Part shown: one piece after another, positions 1 through 40,467 of the stretch
How positions within the stretch are numbered: the stretch's first letter is position 1
How the letters are laid out: each line of letters begins with the position of its first letter
Origin: a virus
DNA: 40,467 nucleotides
IMG/VR virus record: IMGVR_UViG_3300006077_000011
Span: 1 to 40,467 of that record
Reading direction: 5' to 3' (one strand)
Notes under the pieces: model-generated
The model's database searches: none
Told to the model about the DNA's origin: nothing
What the model saw: only the letters and a program-made list of their open reading frames with translations
Made by a program: the position numbers and the translations under genes

Positions 1-2
1 AC

Positions 3-368
3 GTCCTGATGGAGCAGTTGAACGCCTTTCTGCCCGATCACGACATGACCGGCCACGCCGAGCGGGTGCTGATGACCCGCGCCAATACCACCTACAGCCC
101 CGAGGTGCTGGCCGGCTGCACGATGTACACCAGCGCCGAACCCTGCGCCATGTGCTCCGGCGCGGTGTACTGGGCCGGCGTGGGCCGGGTGGTCTACGGC
201 GCCAGCGAAAAGCGCCTGAAGGACATGACCGGCAACCACCCGGAAAACCCGACGCTGGATCTGCCCTGCCGCACGGTATTCGAGTCCGGCCAGCGCAGCG
301 TCGAGGTGATCGGCCCACTGCTGGAAGAGGAATCCATCCGCGTCCACGAAGACTTCTGGAAAGACTGA
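3..368 (+). CDS. Nucleoside/guanine deaminase, 5'-truncated by window edge
   Basis: Cytidine/deoxycytidylate deaminase superfamily enzyme that hydrolytically deaminates a base or nucleoside in the cytosol. Seen: the zinc-site signature HAE (within TGHAERVL) followed about 30 residues later by PCAMC, giving the His and two Cys zinc ligands and the proton-shuttling Glu. A later segment, NPENPTLDLPC, resembles guanine-deaminase-like members more than TadA. The frame is open to the left edge, so the true start is outside the window; the ATG at position 9 is probably internal. It is host DNA: the prophage begins 16 bases after its stop. Substrate cannot be decided from this fragment. Confidence 0.85.
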   Translation, partial: VLMEQLNAFLPDHDMTGHAERVLMTRANTTYSPEVLAGCTMYTSAEPCAMCSGAVYWAGVGRVVYGASEKRLKDMTGNHPENPTLDLPCRTVFESGQRSVEVIGPLLEEESIRVHEDFWKD

Positions 369-378
369 TTATCGGGGC

Positions 379-384
379 TACAGG
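379..384. repeat. Target-site duplication, left copy (TACAGG)
   Basis: TACAGG directly precedes the left prophage TG. An identical hexamer follows the right-end CA at 37462..37467. Transposable phages duplicate a short target of 5 to 6 bp. Confidence 0.8.
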
Positions 385-425
385 TGTAGCCGCGCGCGAT
401 AATTGACAAACTGAGGCGCGATATT
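385..425 (+). other. Left prophage end with transposase-binding repeats
   Basis: Starts TGTAGCC. Two copies of GCGCGATA, with GATA at 398..401 and 420..423, are spaced 22 bp apart. The right end has GTGAGATA and GGCGAGATA at the matching offsets. Such paired end sites are what MuA-class transposases bind; the binding itself is inferred. Confidence 0.75.
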
Positions 426-438
426 CGCTCGCGCCTTT
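414..438. terminator. Hairpin inside the left end, likely transcription terminator
   Basis: AGGCGCGA and TCGCGCCT form a perfect 8-bp stem with a 7-base loop. It is followed by TTTC on the + strand. It lies beyond the last leftward phage gene (stop at 464) and beyond the rightward host deaminase, so it could insulate phage from host transcription. The T-tract is short, and the hairpin overlaps the second end repeat, so it may serve transposition instead. Confidence 0.45.
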
Positions 439-463
439 CAGTTGCTCTATGTGAAACGAAATT

Positions 464-1111
464 TCAAAAAGGCTCTGACGTTAGCAGCCGATAGACAACA
501 TCAGCGGTACGGTTACGGAGGTAGTAGCCGCCACCGTAACCTCCAGTTGTTTGCCGAAACAACCCAAGTGAGGCAAGCCCATTGAGTGATAGAAAGTCAT
601 CGCTACTCGGGTCGATATAGAACACTTCCTGGTTTTCCCTATGGGTTGCGTCGGTGTAGATCTTCTGGTGGCTAACCGTTCGCAAGAGCAGCTCCGCCTC
701 CTCGGGTGAGATATCGCGAATGGTTCGGGCAATGTAGGCCGACTGTGCTGGTTCGATGTCCACGTCCAAGCTGTTGCGGATGGCATGCCGCAGGTAGCGG
801 AGCTTATCTTCGCTAACTGTGTGCTGAGCGCATGCGATGGCATCACCAATCAATTGGTACTGAGCATCGCTTAGGTCGTCCAGCCTTTCCTGAAACTCCT
901 CCAGCTCTGCCGAGACGTCTTCGATGAATCTCTGCAGGCGTTCCTCATGGCGCCGTGCGGCAAGGGTATTGAGAAGTAGCGGCAGGAAAACGGCCGCTCC
1001 CGTCGCAGCAACTCCAACAGCAGCAACACCGACCGCGCCCGCACCGACGACCGGGTGTGCTGCTATCTGTTCCGTTTTAGTTGGCTTGTAGTCATCCTTG
1101 TTGATCGTCAT
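464..1111 (-). CDS. Membrane-anchored protein of unknown function, terminal cargo gene
   Basis: Not recognised. 215 residues: a short polar start, a Gly/Ala/Val-rich hydrophobic segment (about residues 20 to 51) that can span the membrane once, then a charged helical part rich in Glu and Arg (about 54 to 85) that looks like coiled coil, and a C-terminal domain. The last 45 residues (LASLGLF, then a Gly/Tyr-rich turn, then a strand and helix) resemble a winged-helix-like fold. A strong AGGAGG stands 8 to 9 bases before the ATG, and the gene starts 25 bases after the methylase stop, so it is in the phage late operon. Its place, last before the phage end, is a usual cargo slot. A superinfection-exclusion or defence role is possible but only inferred. 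Base composition looks less GC-rich than the neighbouring tail genes. Confidence 0.75.
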   Translation of the reverse strand: MTINKDDYKPTKTEQIAAHPVVGAGAVGVAAVGVAATGAAVFLPLLLNTLAARRHEERLQRFIEDVSAELEEFQERLDDLSDAQYQLIGDAIACAQHTVSEDKLRYLRHAIRNSLDVDIEPAQSAYIARTIRDISPEEAELLLRTVSHQKIYTDATHRENQEVFYIDPSSDDFLSLNGLASLGLFRQTTGGYGGGYYLRNRTADVVYRLLTSEPF

Positions 1112-1136
1112 TCCATTGTCCTCCTGATGTGAGGGG

Positions 1137-1928
1137 TCAGAATAGCCCAGCCGGCTCAGCGCTGATATCCCAGCTGAAGATCAGCACCTCCGAGGCGTTG
1201 CTGCCTTTGCCTCCGCCGACTGTGTACTTGATGTCGGTCGCTTCGATGTGGAAGTCGGCGAAGCACCGGCGGATGTCGGGATGGTCGTTGAGGCTGATGA
1301 TGGCTTTGCCTTTGAGTGCCTTCAGCATCGCAGCCATCTCTTCGTATTGCTCGAAACCGAATGGCACGCCGTACCCTTCGGTCTCCCAGTACGGTGGGTC
1401 GCAGTAGAAGAAGGTGTGCTCCCGGTCGTACTTGCGCATGCAGTCCTGCCATGCCAGGTGTTCGATGTAGGTGTTGCTGAGGCGCAGGTGGGCGGCTGAC
1501 AGGCTCTCCTCCAGCCTCAGCAGGTTCAGGCCCGGCGGGGTTGTAGTGGCGGTGCCGTAGCTTTGGCCATCGACGCGGCCACCAAAGGCGCTCTGCTGCA
1601 GGTAGTAGAACCGGGCTGCGCGCTGGATGTCCGTGGGCGTTGCCGGGTTGGTGTCCTGGAGCCACTTGAACACTTGGCGGCTGCTGAGTGCCCACTTGAA
1701 CTGCCTGACGAACTCCTCCAGATGCACCTGGACGACGCGGTACAGGTTGACCAGGTCGCCGTTGACGTCTTTCAGCACCTCGACGTCGGCCGGTACCGAT
1801 CGGAGGAAGTACAGTGCTGCACCTCCGGCGAACGGCTCGACGTAGCAGCTGTGGCGAGGGAACAGCGGGAAGATGCGATCGGCAAGACGTCGCTTGCCGC
1901 CGATCCAGGGGATGATGGGCTGTGCCAT
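1137..1928 (-). CDS. D12-class DNA adenine-N6 methyltransferase (Dam-like)
   Basis: Transfers a methyl group from S-adenosylmethionine to N6 of adenine in phage or host DNA. Seen: N-terminal PWIGGKRRL (motif X), YVEPFAGGAAL (motif I, cofactor site) and FFYCDPPYW (motif IV, catalytic DPPY), in the order expected for the alpha/D12 group. Length of 263 aa is normal for a Dam-like enzyme. Start at 1928 is supported by GGAGG seven bases upstream. In Mu the equivalent position holds com-mom; many Pseudomonas relatives have a methylase here. It probably protects phage DNA from host restriction. Specificity (GATC or other) cannot be read from the sequence. Confidence 0.93.
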   Translation of the reverse strand: MAQPIIPWIGGKRRLADRIFPLFPRHSCYVEPFAGGAALYFLRSVPADVEVLKDVNGDLVNLYRVVQVHLEEFVRQFKWALSSRQVFKWLQDTNPATPTDIQRAARFYYLQQSAFGGRVDGQSYGTATTTPPGLNLLRLEESLSAAHLRLSNTYIEHLAWQDCMRKYDREHTFFYCDPPYWETEGYGVPFGFEQYEEMAAMLKALKGKAIISLNDHPDIRRCFADFHIEATDIKYTVGGGKGSNASEVLIFSWDISAEPAGLF

Positions 1929-2482
1929 TTAAACCTCCAGTCGGCGCTCGAGGCGCTCGCTTTGAGGCTCATGGCCTTCTTTGGTTGAGTGTCCCGCAGC
2001 GGGGGCACTTGATCTCGATGATGCTGCCCTGGCCGACCTTGGGCTGTCGTACCCCATGCCGCCGAGCTTCGAGCGCGCTCATCGCGCCGCCGGCGCACAA
2101 GCCCCGGCAGGACTTTACCGCCGCCGTGCACCCAACGGTCGAACTGCTTTGCCGCCGCCCGGTAGTCGCCCTCGTTGAGTACGCGCAGCAGTGTTGAGAG
2201 TCGGAACGCCCCGGCACCCACGTTGAATGCGAATGAGACCAGAGCGTCGAACTGGCCCTGCGTCAGCGGCACCTTGACCGCTGCGTTGACGGCGCGCTCA
2301 AACGATTTGAGGTCGGATTGCAGCAGCAGATCGGCCATGGCCTCCGTAATGCGCTGGCCGGGGTGCACGTCACCGGTGTGGCCGTAGCCGATAGTCCAGA
2401 CGCGAGCTGGGCACAGATAGGCGTCCAGCCGCAGCCCCTCGTGCTCTTTGATGAGCGCGAGTCCAGCAGATGAGGTTTGCAT
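1772..2482 (-). CDS. Phage lysozyme (GH24 endolysin) with aberrant C-terminal extension
   Basis: Muramidase that cleaves peptidoglycan at lysis. The N-terminal 145 residues are a clear GH24 domain: Glu15, Cys24 and Thr30 match the E-x8-(D/C)-x5-T catalytic spacing with Cys in place of Asp, as in P1 Lyz and phage 21 enzymes. GYGHT and the closing LPGLVRRR are typical. There is no signal or SAR segment, so release would need the holin. The frame then stays open for about 90 further low-quality residues that overlap a Com-like motif and the first 157 bases of the methylase in other frames. GH24 enzymes normally end near LPGLVRRR plus a few residues, so a one-base indel may have removed the original stop. 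Start at 2482 has GGAG five bases upstream. Confidence 0.85.
   Translation of the reverse strand: MQTSSAGLALIKEHEGLRLDAYLCPARVWTIGYGHTGDVHPGQRITEAMADLLLQSDLKSFERAVNAAVKVPLTQGQFDALVSFAFNVGAGAFRLSTLLRVLNEGDYRAAAKQFDRWVHGGGKVLPGLVRRRRDERARSSAAWGTTAQGRPGQHHRDQVPPLRDTQPKKAMSLKASASSADWRFKWHSPSSPGSAASDVLPIASSRCSLATAATSSRSPEVQHCTSSDRYRPTSRC
1969..2082 (-). CDS. Possible Com-like zinc-finger regulator, overlapping lysozyme tail
   Basis: A frame shifted from the lysozyme reads IIEIKCPRCGTLN near its end. This is very close to the second zinc knuckle of Mu Com-family regulators, which usually precede a mom or methylase gene and control its translation. The gene lies just upstream of the methylase, the expected place. 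Only the CPRC pair is convincing. The first cysteine pair would have to come from upstream of the ATG at 2082 (residues reading CRGLC in the same frame), and no good ribosome site is seen. It may be an intact overlapping gene with a start further upstream, or a remnant damaged by the same indel that extended the lysozyme. Confidence 0.4.
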   Translation of the reverse strand: MSALEARRHGVRQPKVGQGSIIEIKCPRCGTLNQRRP

Positions 2483-2498
2483 TGGTACTCCAGACGTG

Positions 2499-2521
2499 AA
2501 AAAGCCGCCTCATTGGGCGGC
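2499..2521 (-). terminator. Rho-independent terminator after the tail operon
   Basis: On the - strand GCCGCC, a six-base loop and GGCGGC are followed directly by TTTTT. It lies between the receptor-binding tail gene (stop 2660) and the lysozyme start (2482), only 17 bases before the latter, so lysozyme expression needs read-through or its own promoter. Nothing else convincing is seen in the remaining 138 bases of this gap. Confidence 0.85.
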
Positions 2522-2659
2522 CTGTTGTGACAGGGTTATCGTTTGCCGGAGATCACCGGCGACAGCAGCAGCCCGGGCGGGCATGCTGCTCTGGCTCTAC
2601 ACGGATGTGGGCGTTCCAACGCCGGGTTTTGCAGTACCGGCGACCACTCAGCCTAATCC

Positions 2660-5600
2660 CTAGTAGTTCGGGAACGGCCCAGTCGGGGGCGTGAAGTTTT
2701 CGGTGTAGCGGGCGACGCCTTTGGTAATGCGGAGCGTATCTATAGCACCGACGAAGTTTCTCGAAGCGTCAGGTGCAGCTGGACTACGCAACAACTGGAT
2801 AGGCCAAGCCCCCGTCGCCGGAAGAGACGGGGCAGGGGTGCTGCTGCCCACTCCCCCGACATAGACCCTGACCTCGGTTACATCCACCACGAAGGCACAG
2901 TGCGTCCATACCCCCGGAGGCAACAGGTTTTCGCCACTGGTGGCATAGACAGCCGCCGTACCCGAGCTATTGAAAATTCCAATATCCATTCTTCCAGTGG
3001 CCGCCCTCTCGATAACCCATGTGTTGACCAAAGATGAGCCTCCTCTAGCGCTAAGGATCGCCTTTACGCGGGAAGAGTCAGAAGGAGATGGTTTCAGGAA
3101 AAACTCTATGGTCATCTTCCCCCCCTGCGCTGCTGGAGAAAATTCAGAACCACCCTCAGTGGTCAAGAAAGCTGGCATTGAGCTAGTGAGTGCGCAACCA
3201 CTGAATCTCCCCTCCCCGCTGTAAGAGATATCTCCGGAAGGTGCCCAAACCCGCCCAGTCTCATCTTTCCACGGATTAGCTGGGTCATCGAATTGAAGCA
3301 ACGACACCACGTTATCCCAGTGAGGATCGCCTTCCAAGGGTTCACCCAGGCTGAACTCAGCCGTCAGAGCCTGCAGAGACTCTAACCCTCCACGAACCGA
3401 GCTGACCGCTACTTGGCCCACGCCCGCGGTAGTGCTGGGCGTCCACGTGAAGCTGGTGCTGGAGGTATCCAGTAGCTCGGTATCGAGGGTATCGTTAACA
3501 TAGCAGCGAACGTTGTAGGTCACGCCGGACTCTGGTCCGATCGCGGCAGCGGATGTATCAAACAGCTGGTCTGACTGCATTACCCGGTCACGCCCGACCC
3601 AAGTAACCGCAACGTCTCCGATAACTTCATCAGGGTACGCAGTGCCGCCGATCAGTAACCCTGCAGGCGGGTACGGCCTAAACCAACGCTGGCTCATTTC
3701 AACCGATAGCGCTGTTGCGCTAGCCAAAGGCAGCTCATCAATGGAGGTCCGGGTCAGCAGCGCTGCGTTCACGGTATCGCCGTCCAGGTACTGGAGGCCA
3801 TCAGTAGAACCCCAGTCACCACAAAACCAGATACGCGAACCGGCCTCGTGCTTCCAGGGCACCGTATCGGCACAGCCCCGACCGAGCGTTACCGTGAGTG
3901 CATCTTCGTCGATCGCATCGATACGCACAATCTCGTCATCCCATAGCGCCCAGCTACCGACTGCCACCAGATCCAATCGGTCGGCATCGGTCAAGGTGAA
4001 TGCTGTATCAAGGTAACCGGCCGCCTCGACAATCAGAGCAGATGGACACCACTCCCCGGTTCCATTGTCCTCCAGGTCTACCCCGTCCGAGGCCGAATAA
4101 AGGCTGTAGTTCAGCCCCCCAGAAGGCTCTATCGCCATGGCCATAATCGCACCGGCGTCATTGGGGAAGGCCGCAAGATCGGCCGCAGAGAGGTTAGCAG
4201 CGACTTCAACATAAGGCGCCTCGATCAAACGCTGGGCAGGTGACGGCACTGGCGGGCTGTAGATCGGCTGGCCCTGGTTGGGCTGGGCCACGACATAGGT
4301 GGTTGCCGGCATTGAGTACACATCCTGCACACCCTGTATCTTCATGCGTCCATCGCGCTGGGTTCCATATTCAATATCTCCGACTACAACAATCATGTTG
4401 TCGACACCGTCTTCGGCAGACTGCAGGCGCACTTTCTTACCGGGGCGCAGCTTCCAGAGGTCTCCACGACGATTTGTGGTGACCGTTACCTTGGTGAGAG
4501 GCGTCGACTTAGCTGCAAGGTCTCGAGCCTGTAGGCGCATACACAGCGACTCTGCTGCAATCTCCGGATACTCCACAGTTTCGCCATTCACCTGGCCGGC
4601 CGCATGTATCGCTCCACGCGACTGCATGGGCGGAGTTGAACGCGCGACATTGTTCTCGACATCAAACCACTCAGCGGTCAACTGATTGACCTGCTCTGTG
4701 ATTGTGGAAGGCTCAAGCGTCAGCGAGATGATGTCGTCGCTGCTGATAACAGGCAGCGTGTCCGGATCTTCGGTCGGGCGGATCAGATCCAGGTAGTACT
4801 GACCGTCCTCCCGCGACTGGGTCATCGACGCCCCAATCACGTTTAGAATGCGCGCCTGAAACTCTTCAATTCTTTCGTCGAAATCATAAGTGGTACAAAC
4901 GCCGAGACCTTCGCCATACAAAACATCAGCAGCTGCACGGAACGATGCATCGTTGACCAGCGCAGTCGGCTCGCCTTGCATATCTTTTGCAGTCAGTGAG
5001 TCATACAAGACGTGTGCGGCATTCATCGCAACCGTGTCTGAGCTGCTTTCAAGTCGCCAGTCAAAATAGAAGTAGTTACCGGCACCGGAGTGCCTGTCCC
5101 AGCCAACAGCTACTACCGTGTTCTGACCGACAACAAATGCATCTGTGTCGATCTCCTGGTCATAATACGCCCCGTTATGGGCACCGACTTGGACTACCTG
5201 CACTCCGTTGACATAGATGATGCAGTCATTGTCAACGAATGCTTGGAATCGCATAGTCTCAGGCACTGCCGCCAGGTACACGCGTGTCCGCATCCAGACT
5301 TTGCTAGCTTCAGCTACCACAGTTCCTGGCACAGTGCTAAATCCGAAGGTGCCGGGGTATGCCCAAGGCTCATCTGCAAATGGCGCAGCTCCCAAGGGCC
5401 AGCCAGAATCATCGTAAGCGGGAGAGGAGTAATCCGCGGCATCACTGTTGGGAACTACTTTGTAGCGCCAGTCGATCTTCGATCCTGGAACAACGCTAAG
5501 CTTTAGTTCCGCCTTCTCCGGATACCAAGGAGTATCGTTATCCCACCCCTGCAGAATGCGCCGCACTTTGAACTCGGCACGCTTGGGATACGGATTCATC

Positions 5601-5941
5601 GCGCCCCAGCGCCCGCCACGCCAGATCGCCATCGCTTTGCCCCGATACGATGGCTGATCGCTGCCGAGCTGGGCTGCGAGATAATCATTCGGCTGCTGAT
5701 CAGCGTCACCCATCTGCAGATCCATGTACCCCAGCAGGCCACCCTCTTTCTTCTGCCCGCCCCACAGGTTCAGGGCGTTGACGTAGATCCGGCTGGTCTG
5801 TGTGACGATACCGCGCCAAGCTGTGCGGCCGCCCGCACGGAACTCGAGCACGGCATCCAGCTTGCCCAGGCTCAGGGTGAAGGCCTGCAGGTACTTGTAC
5901 CAGTAGCCGACCGTTTGGGTTTTGCTGCCGCCGCCGCTCAT
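2660..5941 (-). CDS. Tail tip/receptor-binding protein (lambda J role) with jelly-roll insert and LamG end
   Basis: Large (1093 aa) distal tail protein, the likely host-attachment subunit. Residues 1 to 150 begin with GGGSKTQTVGYWY, typical of J-like proteins of B3-type siphophages. Residues about 155 to 302 form an inserted beta-rich module (WMRTRVYL, DNDCIIYVNG) like galactose-binding jelly rolls. Residues about 305 to 560 resume the J-like part. Residues about 872 to 1093 are a concanavalin/LamG-type lectin module ending in the familiar TKGVARYTENFTPP tail. The start ATG overlaps the previous stop (ATGA). The DNA coding the C-terminal module looks less GC-rich than the rest, consistent with exchange of receptor-binding ends. 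Sugar ligands are inferred, not known. Confidence 0.88.
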   Translation of the reverse strand: MSGGGSKTQTVGYWYKYLQAFTLSLGKLDAVLEFRAGGRTAWRGIVTQTSRIYVNALNLWGGQKKEGGLLGYMDLQMGDADQQPNDYLAAQLGSDQPSYRGKAMAIWRGGRWGAMNPYPKRAEFKVRRILQGWDNDTPWYPEKAELKLSVVPGSKIDWRYKVVPNSDAADYSSPAYDDSGWPLGAAPFADEPWAYPGTFGFSTVPGTVVAEASKVWMRTRVYLAAVPETMRFQAFVDNDCIIYVNGVQVVQVGAHNGAYYDQEIDTDAFVVGQNTVVAVGWDRHSGAGNYFYFDWRLESSSDTVAMNAAHVLYDSLTAKDMQGEPTALVNDASFRAAADVLYGEGLGVCTTYDFDERIEEFQARILNVIGASMTQSREDGQYYLDLIRPTEDPDTLPVISSDDIISLTLEPSTITEQVNQLTAEWFDVENNVARSTPPMQSRGAIHAAGQVNGETVEYPEIAAESLCMRLQARDLAAKSTPLTKVTVTTNRRGDLWKLRPGKKVRLQSAEDGVDNMIVVVGDIEYGTQRDGRMKIQGVQDVYSMPATTYVVAQPNQGQPIYSPPVPSPAQRLIEAPYVEVAANLSAADLAAFPNDAGAIMAMAIEPSGGLNYSLYSASDGVDLEDNGTGEWCPSALIVEAAGYLDTAFTLTDADRLDLVAVGSWALWDDEIVRIDAIDEDALTVTLGRGCADTVPWKHEAGSRIWFCGDWGSTDGLQYLDGDTVNAALLTRTSIDELPLASATALSVEMSQRWFRPYPPAGLLIGGTAYPDEVIGDVAVTWVGRDRVMQSDQLFDTSAAAIGPESGVTYNVRCYVNDTLDTELLDTSSTSFTWTPSTTAGVGQVAVSSVRGGLESLQALTAEFSLGEPLEGDPHWDNVVSLLQFDDPANPWKDETGRVWAPSGDISYSGEGRFSGCALTSSMPAFLTTEGGSEFSPAAQGGKMTIEFFLKPSPSDSSRVKAILSARGGSSLVNTWVIERAATGRMDIGIFNSSGTAAVYATSGENLLPPGVWTHCAFVVDVTEVRVYVGGVGSSTPAPSLPATGAWPIQLLRSPAAPDASRNFVGAIDTLRITKGVARYTENFTPPTGPFPNY

Positions 5942-6168
5942 GCTTGACGCTCCTGCTCAATACGCTCAGATTCGTGCGCCCAGTCAACCAGGGCCTTGGC
6001 CAGCCCGTCGCCGGTCGCCAGAAAGTCTTCTTCGGGTATGCCGCCATGGCGGAAGGCGTACCAGTCCAGTCCGTGACGGGCGAAGAAGTCACGGGCTTTG
6101 GTATTGCACCAGCCCGGTTTCTTGCCGGTACCGGGGATCGTGTGCAGGTGTTTCAGGGTGATTTTCAC
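5938..6168 (-). CDS. Small conserved tail-assembly protein, 76 aa, GTG start
   Basis: The start is GTG at 6168, which overlaps the preceding TGA (GTGA) and has AAGGGGG about seven bases upstream; a longer reading in this frame to 6642 is non-coding. The protein (ITLKHLHTIPGTG..., then DFFARHGLDWYAFRHGGI) is soluble, with an aromatic middle and a charged helical end. It sits between the one-TM tail protein and the J-like protein, with four-base overlaps on both sides, so it is translationally coupled to tail-tip genes. Exact role in tip assembly is not recognised. Confidence 0.8.
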   Translation of the reverse strand: MKITLKHLHTIPGTGKKPGWCNTKARDFFARHGLDWYAFRHGGIPEEDFLATGDGLAKALVDWAHESERIEQERQA

Positions 6169-6386
6169 TTCTTGCCCCCTTTGCTGCGGATCGGGATGGT
6201 GCCCGCTTTCTTGAACGCAACCAGGCTCGGGTCCGAGATCCACACCGTGCCGTACACTTTGCGCAGCTTGATGCCTTCTTCGGTGGTCGGGGTTTTGCCG
6301 TCCTGTACCGCAGGCGCTTCCTGCTTCGGCGTCAGCGCCTTCATCACCGCAAGGGCGACAACCACAACCGCAATAACAACCCACAT
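6165..6386 (-). CDS. Small tail-region protein with N-terminal membrane segment, 73 aa
   Basis: Residues 2 to 17 (WVVIAVVVVALAVMKA) form one hydrophobic helix. The rest is polar and ends in a lysine-rich SKGGKK. Similar small proteins occupy this place in B3-type tail-tip operons; function is unknown. It may act in tail assembly at the membrane or be a minor tip component. It is linked by a four-base overlap to the next gene and by a short gap to the BR0599-like protein. Confidence 0.75.
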   Translation of the reverse strand: MWVVIAVVVVALAVMKALTPKQEAPAVQDGKTPTTEEGIKLRKVYGTVWISDPSLVAFKKAGTIPIRSKGGKK

Positions 6387-6397
6387 GCACTACCTCC

Positions 6398-7441
6398 TCA
6401 CCAAACCGGGTCGCCGCCGTAGGGGTTCTCAAGCGGCAGGTGCAGATTGCCGCCGTAGTTGATCTGGTTCTCGAGCTCGCCACACGCTGCCCAGGTATGC
6501 GCGCAGCCCGGATATGCCGTGATGATGAGATCCACGGCCAGGTCAGCGGCGCCGTAGTCGAGGGTGATGGTGCTGCCGGAGTGCTCGCGAATGGTCCGAA
6601 TCTCGGTCGCGCCATCAGCCCGCACCCACTCGACAAAGCCACCGGCCAGCCGGCCTGATGCGTACTCGCTGAACTCAGCTGCCGTGACAGTCAGCCCGCT
6701 AACCGCGGTGACCGTTGCTGCGACAGTGAGCGGCTTGGTGTAGGCGGTCAGTTCAAGGTCAGCCAGCAGCTCAGCGTTCCAACTGGCAAGCGTGATGGTC
6801 TCGCCGCTATGGCTGACGATAGCGATTTGCTGCACGACCTCTCCTGCATCCGTCCACTCGATCAGGCCACCAGCCAGATTGCGCGGGGCGGTCGCAAACT
6901 CTGCAGCCGTGATGGTGAGCGTCAGCTCGCCAACCTCGGTCAGTGTCGCCGGCACAGGCACCGCGTGCGGGTCCAGGTTGCAGAGGCCGCGCCCCTGGCT
7001 ATAAAGCACAAGGTCGCAGCCGACAGTCAGCCGCCGAGGATTGCCGCCACGCCGCCCCTTGGTCATGGTCGGCTCGCAGGTCAGCTCCAGCATGTGATCG
7101 CTGAACACCGGCCCGACTACCCGGCCCTGCGCCTCTACGATGGTTTCCGTCTCACCAACATGCCGACAGAGCACCACAAGGGTGATGGCCTCAGACGGGG
7201 AGTAAGGAAACCAGTTGGCAGCAACAGCGGCATACCGAGGCAGCTCAATTGAAAACGACCGCCTGCCCTTCTCGCTGCCCTGCCTGATGCTGGGCGGCTT
7301 GATGGGCAACGGCAGGTAGGTATCTTCACCCAGGGTCTGCTCACGGTCTGAACTGGTGTAGCACCAGGTCAGCGGGCCGCGGGCAAACTTGTAGAAGAAC
7401 ACCGGCTTGCCGCCGAACCAGGAACCTTCAAGCAGACTCAC
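6398..7441 (-). CDS. Phage BR0599/DUF2163-type tail-tip protein with internal duplication
   Basis: Tail-tip (hub) protein family found before the J-like gene in B3-type siphophages. The N-terminal domain (about 1 to 160) and the C-terminal PGCAHTWAACGELENQINYGG, matching the Cys-containing end of BR0599 proteins, flank two tandem repeats of about 72 residues (164 to 235 and 241 to 311). The repeats share TAAEF, LAGGxxEW, HSGxTITL and a closing TAY. Total 347 aa. It overlaps the upstream tail gene by 14 bases, so it is coupled to it. Identification rests on the C-terminal signature and position. Confidence 0.8.
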   Translation of the reverse strand: MSLLEGSWFGGKPVFFYKFARGPLTWCYTSSDREQTLGEDTYLPLPIKPPSIRQGSEKGRRSFSIELPRYAAVAANWFPYSPSEAITLVVLCRHVGETETIVEAQGRVVGPVFSDHMLELTCEPTMTKGRRGGNPRRLTVGCDLVLYSQGRGLCNLDPHAVPVPATLTEVGELTLTITAAEFATAPRNLAGGLIEWTDAGEVVQQIAIVSHSGETITLASWNAELLADLELTAYTKPLTVAATVTAVSGLTVTAAEFSEYASGRLAGGFVEWVRADGATEIRTIREHSGSTITLDYGAADLAVDLIITAYPGCAHTWAACGELENQINYGGNLHLPLENPYGGDPVW

Positions 7442-8624
7442 GACGCACCCCCAGAAAATCCAGTTTCACCTCAGTCAACCCGTCGCCGTCGGTCTCGTGC
7501 AGCAGCTCGACGCGATCGCTTGCCAGTTCGCTGAGCGCCATGAACGAAACAATGAGGATCTCGCTCGGCTGGACGGCGCGGCCGAGGGCTGAGTCGATTG
7601 TCAGGGTCTCGTTTGCGCCGGCTGCGACGGCTGCGGTAATGCGTCGGTACAGGACTGTGCCGTCAGTCAGCTCGATGCGGATATCGCGCCGGCCCGACTG
7701 GGCGCGGCCAAACAGGCTGTAGCCGGCCCATTCGATGGTGATGGTGGTGGCCACCGCCGTTACTGGGGCGACGATCAGCAGATCCTGCGCCCAGCTCGGT
7801 ACCCACACATGGCCTGCGCGGCCGCGCAGGCCGTACAGCAGCGAGCGCATGGCGGCCAGTTCGGCGCGGCTGCCCAGCAGGTACCGCAGGGACTGCTCGC
7901 GGAAGGCGCGGCCGGGGCGATCGATGATGGTGATGGCGCCGGTGTCTTCGTCGATGACGTTGGTCGTGCGGCTGAAAGAGCTTTTCAGGTCGTCGCCGGT
8001 ATCGGGGCGCATATCGAGCACTGGCCAGCCCTGGTACATGGTTGCCGGTAGCACGGCCGGCCAGTCGCTCGGCTCCTCGATCCGCATGACGACAGACCGG
8101 GTGCCGGCGGTGTCAGTCCACGCCGCTTCCTCGGGCTGGCGATCGAGACGCGCAAGGCGCACTGGGTAAAGGCGCGATCCTGCTGGCCAAGCGCGATCGG
8201 TCGGCAGGCCGGTGGTGATGTAGTCCTCGCCCACGTCCTCGATCGCGGCCAGCCACCAGTTATTCACCGAGGCCCAGACGACAACCAGGCTGTCGACGAT
8301 CAGCTCAAAGCCTGCCGTCTTGCAGGGGATGGTATCGACGCCGGCATCGAGCGCCGGCAGCAGCTGCACGTCGTGCCAGATCGGCAGCAGCCAGTAGTTG
8401 GAGCCGTGGTCAGCGAGAATCATGTCCAGGACGCGGCGGCTTTGATCGTTTGCAATCACCTCAAACGTGAACTGGCGGCGCGGGCCGAGGCGCAGCTCGC
8501 GCTTCTGCTTGGCGCCGGTGCGGGCCTCGATCACGTCCGTCAGCCATTCCAGCTGCTCGCGCACCCCGGCGTCCCAATCCGGCGGCACTGGCCACAGCAC
8601 ATACCCGTCTTCTAAGTAGCTCAT
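7428..8624 (-). CDS. Distal tail protein of the B3-type tail tip, 398 aa
   Basis: Follows the tape measure directly with a four-base overlap, where distal-tail/tip proteins are encoded in siphophages. Beta-rich, with no membrane segment. Its last 35 residues (ALSELASDRVELLHETDG...VKLDFLGV) resemble a recurring C-terminal motif of tail proteins of this group, and the first 60 residues look like an oligomerising domain. No enzymatic motif. It most likely joins the tape-measure end to the BR0599-like and J-like proteins; this is inferred from order and length. Confidence 0.78.
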   Translation of the reverse strand: MSYLEDGYVLWPVPPDWDAGVREQLEWLTDVIEARTGAKQKRELRLGPRRQFTFEVIANDQSRRVLDMILADHGSNYWLLPIWHDVQLLPALDAGVDTIPCKTAGFELIVDSLVVVWASVNNWWLAAIEDVGEDYITTGLPTDRAWPAGSRLYPVRLARLDRQPEEAAWTDTAGTRSVVMRIEEPSDWPAVLPATMYQGWPVLDMRPDTGDDLKSSFSRTTNVIDEDTGAITIIDRPGRAFREQSLRYLLGSRAELAAMRSLLYGLRGRAGHVWVPSWAQDLLIVAPVTAVATTITIEWAGYSLFGRAQSGRRDIRIELTDGTVLYRRITAAVAAGANETLTIDSALGRAVQPSEILIVSFMALSELASDRVELLHETDGDGLTEVKLDFLGVRRESA

Positions 8625-11600
8625 GTGTTCAGCGCGCTCTGCATGGCGGTGGCATTGGTGGCGGTCATGTTGATGAGCACGTCAGTGAATCCCGGCGAGC
8701 TGCCCAGACGTGCGGCGATGTCTTCGATGTCGAACAGCGCATTGAAGCGGAAGTTGTTAGCCACGTTGGTGCTGAGCGCCGAGGCTGGCTCGGGCATTGA
8801 TCCGGTACCAGTCGACGGCGCCGGCATAGCGGGTGCCGGCACTCCGGCCAAGCCGCCGGTCGAATGGCGAGCAGCCCCCGACCAGTCGGCAAGGGCCGAC
8901 ATGCCGCGGGCGTTAAAGTCCTGCAGGAAGTCCAGCGCGCCGGGCTGGGTGACCACCGCAGCGCGGGTGACAAACTCCTGGTCTGACAGCAGGGTCGGGA
9001 TGCTGTCCGAGGTGGTAGTGCCGGGGCCGCGAACTTGCCCGCCGTCAGCGAACGCCTGAAACGCCATGGCGGCGACAACAGCAGCCAGGCCGATCGCGGC
9101 CGCGCTGCCGAAGCTACCGATCGACGCGGCGATCGCTGCCGGCGTCCAAGCGGTTGCGGTGGTTGCTGCAGCGCCGGCTTGGCCAGCTGCTGCGGTGTTG
9201 GCAGCAAGCACCGATGAGGTGGCACGGGTGGTATCGGCTGCCTGTTGTGCAAGCGTCACGGTCTGGATGGCTGCGACCTCGGCGGCCGCCTTCTGGCCAG
9301 CGGCTGCGGTCGCTGCCTGAACCCCTTGCTGGAATAGGCTCATGATGCCGCTGGTTGCCATCTCGGCAAGCTGCTCACTGGCCATGCGGGCCATTGACTC
9401 GGCGATGCCGAGTACCAGGCTATCGAGGGCGTCGCGTAGGCTCATGGTGCCTTCGGCCAGCCCGAGGATTGCCTCTTCAAGGCCGCTCTGCAGGCCGTCA
9501 CGCAGCGCCAGCGACAGCTCGTTGCTGACGACCTGCATGGTCTCCAGCTCGGCGCGAATGCGTTCGATGTTCTCCAGCGCGGCGGGATCACCAATCGTGC
9601 CCGCCAGCTCTTCCATCAGCGGCAACAGCGCCTCGATCTGCGCGGCCGTCTCCTGATGAACGTCGACGATCTGGCGGCGTGCTTCCAGCTCGCCCATCAG
9701 GCCGGCTTGGGTCTGTGCCTGGATGGATTGCTCGCGGCGCGACTGCTCGGCGAAGATCTGGGCGATCTGGCGCTCCAGCTCCTGCAGCTGAGCCTGCGCC
9801 GATTCAACACCGATCAGCTTATCGACCAAGGTAGCGGAGTCAGTTTCGCCACGCGCCAGCAGGCGGTCACGCAGGGCGCCGTACTTGCGCTCGATCTCGG
9901 CCTCGGTCGCTTCGACAGCGTTGCCGGTGGCCTTCAGATAGTCGAGCTGCAGCTGGGTCAGCAGTTGGGTGTCGCGCTTGGCTTGTTCGTCGGATGCCTT
10001 CTGCCGCTCGGCAGCATCCAGCGCCTCCCACGCGGCCTCGGCCCGCTCGCGCATGGCGCCGGTCAGGTTGCGCTGCTCCAGCTCGTATTCACGGGTTGCG
10101 GCTTTGCCTTGGCCGAAGGTGGCGGCTTCCTTCTCCAGCTGTTCGACCCAGCGGCGGTTCTGCTCGGCCAGACGCTCGGCGTCAGATGTGCCCGAGCGGC
10201 CGTTGGATTGAAAGCGTTTTTCAATGGCGGCAATGTCACGGGCGATTTGGTCAGGTGCGATCAGGCTGCTGTTTGGGTCAGCCGCGCGAATGCGCTCGAC
10301 GTTGGCCCGGTATTCGGCGATGGCCTTTTCACGCTGCTCAACGCGGGTGAGTGATTGCTCGCGCAGGTCCGCAATGTATTCCTGGGCTTCGATTGACTCG
10401 TTGTTGATGCGGCGCTCTTCGCCTTCACGCTTGGCCCGCGCGTCACGCTCCTGAATATCTAGCCGCAGCTGCTCGCGCTGGGCCTCCAGTTCGTCGTCGC
10501 GACCAGTGCGAATACGGAATGCCATTGGGTTGGGAGTGGCATTGCGGGCGCGCTGCTCGATCTCGCGCTCGACCTTGGCCAACTGCTGTTCCAGTGTGGC
10601 TTCGCGGCCAATGCCCAGCATCGCGTCCCAGGACTCCGCCGCGATCGACTTAATGCCGCGCCATGCTGTTTCAATCAGGCCAAGGTTCTCCACCACCTGG
10701 CCGGCACGGCTTTGCATGGTGCTGGAGTAGGTATCCATCGCCAGGCGCACTGCGCCGATCTCGTCGCCCTGGTCCTTGAGGGAGCGGATTTGCTGCATGA
10801 CAGAGGCGGTTAAGAAGCCGTACTGCTCATTCAGCTTGATGATACCCTGTACCGGATCACGCGCCAGGCTCTCGTATTCTTCGACCGTCTCCTCGACCGC
10901 CTTGCCCAGCGCTATCTGCAACTGGATGGCTGTCTGCGCTACCTGCTCCAGCTGATCACCTGCCAGCTTGCCCGATTGAGCGGCAGTAGCCAGTGCAGCA
11001 GCGGCCTGACGTTGGGTACCAGCAATGCCGTCGATACGTTCAGCCATAGCAGCCAGCTGATCAGAGCTGGTGCCCGCTGCGTTGCCGGTCAGGATCAGTG
11101 CTTCTTTATAGCGGCGCGCTTCCGCAGCGCCTTGCTCATGCGCAACAACCAGGGCAACCGCTGCAGCGACGGCCGCGCCGATCGCCAGCGTCATCGGATT
11201 GATTGCAGACACCACCGCGCGGGCGGCGGGACCAATGCCGCCGAAGCTGTCCTTGATCTGGCCACCTTGCTGGATGGCAACCATCCAAATCGGCATGCCC
11301 GTTGCCAAGCTGGTGGTGACGTCGGTGAGCTGCATGGGCAGCTGGCGCATAGCCTGCTGGTACTGGCGAGTGGTCAGCGCGGCCCGGCCGGTCATGTCTG
11401 AGGATGCCGCCAAGCGATTACGGTTTTCGGCCAGCTTGGCGTTGTAGACGGACCAGGTCTCGGTGTCGATTCGCCCGGCACGGTGCGCATCAGCCAGCTG
11501 GCGCTCCATGGCATCGAGTTTGTCCAGCTCGCGGACAACCGGATCAATCCGGCCCAGCAAGTCGGTCAGCTCCTGCGCCTGCTGGTCAGCAGCGCCTGCA

Positions 11601-12151
11601 GCTGAACGGGTTGATGTGGCGACCTTGTCCTGGGCGGAAGCATTAGAGGCAGCCCCTCGCTCTGCCTGGTGGTAGGCGTTCATAGCTGCTGTCTGGGCAG
11701 CGGCTACCTTCGCCGATGAAGCGTCAGCCCTGTCCAATGCGGTACTCATTTGCACAGCGCTTTGCGCTGCCTGCTCATGTGCATTCGCTTGTGCGAGGCT
11801 GGCGTCCACCATCATGCGAATCCGCAGCGCTTGCTGCTCGGCAGACTCCCCAACCTTTGCCAGGTCTGAAGCAGCGGCTTCGGCGGACTCACCCACCTTG
11901 GCTATATCAATTGCGGCTGTGTCCGCGACGGAACCAGCATCACTCAGGGCGCTACCTAGTTCATCCCCAAGGATTTTTACACGGGGGGCCACTCGATCAG
12001 CAGACTCACCCACCTTCGATAGGTCTGTTGCTGCTGATTCGGCAGCATTTCCGGTGTTCGCTAGCTCCTGCGAAAACTCCTGCAGCTCGGCCTTGCCCTG
12101 GTCAAGGTCGGCTTTGATTCGGAGGGCTAGTTCGAGGTCTTTGTTCGACAT
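8621..12151 (-). CDS. Tail tape measure protein, 1176 aa
   Basis: Sets tail length and crosses the cell envelope during DNA entry. Seen: great length, long alpha-helical and coiled-coil stretches rich in Ala, Gln and Glu, a hydrophobic segment near residues 330 to 360 (MTLAIGAAVAAAVALVV) and another near residue 1030 (IGLAAVVAAMAFQAF). Position is right after the frameshifted chaperone pair. I take ATG 12151 (MSNKDLELALRIKADL). The frame continues upstream to a TTG at 12223, but that extension is only translation of the regulatory repeat at 12209..12226. No clear Shine-Dalgarno stands before 12151, which is odd for so abundant a product. At about 1.5 angstrom per residue the tail would be near 175 nm (inferred). 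Confidence 0.93.
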   Translation of the reverse strand: MSNKDLELALRIKADLDQGKAELQEFSQELANTGNAAESAATDLSKVGESADRVAPRVKILGDELGSALSDAGSVADTAAIDIAKVGESAEAAASDLAKVGESAEQQALRIRMMVDASLAQANAHEQAAQSAVQMSTALDRADASSAKVAAAQTAAMNAYHQAERGAASNASAQDKVATSTRSAAGAADQQAQELTDLLGRIDPVVRELDKLDAMERQLADAHRAGRIDTETWSVYNAKLAENRNRLAASSDMTGRAALTTRQYQQAMRQLPMQLTDVTTSLATGMPIWMVAIQQGGQIKDSFGGIGPAARAVVSAINPMTLAIGAAVAAAVALVVAHEQGAAEARRYKEALILTGNAAGTSSDQLAAMAERIDGIAGTQRQAAAALATAAQSGKLAGDQLEQVAQTAIQLQIALGKAVEETVEEYESLARDPVQGIIKLNEQYGFLTASVMQQIRSLKDQGDEIGAVRLAMDTYSSTMQSRAGQVVENLGLIETAWRGIKSIAAESWDAMLGIGREATLEQQLAKVEREIEQRARNATPNPMAFRIRTGRDDELEAQREQLRLDIQERDARAKREGEERRINNESIEAQEYIADLREQSLTRVEQREKAIAEYRANVERIRAADPNSSLIAPDQIARDIAAIEKRFQSNGRSGTSDAERLAEQNRRWVEQLEKEAATFGQGKAATREYELEQRNLTGAMRERAEAAWEALDAAERQKASDEQAKRDTQLLTQLQLDYLKATGNAVEATEAEIERKYGALRDRLLARGETDSATLVDKLIGVESAQAQLQELERQIAQIFAEQSRREQSIQAQTQAGLMGELEARRQIVDVHQETAAQIEALLPLMEELAGTIGDPAALENIERIRAELETMQVVSNELSLALRDGLQSGLEEAILGLAEGTMSLRDALDSLVLGIAESMARMASEQLAEMATSGIMSLFQQGVQAATAAAGQKAAAEVAAIQTVTLAQQAADTTRATSSVLAANTAAAGQAGAAATTATAWTPAAIAASIGSFGSAAAIGLAAVVAAMAFQAFADGGQVRGPGTTTSDSIPTLLSDQEFVTRAAVVTQPGALDFLQDFNARGMSALADWSGAARHSTGGLAGVPAPAMPAPSTGTGSMPEPASALSTNVANNFRFNALFDIEDIAARLGSSPGFTDVLINMTATNATAMQSALNT

Positions 12152-12208
12152 GGGCGCGTGGGTCTGGGTAAGTTCAGTCCCATGGTCGCGCGCGCGCGAG
12201 GTGATGTA

Positions 12209-12226
12209 TTTTTGCCGGCGCAAAAA
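12209..12226 (-). promoter_or_regulatory. Late regulatory inverted repeat, copy C (before tape measure)
   Basis: TTTTTGC-CGGC-GCAAAAA, perfect 7-bp arms. It begins inside the T-tract of the terminator at 12222..12246 and lies about 55 bp before the tape-measure start. The same element, with the downstream TACA on the - strand shared, occurs at 17635 and 25952. Candidate binding site of the Mor-like activator. Confidence 0.65.
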
Positions 12227-12246
12227 GAAAGCGGCCGAAGCCGCTT
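12222..12246 (-). terminator. Rho-independent terminator between tail chaperones and tape measure
   Basis: On the - strand AAGCGGC-TTCG-GCCGCTT, a perfect 7-bp stem closed by a stable TTCG loop, followed by TCTTTTT. It ends the head/tail-tube transcript; the adjoining inverted repeat probably starts the next one. Confidence 0.93.
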
Positions 12247-12301
12247 ATGCCTATCCGTTGGTTCCGACCGGCTGCGTCCCGCAGCCTCCCTGGTGCCCTG
12301 A

Positions 12302-12562
12302 TCAAATTTTGATGGTGTCCAGGTGCTCCTTCGCAGCCTTGCCACCCATGAACGCGGCGTTTACGTCGCTCACGAGCTGGCGGCGCTTGCTACGGTCTCG
12401 GGCCAGAGCCCTGTCCAGATACAGATTCACTTGGCGGCGGGTGTATCGCCCAATGTCGCCTGGTCGGTGGCCGTGCTCGATGAGGACGGCGTAGGCGTCG
12501 CCCCAGCGTCCACCGCGGCTTTGACCATGTTGGCCTTGATGCGGTCGAACACCCTCCGCAAG
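12302..12562 (-). CDS. Frameshift-expressed extension of the tail assembly chaperone (lambda T role)
   Basis: This frame is -1 relative to the upstream chaperone and reads WGDAYAVLIEHGHRPGDIGRYTRRQVNLYLDRALARDR, broken here by position: the helical, charged pattern is typical of the T half of siphophage chaperones, and it ends at 12302. It has no good start of its own. The upstream frame contains T_TTT_TTC at 12568..12562, a canonical -1 slippery heptamer in the correct phase. Slipping there would give a 128 + 86 = 214-residue fusion. A second, weaker site, GGGGCGA, lies further downstream near the start of the conserved part. The fused form is expected to bind the tape measure during tail assembly. 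Confidence 0.72.
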   Translation of the reverse strand, partial: LAEGVRPHQGQHGQSRGGRWGDAYAVLIEHGHRPGDIGRYTRRQVNLYLDRALARDRSKRRQLVSDVNAAFMGGKAAKEHLDTIKI

Positions 12563-12945
12563 AAAAAAGGGGCGTTTACGATCCACCACAGGTACATCAG
12601 GTTCATGCCGTTGCGGTCATCCAGACCGCGAACCCACTCGACCTCAACATCGGCTGCAATGGCGATCAATTGCTCCACATGGTCCGCATGCGCCGCGAGC
12701 AGCGCCACGATCTCTTCCAGCGGTGGCGAGCGCTCGATGGTCACAGCTTGGCTGATGTCATCAACAATGCCTTTGTACAGGGGGGCCAGCTTCAGCCCCT
12801 CAATAAACCCGTACTCGCGCATGGTGATGGCCCGGCCGGCGATGGTCGTCGAGCGATCCGGGTGAAGTACTTCCAGATCATCTGTGCCCACCTCGGCGGG
12901 TGCCGAGGCAGGTGCGACGATATCGGCCTGCTTTTTACGCGCCAT
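12427..12945 (-). CDS. Tail assembly chaperone (lambda G role; DUF6631-like)
   Basis: 172 aa, placed between the tail tube and tape-measure genes. It has the pattern of DUF6631-type proteins: a disordered Ala/Pro-rich start, then LEVLHPDRSTTIAGRAITMREYGFIEGL, quoted here only as the diagnostic segment near residues 23 to 51, then helices with VEWVRGLDDRNG and NAPFFLRRV. The C-terminus is low-complexity Thr/Ser. The start follows the tail-tube stop after two bases. Translation is expected to shift into the -1 frame at a minority of passes to make the longer form. Confidence 0.83.
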   Translation of the reverse strand: MARKKQADIVAPASAPAEVGTDDLEVLHPDRSTTIAGRAITMREYGFIEGLKLAPLYKGIVDDISQAVTIERSPPLEEIVALLAAHADHVEQLIAIAADVEVEWVRGLDDRNGMNLMYLWWIVNAPFFLRRVFDRIKANMVKAAVDAGATPTPSSSSTATDQATLGDTPAAK

Positions 12946-12947
12946 GG

Positions 12948-13709
12948 TCAGTAGTCCACGGTGACAACTTGAGCAAACTGCCCAAGCTCACCGTCAGCAG
13001 GCTTGCTGGTATCCCTCAGCGGTTTGAAGCTGACCGGAGACTGCGCAAGTTGCTGACCGTTGTTGATCAGCTCCAGGTTCTGCAGCAGACCAGGACTCAC
13101 CTTGTAGAACTCGACGTACTGCTTCTTGTTGCCCTCGGCCAAGTTGATGCCCTTGTAACGCAGGGCGATTTCCGCTTTCTGGCCATTCAACAGGGCAACA
13201 CGTTTGTACGCAGTATGGCTGTACGAAACCTTCAGCGGCATGGTCGGCGCGGGGTCCGGCAGCGAGTTAAAGGTCAGCTCGTTGTAGCCGTCGTACTCGT
13301 AATGAGACGGGTCAATGGTCGCCGGGGTAACGGTGCTGTCGATCACCACGATGTTGGAAAGACCAAAGTCATCAAGCACCAGCACGTCACCTGCGGCCAC
13401 AGTGCCAAGGGGTTCTTCCGAAACCGTGCCGGCTGCCTTCTCGGTGTTAGTGCCACGGGTGAATTGCGCAACGTTCTCGGCCGATAGGGACTGCAGCGTG
13501 ATAGAACCGTTACACGTGACGCCAGTAACGATTTCCCGCACCTCGCTCTTTTCACCACTGTAGGACTCATTGTGCGAGAACTTTGCCTCTTCAATAGCAA
13601 GAGTCATCGCACTCACGTCGCCCAGCCACCGCCAGGCACCGATCACACCATCTACGATTGGCGCGATCTCAACTTTACCCTGGCCGTATTGATAGACTTC
13701 CTGGCTCAT
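12948..13709 (-). CDS. Major tail tube protein
   Basis: 253 aa, beta-rich, soluble, abundant structural protein forming the non-contractile tail tube. Features seen: an N-terminal YQYGQGKVEIAPI start, a central LVLDDFGLSN/VIDSTVTPATID insertion, then PLKVSYSHTAYKRVALLNGQKAEIALRYKGIN, of which YKRVALLNG and EIALRYKGIN are the recognisable strands. It sits between a small protein and the tail chaperone, as expected. Its ATG overlaps the stop of the 59-aa gene (ATGA). There is no sheath gene next to it, which supports siphovirus morphology. Confidence 0.85.
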   Translation of the reverse strand: MSQEVYQYGQGKVEIAPIVDGVIGAWRWLGDVSAMTLAIEEAKFSHNESYSGEKSEVREIVTGVTCNGSITLQSLSAENVAQFTRGTNTEKAAGTVSEEPLGTVAAGDVLVLDDFGLSNIVVIDSTVTPATIDPSHYEYDGYNELTFNSLPDPAPTMPLKVSYSHTAYKRVALLNGQKAEIALRYKGINLAEGNKKQYVEFYKVSPGLLQNLELINNGQQLAQSPVSFKPLRDTSKPADGELGQFAQVVTVDY

Positions 13710-13885
13710 TTCTCACCCCCAGTCTTGGGTTTGTCTTCAACTGCAGGCGCACCGGCTTCGATCAAGCCGAGGCCCAGCAACCAGTCACGGGTTGGTTCCG
13801 TGACGTCGATTTTGGCGCCGGCCTTGTAATCCTTACCGGCATGCTTGTGAGCCTTCAGCAGGGTCACCTTGATTGTCTTGCTCAT
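13706..13885 (-). CDS. Small conserved phage protein, 59 aa
   Basis: Short gene tightly packed between the tail terminator and tail tube genes, overlapping each by four bases (ATGA at both junctions). The product starts MSKTIKVTLLKAHKHAG and continues KDYKAGAKIDV, a small beta-rich fold followed by a WLLGLGLIE helix and a Pro/Lys tail. Proteins of this pattern (HxHAGxxYxAGxxIxV) recur in Mu-like prophages at this spot as DUF-type small proteins of unknown role. Both overlaps and the low-ambiguity sequence make it real despite its size. Confidence 0.85.
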   Translation of the reverse strand: MSKTIKVTLLKAHKHAGKDYKAGAKIDVTEPTRDWLLGLGLIEAGAPAVEDKPKTGGEK

Positions 13886-14316
13886 GTATTTCCCCTGAGA
13901 ACGTGGGTTGTGGTGAAAACATCAATCCAGAGCACCCGGCTGGCGTCGCTGTCCAGTGCGTCGCCCTGCAGCCAAACGATGGGGCTCCAGCCTTCGGGCA
14001 TCCATCCGTTCAGCGCCTGGCGAACTGCGCCAACGATGCTGCTGATATCGTCCAGTGCGGCCTTGCCGGACTGATCGCGGTAATTCTGCGCAACGACCAC
14101 TACCCCGAAGGTCGCCTGGGCCGGTGTGGCCTTGCGCGGCTGCGGGGTGCCAGCAGCCGGGTTGCGCTCTGAGGCCAGCACCACATACGCAGTGCCTGGC
14201 CGGAAGCTGCTCAGATCCTTGATCTGGCTGTACTCAACCACGCCAGCAACGGTATCCAGTGCCGGCACAGCGGCCTTCAGGCGCGCTTCGATGATTGAGG
14301 TATCCAGCGGATTCAT
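13882..14316 (-). CDS. Tail terminator-like protein (Mu gp37 position)
   Basis: 144 aa. Placed after the DUF1320 connector gene and before the tail tube, where Mu-like phages encode the head-tail joining/tail terminator protein. Seen: N-terminal helix IIEARLKAAVPAL, strands around AYVVLASERNP and FGVVVVAQNYRD, then a helix with ISSIVGAVRQALNGW, and the closing strand pair WIDVFTTTHVLRG. This alpha-beta layout fits the tail-terminator fold. It overlaps both neighbours by four bases. Assignment is by fold pattern and gene order. Confidence 0.75.
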   Translation of the reverse strand: MNPLDTSIIEARLKAAVPALDTVAGVVEYSQIKDLSSFRPGTAYVVLASERNPAAGTPQPRKATPAQATFGVVVVAQNYRDQSGKAALDDISSIVGAVRQALNGWMPEGWSPIVWLQGDALDSDASRVLWIDVFTTTHVLRGNT

Positions 14317-14828
14317 CGGAACGCCTTCAGCTCGTTGCGGCTGAACACACTCGGCGACGCATCAAAGCGCACATCAACCGCGCTCGGGCTGGCTTGCACC
14401 GGATCATTGCCGCCCAGGCTGAACTTGCCGTCTGCGGTCAGCTGCAGCAGCTTCATCGCGTCGCGGTAGTCCCGCACGATCGGGTCGGTGCCTTCGTTGC
14501 TTACCCGGTGTTGGTGCAGGTTGTACCGGGTGATGGCCCGGCACCACACGGTCACCATGTCCGGCACCGGATCGAGTGGCAGGTACCCACGCTTGGCCAG
14601 GAATCCGTCAATCACCGCTGCAGCGTCTTTCACCGCATCATCAATGCGGGCAAGGGCCTCATCGGCTCGGGCGTTTTCGTCAGCCGTCCAGCTGCTGCGG
14701 TCGGCGCCGGTCAGGGCGGCTTCCATCAGCTCTGGCGGGGTCGCGCGCAGGTGCGCCGGAGTAGCCGCCTCGGCCAACTCCTTTGCACCTGGCCGCTCGG
14801 CCAGCTGGGCGTGGGTGATGTAGCTCAC
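14313..14828 (-). CDS. DUF1320 head-tail connector (Mu gp36-like)
   Basis: 171 aa. Begins SYITHAQLAERPGAKEL, the usual start of DUF1320 proteins, followed by ALARIDDAVKDAAAVIDGFLAKRGYLPL and an all-helical middle with AITRYNLH. DUF1320 proteins (Mu gp36) act as head completion or connector subunits of the neck. Four-base overlaps on both sides place it in the same translationally coupled chain as the HI1506-like and tail terminator genes. Confidence 0.88.
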   Translation of the reverse strand: MSYITHAQLAERPGAKELAEAATPAHLRATPPELMEAALTGADRSSWTADENARADEALARIDDAVKDAAAVIDGFLAKRGYLPLDPVPDMVTVWCRAITRYNLHQHRVSNEGTDPIVRDYRDAMKLLQLTADGKFSLGGNDPVQASPSAVDVRFDASPSVFSRNELKAFR

Positions 14829-15178
14829 TCGGCGTCATCCTCGGTGGTGACGCTGGTGCGCTCGACCACCAGATTGGGGTCAGACTCCAGCGTCTCGATC
14901 TGCTCATCCGTCAGGGCATCCAGCGCGATGCCGAAACCCTCACGGGTAAAGCGGAAGCCGCAGCGGCGGAATGACTCCGGTACCGATCGAATCCACAGCG
15001 CTTCAACGGCAGCACCATCCTTGGCGGCCTCCGCGCCGGGCATCTCCTGTGCTGCCGGAGCAGCGGTAGCGGCCGAGGCCGCTTTCTCGGTGGGTTGTTG
15101 GGTTGCCTGGTCAGTGACCGGCGCGCTCGACGCCGGCTCCTGACCCTTGTTGCTGGTAGCGGGTTTCTTGGCAGCCAT
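14825..15178 (-). CDS. HI1506/FluMu-type small structural protein (Mu gp35 position)
   Basis: 117 aa. The first 55 residues are Ala/Pro/Lys-rich and disordered. The C-terminal half (LWIRSVPESFRRCGFRFTREG...LTDEQIETLESDPNLVVE, motif at about residues 61 to 107) is the FluMu/HI1506-type domain seen in Mu-like phages next to the capsid gene. AGGGGG stands before the ATG. It is located between the major capsid gene and the DUF1320 connector. The molecular role is not established; a head-associated part is likely. Confidence 0.8.
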   Translation of the reverse strand: MAAKKPATSNKGQEPASSAPVTDQATQQPTEKAASAATAAPAAQEMPGAEAAKDGAAVEALWIRSVPESFRRCGFRFTREGFGIALDALTDEQIETLESDPNLVVERTSVTTEDDAE

Positions 15179-15187
15179 GGTGCCCCC

Positions 15188-16081
15188 TTACGCCAGCCAC
15201 GGGGTGACGAGCACGTCGACCACGTCGCGGTTGATGTTGGTTGCACCGGCGGCATTGCGCTCGGCCTTGACGACCTCCAGCGCGGCTTCGCGCAGCGTCG
15301 GCGGCACTACCAGCAGCTTCGGGCGAATGCCCAGCGGCCGCTCGTTGTCGCCCTTCAGGCCCTGCATCGCTGCATAAGCAGCGCTGAAGTTGGTGGCATC
15401 CAGCGTCTGCTTGCTGGCATAGGCCAGCTGCCAGAGGCCAAAGCCGACGTTGAGACGAGCATCCACGCCGTACACAAATTCCTTGCGTGTGAACACGTTC
15501 TCGTCAGTTTCCTGGTTCTTGGCCACGAAGTTGTACGGCTTGCGCTTCTGCAGCAGGATCGGCCGGATCATGCGCGTGGTATCCAGCAGGAACCACGGCG
15601 TGCCAGAACCGCCCTGGAAGTTACTGACCGACTGCTCGTCACCGGCCTTGTTCAGCACCGGGTGGTCGGTATCAAAGAAGTTTTGGCCGTCGTAGCACTT
15701 CTGGTTGAAACCGTCTTTCAGCAGCGCATACACCAGCTCGGCCGGGTGCTCCTTCGCGTCTTGGCCAAGCTGGGCCATCAGCGGGGTGTACACGCCGTAC
15801 TGGTCGTCCTCGATCGCTTCACGCGGAACACCGACGGTGTTCTCGAAGGTGCGGTTCTTGATCGAATAGCCGTGCTGCTTCAGGTTCTGGATGACGCGGT
15901 CCCCAATCCACTCACGGAAGCCGGTAGTCTGACCCAGCCAGCCGTACTCCTCGGTGGAGGTGGTCGAGTTCACTTCGAGCACGATCTGGTCGTAGTCGAC
16001 CAGCGCATCAGCGAATGCCTGTGCAAACGCGGCCTTGAACGCGACATTCAGGGTTTTCAGGTTGCCACTGTTGATGATCAT
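15188..16081 (-). CDS. Major capsid protein (Mu gpT-like)
   Basis: 297 aa, the length expected of Mu T-type capsid proteins. Seen: start INSGNLKTLNVAFKAAFA, then YGWLGQTTGFREWIGDR, FENTVGVPREAIEDDQYG and NFFDTDHPVLN, all characteristic of the Mu-like gpT family. The C-terminal part has RPKLLVVPPTLREAA and ends at DVVDVLVTPWLA. AAGGAGC lies before the ATG. It follows the protease/scaffold and decoration genes, as in Mu-type head operons. HK97-like fold inferred from the family. Confidence 0.95.
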   Translation of the reverse strand: MIINSGNLKTLNVAFKAAFAQAFADALVDYDQIVLEVNSTTSTEEYGWLGQTTGFREWIGDRVIQNLKQHGYSIKNRTFENTVGVPREAIEDDQYGVYTPLMAQLGQDAKEHPAELVYALLKDGFNQKCYDGQNFFDTDHPVLNKAGDEQSVSNFQGGSGTPWFLLDTTRMIRPILLQKRKPYNFVAKNQETDENVFTRKEFVYGVDARLNVGFGLWQLAYASKQTLDATNFSAAYAAMQGLKGDNERPLGIRPKLLVVPPTLREAALEVVKAERNAAGATNINRDVVDVLVTPWLA

Positions 16082-16095
16082 CTGGGTCTTGCTCC

Positions 16096-16500
16096 TTAAA
16101 TCTCGACCCAGACGCCGCTGTCATCCACATCGCGGATAACGCCAGCAACTGAGCGGGTGGAAGTGCCGTTGGTTTTGGCCACGGTTTCGTCGTCGACGAT
16201 GTACGCGCTGTTGCCGATGTCAGCGCGGGTGATTTCATCCGTGCTGGCACTGTTGGCAAACGGGAACACCCCGCGGCGGGTTTCAACGCGCAGATCACCT
16301 GCAGCGCCGTCGCGGTTGTCGACCTGCTCCTGGGCAACGCCCCGAGCGGTCAGCGTGGTTGCGGTTGACCCCGGCACGGCGTTGCCCGATGCATCCAGGC
16401 ACACAATGGAGCCGGCAAAGATGCGGGTGGCTGCAGCGACCGGGTCGCTGTACAGCACGCCATCACGGCGCTTGGTGTTGCGGTCAGCAGTGAGTGCCAT
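16096..16500 (-). CDS. Capsid decoration/cement protein
   Basis: 134 aa, beta-rich protein between protease and major capsid genes. Pattern: ADRNTKRRDGVLYSDPVAAATRIFAG start, then a sandwich of short strands with GSTATTLTARGVAQEQV and ADIGNSAYIVDDETV, ending SVAGVIRDVDDSGVWVEI; these are typical of decoration proteins of Mu-like siphophages (DUF2190-like). Strong AAGGAGG before the start. Expected to bind the outside of the expanded head. Confidence 0.82.
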   Translation of the reverse strand: MALTADRNTKRRDGVLYSDPVAAATRIFAGSIVCLDASGNAVPGSTATTLTARGVAQEQVDNRDGAAGDLRVETRRGVFPFANSASTDEITRADIGNSAYIVDDETVAKTNGTSTRSVAGVIRDVDDSGVWVEI

Positions 16501-16503
16501 GGG

Positions 16504-17601
16504 TTAAGCCTCCTTCTGGGCTTTGAATTGCTCGGCGCTGATGCCGGTCGCCGCGCATACCGCCAGCTCGGCCTCGGTCAGTCCGGTTTCGTTGTCGACC
16601 ACCGGCGCCTTGCCTTTGGTCTGAGTGCTGGTGAGCGCCGCGATCGGCGTGACCGAATCCAGATACGAGGTCAGCGCGGCGACGTTCGACTTGCCCAGCT
16701 CACGTGCCCAAGGCTCCAGCGCTTTGGCCAGGCGACCATCCTCCAGAGCTGCATCAATCAGTTGGGTGACTTCCTTGTCGTCACGCTCCTGCAGGCGGGC
16801 AGTCAGTGCAGCCAGTTGCGTCTGCATTGCTGCCACCTGGTCAACCGGCACGAACTTGGCCGGATCAACAGAGGCGACCTTGGTTTGCAGCGCGGTGCAG
16901 GCGGCGATTACGGCGCCCTGGTCGGCTTTTTCATCCAGCGCAAGGGCTTTGCGCACACTGGTCAGTGGGTCTTCAGCCAGGCGCGCGGTCAGCGCGGTGA
17001 TGGCTGCTTGTTCGGTTGTGGTTTCGGGCAAGCCGAGCGCGGCGAGCAGCGCTTTGAGCAGTTCATTCACGGAGTCATCCTCGGGTTGGTGAAACCCGAA
17101 CGTGGCCGCGGCCAGCAGGGTCATTTCCTGCAGGCCGTGGATCGCCGGGTTGTTGGTAATGGCACCCATGTGCAGCTCGACCACTTCGCCGGTGGTGCCG
17201 TTGTACTCAAACACCGGGCTGAAGAAGCGGTACTCCTTCTTCTTGCGGTGCTCCAGTGCGGGGTCGGTCAACTCAGCGATGGCAAACAAGCCGACGCCTT
17301 CCTCCCATTCCAGGGATTGGAACCAGCCTGCGGCCGGAGCCGGCTGGCCGTTCTTTTCCTTGTTCAGGGTCTGGTGTTCGTAGTCGAGCACCAGCGGCTG
17401 GACGCGAGCGTTGAAGCGTTCAATCACCCGCTGCGCGATGCTGGCGTCGATGTACCAGCCCGGCACGTCGATCTGGCGACCGTCAGCCGGACGAAAGAAT
17501 CCAGCCGGCGTCACCTGAATGCGGACCAGGTTGCCGTTGGCAGCCTCCGGCATCTGAAACGAGCACGGGGCAATGGCGAAGTGGGAGAGATGTCTTTTCA
17601 T
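16504..17601 (-). CDS. Head maturation protease with scaffold C-terminus (Mu gpI/gpZ-like)
   Basis: 365 aa. N-terminal half is the Mu-like protease: GWYIDASIAQRVIERFN, LVLDYEHQTL, PAAGWFQSLEW, YRFFSPVFEYN and HMGAITNNPAIHG are the family landmarks. The C-terminal half is helical and low in aromatics, fitting the internal scaffold, which in Mu is also made separately from an internal start. I place the start at ATG 17601 (MKRHLSHFAIAPCSF). The frame stays open upstream to 17649, but that part only translates the regulatory repeat. No strong Shine-Dalgarno is visible before 17601. Confidence 0.92.
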   Translation of the reverse strand: MKRHLSHFAIAPCSFQMPEAANGNLVRIQVTPAGFFRPADGRQIDVPGWYIDASIAQRVIERFNARVQPLVLDYEHQTLNKEKNGQPAPAAGWFQSLEWEEGVGLFAIAELTDPALEHRKKKEYRFFSPVFEYNGTTGEVVELHMGAITNNPAIHGLQEMTLLAAATFGFHQPEDDSVNELLKALLAALGLPETTTEQAAITALTARLAEDPLTSVRKALALDEKADQGAVIAACTALQTKVASVDPAKFVPVDQVAAMQTQLAALTARLQERDDKEVTQLIDAALEDGRLAKALEPWARELGKSNVAALTSYLDSVTPIAALTSTQTKGKAPVVDNETGLTEAELAVCAATGISAEQFKAQKEA

Positions 17602-17634
17602 GGGGCCATGATTGGCCCTGCGGGAGCGTTTGTA

Positions 17635-17652
17635 TTTTTGCGGGCGCAAAAA
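17635..17652 (-). promoter_or_regulatory. Late regulatory inverted repeat, copy B (before protease gene)
   Basis: TTTTTGC-GGGC-GCAAAAA, perfect 7-bp arms, about 35 bp upstream of the protease ATG. The - strand continues with ATACA as in copy C. Candidate activator site for the head operon. Confidence 0.65.
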
Positions 17653-17718
17653 TCAGCAGGCGGGGAATTTCAGTCTGCAGATGCAGGTGAGAGCACAACC
17701 GAGGCAAAGGAGTGGCGC

Positions 17719-17737
17719 TAAACGCGTTTATAAACGC
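17719..17737. repeat. Overlapping palindromes in the G-I gap
   Basis: TAAACGCGTTTA (17719..17730) and GCGTTTATAAACGC (17724..17737) are both perfect palindromes sharing seven bases. The non-coding gap between the gpG and protease genes (17602..17811) lies about 1.2 kb from the prophage midpoint. In Mu the same gap holds the strong gyrase site. No gene is seen in this gap. Confidence 0.7.
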
Positions 17738-17782
17738 TAAATCAGCGTGAAACGGGGTTTGGTGCGAGCATCCGTAGCCGGT

Positions 17783-17813
17783 AAACGCCCTCAGGGGCTT
17801 CTGCGGGCGTTTT
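17783..17813. terminator. Hairpin at the end of the gpG gene, possible terminator
   Basis: AAACGCCC (17783..17790) pairs with GGGCGTTT (17805..17812) around a 14-base loop, overlapping the gpG stop. The T-run is better on the + strand (TTTT) than on the - strand, so leftward termination is likely but not strong. Confidence 0.55.
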
Positions 17814-18384
17814 AGGGGCTTGCGCCAAAACCGGCCTTGCGGATGTAGTCGAGAGCGATATTGGTCAGTTCTTCGCTATCAGTGTCACTGGTACCCAGCC
17901 ACGGCCGGGCCGGGATCTGGATCGAGTAGTTGCCAATGGTCACCCACTGGGCAAAGTTGCTTTTGCGCTTCGGTACGAATCGATTGCCGATCGCGCCGCT
18001 GCGTTCCTGTTTGAAGTATGCCTGCTGGCTGCGGGCAGCAACATCGATGGTGCCGCCGAAGTGGTGAATGGCCGCATAGACCCGGTTACTCCCAAACAGC
18101 AGCTCGCCGCCGTTCACCTGGTAGACCAGGGTGTTCTTCAGGTAGCCATCAGCCTGCAGGATCTTGTCTCTGTTTTTCTTCTTGCGGCGCTGGTAGGCCG
18201 GGCTCAGCGCCTGCCAAGGCTTGCCGTCTGGTGAGGTCTGGCTGGCGAAGCGCTGATCGTGGGCAATCAGCAGGTACTCGCCCATGCTGCGCAGCAGTGG
18301 CGACGGGTCGCCTAGCGCCTGCGCGGCCTGGTTGATGATCGCCAGCGCCTGGCTGTTGTCGAATTCGAGTGTGGCACCTGCCAT
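17812..18384 (-). CDS. Virion morphogenesis protein (Mu gpG / P2 gpS family)
   Basis: 190 aa. Family signatures: LLRSMGEYLLIAHDQRF near the start, then PWQALSPAYQRRKKK, LQADGYLKNTLVYQV, SNRVYAAIHHFGG and the C-terminal PARPWLGTSD. These mark the phage_tail_S/gpG group needed for tail or head-tail completion. AGGAT lies before the ATG. It ends the packaging/portal transcript just before a hairpin and the non-coding G-I gap. Confidence 0.93.
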   Translation of the reverse strand: MAGATLEFDNSQALAIINQAAQALGDPSPLLRSMGEYLLIAHDQRFASQTSPDGKPWQALSPAYQRRKKKNRDKILQADGYLKNTLVYQVNGGELLFGSNRVYAAIHHFGGTIDVAARSQQAYFKQERSGAIGNRFVPKRKSNFAQWVTIGNYSIQIPARPWLGTSDTDSEELTNIALDYIRKAGFGASP

Positions 18385-18455
18385 GGGTTGATCCTATACT
18401 GTGGCCAAGCTGCTGCGTGGGGTTCCCGGCTATTGAACATCCAAGCGCGGCAGTG

Positions 18456-18475
18456 CCAGGGGTGCCGGCCCCTGG
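18456..18475. repeat. Intercistronic stem-loop between MuF and gpG genes
   Basis: CCAGGGG and CCCCTGG are perfect 7-bp arms around a six-base loop, starting right after the MuF stop codon region. No T-tract follows. It may slow or stabilise the transcript in the 92-base gap; nothing else is seen in that gap. Confidence 0.5.
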
Positions 18476-18476
18476 C

Positions 18477-19715
18477 TCATTCTTCCCGCCTGTATAACCG
18501 CACGCCCACCCGCATATCGTTGATGTCTTGCTCTGGTCGAAACGTCGTTACACCAGACCAACCGTCTACGCCCAGCTCAAACACGGCCAGCATTGGCGTC
18601 GACTCACCCTCTACCAGGTACTGCGCAACATAGCGGCGCCGAACCACGGCCTTTTTCTGCCCGTGATGCCATTCCACTCGTGCCCAGATCTCATCTGGCA
18701 ACCGCAGGGCCGCGGCCAGCAGTGCCATGAAGGGGCCGCGCTCGTTCTTCATCGACTTGAGCTGGCCTTTGGCGTTGGTGAATAGCTCGCTACCAACCAC
18801 CAGGCGCTCGCCCAGCACATCCCGGAAGACCACTGGAGTATCCATATCAGCACCGAACGCCTGCAGGAATGCCTCGGCGTAATCTTGCGCCGGCAGGTTG
18901 GGTGGCAGCAGGCCCGCTGGCGCCGGCCGGGGCGTCGGCAGCTCGTCTGATGGCCGCGTATTGGGTAAGCCCGGCCCGCCGGTCGAACCCGGCAATGGTG
19001 GGTCGGGCCGCTCCGGCGGGATCTGGCTATTCAGCCGTGATTGGCCCGGCACGTACTCAAAGCCGGGGTCGATGCCCTTGGGCACCTCCACCACGCGCGG
19101 CCCGTTGGGGCTGCGCTGGCCGATGATGCGTTGTTCCATGACGATGGGCGGCGCGGTGTCTGGCCCGGTCTTGCCCATACGTTCAAGGTCGCGCTGACTC
19201 AGGGCGCGCACGCTGCACTGGCAGCCCCAGGCGTTGATCGGGAAGTGGTACTGCCACCACGGGTCGCTCCAGTGCAGGATCATCCCGTTCCAGGCTTCGT
19301 GCTCCGGGCGCGGGTGTTCCACCGCATCGCTGTGGATGTACTGCCAGTAGGGGCGCTCCTCGCGCACGGCCATCAGCTGCTCGTAGCGGCCGGCCATGTA
19401 GCTGCTGCGCAGGTTGGTCTCGTAGATCACCCGGCTGCGCCAGTTGCGGCCGCCGTTGTAGCTCCAGCCATGACGCGCGACGATGGCGTCGAACTCGCGG
19501 CGGAACTCCTCAAGGCTGGTGCCGCCGGTGATGGCTTTCTCCACCGCCTGGCGAAAATCGGCCACCAGCTCGTCGCGGTTGGCACCGGCTACCACAAACG
19601 CGTAGTCGTGCTCGCGGGTGTAGATATCGGTCCAGGACTCGGTCGGCAGGTTGAGCTTACGGCGCAGGAACTCGTTCTGCTCGCGGAACGGCAGGCTGAC
19701 AGCGCTAACGGCCAC
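18477..19715 (-). CDS. MuF-type head morphogenesis protein (Mu gp30/SPP1 gp7-like)
   Basis: 412 aa minor head protein that works with the portal. Seen: EEFRREFDAIVARHGWSYNG, then RVIYETNLRSSYMAGRYEQL and the MuF-domain core YWQYIHSDAVEHPRPEHEAWNG, HFPINAWGCQCSVRALSQRDL with the Cys pair WGCQC, all typical of this family. The C-terminal 150 residues (FRDVLGERLVVGSELF and onward) resemble phage-barnase-EndoU-type or related MuF-linked C-terminal domains (about residues 290 to 410), which is seen in several MuF proteins. It overlaps the portal gene by 11 bases. Confidence 0.92.
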   Translation of the reverse strand: MAVSAVSLPFREQNEFLRRKLNLPTESWTDIYTREHDYAFVVAGANRDELVADFRQAVEKAITGGTSLEEFRREFDAIVARHGWSYNGGRNWRSRVIYETNLRSSYMAGRYEQLMAVREERPYWQYIHSDAVEHPRPEHEAWNGMILHWSDPWWQYHFPINAWGCQCSVRALSQRDLERMGKTGPDTAPPIVMEQRIIGQRSPNGPRVVEVPKGIDPGFEYVPGQSRLNSQIPPERPDPPLPGSTGGPGLPNTRPSDELPTPRPAPAGLLPPNLPAQDYAEAFLQAFGADMDTPVVFRDVLGERLVVGSELFTNAKGQLKSMKNERGPFMALLAAALRLPDEIWARVEWHHGQKKAVVRRRYVAQYLVEGESTPMLAVFELGVDGWSGVTTFRPEQDINDMRVGVRLYRREE

Positions 19716-21264
19716 GGGCGGCCTCCTCGATGATATCCAGTCGGCCCTGCAGGGCCGCTGCAGCCAGCGCCTGCGCCATACCCTCGGCGTACTGCTCGAT
19801 GCTCATGCCCGGCAGCAGGTTGGCCAGCCCATCGCGGATCTGCTCCAGGCTGTCTGCTCGCTCCACAAGCTGGCGGATCTGCTCGATCCAGGTCGCGGTC
19901 GCCGGCTGTAGGTGATCGTCCAGCCGGTCGGCTGCAGTGAGTGCGCCTTGTTGCGCGGTGGCCGCTGCGGTCTTTGTGGCCGGCTCTGCCTCTGGCGCGG
20001 GGGCTTTCTGCGGCGGCTGAAGCACGTCTTCGTTGCCCTCTGGCTCAGGGATGCCAAGGCGCTCCTGTGCCCACTGGCGTGGCACCTGAATGCCCAGCGC
20101 GGTCAGTTTGGGCAGTGCGTCAGCGTAGTACTTGAGGTCTTCCGGTTCCTGCAGGTCGAACTTGAATCGCGGGCAGCGCTCCCAGTTGATCACCAGGCCG
20201 TTGAGCAGCGCGATCGGGTAAATCAGGTCGCGGCTGAGCGTCTTGGCCACCTGCTTGGCGTCAGAGTCGCGCAGTTCCTTGCGCACCTCGTTGTGGACGT
20301 TGCCCAGGGCGTTGGTGCTGCTCGCGCCATCGGCCTGGCTGGTCAGGGTGCCGCCGAGGATGGCTTTGCTCTGCGTCTTCTCGCACCACTCGATCATCAG
20401 CTTGAATGCAGCCGGGTCGCCCTCGGCCGCGTTGAGAAACTCCAGCTCCATGCCGTTCGGGATGATGCCGGCGGCGTTGTGGCCCAGGGCTGCCAGCGCG
20501 CGCAGCAGGGTCAGCTTCTCCGCTTGGGTAGCGCCGCTGGGGTACTTGCCCACGCGCATAGGGATGCCGTAGATCTCCAGAAACTCGGCCAGGTCGCCCA
20601 CGCTGTAGTTCTTGAACAGGTATGGCCACACCAGCACGCGGAACAGCGCAGAGCGCTCCAGGTACCCGCTTTTGGCGCGGTGCGCGTGGGTAATCCAGCC
20701 GAAGGGCTGCAGAGCCTCACCACCGGCCGAGCCGCGCAGGCGGATCTCCTGCCGCACGCCACGCGCCAGTTGGAACCAGCTCTGCGGGCGGTGATCGATG
20801 TGGCGCGGCAGCCAGATGCCGGCGGAGTGCTGCCACTCGATCTCCTGGCAGACGAAGCCTTTGCCGATCGCGTCGGTGGTGTCGAACAGAACCTCCTCAA
20901 AGTCATCCAGCCCCTGCAGCAGGCTGTACAGCTCGGCTGCGGCCTTCTTCTCGGCAGCGGTGGCGTTGTCTGGCGGCACAATGTCCCACTCAAGCCCGGT
21001 GATTGCGCGGCGGCGCTTGGACATCTCCGACATGATGTGGCCGTCTTTCTCTTCCATGTCCTCGAACAGCTCGAACTGCGCTACCACGTCGCCTTGCTCT
21101 GCGCCGTCGAGGATGCTGGCCAGCTTGGACGGCGTAAGCCCGCGGGACGGGTGGCCGCCCACTTCGTGGTGCAGGCTGGTCAGGTGTGCGGTCTGCGGCT
21201 CGCGCAGATCCTCGGTGCGCAGCGGCTGGCCGTCTGGGCCGAGGATGCGTGAAGTGGTCACCAT
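19705..21264 (-). CDS. Portal protein (DUF935, Mu gp29-like)
   Basis: 519 aa, forming the dodecameric vertex through which DNA is packed. Seen: SRILGPDGQPL start, SKLASILDGAEQGDVVAQFELFEDMEEKDGHIMSEMSKRRRAI as the DUF935 signature (about residues 46 to 87), WDIVPPDNAT, FVCQEIEW, and GIPMRVGKYPSGA with the following clip/stem region. The C-terminus is helical and Gln/Ala-rich. Start overlaps the terminase stop by seven bases; end overlaps the MuF gene by 11. Order terminase-portal-MuF-gpG matches Mu. Confidence 0.95.
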   Translation of the reverse strand: MVTTSRILGPDGQPLRTEDLREPQTAHLTSLHHEVGGHPSRGLTPSKLASILDGAEQGDVVAQFELFEDMEEKDGHIMSEMSKRRRAITGLEWDIVPPDNATAAEKKAAAELYSLLQGLDDFEEVLFDTTDAIGKGFVCQEIEWQHSAGIWLPRHIDHRPQSWFQLARGVRQEIRLRGSAGGEALQPFGWITHAHRAKSGYLERSALFRVLVWPYLFKNYSVGDLAEFLEIYGIPMRVGKYPSGATQAEKLTLLRALAALGHNAAGIIPNGMELEFLNAAEGDPAAFKLMIEWCEKTQSKAILGGTLTSQADGASSTNALGNVHNEVRKELRDSDAKQVAKTLSRDLIYPIALLNGLVINWERCPRFKFDLQEPEDLKYYADALPKLTALGIQVPRQWAQERLGIPEPEGNEDVLQPPQKAPAPEAEPATKTAAATAQQGALTAADRLDDHLQPATATWIEQIRQLVERADSLEQIRDGLANLLPGMSIEQYAEGMAQALAAAALQGRLDIIEEAARGR

Positions 21265-22916
21265 GCTGATTGCTCCGGCAGGTCGATATCGGTGTCATCG
21301 GCGTCGAGGTTGTCGAAGCCGCGGGAGTGTTTGGGTACGGCGGTAAAGTCGATCTCAGTGCCGTCCATGAAGCTGGCGCGCACAGCCATCACCAGGCCGA
21401 CCGCAAAGTCGCCGTGGCGCTTGCCTTTGCCGCTCTGGGATTCCAGATCCTTCTTGCGGCCCTTGTCGATCACCGGGACGCCGGCCTCGACCTTGATCGA
21501 CAGCAGGTCATCGAGGACAGTCTGGTGGCGTGGAACCTCGATGTTCAGCGCCTCAAACTCGCCTTTCAGCTTGGGCAGCCACTCGTGGTACCAGGACTGC
21601 GACAGGTGCACCTGGTCAACAGCCTGGCTGCCGTACTTGAGCGCGGCCTGCTCGGCCAGGTAGCCGCCGTTGCCGGTGGCGTCGAATGCCAGGCCGCCGC
21701 GTCGAGGCAGCCGCTCACAGATGAAGAACATCACCTGGCGCTGCTGCTCGTAGGTCACGTTGCGCAGCTCGACGGTAAAGGGCACGCGCTTGCGCAGGTC
21801 CGGCCGGATGGCCATCGGCACGAACACGGTCAGGTCACCCCGGCGGGCAAAGTCCTCGCCGAACACATGGCGGTCGCGCGGGTTGAGCCGCGCCAGTTCT
21901 GGCAGCAGGTTCTCAGTACACCACTGCTCGATCTCGGCCTCGCGCATGGCCGGGGTCCATTCCTCAAAGCCTGCAGGTGCCTCGTAGCGGTAAATGCGGA
22001 TCGAGCGGTCCGCCACCATGCCTTGCTCGATGAGCACGCGCGACAGGTACGCGCCGCCGGACTTCTTGGGCACGCAGCCGTACTCTTCGTCGGCGCTCTC
22101 GGTATTGGGGGCGTTTTTGTACAGGCCATCGCGCCACTTTTTCTCGGCTTCTGCTGACCAGGTCTGGCCGGTGACAAAGCAGATCCGCTTGTACAGGCCC
22201 TCGGCGATCGCATCATCCAATGTGATGCGGTGGACGCTGTAGTCCTTGCGGCCCTCGCGGGCATCCTGGATGTAGCCGTTGAACGCGTTGTCCACGCCGT
22301 TGTGGGTGCTGATCAGGCGAACCTTGTTGCCCCACATGGTCAGAGCCAGCGCCGCCTTCAGCAGCTCTTCCAGCGACTCATGGAACGCCGCCTCATCGAT
22401 CACTACGTCGCCCTGCAGGCCGCGCAGGTTGCTCGGCCGGCTGCTGAGCGCCTGGATCTTCCGTCCGGTCTTGGGGAACCGGATCATGTAGGTGAGGATT
22501 TCTTCCTTCTTGCCGTCATCCCAGAACGTCTGCTCGTAGACGTCGGCCTCGGCCAGCTCGTTGAAGGCGCGGGCGAACAGCGCGCAGGCGGCGATGTATT
22601 CCAGCGCCATCTCCTGCTTGCTGCCCACGTAGAAGGTGTTGCAGCCGCCGCGGCGTTTCGGCTTTGCCGCGTTGACCACGTTGCGGCCGGCCTCCGCCCA
22701 GGTGAGACCAGTGCGGCGCGACTTCTCCGCGATCATGATCTGGCTCTCGTCCTCAAACCAGCGCTGTTGGTACCCGAGGAACACCGGCTCGTTTGCGGCG
22801 ACTGCTTCTGCAATGTCCTGCGGCACTTCAACGCCGTGCAGGGCCATTTCCTCTGCAAGGTCGATCTTGCGCGGGGCGCTGACGGCGGCAAGCGGCTTGG
22901 CGGGAGGCAGGACCAT
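21258..22916 (-). CDS. Terminase large subunit (Mu gp28-like)
   Basis: 552 aa ATP-driven packaging motor and nuclease. Seen: an adenine-binding and Walker A-like region around QQRWFEDESQIMIAEKSRRTGLTWAEAGR, shortened here by naming SRRTGLTW as the P-loop variant; Walker B-type VVIDEAAFHE; coupling segment LISTHNG; and an RNase H-like nuclease part with FGEDFARRGDL and LAFDATGNGG supplying acidic residues. The start ATG shares one base with the stop of the small-subunit gene (TGATG). In Mu-type phages packaging is headful from integrated copies, taking host DNA at the ends. Confidence 0.95.
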   Translation of the reverse strand: MVLPPAKPLAAVSAPRKIDLAEEMALHGVEVPQDIAEAVAANEPVFLGYQQRWFEDESQIMIAEKSRRTGLTWAEAGRNVVNAAKPKRRGGCNTFYVGSKQEMALEYIAACALFARAFNELAEADVYEQTFWDDGKKEEILTYMIRFPKTGRKIQALSSRPSNLRGLQGDVVIDEAAFHESLEELLKAALALTMWGNKVRLISTHNGVDNAFNGYIQDAREGRKDYSVHRITLDDAIAEGLYKRICFVTGQTWSAEAEKKWRDGLYKNAPNTESADEEYGCVPKKSGGAYLSRVLIEQGMVADRSIRIYRYEAPAGFEEWTPAMREAEIEQWCTENLLPELARLNPRDRHVFGEDFARRGDLTVFVPMAIRPDLRKRVPFTVELRNVTYEQQRQVMFFICERLPRRGGLAFDATGNGGYLAEQAALKYGSQAVDQVHLSQSWYHEWLPKLKGEFEALNIEVPRHQTVLDDLLSIKVEAGVPVIDKGRKKDLESQSGKGKRHGDFAVGLVMAVRASFMDGTEIDFTAVPKHSRGFDNLDADDTDIDLPEQSAW

Positions 22917-23464
22917 CAGGCTTTACCCAGCAGAATGTTGCGGATGCGGCTTTCCAGCTGCTCGCTCATGCCGTCGCTGCCGCGCATCTCTTCCAGGCGC
23001 TGCTCCTGCTCCTGGATTAATGCCTCGCGGGCTTCGCGCTCGATCGCCTTGCGCTCCTCGCGGCTGACCTTGCGGGCGGCGAGCACGTCTTTGGCGGCGC
23101 GCGCCAGTTTGCGCACGTCATCAACCGTGGTCTCTTCGTCGATCTGCGCGCCCAGGGCGGCATGGGTTGTCAGCGTGGTGATGGACTGCACCATCAGCGC
23201 GCCGGCCTTGTCGTCCGGGTTCTCGCCCAGCTCCTCGACCAGCAGGCTGGCCATGGCCTGCTGCTCGCGCAGGCGCTTGCTCATCTCATCGAAGCTGACC
23301 TTGTAGCGGCCAACGGCTGAGCGGCTGGGTTTGTCGGATTGGGGGAACTGCTCGTGCAGGTCCTCGATCAGCTCATCGAGCGTCATGCGGTTTTCACGCA
23401 GGCGGCGCTCAATGTGGGACCGGACGCCTGGGTCCAGCTTGTCGATGCTCGATTTTCGGCCCAT
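22916..23464 (-). CDS. DUF3486 protein, likely small terminase (Mu gp27-like)
   Basis: 182 aa. N-terminal helix-turn-helix region (GRKSSIDKLDPGVRSHIERRL, then MTLDELIEDL, SAVGRYKVSF) is the DUF3486 signature; the rest is helical, with a Lys/Arg/Glu-rich coiled stretch and an oligomerising appearance. It lies directly before the large terminase, fitting a DNA-recognition role in packaging. AGGAG lies seven bases before the ATG. Confidence 0.9.
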   Translation of the reverse strand: MGRKSSIDKLDPGVRSHIERRLRENRMTLDELIEDLHEQFPQSDKPSRSAVGRYKVSFDEMSKRLREQQAMASLLVEELGENPDDKAGALMVQSITTLTTHAALGAQIDEETTVDDVRKLARAAKDVLAARKVSREERKAIEREAREALIQEQEQRLEEMRGSDGMSEQLESRIRNILLGKA

Positions 23465-23466
23465 GG

Positions 23467-23766
23467 TCAGGCTCCTGGACGCTTCACGCCATCAACGCGA
23501 GCACGGCCCGCTGCGACGTCGGAGCCGCGCTCAGTCAGCTTGGCCAGCAGCACCGCTCCGTCGCTCACGTCATCGAGCACAACCAGCTGCTGCTCCTCCA
23601 GCCAACGCAGTTCGGACTTGACCTGGTCCCGGCTGGGTTCGTGCCCCCATTCCTGCAGCACGGCATGCAACACCGAGCTGTTGGCCCGGTAGGTGGGCAT
23701 TTCCGCCAGGATGCGCAGGATCACCAGGCGGCGGTCTTCGCTGAGAAAGTTGGCGTATTTGCTCAT
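23467..23766 (-). CDS. Mu gp26-like winged-helix protein (VpaChn25_0724 family)
   Basis: 99 aa. Landmarks: FLSEDRRLVILRILAEMP, then VLHAVLQEWGHEPSRDQVKSELRWLEEQQLV, described as an N-terminal helix pair plus a winged helix (about residues 9 to 65), and VLLAKLTERGSDVAAGR near the end. This matches a small family encoded beside the terminase in Mu-like phages. It overlaps the DUF2730 gene by four bases. Function is not established; regulation or packaging is possible. Confidence 0.87.
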   Translation of the reverse strand: MSKYANFLSEDRRLVILRILAEMPTYRANSSVLHAVLQEWGHEPSRDQVKSELRWLEEQQLVVLDDVSDGAVLLAKLTERGSDVAAGRARVDGVKRPGA

Positions 23767-24083
23767 TGAGCCCTCGCATTCAGTAGGTAGTCATTGATTC
23801 GGTCGACAGATCTGGCCAAAGGGGCCAGTTCCCGAGCCACCCCCGCAAGCTCTGCCTTGATGGCCTTCATGTCCCCGGCCAGCTCGGACATTTGGTGGCT
23901 GTCTGGCATGTGCAGCAGCTGCTGCTCCAGCGTGAGGATTCGGGAGTCTTGGCTGCTGAGCCGTTGGGCCAACGCCTCGGCATCGGCCTTGGAACTGGAT
24001 TTACGCGCGGCGGCAATCGAGAAGATGCCCACGGCGACGGTGAACACGAACTGGCCGGCACGGATGAGCAAGTCGATTTCCAT
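23763..24083 (-). CDS. DUF2730 protein (Mu gp25-like)
   Basis: 106 aa. One N-terminal membrane segment (about residues 10 to 26, FVFTVAVGIFSIAAA), then a long helical, coiled-coil-like stretch (RLSSQDSRILTLEQQLLHMP, MKAIKAELAGVARELAPLARSVDRIN described by its heptads). This is the DUF2730/Mu gp25 pattern. It begins directly after the o-spanin stop. Role unknown; membrane anchoring suggests a link to lysis rather than to packaging. Confidence 0.87.
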   Translation of the reverse strand: MEIDLLIRAGQFVFTVAVGIFSIAAARKSSSKADAEALAQRLSSQDSRILTLEQQLLHMPDSHQMSELAGDMKAIKAELAGVARELAPLARSVDRINDYLLNARAQ

Positions 24084-24341
24084 TCAGCGTTTCTCCTGCA
24101 GGTAGTTCACCAGCTCGACCAGCCGGCCCCCGCAGAGGCCATACAGGTCGTACATTTGCTTCAGCGTCAGCAATGCCGCATCTGCGCTGTTGTCATTCAT
24201 CGCCACCGGCGGTGGGCACGGCACCGCCAAGGCCGCTGGCAGCGGCTTCTGCTGCACGATCACGGGCGGCGGTGGTGTGGCGCATGCTGTCATCATCAAA
24301 GCGGCACTGAGCACGCTCAGCAGCAGTACGGTCGAGCGCAT
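24084..24341 (-). CDS. Outer-membrane spanin lipoprotein (Rz1-like)
   Basis: 85 aa. Signal peptide VLLLSVLSAALMM followed by lipobox TAC (mature Cys at residue 20) and a Pro-rich stretch TPPPPVIVQQKPLP, as in Rz1-type o-spanins. The start lies inside the i-spanin gene in another frame, and the gene runs 109 bases past it, so this is an overlapping, not fully nested, arrangement. It pairs with the inner-membrane spanin to fuse inner and outer membranes in the last step of lysis. Confidence 0.9.
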   Translation of the reverse strand: MRSTVLLLSVLSAALMMTACATPPPPVIVQQKPLPAALAVPCPPPVAMNDNSADAALLTLKQMYDLYGLCGGRLVELVNYLQEKR

Positions 24342-24609
24342 CGGTCAGCTCCTTTGTGGTGTTGGCGTCTGCCTGCTGGCGGGCGCTTATTGAGAGATTG
24401 AGCGCAGTGCTGGCGGCGTGTGCCTGCTCGGTTAACCCTTTGGTTGAACTGATCAAGTCCTGCAGCTGCTGGGTCTGTGCGCCTGAGCACGCCAGCTGCG
24501 CTTCCAGCTTGCCTTGCTGGTGGCCTGCATCCTCCACGTAGCCCAGCAGCCAACGCAGCCCAAGAGCAGCGGCGATTACCAGCGCGCCCGCAATCAGGTA
24601 ACGGCTCAT
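24193..24609 (-). CDS. Inner-membrane spanin (Rz-like)
   Basis: 138 aa. The ATG at 24609 overlaps the preceding TGA (ATGA), so I prefer it to the ATG nine bases upstream. One N-terminal membrane anchor (YLIAGALVIAAALGLRWLLG) and a periplasmic coiled-coil region rich in Gln, Ala and Thr (about 40 to 110) give the usual i-spanin build. The C-terminus is Gly/Ala-rich. It works with the lipoprotein encoded in the overlapping frame at 24084..24341. Confidence 0.88.
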   Translation of the reverse strand: MSRYLIAGALVIAAALGLRWLLGYVEDAGHQQGKLEAQLACSGAQTQQLQDLISSTKGLTEQAHAASTALNLSISARQQADANTTKELTDALDRTAAERAQCRFDDDSMRHTTAARDRAAEAAASGLGGAVPTAGGDE

Positions 24610-24848
24610 TGCGCGCACCTCATCTCGGCTGGCGGCGTATTCGACAGCAACACGTGGCTGACACCAGAGGCGAAGCTAGCGCCCAGCACGAACGCAAGCA
24701 TGGTGAGCAGTACGCCGATCAGCAGCCCTTTGAGGTACGGCCGCATTTGCTGCCACAGCCATGCCCTGAGCCACATCCAGCGGAAATCGTCGCCTTGTCT
24801 GAAAAGACCAATCAGCTCTGCAAACGTGAGGTTTACTTCTCTTTTCAC
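24606..24848 (-). CDS. One-TM lysis-cassette protein, possible antiholin or type III holin
   Basis: 80 aa. Charged N-terminus (KREVNLTFAELIGLFRQGDDFRW), one hydrophobic helix about residues 41 to 64 (GLLIGVLLTMLAFVLGASFA) and a short periplasmic or cytosolic tail. It overlaps the transglycosylase and the i-spanin by four bases each, so it is coupled to the lysis genes. The N-in single-span topology fits type III holins or antiholins, but no family is recognised. Confidence 0.75.
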   Translation of the reverse strand: MKREVNLTFAELIGLFRQGDDFRWMWLRAWLWQQMRPYLKGLLIGVLLTMLAFVLGASFASGVSHVLLSNTPPAEMRCAQ

Positions 24849-25525
24849 AGCTGATACCTCTCAGCACACACACCCGGCCCCCAGCCTGCAGCCACATACA
24901 GCGGCTCCCAGCGAGTGAGGATGTTGCGGGGATAGTTGCGGTTCTCGCGGAAGTTGGCAGCCGAGCGGCCTGCGTTGTACCGCTCGACAGAATTGAACCA
25001 GGTCAGCGGGTCGGCCCCGGAAGCCGACGCCAACCGGCGGTCGCGGTTGATCCACCCGAGGCCGCCGTTGTAAGCGGCCAGCGCCATTGCCCACTTCTCG
25101 CAGGGGCTCGCGGCCTGGATGCGTTCAAGGTGCCATTGGTTGTAAGCCACCATGGCTCTGAGTGCCCAGCCGGGGTTGAACGGCTGGGCCGGGCCAACCT
25201 GGCGCGGATACAGCTCAGCCATCCACGCGGCGGTTGCCGGCATAAACTGCGCGAGCCCTTGGGCGCCGGCATGGCTCGTCACATGCGGTCGCCAGCCGCT
25301 CTCTTGATGGATCTGCGCCGCCAGCGTTGCCACCGGCGCACCGAGCCCAAAGCCATGCTGAGCAACACGCACCAGGTCGCGCCGGTATTGCTCAGCAGCA
25401 CGGGGCACGTCGGCAGCAGCGGGCTGGCAGTTGGCCAAGGCAAAGATGATCACCCAGATCAGCAGCACAATCAGGCTGAACAGGCGGCAGTTGCCTCGGC
25501 GGTCGATACGATCGCGGGCCTGCAT
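24845..25525 (-). CDS. SLT-type lytic transglycosylase endolysin, membrane-anchored
   Basis: 226 aa. N-terminal hydrophobic segment (about residues 15 to 33, LFSLIVLLIWVIIFALAN) may be a signal or signal-anchor. The SLT domain shows the catalytic Glu in AQIHQESGW, then GAQGLAQFMPATAAWM and MALAAYNGGLGWINRD, all classic. It cuts peptidoglycan glycan strands to 1,6-anhydro products. The phage therefore has this enzyme here and a GH24 lysozyme at the far end. It starts two bases after the holin stop. Confidence 0.92.
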   Translation of the reverse strand: MQARDRIDRRGNCRLFSLIVLLIWVIIFALANCQPAAADVPRAAEQYRRDLVRVAQHGFGLGAPVATLAAQIHQESGWRPHVTSHAGAQGLAQFMPATAAWMAELYPRQVGPAQPFNPGWALRAMVAYNQWHLERIQAASPCEKWAMALAAYNGGLGWINRDRRLASASGADPLTWFNSVERYNAGRSAANFRENRNYPRNILTRWEPLYVAAGWGPGVCAERYQL

Positions 25526-25527
25526 GG

Positions 25528-25881
25528 TCAGAGCCCCAGCGTCAGGCCGAGCACGCAGGCCAGCACGATCAGCGAGCGGCGCAGGCAGGCGGCAGCAAAG
25601 GCGATGGTGTAGCGGTAGGCCTCTTGCGTGTCAGTACTTCCACCGCCGGGGCAGTTGCGGTTCGGCAGGCATTCATGCGGGCGGGCATACGGGAACAGCG
25701 CGCGATCCAGCCAGTAGGCCAGCACAACGCCCAGGGTCACCAGAGCGACCTTGTAGGCGATCACCGGCATCTGCTCGGGCGCAGCAAGCGCCAGGGCAAC
25801 CAGCAGGAACACAGAAACCAGAATCCAAAGCGTCAGCCTTGGCAGGCGGGATTGAGGGTTACACGCGGGGGAACTGTACAT
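25528..25881 (-). CDS. Putative holin with two or three membrane spans
   Basis: 117 aa. Hydrophobic helices about residues 15 to 33 (LTLWILVSVFLLVALALAA) and 40 to 60 (VIAYKVALVTLGVVLAYWL), and a third at the end (about 98 to 116, LIVLACVLGLTLGL). The LPRLTLW start and YWLDRALFPYARP match putative holins found before the transglycosylase in Pseudomonas Mu-like prophages. CAGGAG precedes the ATG. First gene of the late lysis transcript, about 70 bases downstream of regulatory repeat A. Confidence 0.82.
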   Translation of the reverse strand: MYSSPACNPQSRLPRLTLWILVSVFLLVALALAAPEQMPVIAYKVALVTLGVVLAYWLDRALFPYARPHECLPNRNCPGGGSTDTQEAYRYTIAFAAACLRRSLIVLACVLGLTLGL

Positions 25882-25951
25882 TGCTCATCTCCTGAAGTCT
25901 GAGGTTGGAACCATTCAGAGCTTCAGGGTGAGCTATTGGGGGTTAGGTGTA

Positions 25952-25969
25952 ATTTTGCCGGCGCAAAAA
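25952..25969 (-). promoter_or_regulatory. Late regulatory inverted repeat, copy A (before lysis operon)
   Basis: ATTTTGC-CGGC-GCAAAAA: six of seven arm pairs match the perfect copies B and C. It lies in the 98-base gap between the Cys-rich gene and the holin, about 70 bp before the holin ATG, and the - strand continues TTACA. Candidate activator site for the lysis/packaging transcript. Confidence 0.65.
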
Positions 25970-25979
25970 TCGAAAGGCG

Positions 25980-26480
25980 CTAGATGTCTCGCTTTAAAAG
26001 CCAGTTGCATGTGCAAAATGGATGGTTGCAGGGAGGCAATCGCTCCAACACTTCTTTGGTTGGCTGCAACTCCTGAGAATCCTCAGCACCGCATGGTGCC
26101 AGCTGGTCTGCCACCGACAAACGGATTGTATATGACCCTCCGTCGGCTAACGCCGCTCGTATCTGGCCCCGGCGATAAAGCTGATGCGCTGATGACGTAA
26201 ACCAGTGATACAAGGCATCAAAGTAGTCATCATCAAGCGGTTCTTCCTCCAAGCGCTCCACCAGCAAATACCGACCTCGCGGCCACTTCCATGCATGGCC
26301 ATGAAGCACCGCGCGAACGGCCCGAACGAAGTCCCGCTGACTTGCGGCAGACTCATGCAGCCGCAGGACTTCCACCTCCAGAGATTCTTTTACAGCCGGT
26401 GGCGCATCAATTTCCTGAGCGATCCGCTGCCAAGCAGCCAAGGCAAAAACTGTCGGCAAACTGTGGATACCCAAGCCCAT
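25980..26480 (-). CDS. Unrecognised protein with C-terminal Cys cluster, 166 aa
   Basis: No family recognised. The first 130 residues are mixed helical with no signal or membrane span (LPTVFALAAWQRIAQEID, then RLHESAASQRDFVRAVRAVLHG). The last 45 residues carry APCG, PPCNHPFCTCNW: four cysteines with a His, which could hold a zinc ion. GGAGAGA precedes the ATG. It lies downstream of the repressor-lipoprotein genes on the same strand and upstream of the late lysis operon, so it may belong to the lysogenic transcript. It might be a regulator or a conversion gene. Confidence 0.72.
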   Translation of the reverse strand: MGLGIHSLPTVFALAAWQRIAQEIDAPPAVKESLEVEVLRLHESAASQRDFVRAVRAVLHGHAWKWPRGRYLLVERLEEEPLDDDYFDALYHWFTSSAHQLYRRGQIRAALADGGSYTIRLSVADQLAPCGAEDSQELQPTKEVLERLPPCNHPFCTCNWLLKRDI

Positions 26481-26530
26481 ATGCTCTCTCCACTAAGGTC
26501 AAGAATATCCAGGCTCAGCGTTGTTCGCGC

Positions 26531-27214
26531 CTACTGCCCCGCAAAGCTGCGTATCACCCGGTAAGTGATGCTGCTGTTATCGGCCTTGATGATCTCGATG
26601 GATGCCCCCTTGTAACCAATCACCGCAGAGGCTGACAGATCGTACTCCACGTCGTTGTTGAAGGCGGGGCGGGCCATGTCGTTGCTGAACTCGCGGTAGC
26701 CGATATTGATCTTGTCACCTACGCGGCCGTTATAGAGCAGGGTTTGATGAAACCCCGTCTCACCCGGGCGCGTGCGTTTCTTCCGGGTAAAGTTCCCTGC
26801 GTAGCAGGAACTGGTACCAAAGACGCTGACCGCACACAGCTCGGAACCGGGTGCCCGCCCAACCGCCAGAGCGGTAATAGGATCTGCAATCGGGCTTTTG
26901 GTCACCCCCACTGGCGAGTAGAAGTAATTCCTTTCATCCGAGCCCAACTGGGCATAATCCCCGGCGGGAATGGCATACAGCGCCCCATGGATCGGCTGCG
27001 CCACTGCCAGCACAAACTCCTCAACCACCACGCCCTTGGTGAGCATTTGATCCCCAATGGAGCGGGTCACTACCTGGCCGGGGGTTGGCTCGTTGATGGA
27101 GTGCACCCGAATGTCACCGCCATTGTATTTGACGCTCGTACAGCCCGACAGAACCAGAATGGCGGTTGCTGCCGCCGCTAGTACTCTTGAATATTTCCCT
27201 TTACCTTCAGCCAT
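26531..27214 (-). CDS. Prophage-encoded lipoprotein, likely lysogenic conversion
   Basis: 227 aa. Signal peptide (YSRVLAAAATAILVL) and lipobox LSGC with mature Cys at residue 25. The exported part is beta-rich (VKYNGGDIRVHSINEPTPGQ near its start, YNGRVGDKINIGYREF later) and contains two further cysteines that may form a disulfide. I choose ATG 27214 because AAGGAGAGG stands about seven bases before it; a GTG at 27241 would add nine residues. It lies 28 bases after the membrane-tail gene, downstream of the repressor, so it should be made in the lysogen. Surface exclusion or envelope change is plausible but inferred. Confidence 0.82.
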   Translation of the reverse strand: MAEGKGKYSRVLAAAATAILVLSGCTSVKYNGGDIRVHSINEPTPGQVVTRSIGDQMLTKGVVVEEFVLAVAQPIHGALYAIPAGDYAQLGSDERNYFYSPVGVTKSPIADPITALAVGRAPGSELCAVSVFGTSSCYAGNFTRKKRTRPGETGFHQTLLYNGRVGDKINIGYREFSNDMARPAFNNDVEYDLSASAVIGYKGASIEIIKADNSSITYRVIRSFAGQ

Positions 27215-27242
27215 CTTGGCCTCTCCTTGATTACCAATCACC

Positions 27243-27842
27243 CTAGAACATCAACCCAAATAGAAAACCAATCCCGCCCAGAATTAAGCAGTGAATAGGA
27301 TATGCACGAATCAGGTTCCTGATTGGCATGCCTTCAGGCTGCTCAGCGCCAGCTTTGCCATGCTGCAGGCGCTCCTGCTGTTGTTGCTGGTACTGCTCCA
27401 TGTGCGCAACTGCTTCTCTCAGCTTCTCGCTCGGCATGTCGTAAAGGTGGGCGTCCCCGAGCACCGCTAGGCAAAAGCGCTTCAACTCATCAGCGGAGCG
27501 CTTGCCAACGGACAGCTCCTTCAGACGCGCACGCAGGTCCTCTCTGCGGCGCTGCTCTCGGAAGTTTTCCCGGAACTGCTCAAGCGCATTCACCGCGTCC
27601 TGATACTGACTATCGCGGATCTGCCCGACAGTGTTAACACCCGTGGCCACGTGAACTACCGTTACCCAAAGGTGGCGACTCGATTGGTTGCACTCATCGG
27701 CAACCGCCGCGACCAAGCCGTTGAGAGCCTCTCGCCGACGAGGGCCAAGAACCCCGTCTGGCGATGGTGCATTTGAAGCGAAGTAGTTTTTTATATCCCC
27801 CGCAGCGACTTGGTCGACTACATCGTTAAATTCCTGCCTCAT
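27243..27842 (-). CDS. Repressor-linked protein with GDI-N motif and C-terminal membrane tail
   Basis: 199 aa. Starts with a helical segment leading to VAAGDIKNYF, a short motif of the V-x-x-GDI-x-N kind. The middle is helical and charged (FRENFREQRRREDLRARLKEL), with Gln-rich coil about residues 150 to 165. The last 20 residues (HCLILGGIGFLFGLMF) form one membrane helix with no signal peptide, giving a tail-anchored layout. The ATG overlaps the repressor stop (ATGA). The repressor itself ends with SGDITN, the same kind of motif, so the two may interact. Function is not recognised. Confidence 0.78.
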   Translation of the reverse strand: MRQEFNDVVDQVAAGDIKNYFASNAPSPDGVLGPRRREALNGLVAAVADECNQSSRHLWVTVVHVATGVNTVGQIRDSQYQDAVNALEQFRENFREQRRREDLRARLKELSVGKRSADELKRFCLAVLGDAHLYDMPSEKLREAVAHMEQYQQQQQERLQHGKAGAEQPEGMPIRNLIRAYPIHCLILGGIGFLFGLMF

Positions 27843-28255
27843 TCCTTCTTCCCTGCGTTCGTTATATCTCCAGAAGTGACGGTTCCCACGCCTGCATTGA
27901 ACTGCTGGCCTACGCCTTTACTGACTTTCTGCGTGTTCTTTTGCTGAGCAACTTCAGCGCCCCTTAACGCTCCGATAGCAGCAGCCTTGACCGCTAAAGG
28001 GGCTGCTCGAAACAAACCGACAAGCTCTTGCTCATCCGCTGCTAGCGCAGACGAAGCTCTCTGTCCTGTTACTACGTACTGAATATCAGCGCCAACCTTC
28101 GCAATGGCCGCCAAGTAGTCGGCACCGGGAAAGCGCTCACCCTTTTCATACTTGAGTTGCGCTTGCTTCCTAACCCCGCCAATTGCACCGAACGCCGTTT
28201 GATTAAAACCAAGGCGGTCTCTCTCTTCGCGTATCCGGTCACCAATGGATTCCAT
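27839..28255 (-). CDS. Lysogeny repressor, XRE/Cro-CI-type helix-turn-helix
   Basis: 138 aa. Helix-turn-helix in the first 65 residues: IGDRIREERDRLGFNQTAFG, then KQAQLKYEKGERFPGADYLAAIAKVGADIQYVVTG, of which YEKGERFPGADYL is the common signature of Pseudomonas prophage repressors. The C-terminus is Ala/Gln-rich and ends with GTVTSGDITN. I choose ATG 28255; an upstream ATG at 28318 lies beyond the early promoter. It is divergent from the early operon and would silence it by binding the palindrome at 28278..28295. First gene of a leftward operon of three or four genes expressed in the lysogen. Confidence 0.9.
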   Translation of the reverse strand: MESIGDRIREERDRLGFNQTAFGAIGGVRKQAQLKYEKGERFPGADYLAAIAKVGADIQYVVTGQRASSALAADEQELVGLFRAAPLAVKAAAIGALRGAEVAQQKNTQKVSKGVGQQFNAGVGTVTSGDITNAGKKE

Positions 28256-28271
28256 AAGGGTACAAATCCTC

Positions 28272-28300
28272 TTGACAGGTACGCTTTTGCGTACCATCAT
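28272..28300 (+). promoter_or_regulatory. Early rightward promoter (Pe role)
   Basis: TTGACA (28272..28277) is a perfect -35. After exactly 17 bp comes CATCAT (28295..28300), matching four of six -10 bases. Transcription would start near 28307, about 60 bases before the Ner-like gene. Confidence 0.75.
28278..28295. promoter_or_regulatory. Operator palindrome inside the early promoter
   Basis: GGTACGC-TTTT-GCGTACC, perfect 7-bp arms, occupying the whole spacer between -35 and -10. Any protein bound here would block the promoter. The repressor gene starts 23 bases to the left; it or the Ner-like protein is the likely binder. Confidence 0.75.
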
Positions 28301-28311
28301 CAATCCATACC

Positions 28312-28330
28312 AACGCACTGCACATGCGTT
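28312..28330. repeat. Inverted repeat downstream of the early start point
   Basis: AACGCA-N7-TGCGTT, just after the expected transcription start. It may be a second operator (for the Ner-like protein) or a leader hairpin. Confidence 0.5.
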
Positions 28331-28368
28331 GACTGATTAGTAATCTTTCAGCCGACAGGAACTCAGCC

Positions 28369-28599
28369 ATGAAAGTCCCGTATCCGCTACCCACCCGCAA
28401 GCCGTATTCCGGCGAGAAGGTCAAAGAACTCTTCCAGGCTGCAGGTGTAGCCATTGCTACCTGGGCAGAGGCCAATGAGTACAACCGCCGCACCGTGTAC
28501 ATGGTGATCAATGGCCAGTTCAAAGGCCACCGCGGCACCGCACATGAGATCGCTATCAAGCTCGGCTTGAAGCTCTCAGTCGAACAGCTAGCAGCCTGA
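28369..28599 (+). CDS. Ner-like early regulator (BcepMu gp16 family)
   Basis: 76 aa DNA-binding protein, first gene of the rightward early operon. Helix-turn-helix about residues 24 to 60: VAIATWAEANEYNRRTVYMV, then NGQFKGHRGTAHEIAIKLG, which matches the phage-associated BcepMu gp16 family. Its start YPLPTRKPYSGEKVKELF is typical too. AGGA precedes the ATG. In Mu the protein at this place (Ner) turns down both early and repressor promoters; the same role is inferred here. Confidence 0.88.
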   Translation: MKVPYPLPTRKPYSGEKVKELFQAAGVAIATWAEANEYNRRTVYMVINGQFKGHRGTAHEIAIKLGLKLSVEQLAA

Positions 28600-28609
28600 G
28601 GCCGCCGCC

Positions 28610-29179
28610 ATGACCCTCAAGCTGCAACCCGCATTCGGCCCGGCCGAACCGATCGACGCCTACAGCCGCCTGCTGGACGTTGTTATCGCCAGCTCGCCTG
28701 TCTCGCAGGCCGATACGCTCAACGCCCTGCGTGACGCCATCACCCGCTATCAGCACAACGGTGCGATCCAGCGCATTACCACCGGCGAGCGCCAGCTGCT
28801 GAACCAGCTGCAGATCCTGGCCGTGGGTGAGCTGCTGACTGCCGGGCCAATTGCCCAGGGCGACGAAGCCCGCAATGCGTATGGCTTTACTCATCGCGAC
28901 CGGTCCTTTGGTAAAGCTCCTGCGCCCGCCGAGACTCCCGCGCTTCGGCCAGCTGATCAGCCAGATACCTCATCAGCTGCTGAGCGTGGTGCTCAAAGGG
29001 TTGATCAGGCCAGCGAGCATTCAGAAGAGCGGATTGCATCTTCTCAGGCTCAAGCTGCCCCTGGATCTCAATTTGCGCTGCCAGATACAGCCAAGCCTTT
29101 GCCATACCGGCCATCTGCCCTTCAAGGGTCAAAAGACGCTTGTCTTGATCAGCCATCGGGTAAGCCCTCATGCAAGTGA
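28610..29179 (+). CDS. Early protein of unknown function; reliable only for about residues 1 to 98
   Basis: Follows the Ner-like gene after 10 bases. Residues 1 to about 98 look genuine (helical; YSRLLDVVIASSPVSQADTLNALRDAI, abbreviated as a helix pair, then QRITTGERQLLNQLQILAVGELL). From there on the composition becomes Pro/Ala/Ser/Gln-rich and patternless, and an antisense gene with better protein character (28887..29156) covers the same DNA. Either the C-terminus is a disordered tail or the original stop has been lost. No family recognised. Confidence 0.65.
   Translation: MTLKLQPAFGPAEPIDAYSRLLDVVIASSPVSQADTLNALRDAITRYQHNGAIQRITTGERQLLNQLQILAVGELLTAGPIAQGDEARNAYGFTHRDRSFGKAPAPAETPALRPADQPDTSSAAERGAQRVDQASEHSEERIASSQAQAAPGSQFALPDTAKPLPYRPSALQGSKDACLDQPSGKPSCK
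28887..29156 (-). CDS. Antisense small gene within the early operon, 89 aa
   Basis: Leftward frame with a good protein pattern: ADQDKRLLTLEGQMAGMAKAW, LEPEKMQSALLNARWPDQPFEHHAQQLMRYLADQLAEARE, seen as three amphipathic helices separated by short turns. GAGGG stands eight bases before ATG 29156; an upstream ATG at 29171 is less well placed. The gene opposes its neighbours, and a palindrome like the late regulatory repeats (29213..29230) lies 57 bases before its start, about the same spacing as copies A and C. No family recognised. The opposite frame over the same bases is compositionally poor, which favours this one. Confidence 0.55.
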   Translation of the reverse strand: MADQDKRLLTLEGQMAGMAKAWLYLAAQIEIQGQLEPEKMQSALLNARWPDQPFEHHAQQLMRYLADQLAEARESRRAQELYQRTGRDE

Positions 29180-29212
29180 ATGTACATCAAAAGGCTATGC
29201 CCGTTGAAACGC

Positions 29213-29230
29213 TTTTGCCCATAGGCAAAA
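29213..29230. promoter_or_regulatory. Variant regulatory palindrome (copy D) between divergent genes
   Basis: TTTTGCC-CATA-GGCAAAA, perfect 7-bp arms. The TTTTGC and GCAAAA half-sites are the same as in copies A to C but six bases apart instead of four. It lies between the antisense gene (start 29156) and the next early gene (start 29280). Confidence 0.5.
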
Positions 29231-29279
29231 ACGGTATTTGTTTGGAGCAGTCGCGCAGCAGACGCTTCGGGGGCTTCCA

Positions 29280-29765
29280 ATGATCCGCAGAAATTGGAAA
29301 ACCGCTCGACCCACCTCGCTGCTGCACGCGATGGAGCTGTGCAAGCAGTACGCCCTGGTCAAGCACAACATGAGCGAACAGCGCATTGCCGAGCGCATGG
29401 GATTGCCGAACCACTGGGCGCTTTACAAGTGGCTGGCCAGCGGCCGCATGCCTGCCGTGATGATCCCCGCTTATGAAGCTGCCTGCGGCTGCCACTACGT
29501 GACCCAGTGGCTGGCAGCCAGCGCCGGCAAGCTGGCGATCGACATGCCAACGGGAAAAGCCTGCGACGCCACTGAAATCCATGAGCTGCAGGCGCTGCTG
29601 CATGCCACCACCGGCGCGCTGCTGGCCTTTCACGCCGGCCAGCAGGATGCGGACCACACCCTGGCCACGATCCAGTGCGCGATGGAGAGCCTGGGCTGGC
29701 ACCACGGCAACGTTGCCCAACACAAGACCCCGCAACTCGACCTTGGAGAGCATGACGATGAGTAA
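29280..29765 (+). CDS. Early protein, probable DNA-binding regulator, 161 aa
   Basis: Starts at ATG 29280, preceded by GGGGG; the frame extends to a TTG at 29238, without support. The N-terminal half has a helix-turn-helix-like stretch: LLHAMELCKQYALVKHNMSEQRIAERMGLPNHWALYKWLASGRMP (about residues 13 to 57, QRIAERMGLPNHWALYKWL being the core), followed by IPAYEAACGCHYVTQWLA. The C-terminal half is helical with several His. The pattern is common in early regions of B3-type phages. Overlaps the following wHTH gene by eight bases. Confidence 0.78.
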   Translation: MIRRNWKTARPTSLLHAMELCKQYALVKHNMSEQRIAERMGLPNHWALYKWLASGRMPAVMIPAYEAACGCHYVTQWLAASAGKLAIDMPTGKACDATEIHELQALLHATTGALLAFHAGQQDADHTLATIQCAMESLGWHHGNVAQHKTPQLDLGEHDDE

Positions 29766-30072
29766 GGAATTTGCCCGCACCAGCGAGAGCGGCGCCCGCT
29801 GCCTGCGCGTGATGAAGGCACTGCGCGGCCAGACGCTAAGCGGCTTGAGCAACAGCGACATTGCCAAGGCGCTGAGCATCCCGCCGAGCGCGGTCACCCG
29901 CTGCATGAACACCCTCATCAGTGAGGGCTTTGCTACGAAGCTGGACAACGGCCGCTTTGCCCTGAGCGTTGCCGCGCTGCAGATCGCCCAGGCACATGCA
30001 GACGAGATGGCCCGCGCCACCAACCGCATCCACGAACTGAACCAGCGCGTTGCTGCTGGCAGCCACTACTAA
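29758..30072 (+). CDS. Small IclR-like winged-helix early regulator, 104 aa
   Basis: Winged helix about residues 12 to 66: GARCLRVMKALRGQTLSGLSN, SDIAKALSIPPSAVTRCMNTL, ISEGFATKLDNGRFALS, like the DNA-binding domain of IclR regulators but without the effector domain. C-terminal helix with ATNRIHELNQRV may dimerise. I choose ATG 29758, nine bases after GGAG; ATG 29752 in the same frame is also possible. The gene overlaps the end of the previous one. Probably regulates early transcription or transposition. Confidence 0.82.
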   Translation: MSKEFARTSESGARCLRVMKALRGQTLSGLSNSDIAKALSIPPSAVTRCMNTLISEGFATKLDNGRFALSVAALQIAQAHADEMARATNRIHELNQRVAAGSHY

Positions 30073-30081
30073 GGAACGACC

Positions 30082-31044
30082 ATGGCCCGCACAAAAACCA
30101 CGACCACCGAGCCCGTTGATGTTGCACCGCTGGATGAGCAAGCGCTGAGTCAGCTGCAGAACACCGGCAGCGCCCTGATTGCCGAGCACAGCGAAGAACG
30201 CGACTTGGTCAACCAGCTGCTGGGGCAAACCCAAATGGCTGGAGCATTTGAAGAGTTTTCCCGAACGGTTCGGACTTCAAAGCTCGCCTACGTCAAGGAA
30301 AACAAGCTCTACAAGGCTTTGTCTGGAAAGAAAAGTCCGAACGGTTCGGAGTTGAAAGGCACGTGGGAGGAGTTTTGCAACCTGCTGAACATCTCAGTTG
30401 ATAAGGCCGATCTGGACATAACGAATCTCCGCGCCTTCGGCGAAGAAGCCCTCGAATCCATGTCCCGCATGGGCATCGGCTACCGCGAGCTGCGCCAGTT
30501 CCGCAAGCTGCCCGAGGACTCCCGCTCCGCCCTGATCGAGGCCGCCAAAACCGGCAACCACGAGGCGGTTGAGTTTTTGGCCGAGGAGCTGATTGCCAAG
30601 CACCAGGCTGAAAAGGAACAGCTGACCAAAGAGCGTGACGAGGCCCATGCCGACTACGACGCCCAGAGCCAGGTGCTGGCCAACCGTGCCCAGGAGCTGG
30701 ACCAGGTGAAGCAGGAGCTGGAGAAAGCCAAGCGCCGCATCCAGACCATGCCCCCAGCTGAAGCGGTGAAGGAGCTGCGCCTGGAAGTGACCGGCATGGC
30801 CTTTGAGGCTGAAAGCCTGCTCACCAACAAGCTGCGCTGTGCCTTTGAAACGCTGGTGAACGCTGGGGCGGAAACCGGTCAGGACCAGCGCGCCTACCTG
30901 GCCAACCTGCTGCGTCAGATCGAGCTGAACATTCTGGCCATCCGCGAGGATTACGACCTGCCCGACAACGACGACCCGGACGCCACCGACTGGATGGCAC
31001 CGGACGCGCTTGAGCGCGCGCAAGCGGCGATCGAGGGCAACTGA
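30082..31044 (+). CDS. Conserved early protein with coiled coil, 320 aa, upstream of transposase
   Basis: Placed directly before the transposase gene, as in B3-type phages. Disordered first 20 residues; helical middle with MGIGYRELRQFRKLPEDSRSALIEAAKTGN (about 131 to 160, RELRQFRKLPED core), then a clear coiled coil about residues 170 to 230 (EKEQLTKERDEAHADY, QELDQVKQELEKAKRRIQ), then a helical C-terminal domain with acidic end. The RQFRKLPED part resembles segments of ParB/DUF3102-like phage proteins. A pair of inverted copies of CCGAACGGTTCGG lies inside the gene. Function unknown; a DNA-binding accessory of transposition is possible. Confidence 0.75.
   Translation: MARTKTTTTEPVDVAPLDEQALSQLQNTGSALIAEHSEERDLVNQLLGQTQMAGAFEEFSRTVRTSKLAYVKENKLYKALSGKKSPNGSELKGTWEEFCNLLNISVDKADLDITNLRAFGEEALESMSRMGIGYRELRQFRKLPEDSRSALIEAAKTGNHEAVEFLAEELIAKHQAEKEQLTKERDEAHADYDAQSQVLANRAQELDQVKQELEKAKRRIQTMPPAEAVKELRLEVTGMAFEAESLLTNKLRCAFETLVNAGAETGQDQRAYLANLLRQIELNILAIREDYDLPDNDDPDATDWMAPDALERAQAAIEGN
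30261..30277 (+). repeat. Inverted-repeat pair, left arm (CCGAACGGTTCGGACTT)
   Basis: 17-base element within the early coding region, itself a near-palindrome (CCGAAC-G-GTTCGG). Its inverted copy is at 30333..30349. Confidence 0.75.
30333..30349 (-). repeat. Inverted-repeat pair, right arm
   Basis: AAGTCCGAACGGTTCGG; its reverse complement matches the left arm at 16 of 17 bases, the mismatch being the centre base. Spacing between the arms is 55 bases. Confidence 0.75.
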
Positions 31045-31046
31045 CC

Positions 31047-32825
31047 ATGAGCGCCGTTATGACCGAACGCCTGGTTGCTGTGGCACAAGCCATACGCGCC
31101 GCTGGCCATGGCGGCAAACAGGCCATCTATGAGCAGGCGTGTGGCGAGCTGGGTATCTCCCTGGCCACGCTGCACCGCAAGCTGCGGGAACTGACTGTGA
31201 AAAAACCACGCAAGGTGCGCGCCGACGCGGGCAAATCTGACCTGACCTACGACGAGGCGCTACTGATCGTCGGTGCCGTCAAAGAGACCACCCGCGGCAA
31301 CGACAAGGTGATCTGGGCGCTGATGGACGCGGTGACCGCACTGCGCGCCAACGGCCTTGTGCGCGCCGAGCGAGTGGACCCGCGCACCGGCGAGATTACC
31401 CCGCTGAGCGAGAGCGCCATTCGCCGGGCGATTCGCGCGTATGGGCTGCATATCGACCAGCTCACTGCACCTGCACCCCATGTTGAGATGCGCAGCGAAC
31501 ACCCGAACCACGTTTGGCAGATCGATGCGTCGCTGTGTGTTCTCTACTACCTCAAGCCTTCGGCTAAGGCGCAGGGGCTGCACATCATGGACCAGGGCGA
31601 GTTCTACAAGAACAAGCCCAAGAATCTGGCGCGGGTGATGGCTGACCGGGTGTGGTCCTATGAAATTACTGACCACGCCAGCGGCTGGATCTACGTCGAA
31701 TACGTGATGGGTGCGGAGAGCGGCGAGAACCTCTGCAGCGTGCTTATCAACGCCCTGCAGGAGCGCGGCGGGCCGGACATGCTGCACGGGGTGCCGCGCA
31801 TCCTGTACATGGACCCCGGCAGCGCTAACACCAGCGCCATGACCATGAACCTGTGTAAGAGCCTGGGCATTGAAGCCATCGCCCACGCACCGGGCAGCGC
31901 CCGCGCCACCGGCCAAGTGGAGAACGCGCGGAACATCATCGAGCGGAAGTTTGAAGCGGGCCTGCGTTATCGCCCAGTTGCGGACCTGGCAGAGCTGAAC
32001 GCTCTGGCAGCTCAGTGGCGGGCTGTGTTCAACGCCACAAGCAAGCATCGCCGCCACGGCATGACGCGCACTTCAGCCTGGATGCGCATTAGCGAGCAGC
32101 AGCTGGTTAAGGCCCCACCGGTTGAGGTCTGCCGCGAACTGGCCATTGCCGAGCCGGTGGAGCGAAAGGTCAAGCCGAGTCTGCGGATCTCGTTCCAGGG
32201 AGCTGAGTACTCGGTCAAGGATGTGCCCGGTGTGATGGTGCACGAGAAGGTGCTGGTCACCCGCAACCCCTGGCGCAGCGACGCGGCCCAGGTGGTGGCC
32301 ACCAACGCCGCAGGGCACCAGGTGATCTATGTGATTCCGCGCATCGAGAAGGACGAATACGGCTTCTCAGAAGGCGAACACAGCGTCACGTTTGGCGAGT
32401 TTGCCAGCCATGCCGACACCTCCGCGCAGAAGGCCAACAAGGCGATCGAGCAGCTGATGACCGGCACCACCTCGGCAGACGAAGCCGCGGCTGAGCGCAA
32501 AGCCAAGGCGCTGCCACTGGCCGGCAAGCTGGACCCCTACAAACCGCTGGCCGACGCGAACCTGCCGACCCACCTGCCGCGCCGCGGTACCGAACACAAG
32601 CTTACTGGCCCTGTGGTGGAGCTACCGCCGCTGAGCCACGTTGCCGCTGCCAAGCGGCTCAAAGCCATGCTGGGCGAAAAATGGAACGCCGAGGCCATGG
32701 CAACCCTGAAGGCAACATACAAGGACGGCGTTCCAGAGCCCGAGCTGGAGGCTTTCGCCGAGCTAATCCGCAACCCCAAACCACAGCGTCCGGGTCTCCG
32801 GCTGGTGGGAGGTGACGCATGTTGA
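31047..32825 (+). CDS. Transposase A (MuA role), DD(35)E type
   Basis: 592 aa. Binds both phage ends and carries out strand transfer in integration and replicative transposition. N-terminal helix-turn-helix parts for end binding (HGGKQAIYEQACGELGISLATLHRKLREL, core about residues 21 to 49). Catalytic core of the rve/RNase H type with Asp160 (WQIDASL), Asp256 (LYMDPGSAN) and Glu292 (GQVENARN), 35 residues between the last two. A C-terminal beta-barrel (SLRISFQGAEYSVKDVPG) follows, then a helical tail likely to touch the ATPase. Length and order match B3/D3112-type transposases. It overlaps the ATPase gene by seven bases. Confidence 0.96.
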   Translation: MSAVMTERLVAVAQAIRAAGHGGKQAIYEQACGELGISLATLHRKLRELTVKKPRKVRADAGKSDLTYDEALLIVGAVKETTRGNDKVIWALMDAVTALRANGLVRAERVDPRTGEITPLSESAIRRAIRAYGLHIDQLTAPAPHVEMRSEHPNHVWQIDASLCVLYYLKPSAKAQGLHIMDQGEFYKNKPKNLARVMADRVWSYEITDHASGWIYVEYVMGAESGENLCSVLINALQERGGPDMLHGVPRILYMDPGSANTSAMTMNLCKSLGIEAIAHAPGSARATGQVENARNIIERKFEAGLRYRPVADLAELNALAAQWRAVFNATSKHRRHGMTRTSAWMRISEQQLVKAPPVEVCRELAIAEPVERKVKPSLRISFQGAEYSVKDVPGVMVHEKVLVTRNPWRSDAAQVVATNAAGHQVIYVIPRIEKDEYGFSEGEHSVTFGEFASHADTSAQKANKAIEQLMTGTTSADEAAAERKAKALPLAGKLDPYKPLADANLPTHLPRRGTEHKLTGPVVELPPLSHVAAAKRLKAMLGEKWNAEAMATLKATYKDGVPEPELEAFAELIRNPKPQRPGLRLVGGDAC

Positions 32826-34006
32826 AACTGAAATTGGTGCTGGATGCGATCGAACCAAAGCAGGCCGATCTGGCCCGCTCGCTGCAACTGAGCAAGGCGA
32901 CCATCGCCCAGCTGATCAACCACGGCCTGTGGCCGAAAAGCCTTGACCGGACTGAGCTGGAGCAGCGCATCCGTGACTGGCTGCTGAGTAACGGCGCCGC
33001 CAATGACGCTATTGGCGACGTGTTTGAAGAAGTACAGGTGGACCAGCCGTGCGCTAACACGGCTGATCCGCAACCCCCAGAAGCGTTCGACCAAAACAAC
33101 CAGGAGTCAGAACCGATGTTAAAACGCAAACAGACCCTAATGCCAGCCGCTCGCAAAGCCTTTGCTCTGCTGCGCGACCCATTCGACGACCTTACCTGCG
33201 CTGATGATATGTACGTGTCCCAGGACATCCGCTACGTCCGTGAGTGCATGTACCAGGTAGCGCGGCATGATGGTTTTCTGGCTGTGGTTGGCGAATCCGG
33301 CGCGGGTAAATCGACGCTGCGCCGTGAACTGGTGGCCCGCCTTGAGGCTGAAGACGCGCCGGTTGTGGTGATCGAGCCCTATGTGCTGGCCATGGAAGAC
33401 AACGACCAGAAGGGCAAAACGCTGAAGAGTGCCCACATCGCCGAGTCGATCATGGCGGTGGTCAACCCGACCGAGATGCCGAAGTCATCGCCGGAGGCCC
33501 GCTTCCGCCAGATGCACCGCGCGCTCCTGGCAAGCGCGGAATCCGGCATGCGTCACCTGCTCATTATTGAGGAGGCGCACAGCCTGCCGATCCCAACCCT
33601 GAAACACCTGAAGCGCCTGCGCGAACTGGAGCGCGGATTCAGCAAGCTGCTGAACATCGTCCTGATCGGCCAGCCCGAGCTGCTCACCAAGAAGCTGCAC
33701 GAGCGCAACCCCGAGCTGCGGGAGGTGGTGCAGCGCATCCAGGTGGTCGAGCTGGAGCCGGTACCGCTGGCCGAGCTGGAAACCTTTCTGCGCTTCCGCT
33801 TTGGCCGGGTGGGCGTGGACCTGGAAAAGGTCATCGATGCCGAAGGCATCCGCGCGATCGGCGAGCGCCTACAGCACAACGTCGGCAACAAGACGCTTAG
33901 CGTGCTGTACCCGCTGGCCATCGGCAATCTGATGATCGCCGCGATGAACCTTGCTGCGGATCTCGGCGAGCCGGTAGTCACTGGCCACATCGTGATGGAG
34001 GTGTGA
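32819..34006 (+). CDS. AAA+ ATPase transposition protein B (MuB role) with N-terminal HTH
   Basis: 395 aa. Residues 1 to 55 form an XRE-like helix-turn-helix (PKQADLARSLQLSKATIAQLI, GLWPKS). A Glu/Gln/Pro-rich linker runs to about residue 100. The AAA+ part has Walker A GESGAGKST (158 to 166), Walker B LLIIEEAH (247 to 254), a sensor-1-like NIVLIGQPEL and an arginine-rich second part, all like ExeA/TniB/MuB ATPases. It binds target DNA and stimulates the transposase. An internal ATG at 33116, preceded by AGGAG, could start a shorter form without the HTH. Confidence 0.94.
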   Translation: MLKLKLVLDAIEPKQADLARSLQLSKATIAQLINHGLWPKSLDRTELEQRIRDWLLSNGAANDAIGDVFEEVQVDQPCANTADPQPPEAFDQNNQESEPMLKRKQTLMPAARKAFALLRDPFDDLTCADDMYVSQDIRYVRECMYQVARHDGFLAVVGESGAGKSTLRRELVARLEAEDAPVVVIEPYVLAMEDNDQKGKTLKSAHIAESIMAVVNPTEMPKSSPEARFRQMHRALLASAESGMRHLLIIEEAHSLPIPTLKHLKRLRELERGFSKLLNIVLIGQPELLTKKLHERNPELREVVQRIQVVELEPVPLAELETFLRFRFGRVGVDLEKVIDAEGIRAIGERLQHNVGNKTLSVLYPLAIGNLMIAAMNLAADLGEPVVTGHIVMEV

Positions 34007-34007
34007 C

Positions 34008-34337
34008 ATGGGCGCACTGATCCCGTTTGAAGAGAAGCATCAGAGCAAGGTGTTCACCGACCAGGTCAAGGCGTGTCTCGCCTTGGCCAACCAGGTGGGC
34101 CGCGAGCTTCGTGCGCGTGGTTGCTCCGTCAAGTTCACAGCTGTCGAAGGCGAGCGGCCGTTCCTGGTCGTCGAGTGCGAGCAGCCGCTGCACATGGTCC
34201 GCGTGGGCCGCAGCGGCATGACGCTGGAACGGACCCCCGGCCACTTCGTCCGCTGCCGCTCGTACCTGCTGGGCTGCGAGATCGAGTGGGTAGTCGGCAA
34301 GCCTCGCGTGGCTGGGCTGATTGGGAGGGTGCATTGA
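34008..34337 (+). CDS. Small early protein of unknown function, 109 aa
   Basis: Starts after the ATPase stop with one base between. Alpha-beta protein: helix KVFTDQVKACLALANQVGRELRAR (about 14 to 37), then alternating strands (VKFTAVEG, FLVVECEQPL, HMVRVGRSG, CEIEWVVG). No membrane segment or known motif. The stop shares a base with the next start (TGATG), and the chain of tight junctions shows it belongs to the early operon. Confidence 0.72.
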   Translation: MGALIPFEEKHQSKVFTDQVKACLALANQVGRELRARGCSVKFTAVEGERPFLVVECEQPLHMVRVGRSGMTLERTPGHFVRCRSYLLGCEIEWVVGKPRVAGLIGRVH

Positions 34338-34618
34338 TGAGCGGCGAAATGTACGTCTCAGCGCCAATCACGTTCGCCAACCCTGAGCTGCTTTCCGAGG
34401 GCGAGCTGCGGCTCGCCCTGGAACGCGCCAATCGGCAAACAACCGACCTTTGGTGCCAGCTTGAGGGCTACCGGACCTATCTCATCCCGATGCTGCACAA
34501 GGCGGTTCAGGCCCACATAGCGAACCAGCCAGAGCAAGTGAAAGCCGTACTCGACGAGCTGGCCGCTAATTACCACCACAACGTAAAGCGGGCCAAAGAG
34601 ACCCGAGGAGTGCATTGA
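34337..34618 (+). CDS. Small early protein of unknown function, 93 aa
   Basis: ATG 34337 shares a base with the preceding TGA; the frame is open further upstream but overlaps the previous gene, so I exclude that part. The product has a short N-terminal strand region (MYVSAPITFANPELL) and two long helices (LRLALERANRQTTDLWCQLEGY, KAVQAHIANQPEQVKAVLDEL). No family recognised. Its stop again shares a base with the DUF3164 start. Confidence 0.75.
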   Translation: MSGEMYVSAPITFANPELLSEGELRLALERANRQTTDLWCQLEGYRTYLIPMLHKAVQAHIANQPEQVKAVLDELAANYHHNVKRAKETRGVH

Positions 34619-35238
34619 TGACTATTCAAGCCAACATCCCAGACGGCTATCGCCAAGACGTCAAAGGCAGTCTGGTACCGGTCGAACGTATCAAGCCGAT
34701 CGACCTGCTGCGCGATGAGCTGGTCATGGCGCTGGTGGAGCGTGGCCGCGAGCTGAACAAGCAGCTAGCTACGTTCAAGGACGGCGCGTTCAGCGAGATC
34801 GATACCTTCGTCGAGCAGTCGGCAGCCGAATACGGCACCAAGTTTGGTGGCAAGAAGGGCAACATCTCGCTGCTGTCCTTCGATGGCAAGTACAAGGTTC
34901 AGGTGGCCATCCAGGAGAGCATCACATTCGATGAGCGCCTGGTCGCGGCCAAAGCGCTCATCGACGAGTGCCTGACCGATTGGACCGCCGATGCCCGCAG
35001 TGAGGTGGCCACCATCGTTCAAGACGTGTTCCGGGTGGATAAGGCCGGCAACATCCGGCCCGCGCAGGTACTCAGCCTCCGCCGCCTGGATATCACAGAC
35101 CCACGCTGGCTGCGCGCCATGGATGCGATCAGCGATGCGGTCCAGGTGACTGGCTCCAAATCCTACATCCGCCTTTACGAGCGCGTCGGCCAGACCGATC
35201 AGTACAAGCCGATCAGCCTTGATATTGCGGGGGTGTGA
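34618..35238 (+). CDS. DUF3164 early protein (Mu-like)
   Basis: 206 aa. DUF3164 landmarks: ANIPDGYRQDVKGSLVPVERIKPID near the start, FVEQSAAEYGTKFGGKKGN, LLSFDGKYKVQVAIQESITFDERLVAAKALID (core FDGKYKVQVA) and AISDAVQVTGSKSYIRLYER near the end. Conserved in transposable phages and many Mu-like prophages; function not established. ATG 34618 shares a base with the preceding stop. A role in DNA metabolism during replicative transposition is possible. Confidence 0.9.
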   Translation: MTIQANIPDGYRQDVKGSLVPVERIKPIDLLRDELVMALVERGRELNKQLATFKDGAFSEIDTFVEQSAAEYGTKFGGKKGNISLLSFDGKYKVQVAIQESITFDERLVAAKALIDECLTDWTADARSEVATIVQDVFRVDKAGNIRPAQVLSLRRLDITDPRWLRAMDAISDAVQVTGSKSYIRLYERVGQTDQYKPISLDIAGV

Positions 35239-35239
35239 G

Positions 35240-35896
35240 ATGGCTCAGTGGCTAATCGAATTTAAAGACGCGGGGCAGGACTTCCTTTATTGGGTGGTCG
35301 ACGAGAGCGGCGTGATCCTGCAGAGCATGCCGTGCCAGTCCAATATCTGGACCCAATACGCCCTGACAAACCTTGACTCACTAAGGCCCGGTGCTGCTGC
35401 GGCGATCGCGAGGGACGGCGTCGCGTCCATGGTGAAGTATCCGGTTTCTGGCGTCCGCAAGATCGCTGCGGTAGAGGTTGCTGTGCACATCTTTACCGGT
35501 GGATATGCCACCAATACCGTGATGGGCAAACGGGCAACCTGTGCCTTTAACGGGCTGAAAGCAGTGGAGCGGCTGGCCGAGAAGCTGTGGCCCGGAATCA
35601 AGTGCGACTTCGAGCGCATGCCCTGCACAGAGGTTGGCCGCCTGCACGGCAAGTGGAAGCTGAAGCCCAGCATTCCAGAGCACTGTGGCGACGCAACCAG
35701 AGAACAGGTCATTCAGTGGTGTATCGCAAAGGGCTGCAACTTTGTTGATCCGGTCTTCCCTGCACCACGCGGCTGGATGTGGGCCAATGGTCCGAGCAGT
35801 TTGGTCCTGACTCCGATCTTTACGATGACAGACCAAGGCGATGAGGTGACAGCCGGAGAGGTAGCGGCTCGCAAGCCGGAGGAGCTGGTGCAATGA
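35240..35896 (+). CDS. Unrecognised early protein, 218 aa
   Basis: ATG 35240 is one base after the DUF3164 stop and has GGGGG upstream; an extension to 35219 is not supported. The first 90 residues look like a small alpha-beta domain (AQWLIEFKDAG, FLYWVVDESGVILQSMP). The middle has GYATNTVMGKRATCAFNGLKAVERLAEKLWPG, core FNGLKAVERLAEKLWPG, and a Cys-containing stretch CDFERMPCTEVGRL. The end is Pro/Gly/Trp-rich (APRGWMWANGPSS). No family recognised, and the place between DUF3164 and GemA is a variable slot, so it may be a cargo gene. Overlaps gemA by four bases. Confidence 0.72.
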   Translation: MAQWLIEFKDAGQDFLYWVVDESGVILQSMPCQSNIWTQYALTNLDSLRPGAAAAIARDGVASMVKYPVSGVRKIAAVEVAVHIFTGGYATNTVMGKRATCAFNGLKAVERLAEKLWPGIKCDFERMPCTEVGRLHGKWKLKPSIPEHCGDATREQVIQWCIAKGCNFVDPVFPAPRGWMWANGPSSLVLTPIFTMTDQGDEVTAGEVAARKPEELVQ

Positions 35897-36465
35897 TCAG
35901 CCGCGCCAACACCGCCAAGATCCACATCGCGCGCCAGCAGCTCGGCCTTACCGATGAAGACTACCGTGCCCTGCTTGGCAGGGTGGCGGGTGTCACCAGT
36001 TCCAAGCAGCTGACCGAACGTACCTGCAGCCGCGTACTGCAGGAGCTCGAGCGCCTCGGATTCCAGCCCAAGCCCAGCAGCAAGGCCAGGGGCAAGCCCC
36101 ACAATTTCAAGAAGCTGGACGCTGAGATCACCAAGATCGAGGCTCTGCTGGCTGACCTGCAGCTGCCTTGGTCTTACGCGGATGCGATCGCCAAGCGGAT
36201 GTTCGGCATCGAGCGCTGCGCCTGGCTGAAGAAGCCCCAGCACTACAAGGCGCTGATCGCTGCACTGCATGTCGAGCAGCAAAAGCAGCACCTCAAGGCC
36301 GAGTTGGATGGCCTGCTGGATGAGCTGGGCTACCACGGCGCAGAGCGGGCAGCGGTATTGGAAGACATGCCGCACTGCTGGGAGCGCAAGGTTCCAATGC
36401 TGGAGGCAGTCATCCGAGCGCTACGAGCGGAGAAGATGGAAAAGGATGAGGCCCAATGCAGCTGA
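35893..36465 (+). CDS. gemA: GemA-like regulatory protein (DUF1018, Mu gp16)
   Basis: 190 aa. DUF1018 signature at the start: RANTAKIHIARQQLGLTDEDYRALLGRVAGVTSSKQL, core IHIARQQLGLTDEDYR. It continues with helical parts and AIAKRMFGIERCAWLK, usual for the family. In Mu, GemA/gp16 changes host gene expression and DNA supercoiling. It lies late in the early operon, between the unknown gene and a Zn-ribbon protein, with four- and ten-base overlaps. Confidence 0.93.
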   Translation: MISRANTAKIHIARQQLGLTDEDYRALLGRVAGVTSSKQLTERTCSRVLQELERLGFQPKPSSKARGKPHNFKKLDAEITKIEALLADLQLPWSYADAIAKRMFGIERCAWLKKPQHYKALIAALHVEQQKQHLKAELDGLLDELGYHGAERAAVLEDMPHCWERKVPMLEAVIRALRAEKMEKDEAQCS

Positions 36466-37004
36466 CCTGCCCATGCTGCGGTGAGCAGTTCCCGCTTGAA
36501 GCCGGCATGGCCGACGACGAGGGCAAGCGCCTGGCCGCGCTGTTCGCAGGTATGGACCCTAAGCTCGGTAAAGCAGTTCTTCAGTACCTGCGGCTTTTCA
36601 GCCCGGCCAAGCGATCGCTGCGCACCAGCAAGGCCATTCGCCTGGTCGAGGATCTGTTGGCCATTGTGACGCCGGGCACCGTCACCCGCGATGCCCGCAC
36701 AACGGATACCCGCCGCGCCACACCAACCCTGTGGGCCATGGGCATCGAGCAGATGCTCAGCGCCCGCGAAAAACTCACGTTGCCGCTGGATAACCACCAC
36801 TACCTGCGTGCCGTGGTCTTTGGCTTGGCGGGCGACACCCAAGCGGTAGCCGCAGCAGCAGAGGCAAGTCGTGCGCGCCCGGCCGGCACCGGCCCGCTAC
36901 GCACTGACGACTATTTCCTGAAGCTATCCCAGATCAACGGTGATGAAAGCAAGGGGCTGATCAGCCCTGAAGAAGCCGAGAAACGTAGGAGGGAACTGGC
37001 ATGA
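36456..37004 (+). CDS. Early protein with N-terminal CxxC zinc motif, 182 aa
   Basis: Begins with LTCPCCGEQFPLEAG, a single C-P-C-C-G knuckle of the type that opens zinc-ribbon proteins. Then helices FAGMDPKLGKAVLQYLRLFSPAKRSLRTSKAIRLVEDLLAIV (about residues 29 to 70, core LQYLRLFSPAKRSL) and a mostly helical C-terminal half ending in EEAEKRRREL. The YLRLFSPAKRxL segment is common in early proteins beside Mor genes in Pseudomonas transposable phages. Function unknown; DNA or RNA contact is possible. Confidence 0.8.
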   Translation: MQLTCPCCGEQFPLEAGMADDEGKRLAALFAGMDPKLGKAVLQYLRLFSPAKRSLRTSKAIRLVEDLLAIVTPGTVTRDARTTDTRRATPTLWAMGIEQMLSAREKLTLPLDNHHYLRAVVFGLAGDTQAVAAAAEASRARPAGTGPLRTDDYFLKLSQINGDESKGLISPEEAEKRRRELA

Positions 37005-37363
37005 GCAACAACTCTGCAATGGCTGACAAGCGTCATGAGCTGCTTGATTCTATTGTGGCGCACTGTGCTCAGATTCTTGAGGAACACGGCATTGAGGAGG
37101 CGCTGGCCAAGCAGGCTGGCAACTCCCTTGCCAACCATCTCAGCGAAGTTTGGGCTGGCAGCACCGTCTGCTTTCCCAAGGACTACTTCTACAAGCTGAC
37201 CAAACGTGACCTGGAGATCCTCGGCAAATTCAACGGCCGAAACCACCACGTCCTGGCCCAGGAATACGGGCTGACCGAGAACGCCATCTACCGCTTGCTG
37301 AAGCGCATCCAAGACCGTAAATTCGACCGCGATCAGGGTAAGCTCGATCTCGGCTCATATTGA
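37001..37363 (+). CDS. mor: Mor/C-type activator of late transcription
   Basis: 120 aa, the usual size of Mor-family activators. The N-terminal dimerisation half ([30 protein letters not shown]) is followed by [12 protein letters not shown], the Mor beta-strand region that contacts DNA, and a C-terminal helix-turn-helix ([22 protein letters not shown]). It is the last gene of the early operon, so it accumulates late in the early phase. No second activator of C type is seen, so this protein probably turns on the late promoters itself. Inverted repeats A to C are its best candidate sites. Confidence 0.93.
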
Positions 37364-37374
37364 AACGGCTTTTC

Positions 37375-37461
37375 AATTTCCGTCCCACTATTTCCCGGCT
37401 CGTCCCTCAATATCCCGCTTTTATCTCGCCACTCTGGTATTAAATATCTCACTCCCCCTCA
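37375..37461 (-). other. Right prophage end with transposase-binding repeats
   Basis: Read inward from 37461: TGAGGGGGAGTGAGATA, then GGCGAGATA (GATA 23 bp further), then two looser copies, GGGACGAGCC and GGGACGGAAA, at about 20 to 24 bp spacing. The first GATA is at offset 14 to 17 as at the left end. The mor gene ends 12 bases before the inner copy. Confidence 0.78.
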
Positions 37462-37467
37462 TACAGG
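37462..37467. repeat. Target-site duplication, right copy (TACAGG)
   Basis: Follows the terminal CA of the prophage directly; identical to 379..384. Confidence 0.8.
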
Positions 37468-37577
37468 CGACTTGCCCGGCTCATCTGCCACCGCAGCCCC
37501 TCTACCTCCCCCTGACCGTTGCCCCTCCGCAGGCTCTGCACCTGTGGCGACGGTCAGGCTTTGTCGAGAGCACGTCC

Positions 37578-39506
37578 ATGACCCTTTGGAAACGCAGTAT
37601 TCAATGGCAGCTGATCATCAGTATGGGCGCCGCGCTGGGCGTCACCACCCTGATTGTGGTGCTGATCTACTCCTCGGTGCTGCACCAGATGACCGAGCGC
37701 TATCTGATCAAGCAAGCATTACCCGCGCAGGTGAGCGCCATTCGCAACGACCTGGAACGCACCCTGGCCGGACCGATTTCGGCGACCGAGGCCATCGCCG
37801 GCAACAGCCTGGTGCAGGACTGGCTGGCCTATGGCGAGAACCCGATCCGGATGAGTGCCTTCGCCCGCTATCTGGATGGCGTCAAGCAGCAGCAGAACGC
37901 ACTCACCACCAGCATCGCCGTCCTGGAAAGCGGCAATTTCTACTCCGAGCAGGGCCAGATTCGGGTGATGAGTCGCGACAACCCGGCAGACAGCTGGTTT
38001 TATACATTGGTCGACGGCGACCAGGATCAGGTCGCCTCAATTGACACCGACAAGACCTCTGGCCTGCCGACACTGTTCATCAATCAACGCATCGCCCTCA
38101 AGGACAAGACCCTTGGCGTCGCCGGTCTGGGCTACAGCCTGCAGAGCCTGTCGGAGCTGATTGGCGGCTTTCAGTTTGGCGAGCGCGGCGTGGTCTTCCT
38201 GATCGGCGCAGATCAACAGGTCAAGGTTCACCCCAACGCCAGCTTCAACGACAGCCGCAGCCTGAGTGACCTGACCAGCGTCGAGGCGGCCAACACACTG
38301 ACCGCAGGCAGTGAGCCGGTGCGTTTTCAGCGTGACAACGAAGCCTGGCTGGCCAGCGCACAGCCGCTGCAACGCCTCGGCCTGACCCTGGTCAGTCTGG
38401 TGCCGGAAGACGAAATCTACGCCGACGCCCGCGCCGCGCTGCTGCGCACCAGCCTGATCGCGGGTGCCGTCGGCCTGCTGGCACTGGCGCTGATGGCCCT
38501 GCTGGTGCGCGGCCTGGTGCAACCGCTGCGCCGCGTGTCGCAAGCCCTAGGCGCCATCTCGGCCGGCGGCGGCGACCTGAACGCCCGACTGGACGACAAG
38601 CGTGACGACGAACTGGGCGAATTGGCCCGCGGCTTTAACGCCTTCGTCGCCAGTCAACGCCAGTTGATCAGCGATGTACTTATCACCAGTCGTCAGCTGA
38701 GCAGCGCCGTCACACAGGTAGCGCAAGTGGTCGATAACACCGCCGAGCGCGCCGTGCGCCAGCATGAGATGACCGATCTGGTCGCCACCGCTGCCCACGA
38801 AATGGGGCTGACCGTGCAGGAGATCGCACGCAATGCCAACAGCGCTGCCAACAGCTCAAGCGCCGCGCAGGCCGAAGCGGTCGAGGGCAGAGCCGTGGTT
38901 GGCCGCTCAGTCGAGGCGATTGAACGTATGTGCGCCGACATTGGCCGCGCCGCCGACTCAGTGACCGAACTGGCAGACCAGATCACCTCCATCGACCGGG
39001 TGCTGACGGTGATTCGCAGCGTTTCCGAGCAGACCAACCTGCTGGCGCTGAATGCCGCCATCGAGGCGGCGCGGGCAGGGGAGTCGGGCCGTGGCTTTGC
39101 CGTGGTCGCCGACGAAGTCCGTACCCTGGCCAGCCGCACCCAGGCATCGACCGACGAAATCCAGCAAATGATCGAATCGCTCAAGAGCCGCGCCGAGCAG
39201 GCGGTTGGCGCCATGCGCGCCGGCCTGAACGCCACCGCCAGCGGGGTTGAAGCCAGCCGAGAGGCGGGTGAGTCGCTGCAGACCATTGCCGGCCAGGTCG
39301 AGCAGATCAGCGACATCAACCACCAGGTCGCCACCGCCACCGAGGAACAGTCCAGCGTCACCGAGGACGTTACCCGCAATGCCCAGGGTATCGCTGACCT
39401 GGCGCACGCCACGGCGGATGAAGTACGTGCCTGCCAGGCTGACTGTCAGACGCTGTCCCGGCTGGCGGCCAGTCTGCGTCAGCAGATGGAGCGCTTCCAG
39501 TTATAG
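37578..39506 (+). CDS. Methyl-accepting chemotaxis protein
   Basis: 642 aa host transducer of the inner membrane. First membrane span about residues 11 to 31 ([20 protein letters not shown]). A periplasmic sensor of the double-Cache type follows (about 32 to 290; [16 protein letters not shown] and [12 protein letters not shown] fit such domains). Second span near 293 to 313 ([14 protein letters not shown]). HAMP domain next, then the long cytoplasmic coiled coil with the conserved tip [19 protein letters not shown] and [13 protein letters not shown] that binds CheA and CheW. No C-terminal CheR-binding pentapeptide is seen. Ligand unknown. The 110 bases between the prophage end and the ATG hold the host leader; no clear promoter was seen. 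Confidence 0.95.
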
Positions 39507-39662
39507 CAGCATGCGTATCCAGCGCCCTTGCGGGTTACGGTTAAAGGACTGAAACCCACGTTTTAGAGCGGTGCGCGGCGGCAAATTGCCAGCAGCGAGC
39601 GGCGCGGCAGAACCTGTTACACTCCGCGCCCCGCGTCACGTTGCTGCACCGCAAGGATCACC

Positions 39663-40055
39663 ATGAAAGCCCCTGATATTGTCATGCAGAGCTACGGCCG
39701 TTGCTGCGCGTCTGCTACCTTTTTCGACGACTTCTACCAGCAATTCCTGCAAAGTTCGCCGGAAGTCCGCGCCAAGTTCACCAACACCGATATGCCCGCG
39801 CAGAAACTGCTGCTGCGCCAGGGCATCCTCAATCTGGTGCTGTTCTCCCGCGGCCTGCCGCCCACCAAACTGCAGGCGCTGGCCAAATCGCACTCGCGCG
39901 AGAACCTCAATATCCAGCCACATCTCTACACCTATTGGGTCGACGCCCTGGTGCGCACCGTAGAGTTGCACGACCGGCAGGCGACACCCGAGGTCAGTTA
40001 CGCCTGGCGCGATGTGCTGGCCAAGGGCATTGAAGTGATTCAGGCCGGCTATTGA
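39663..40055 (+). CDS. Single-domain globin
   Basis: 130 aa haem protein of the bacterial globin family. Seen: N-terminal helices with FFDDFYQQFLQSSPEVRAKF, whose length and aromatic pattern match helices A to C, a KLLLRQGILNLVLFSRG helix, and ALAKSHSRENLNIQPHLYTYWVDAL with His77 as the likely proximal haem ligand. Intact length is normal. It may bind oxygen or nitric oxide. Upstream, TGTTACACT about 45 bases before the ATG looks like an extended -10 box; no clear -35 pairs with it. Confidence 0.85.
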   Translation: MKAPDIVMQSYGRCCASATFFDDFYQQFLQSSPEVRAKFTNTDMPAQKLLLRQGILNLVLFSRGLPPTKLQALAKSHSRENLNIQPHLYTYWVDALVRTVELHDRQATPEVSYAWRDVLAKGIEVIQAGY

Positions 40056-40081
40056 ACCGGTGCCGGCCTGCGGGCGAAGGC

Positions 40082-40438
40082 TCAGCCCGGTCTTACCTGC
40101 ACCAGCAGCAGGCGCCAGCCAGAACCAAACCCCTCCAGCGTCACCACATCGCCGGCCCGAGCGGCCATCAAGCGGGCACCCAGCGGTGAGAAGATCGAGA
40201 TCTCCTGTGCCCCGCGACTGCGCTCGCACAGGCGCAAGTTGAACAGGGTCTGGCTGGTCAGGTCGAGCAGCAAAAGATAGCTGCCGGGTCGAGCCAGGTC
40301 AGGGCTGGCATCACGCTCCAGCCGTTCCAGCCGACCAATCACACTGGCCAGCTCCTGCGGCCCGGTCAGATACCAGGCCCCACGATCGCGCAGCAGCGCG
40401 CGCAGGCGCGGATGTGCGCCAACAGCAACAGACGTCAT
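40082..40438 (-). CDS. GreA/GreB-Rnk family protein
   Basis: 118 aa. The C-terminal half (EISIFSPLGARLMAARAGDVVTL) matches the FKBP-like C-terminal domain of GreA/GreB and Rnk proteins, which bind RNA polymerase near the secondary channel. The N-terminal half is a short helical part (HPRLRALLRDRGAW, LASVIGRLERLERDA), too short for the full GreA coiled coil, so Rnk-like action is more likely than transcript cleavage. I choose ATG 40438, preceded by GGAG nine bases upstream, instead of a TTG at 40456. Convergent with the globin gene, with 26 bases between stops. Confidence 0.8.
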   Translation of the reverse strand: MTSVAVGAHPRLRALLRDRGAWYLTGPQELASVIGRLERLERDASPDLARPGSYLLLLDLTSQTLFNLRLCERSRGAQEISIFSPLGARLMAARAGDVVTLEGFGSGWRLLLVQVRPG

Positions 40439-40467
40439 GTCTGCAGTCTCCAGCAAGGGAAAAAGGG

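Follow-up and report, generated by a model that had tools for sequence, protein, structure and literature searches.

Three copies of a palindrome, TTTTTGC-N4-GCAAAAA, stand in front of the late gene units of the phage examined here. They raise the question of whether one phage protein may switch on all three units, and where the resulting transcripts would begin. The window, by which we mean the whole analysed stretch of 40,467 nucleotides (IMG/VR record IMGVR_UViG_3300006077_000011), is a transposable phage of B3-like type and encodes one Mor-family activator. A search with PF08765 gave a single protein (37001-37363), as the sequence-only reading had counted, and the nearest solved relative of this protein is the Mu Mor structure 1rr7. 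A separate C activator beside Mor, as required for a C-dependent promoter of Mu, was not found among the PF08765 matches in the window. The Mor profile search of Mu gave two proteins, and exactly one PF08765 match was present in the contigs of 25 of the 27 relatives searched.

Dyads ahead of the late units

The palindrome is exact in copies A and B and carries one mismatch in copy C (Table 1), at the three positions first proposed. When up to one mismatch was allowed, three copies were found in the window, compared with 0 expected from 100 shuffles. A candidate fourth dyad at 29214 was discarded, its three mismatches being at chance level. All three dyads are intergenic, and the next genes on the minus strand encode the tape measure, the I protease and the holin, with distances to the ATG of 57, 33 and 70 bp, respectively. 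The sequence-only reading, which had placed non-coding sites 30 to 70 bp before the first genes of three late units, was therefore accurate, as was its observation that the similarity extends on the minus strand, where the right arm is followed by TACA in 3/3 copies. In the 4.3 Mb genome of Pseudomonas abyssi, the 17-base TTTTTGC-N4-GCAAAA occurs at three places, all of which are within its prophage. This prophage is near-identical to the window phage. Rfam gave no match.

Table 1 Positions of the late promoter elements, their genes and the activator in the window
Feature	Position	Strand	Basis
Tape-measure protein, 1176 aa; no Shine-Dalgarno in the predicted 24-nt leader	8621..12151	-	PF06791, phrog_24
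3' arm CCCATG, containing the tape-measure ATG (12151-12149)	12149..12154	-	complementarity
5' arm CCATGGG, overlapping the -10 and pairing with CCCATG at the start codon	12179..12185	-	complementarity
-10 element GACCAT, tape-measure promoter, +1 at about 12175 (predicted)	12182..12187	-	spacing from dyad
Copy A, putative activator dyad of the tape-measure promoter	12209..12226	.	pattern scan, conserved in relatives
Terminator-like hairpin, T tract extending into the left arm of dyad A	12229..12246	-	pattern scan
Mu-like I protease, 365 aa, first gene of the head unit	16504..17601	-	PF10123 1e-108
Predicted leaderless start of transcription, at the A of the protease ATG	17601	-	-10 spacing, C-1
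Inverted repeat GGGCCA-ATCA-TGGCCC around the -10, 3' arm ending 1 nt before the ATG	17603..17618	-	arm covariation
-10 element AATCAT, protease promoter	17608..17613	-	A-11 82%, T-7 78% in relatives
Copy B, putative activator dyad of the protease/head promoter, -51..-34, centre -42.5	17635..17652	.	position conserved in relatives
Holin, first gene of the lysis/packaging unit	25528..25881	-	PF13272 4e-31, phrog_1528
3' arm CTTCAGGAG with the holin Shine-Dalgarno AGGAG (25889-25893)	25889..25897	-	complementarity
5' arm ACCCTGAAG over the -10/discriminator, lysis promoter	25921..25929	-	duplex prediction
-10 element CACCCT, lysis promoter, +1 at about 25918 (predicted)	25925..25930	-	spacing from dyad
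Copy C, putative activator dyad of the lysis/packaging promoter, 1 mismatch	25952..25969	.	pattern scan, relatives
Mor-family late transcription activator, 120 aa	37001..37363	+	PF08765 6e-30; Mu Mor 1rr7 E 5e-6

Conservation of the dyads was examined in JBD25, PM105, B3, phiSHP3, Mu and D3112, together with about 80 IMG/VR loci around protease relatives. In JBD25, whose Mor shares 61% identity with that of the window, each of the three places has a site of the type TTTT..GC-N3-CTTCCAAAA, after which comes TAC or GAC. Second sites were searched by querying the 24 bases at -53..-30 of each protease against its own locus. The best non-self matches fell in two places, one before the lysis unit, approximately 8-9 kb upstream, and one before the tape-measure gene, 5.4-7 kb downstream. 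Both extra sites are present in the window, L014, L015, L018, L020, L021, the JBD25-like L023, PM105 and B3, and one further site is present in the D3112-like L052, L076, L077, L089 and L090 and in phiSHP3. In distant loci, e.g. L036, L039, L047, L063, L082 and L084, no second site stood out in this own-locus search. Most of the nearer lineages have two or three phage-specific dyads, located before the protease, lysis and tape-measure genes, so the conservation check suggested at the outset came out in favour of the proposal.

Across 22 phages, Mor identity is correlated with dyad identity (r = 0.79; partial 0.78, with shared ancestry only partly corrected), whereas the same correlation is 0.31 for the DNA just upstream and 0.28 for the spacer. 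This far closer agreement of Mor with the dyad than with the neighbouring sequence argues against binding by another regulator, such as a phage repressor or a host protein, as do the location of the dyad centre at the -43.5 of Mor and the confinement of the pattern to the prophage in a host genome; we consider such a regulator very unlikely. It is scarcely credible that the dyads act as terminators in both directions or are AT-rich palindromes that arose by chance. The T tract of a terminator does run into dyad A, but in the dyads the T tract comes before the stem and the A tract after it, an order that does not fit an intrinsic terminator; moreover, no copies are expected by chance, and the dyad position is conserved. 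Very probably, the three dyads are docking sites of one phage protein that switches on the late genes. The late promoters are highly likely to be Mor-dependent, and the proposal of one protein for three late promoters is supported by dyads that are conserved, track Mor and lie at a Mor-like distance from the -10. The palindrome had been called novel-looking. This applies to its letter sequence; as a kind of site it is Mor-type, and promoters activated by Mor or C are already known.

Promoter geometry and the protease start

Mu Mor binds a dyad centred at -43.5 and spanning -51..-36, in a promoter without a -35 element (PMC4287176). Counted from the A of the protease ATG, and with the start-proximal repeat left aside, the highest mean palindromicity falls at -43.5 in the first set. 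The corresponding value is -42.5 in the hold-out set, which comprises 26 unrelated upstream regions of PM105-type proteases; in the window, the dyad lies at -42.5 relative to the predicted +1. Alignment of 40 non-redundant relatives on the protease ATG revealed A-11 (82%), A-8 (60%), T-7 (78%) and C-1 (97%), with little conservation at -30..-20. If the A of the ATG is +1, then these four bases stand where a sigma-70 -10 element and initiator would. A-11 and T-7 occur together in 77% of 39 proteases of the first set and in 65% of the 26 hold-out proteases, against a background of 5-6%. Both are also found in 17/18 hold-out holin and tape-measure promoters (94%), which were located by the dyad alone. 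These promoters have the same hexamer without the hairpin loop of the protease, so A-11 and T-7 are not a mere by-product of that loop. A consensus sigma-70 scan of the window gave no -35/-10 pair at the three sites, and the promoters exhibit a -10 but no -35. The promoters are well supported. We infer that a Mor-type dimer bound at about -43 would recruit the host RNA polymerase to these weak promoters (-10, no -35) and that the dyad-bound activator would turn on the lysis/packaging, protease/head and tape measure/tail tip units.

At the protease, the start codon is ATG in 39/39 cases. For B3 ORF36 and the D3112 protease, the conserved ATG was used in place of the annotated start, and L060 and L072 were excluded, as no clear start was found in them. 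A Shine-Dalgarno motif is present in 5% of protease upstream regions, compared with 75% for other genes in JBD25 and PM105; the protease thus has the AUG without Shine-Dalgarno that marks leaderless messages. The D3112-like L052 and L076 share this arrangement, with its repeat and its ATG, at the gene that opens their lysis unit. Since the predicted +1 falls on the A of the ATG, C-1 reaches 97% in the first set and the Shine-Dalgarno motif is almost absent, a leaderless protease mRNA is predicted in many lineages. The prediction is strong, and we have good confidence that the RNA would begin on the A of the ATG. An almost leaderless transcript had already been suggested at copy B, and the conserved position of the predicted start makes the case stronger than claimed. 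The papers found offered nothing usable on transcript starts, binding or translation in this phage group.

The inverted repeat at the protease start is a recurrent feature. A stem of at least 4 pairs with its 3' arm ending at -3..-1 is found in 35/40 relatives, compared with 0-10% at control positions. The mean stem is 5.13, whereas exchange of the 3' arms between phages gives 3.05 +/- 0.26, with a maximum of 3.87 in 2000 trials. The arms vary freely between phages with nearly the same dyad, yet they remain complementary. The repeat is weaker in the PM105-type set, 38% of which have 4 or more pairs.

Complementarity with the gene starts and a possible translational lock

At all three promoters of the window, the sequence just before +1 can pair with the start codon or ribosome site of the first gene. 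The sequence-only reading had not foreseen this complementarity. The promoter arm of the holin forms a predicted duplex of -20.2 kcal/mol with its own start region (z -4.7). Pairing between the segment -22..+3 and the start region of the same gene was scored at 22 tape-measure and lysis promoters and gave a mean z of -2.06, compared with -0.16 to 0.12 for control segments. When segments were exchanged between phages, 0/500 trials reached the observed pairing, in the tape-measure class as well as in the lysis class. In an upstream scan, the excess is greatest at -12..+1 and absent in windows from +1 on. Compensatory changes between phages are observed, also in the hold-out set. As further examples of the pairing, L090 has ATACTGACGCCA with TGGCGTCAGTATG, and the tape-measure promoter of L018 has ACATTCGAGCCA with TGGCTCGACATGT. 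In the hold-out set, 0/500 permutations reach the observed pairing; the z is smaller (-0.74), perhaps partly because starts were assigned automatically. The start region is among the best 5% of downstream windows at 13/24 promoters, so the pairing is common and not universal. No special pairing was seen for the holin of L015, L020, L023 and L058 or for the tape measure of L020 and L077.

These complementarities suggest a translational lock. In read-through RNA arriving from upstream, folding would mask the first gene's start codon or its ribosome site, whereas RNA started by the activator would lack the 5' arm and would hence be translatable. Thermodynamic folding of the window predicts an AUG openness of 0.62, 0.59 and 0.50 when the RNA reads through, which rises to 0.89, 0.86 and 0.93 when it starts at the promoter. 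The purpose of the lock would be to prevent late proteins from being made unless the activator is present. We regard the lock, which has support but is not found everywhere, as fairly probable.

At the protease, two other explanations have to be weighed. Transcription could start upstream of the repeat, which would then be a hairpin in an ordinary 5' leader of an mRNA that is not leaderless. This is what happens at Mu I, whose transcript begins about 25 nt ahead of the ATG and then has a Shine-Dalgarno sequence, and six hold-out loci (L201, L205, L208, L217, L239 and L242) have a hairpin before the ATG without a -10 at -11/-7. However, A-11, T-7, C-1 and the dyad keep a constant distance to the ATG, in contrast to the poorly conserved -30..-20, and the -10 spacing is equal at the holin and tape-measure promoters, which have no adjacent ATG; an ordinary leader is distinctly unlikely. 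Alternatively, the promoters could be Mor-dependent and the repeat could act in the DNA, as an operator or promoter-opening feature, rather than as an RNA lock. The loop does contain most or all of the -10, and the holin promoter of L015 carries GCCCCC-TATGTT-GGGGGC around the -10 with the ATG 36 nt away. A DNA feature does not account well for arm sequences that change between phages with complementarity kept, nor for the 3' arms of tape-measure and holin genes, which tend to move with the start codon or Shine-Dalgarno as the distance changes (the 13 of 24 promoters in the top 5%), and Mu, with its mapped starts, fits the RNA lock. We regard the DNA explanation as unlikely, although the most serious of the alternatives.

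The presence of dyads at the late units, their Mor geometry and tracking, the fixed -10, the lack of Shine-Dalgarno motifs at the protease, the start-region complementarity and the covariation of the arms are established by sequence. Mor binding and activation, the exact start points with a leaderless protease mRNA, and the lock with its purpose are what we infer from them. As a whole, the model of Mor-type dyads on three units, a leaderless protease and a start-region lock appears quite probable.

Comparison with known systems and significance

The closest parallel is Mu Pm with Mor (PMC4287176; 1rr7), which, like the window, combines a Mor-family dimer, a dyad near -43.5 and a -10 without -35. 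In contrast to Pm, the single Mor-type protein of the window would serve the late operons directly, the dyad sequence is different, and the protease start is predicted on the ATG. The C-activated Mu promoters Plys, PI and PP (PMC4461284) start the lysis and I-protease units from the same places as in the window, but they depend on a second activator, C, with other sites. In that study, oligonucleotides place 20 nt downstream of starts that it says were mapped by S1 nuclease. Complementarity upstream of +1 is shared with the window: at Mu lys, GCCATCA at -6..+1 matches TGATGGC across the start codons, and at Mu I, CTGACTGCTCA matches TGAGCAGCAGG across the ribosome site. The mapped starts thus coincide with the point where the 5' arm ends, in agreement with the model. 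Unlike the window protease, Mu I has a leader with a Shine-Dalgarno sequence. A lock at Mu PP was tested and rejected: this promoter, unlike those of the window, lies inside a gene, with its start 347 nt upstream, and no such pairing was found.

Protection from read-through is also known in transposons. In IS10 and IS50, read-through RNA is inhibited by fold-back. IS200 is protected from incoming transcripts, which fold so as to cover the ribosome site (PMC3196728). As would be the case in the window, incoming RNA folds over the gene start and RNA from the element's own promoter is free; the window differs in that phage late operons would be guarded, at several promoters per element, with the -10 in the blocking arm or loop.

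For e, soc and 49 of phage T4, the late promoter is contained in a hairpin that keeps early RNA from being translated. The window would resemble T4 in having late promoters within translation-blocking hairpins, whereas it is another type of phage and couples the hairpin to a predicted leaderless start and a Mor activator. In a search that covered few subscription journals and none of the original Mu promoter papers, we found no description, for Mu-like phages, of leaderless late mRNA or of locks embedded in promoters; priority is therefore not established.

These observations provide a concrete late-gene circuit for B3/D3112-like transposable phages, in which one activator would act on phage-specific dyads that track Mor. 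The series of dyads and Mor proteins is natural material for decoding how Mor proteins choose their DNA. Leaderless mRNA is predicted here for a key head gene of gammaproteobacterial phages, a setting in which such messages are rare. With each late promoter inside a start-hiding hairpin, late genes would be gated twice by one event, the activator-dependent start. We lean slightly towards this being common in Mu-like phages, including Mu, with the leaderless protease mRNA of many of them as its extreme form. A prophage that inserts anywhere is often downstream of active host promoters. If true, the lock would offer a randomly inserting prophage a way to silence its lethal late genes under read-through.

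Start codons and leaders

The predicted leaders of the tape-measure genes are 22-26 nt long in the window, in loci L014, L018, L020 and L021, and in the relatives JBD25, PM105 and B3; a Shine-Dalgarno sequence is absent from these genes in at least JBD25 and PM105. The annotation of B3 ORF36 (L120 19857-19884) gives a CTG start, whereas the conserved start is an ATG located about 27 nt downstream, directly 3' of GCCGCCtcactctgGGCGGC. The lock model, in which sequence upstream of +1 pairs with the gene start and would hide it in read-through RNA, does not explain the inverted repeat surrounding the predicted -10 at the holin promoter of L015, where the ATG lies about 36 nt away.

Features of the window and its relatives
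Feature	Location	Description
Palindrome GCGTTTATAAACGC	window 17724-17737	gap before protease
Alternating-CG run	window 12188-12199	tape-measure promoter, between dyad and -10
Inverted repeat GCCCCC-TATGTT-GGGGGC	L015, ~7.9 kb upstream of protease	holin promoter, around -10
642-aa protein, phrog_8572	window 37578-39506	downstream of Mor; function unknown
Terminator-like hairpin	window 12229-12246, - strand	T tract merges with left arm of tape-measure dyad
Terminator-like hairpin	JBD25 L001, gap before 27322	T tract merges with left arm of tape-measure dyad

Gap upstream of the protease

TTTATAAA was found at -111 to -156 in 20 of the 69 relatives, where practically none would be expected. The gap containing the window palindrome corresponds to that in which Mu carries its annotated gyrase cut site.

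Elements adjoining the late dyads

At many tape-measure promoters (window, JBD25, PM105, B3, L020 and L077), an alternating-CG run lies in the interval between the dyad, the predicted Mor site, and the -10, and such a run is also present at the holin promoters of PM105 and B3. These runs could favour Z-DNA or melting. As the T tract of the terminator-like hairpin is merged with the tape-measure dyad, incoming transcription may also stop there.
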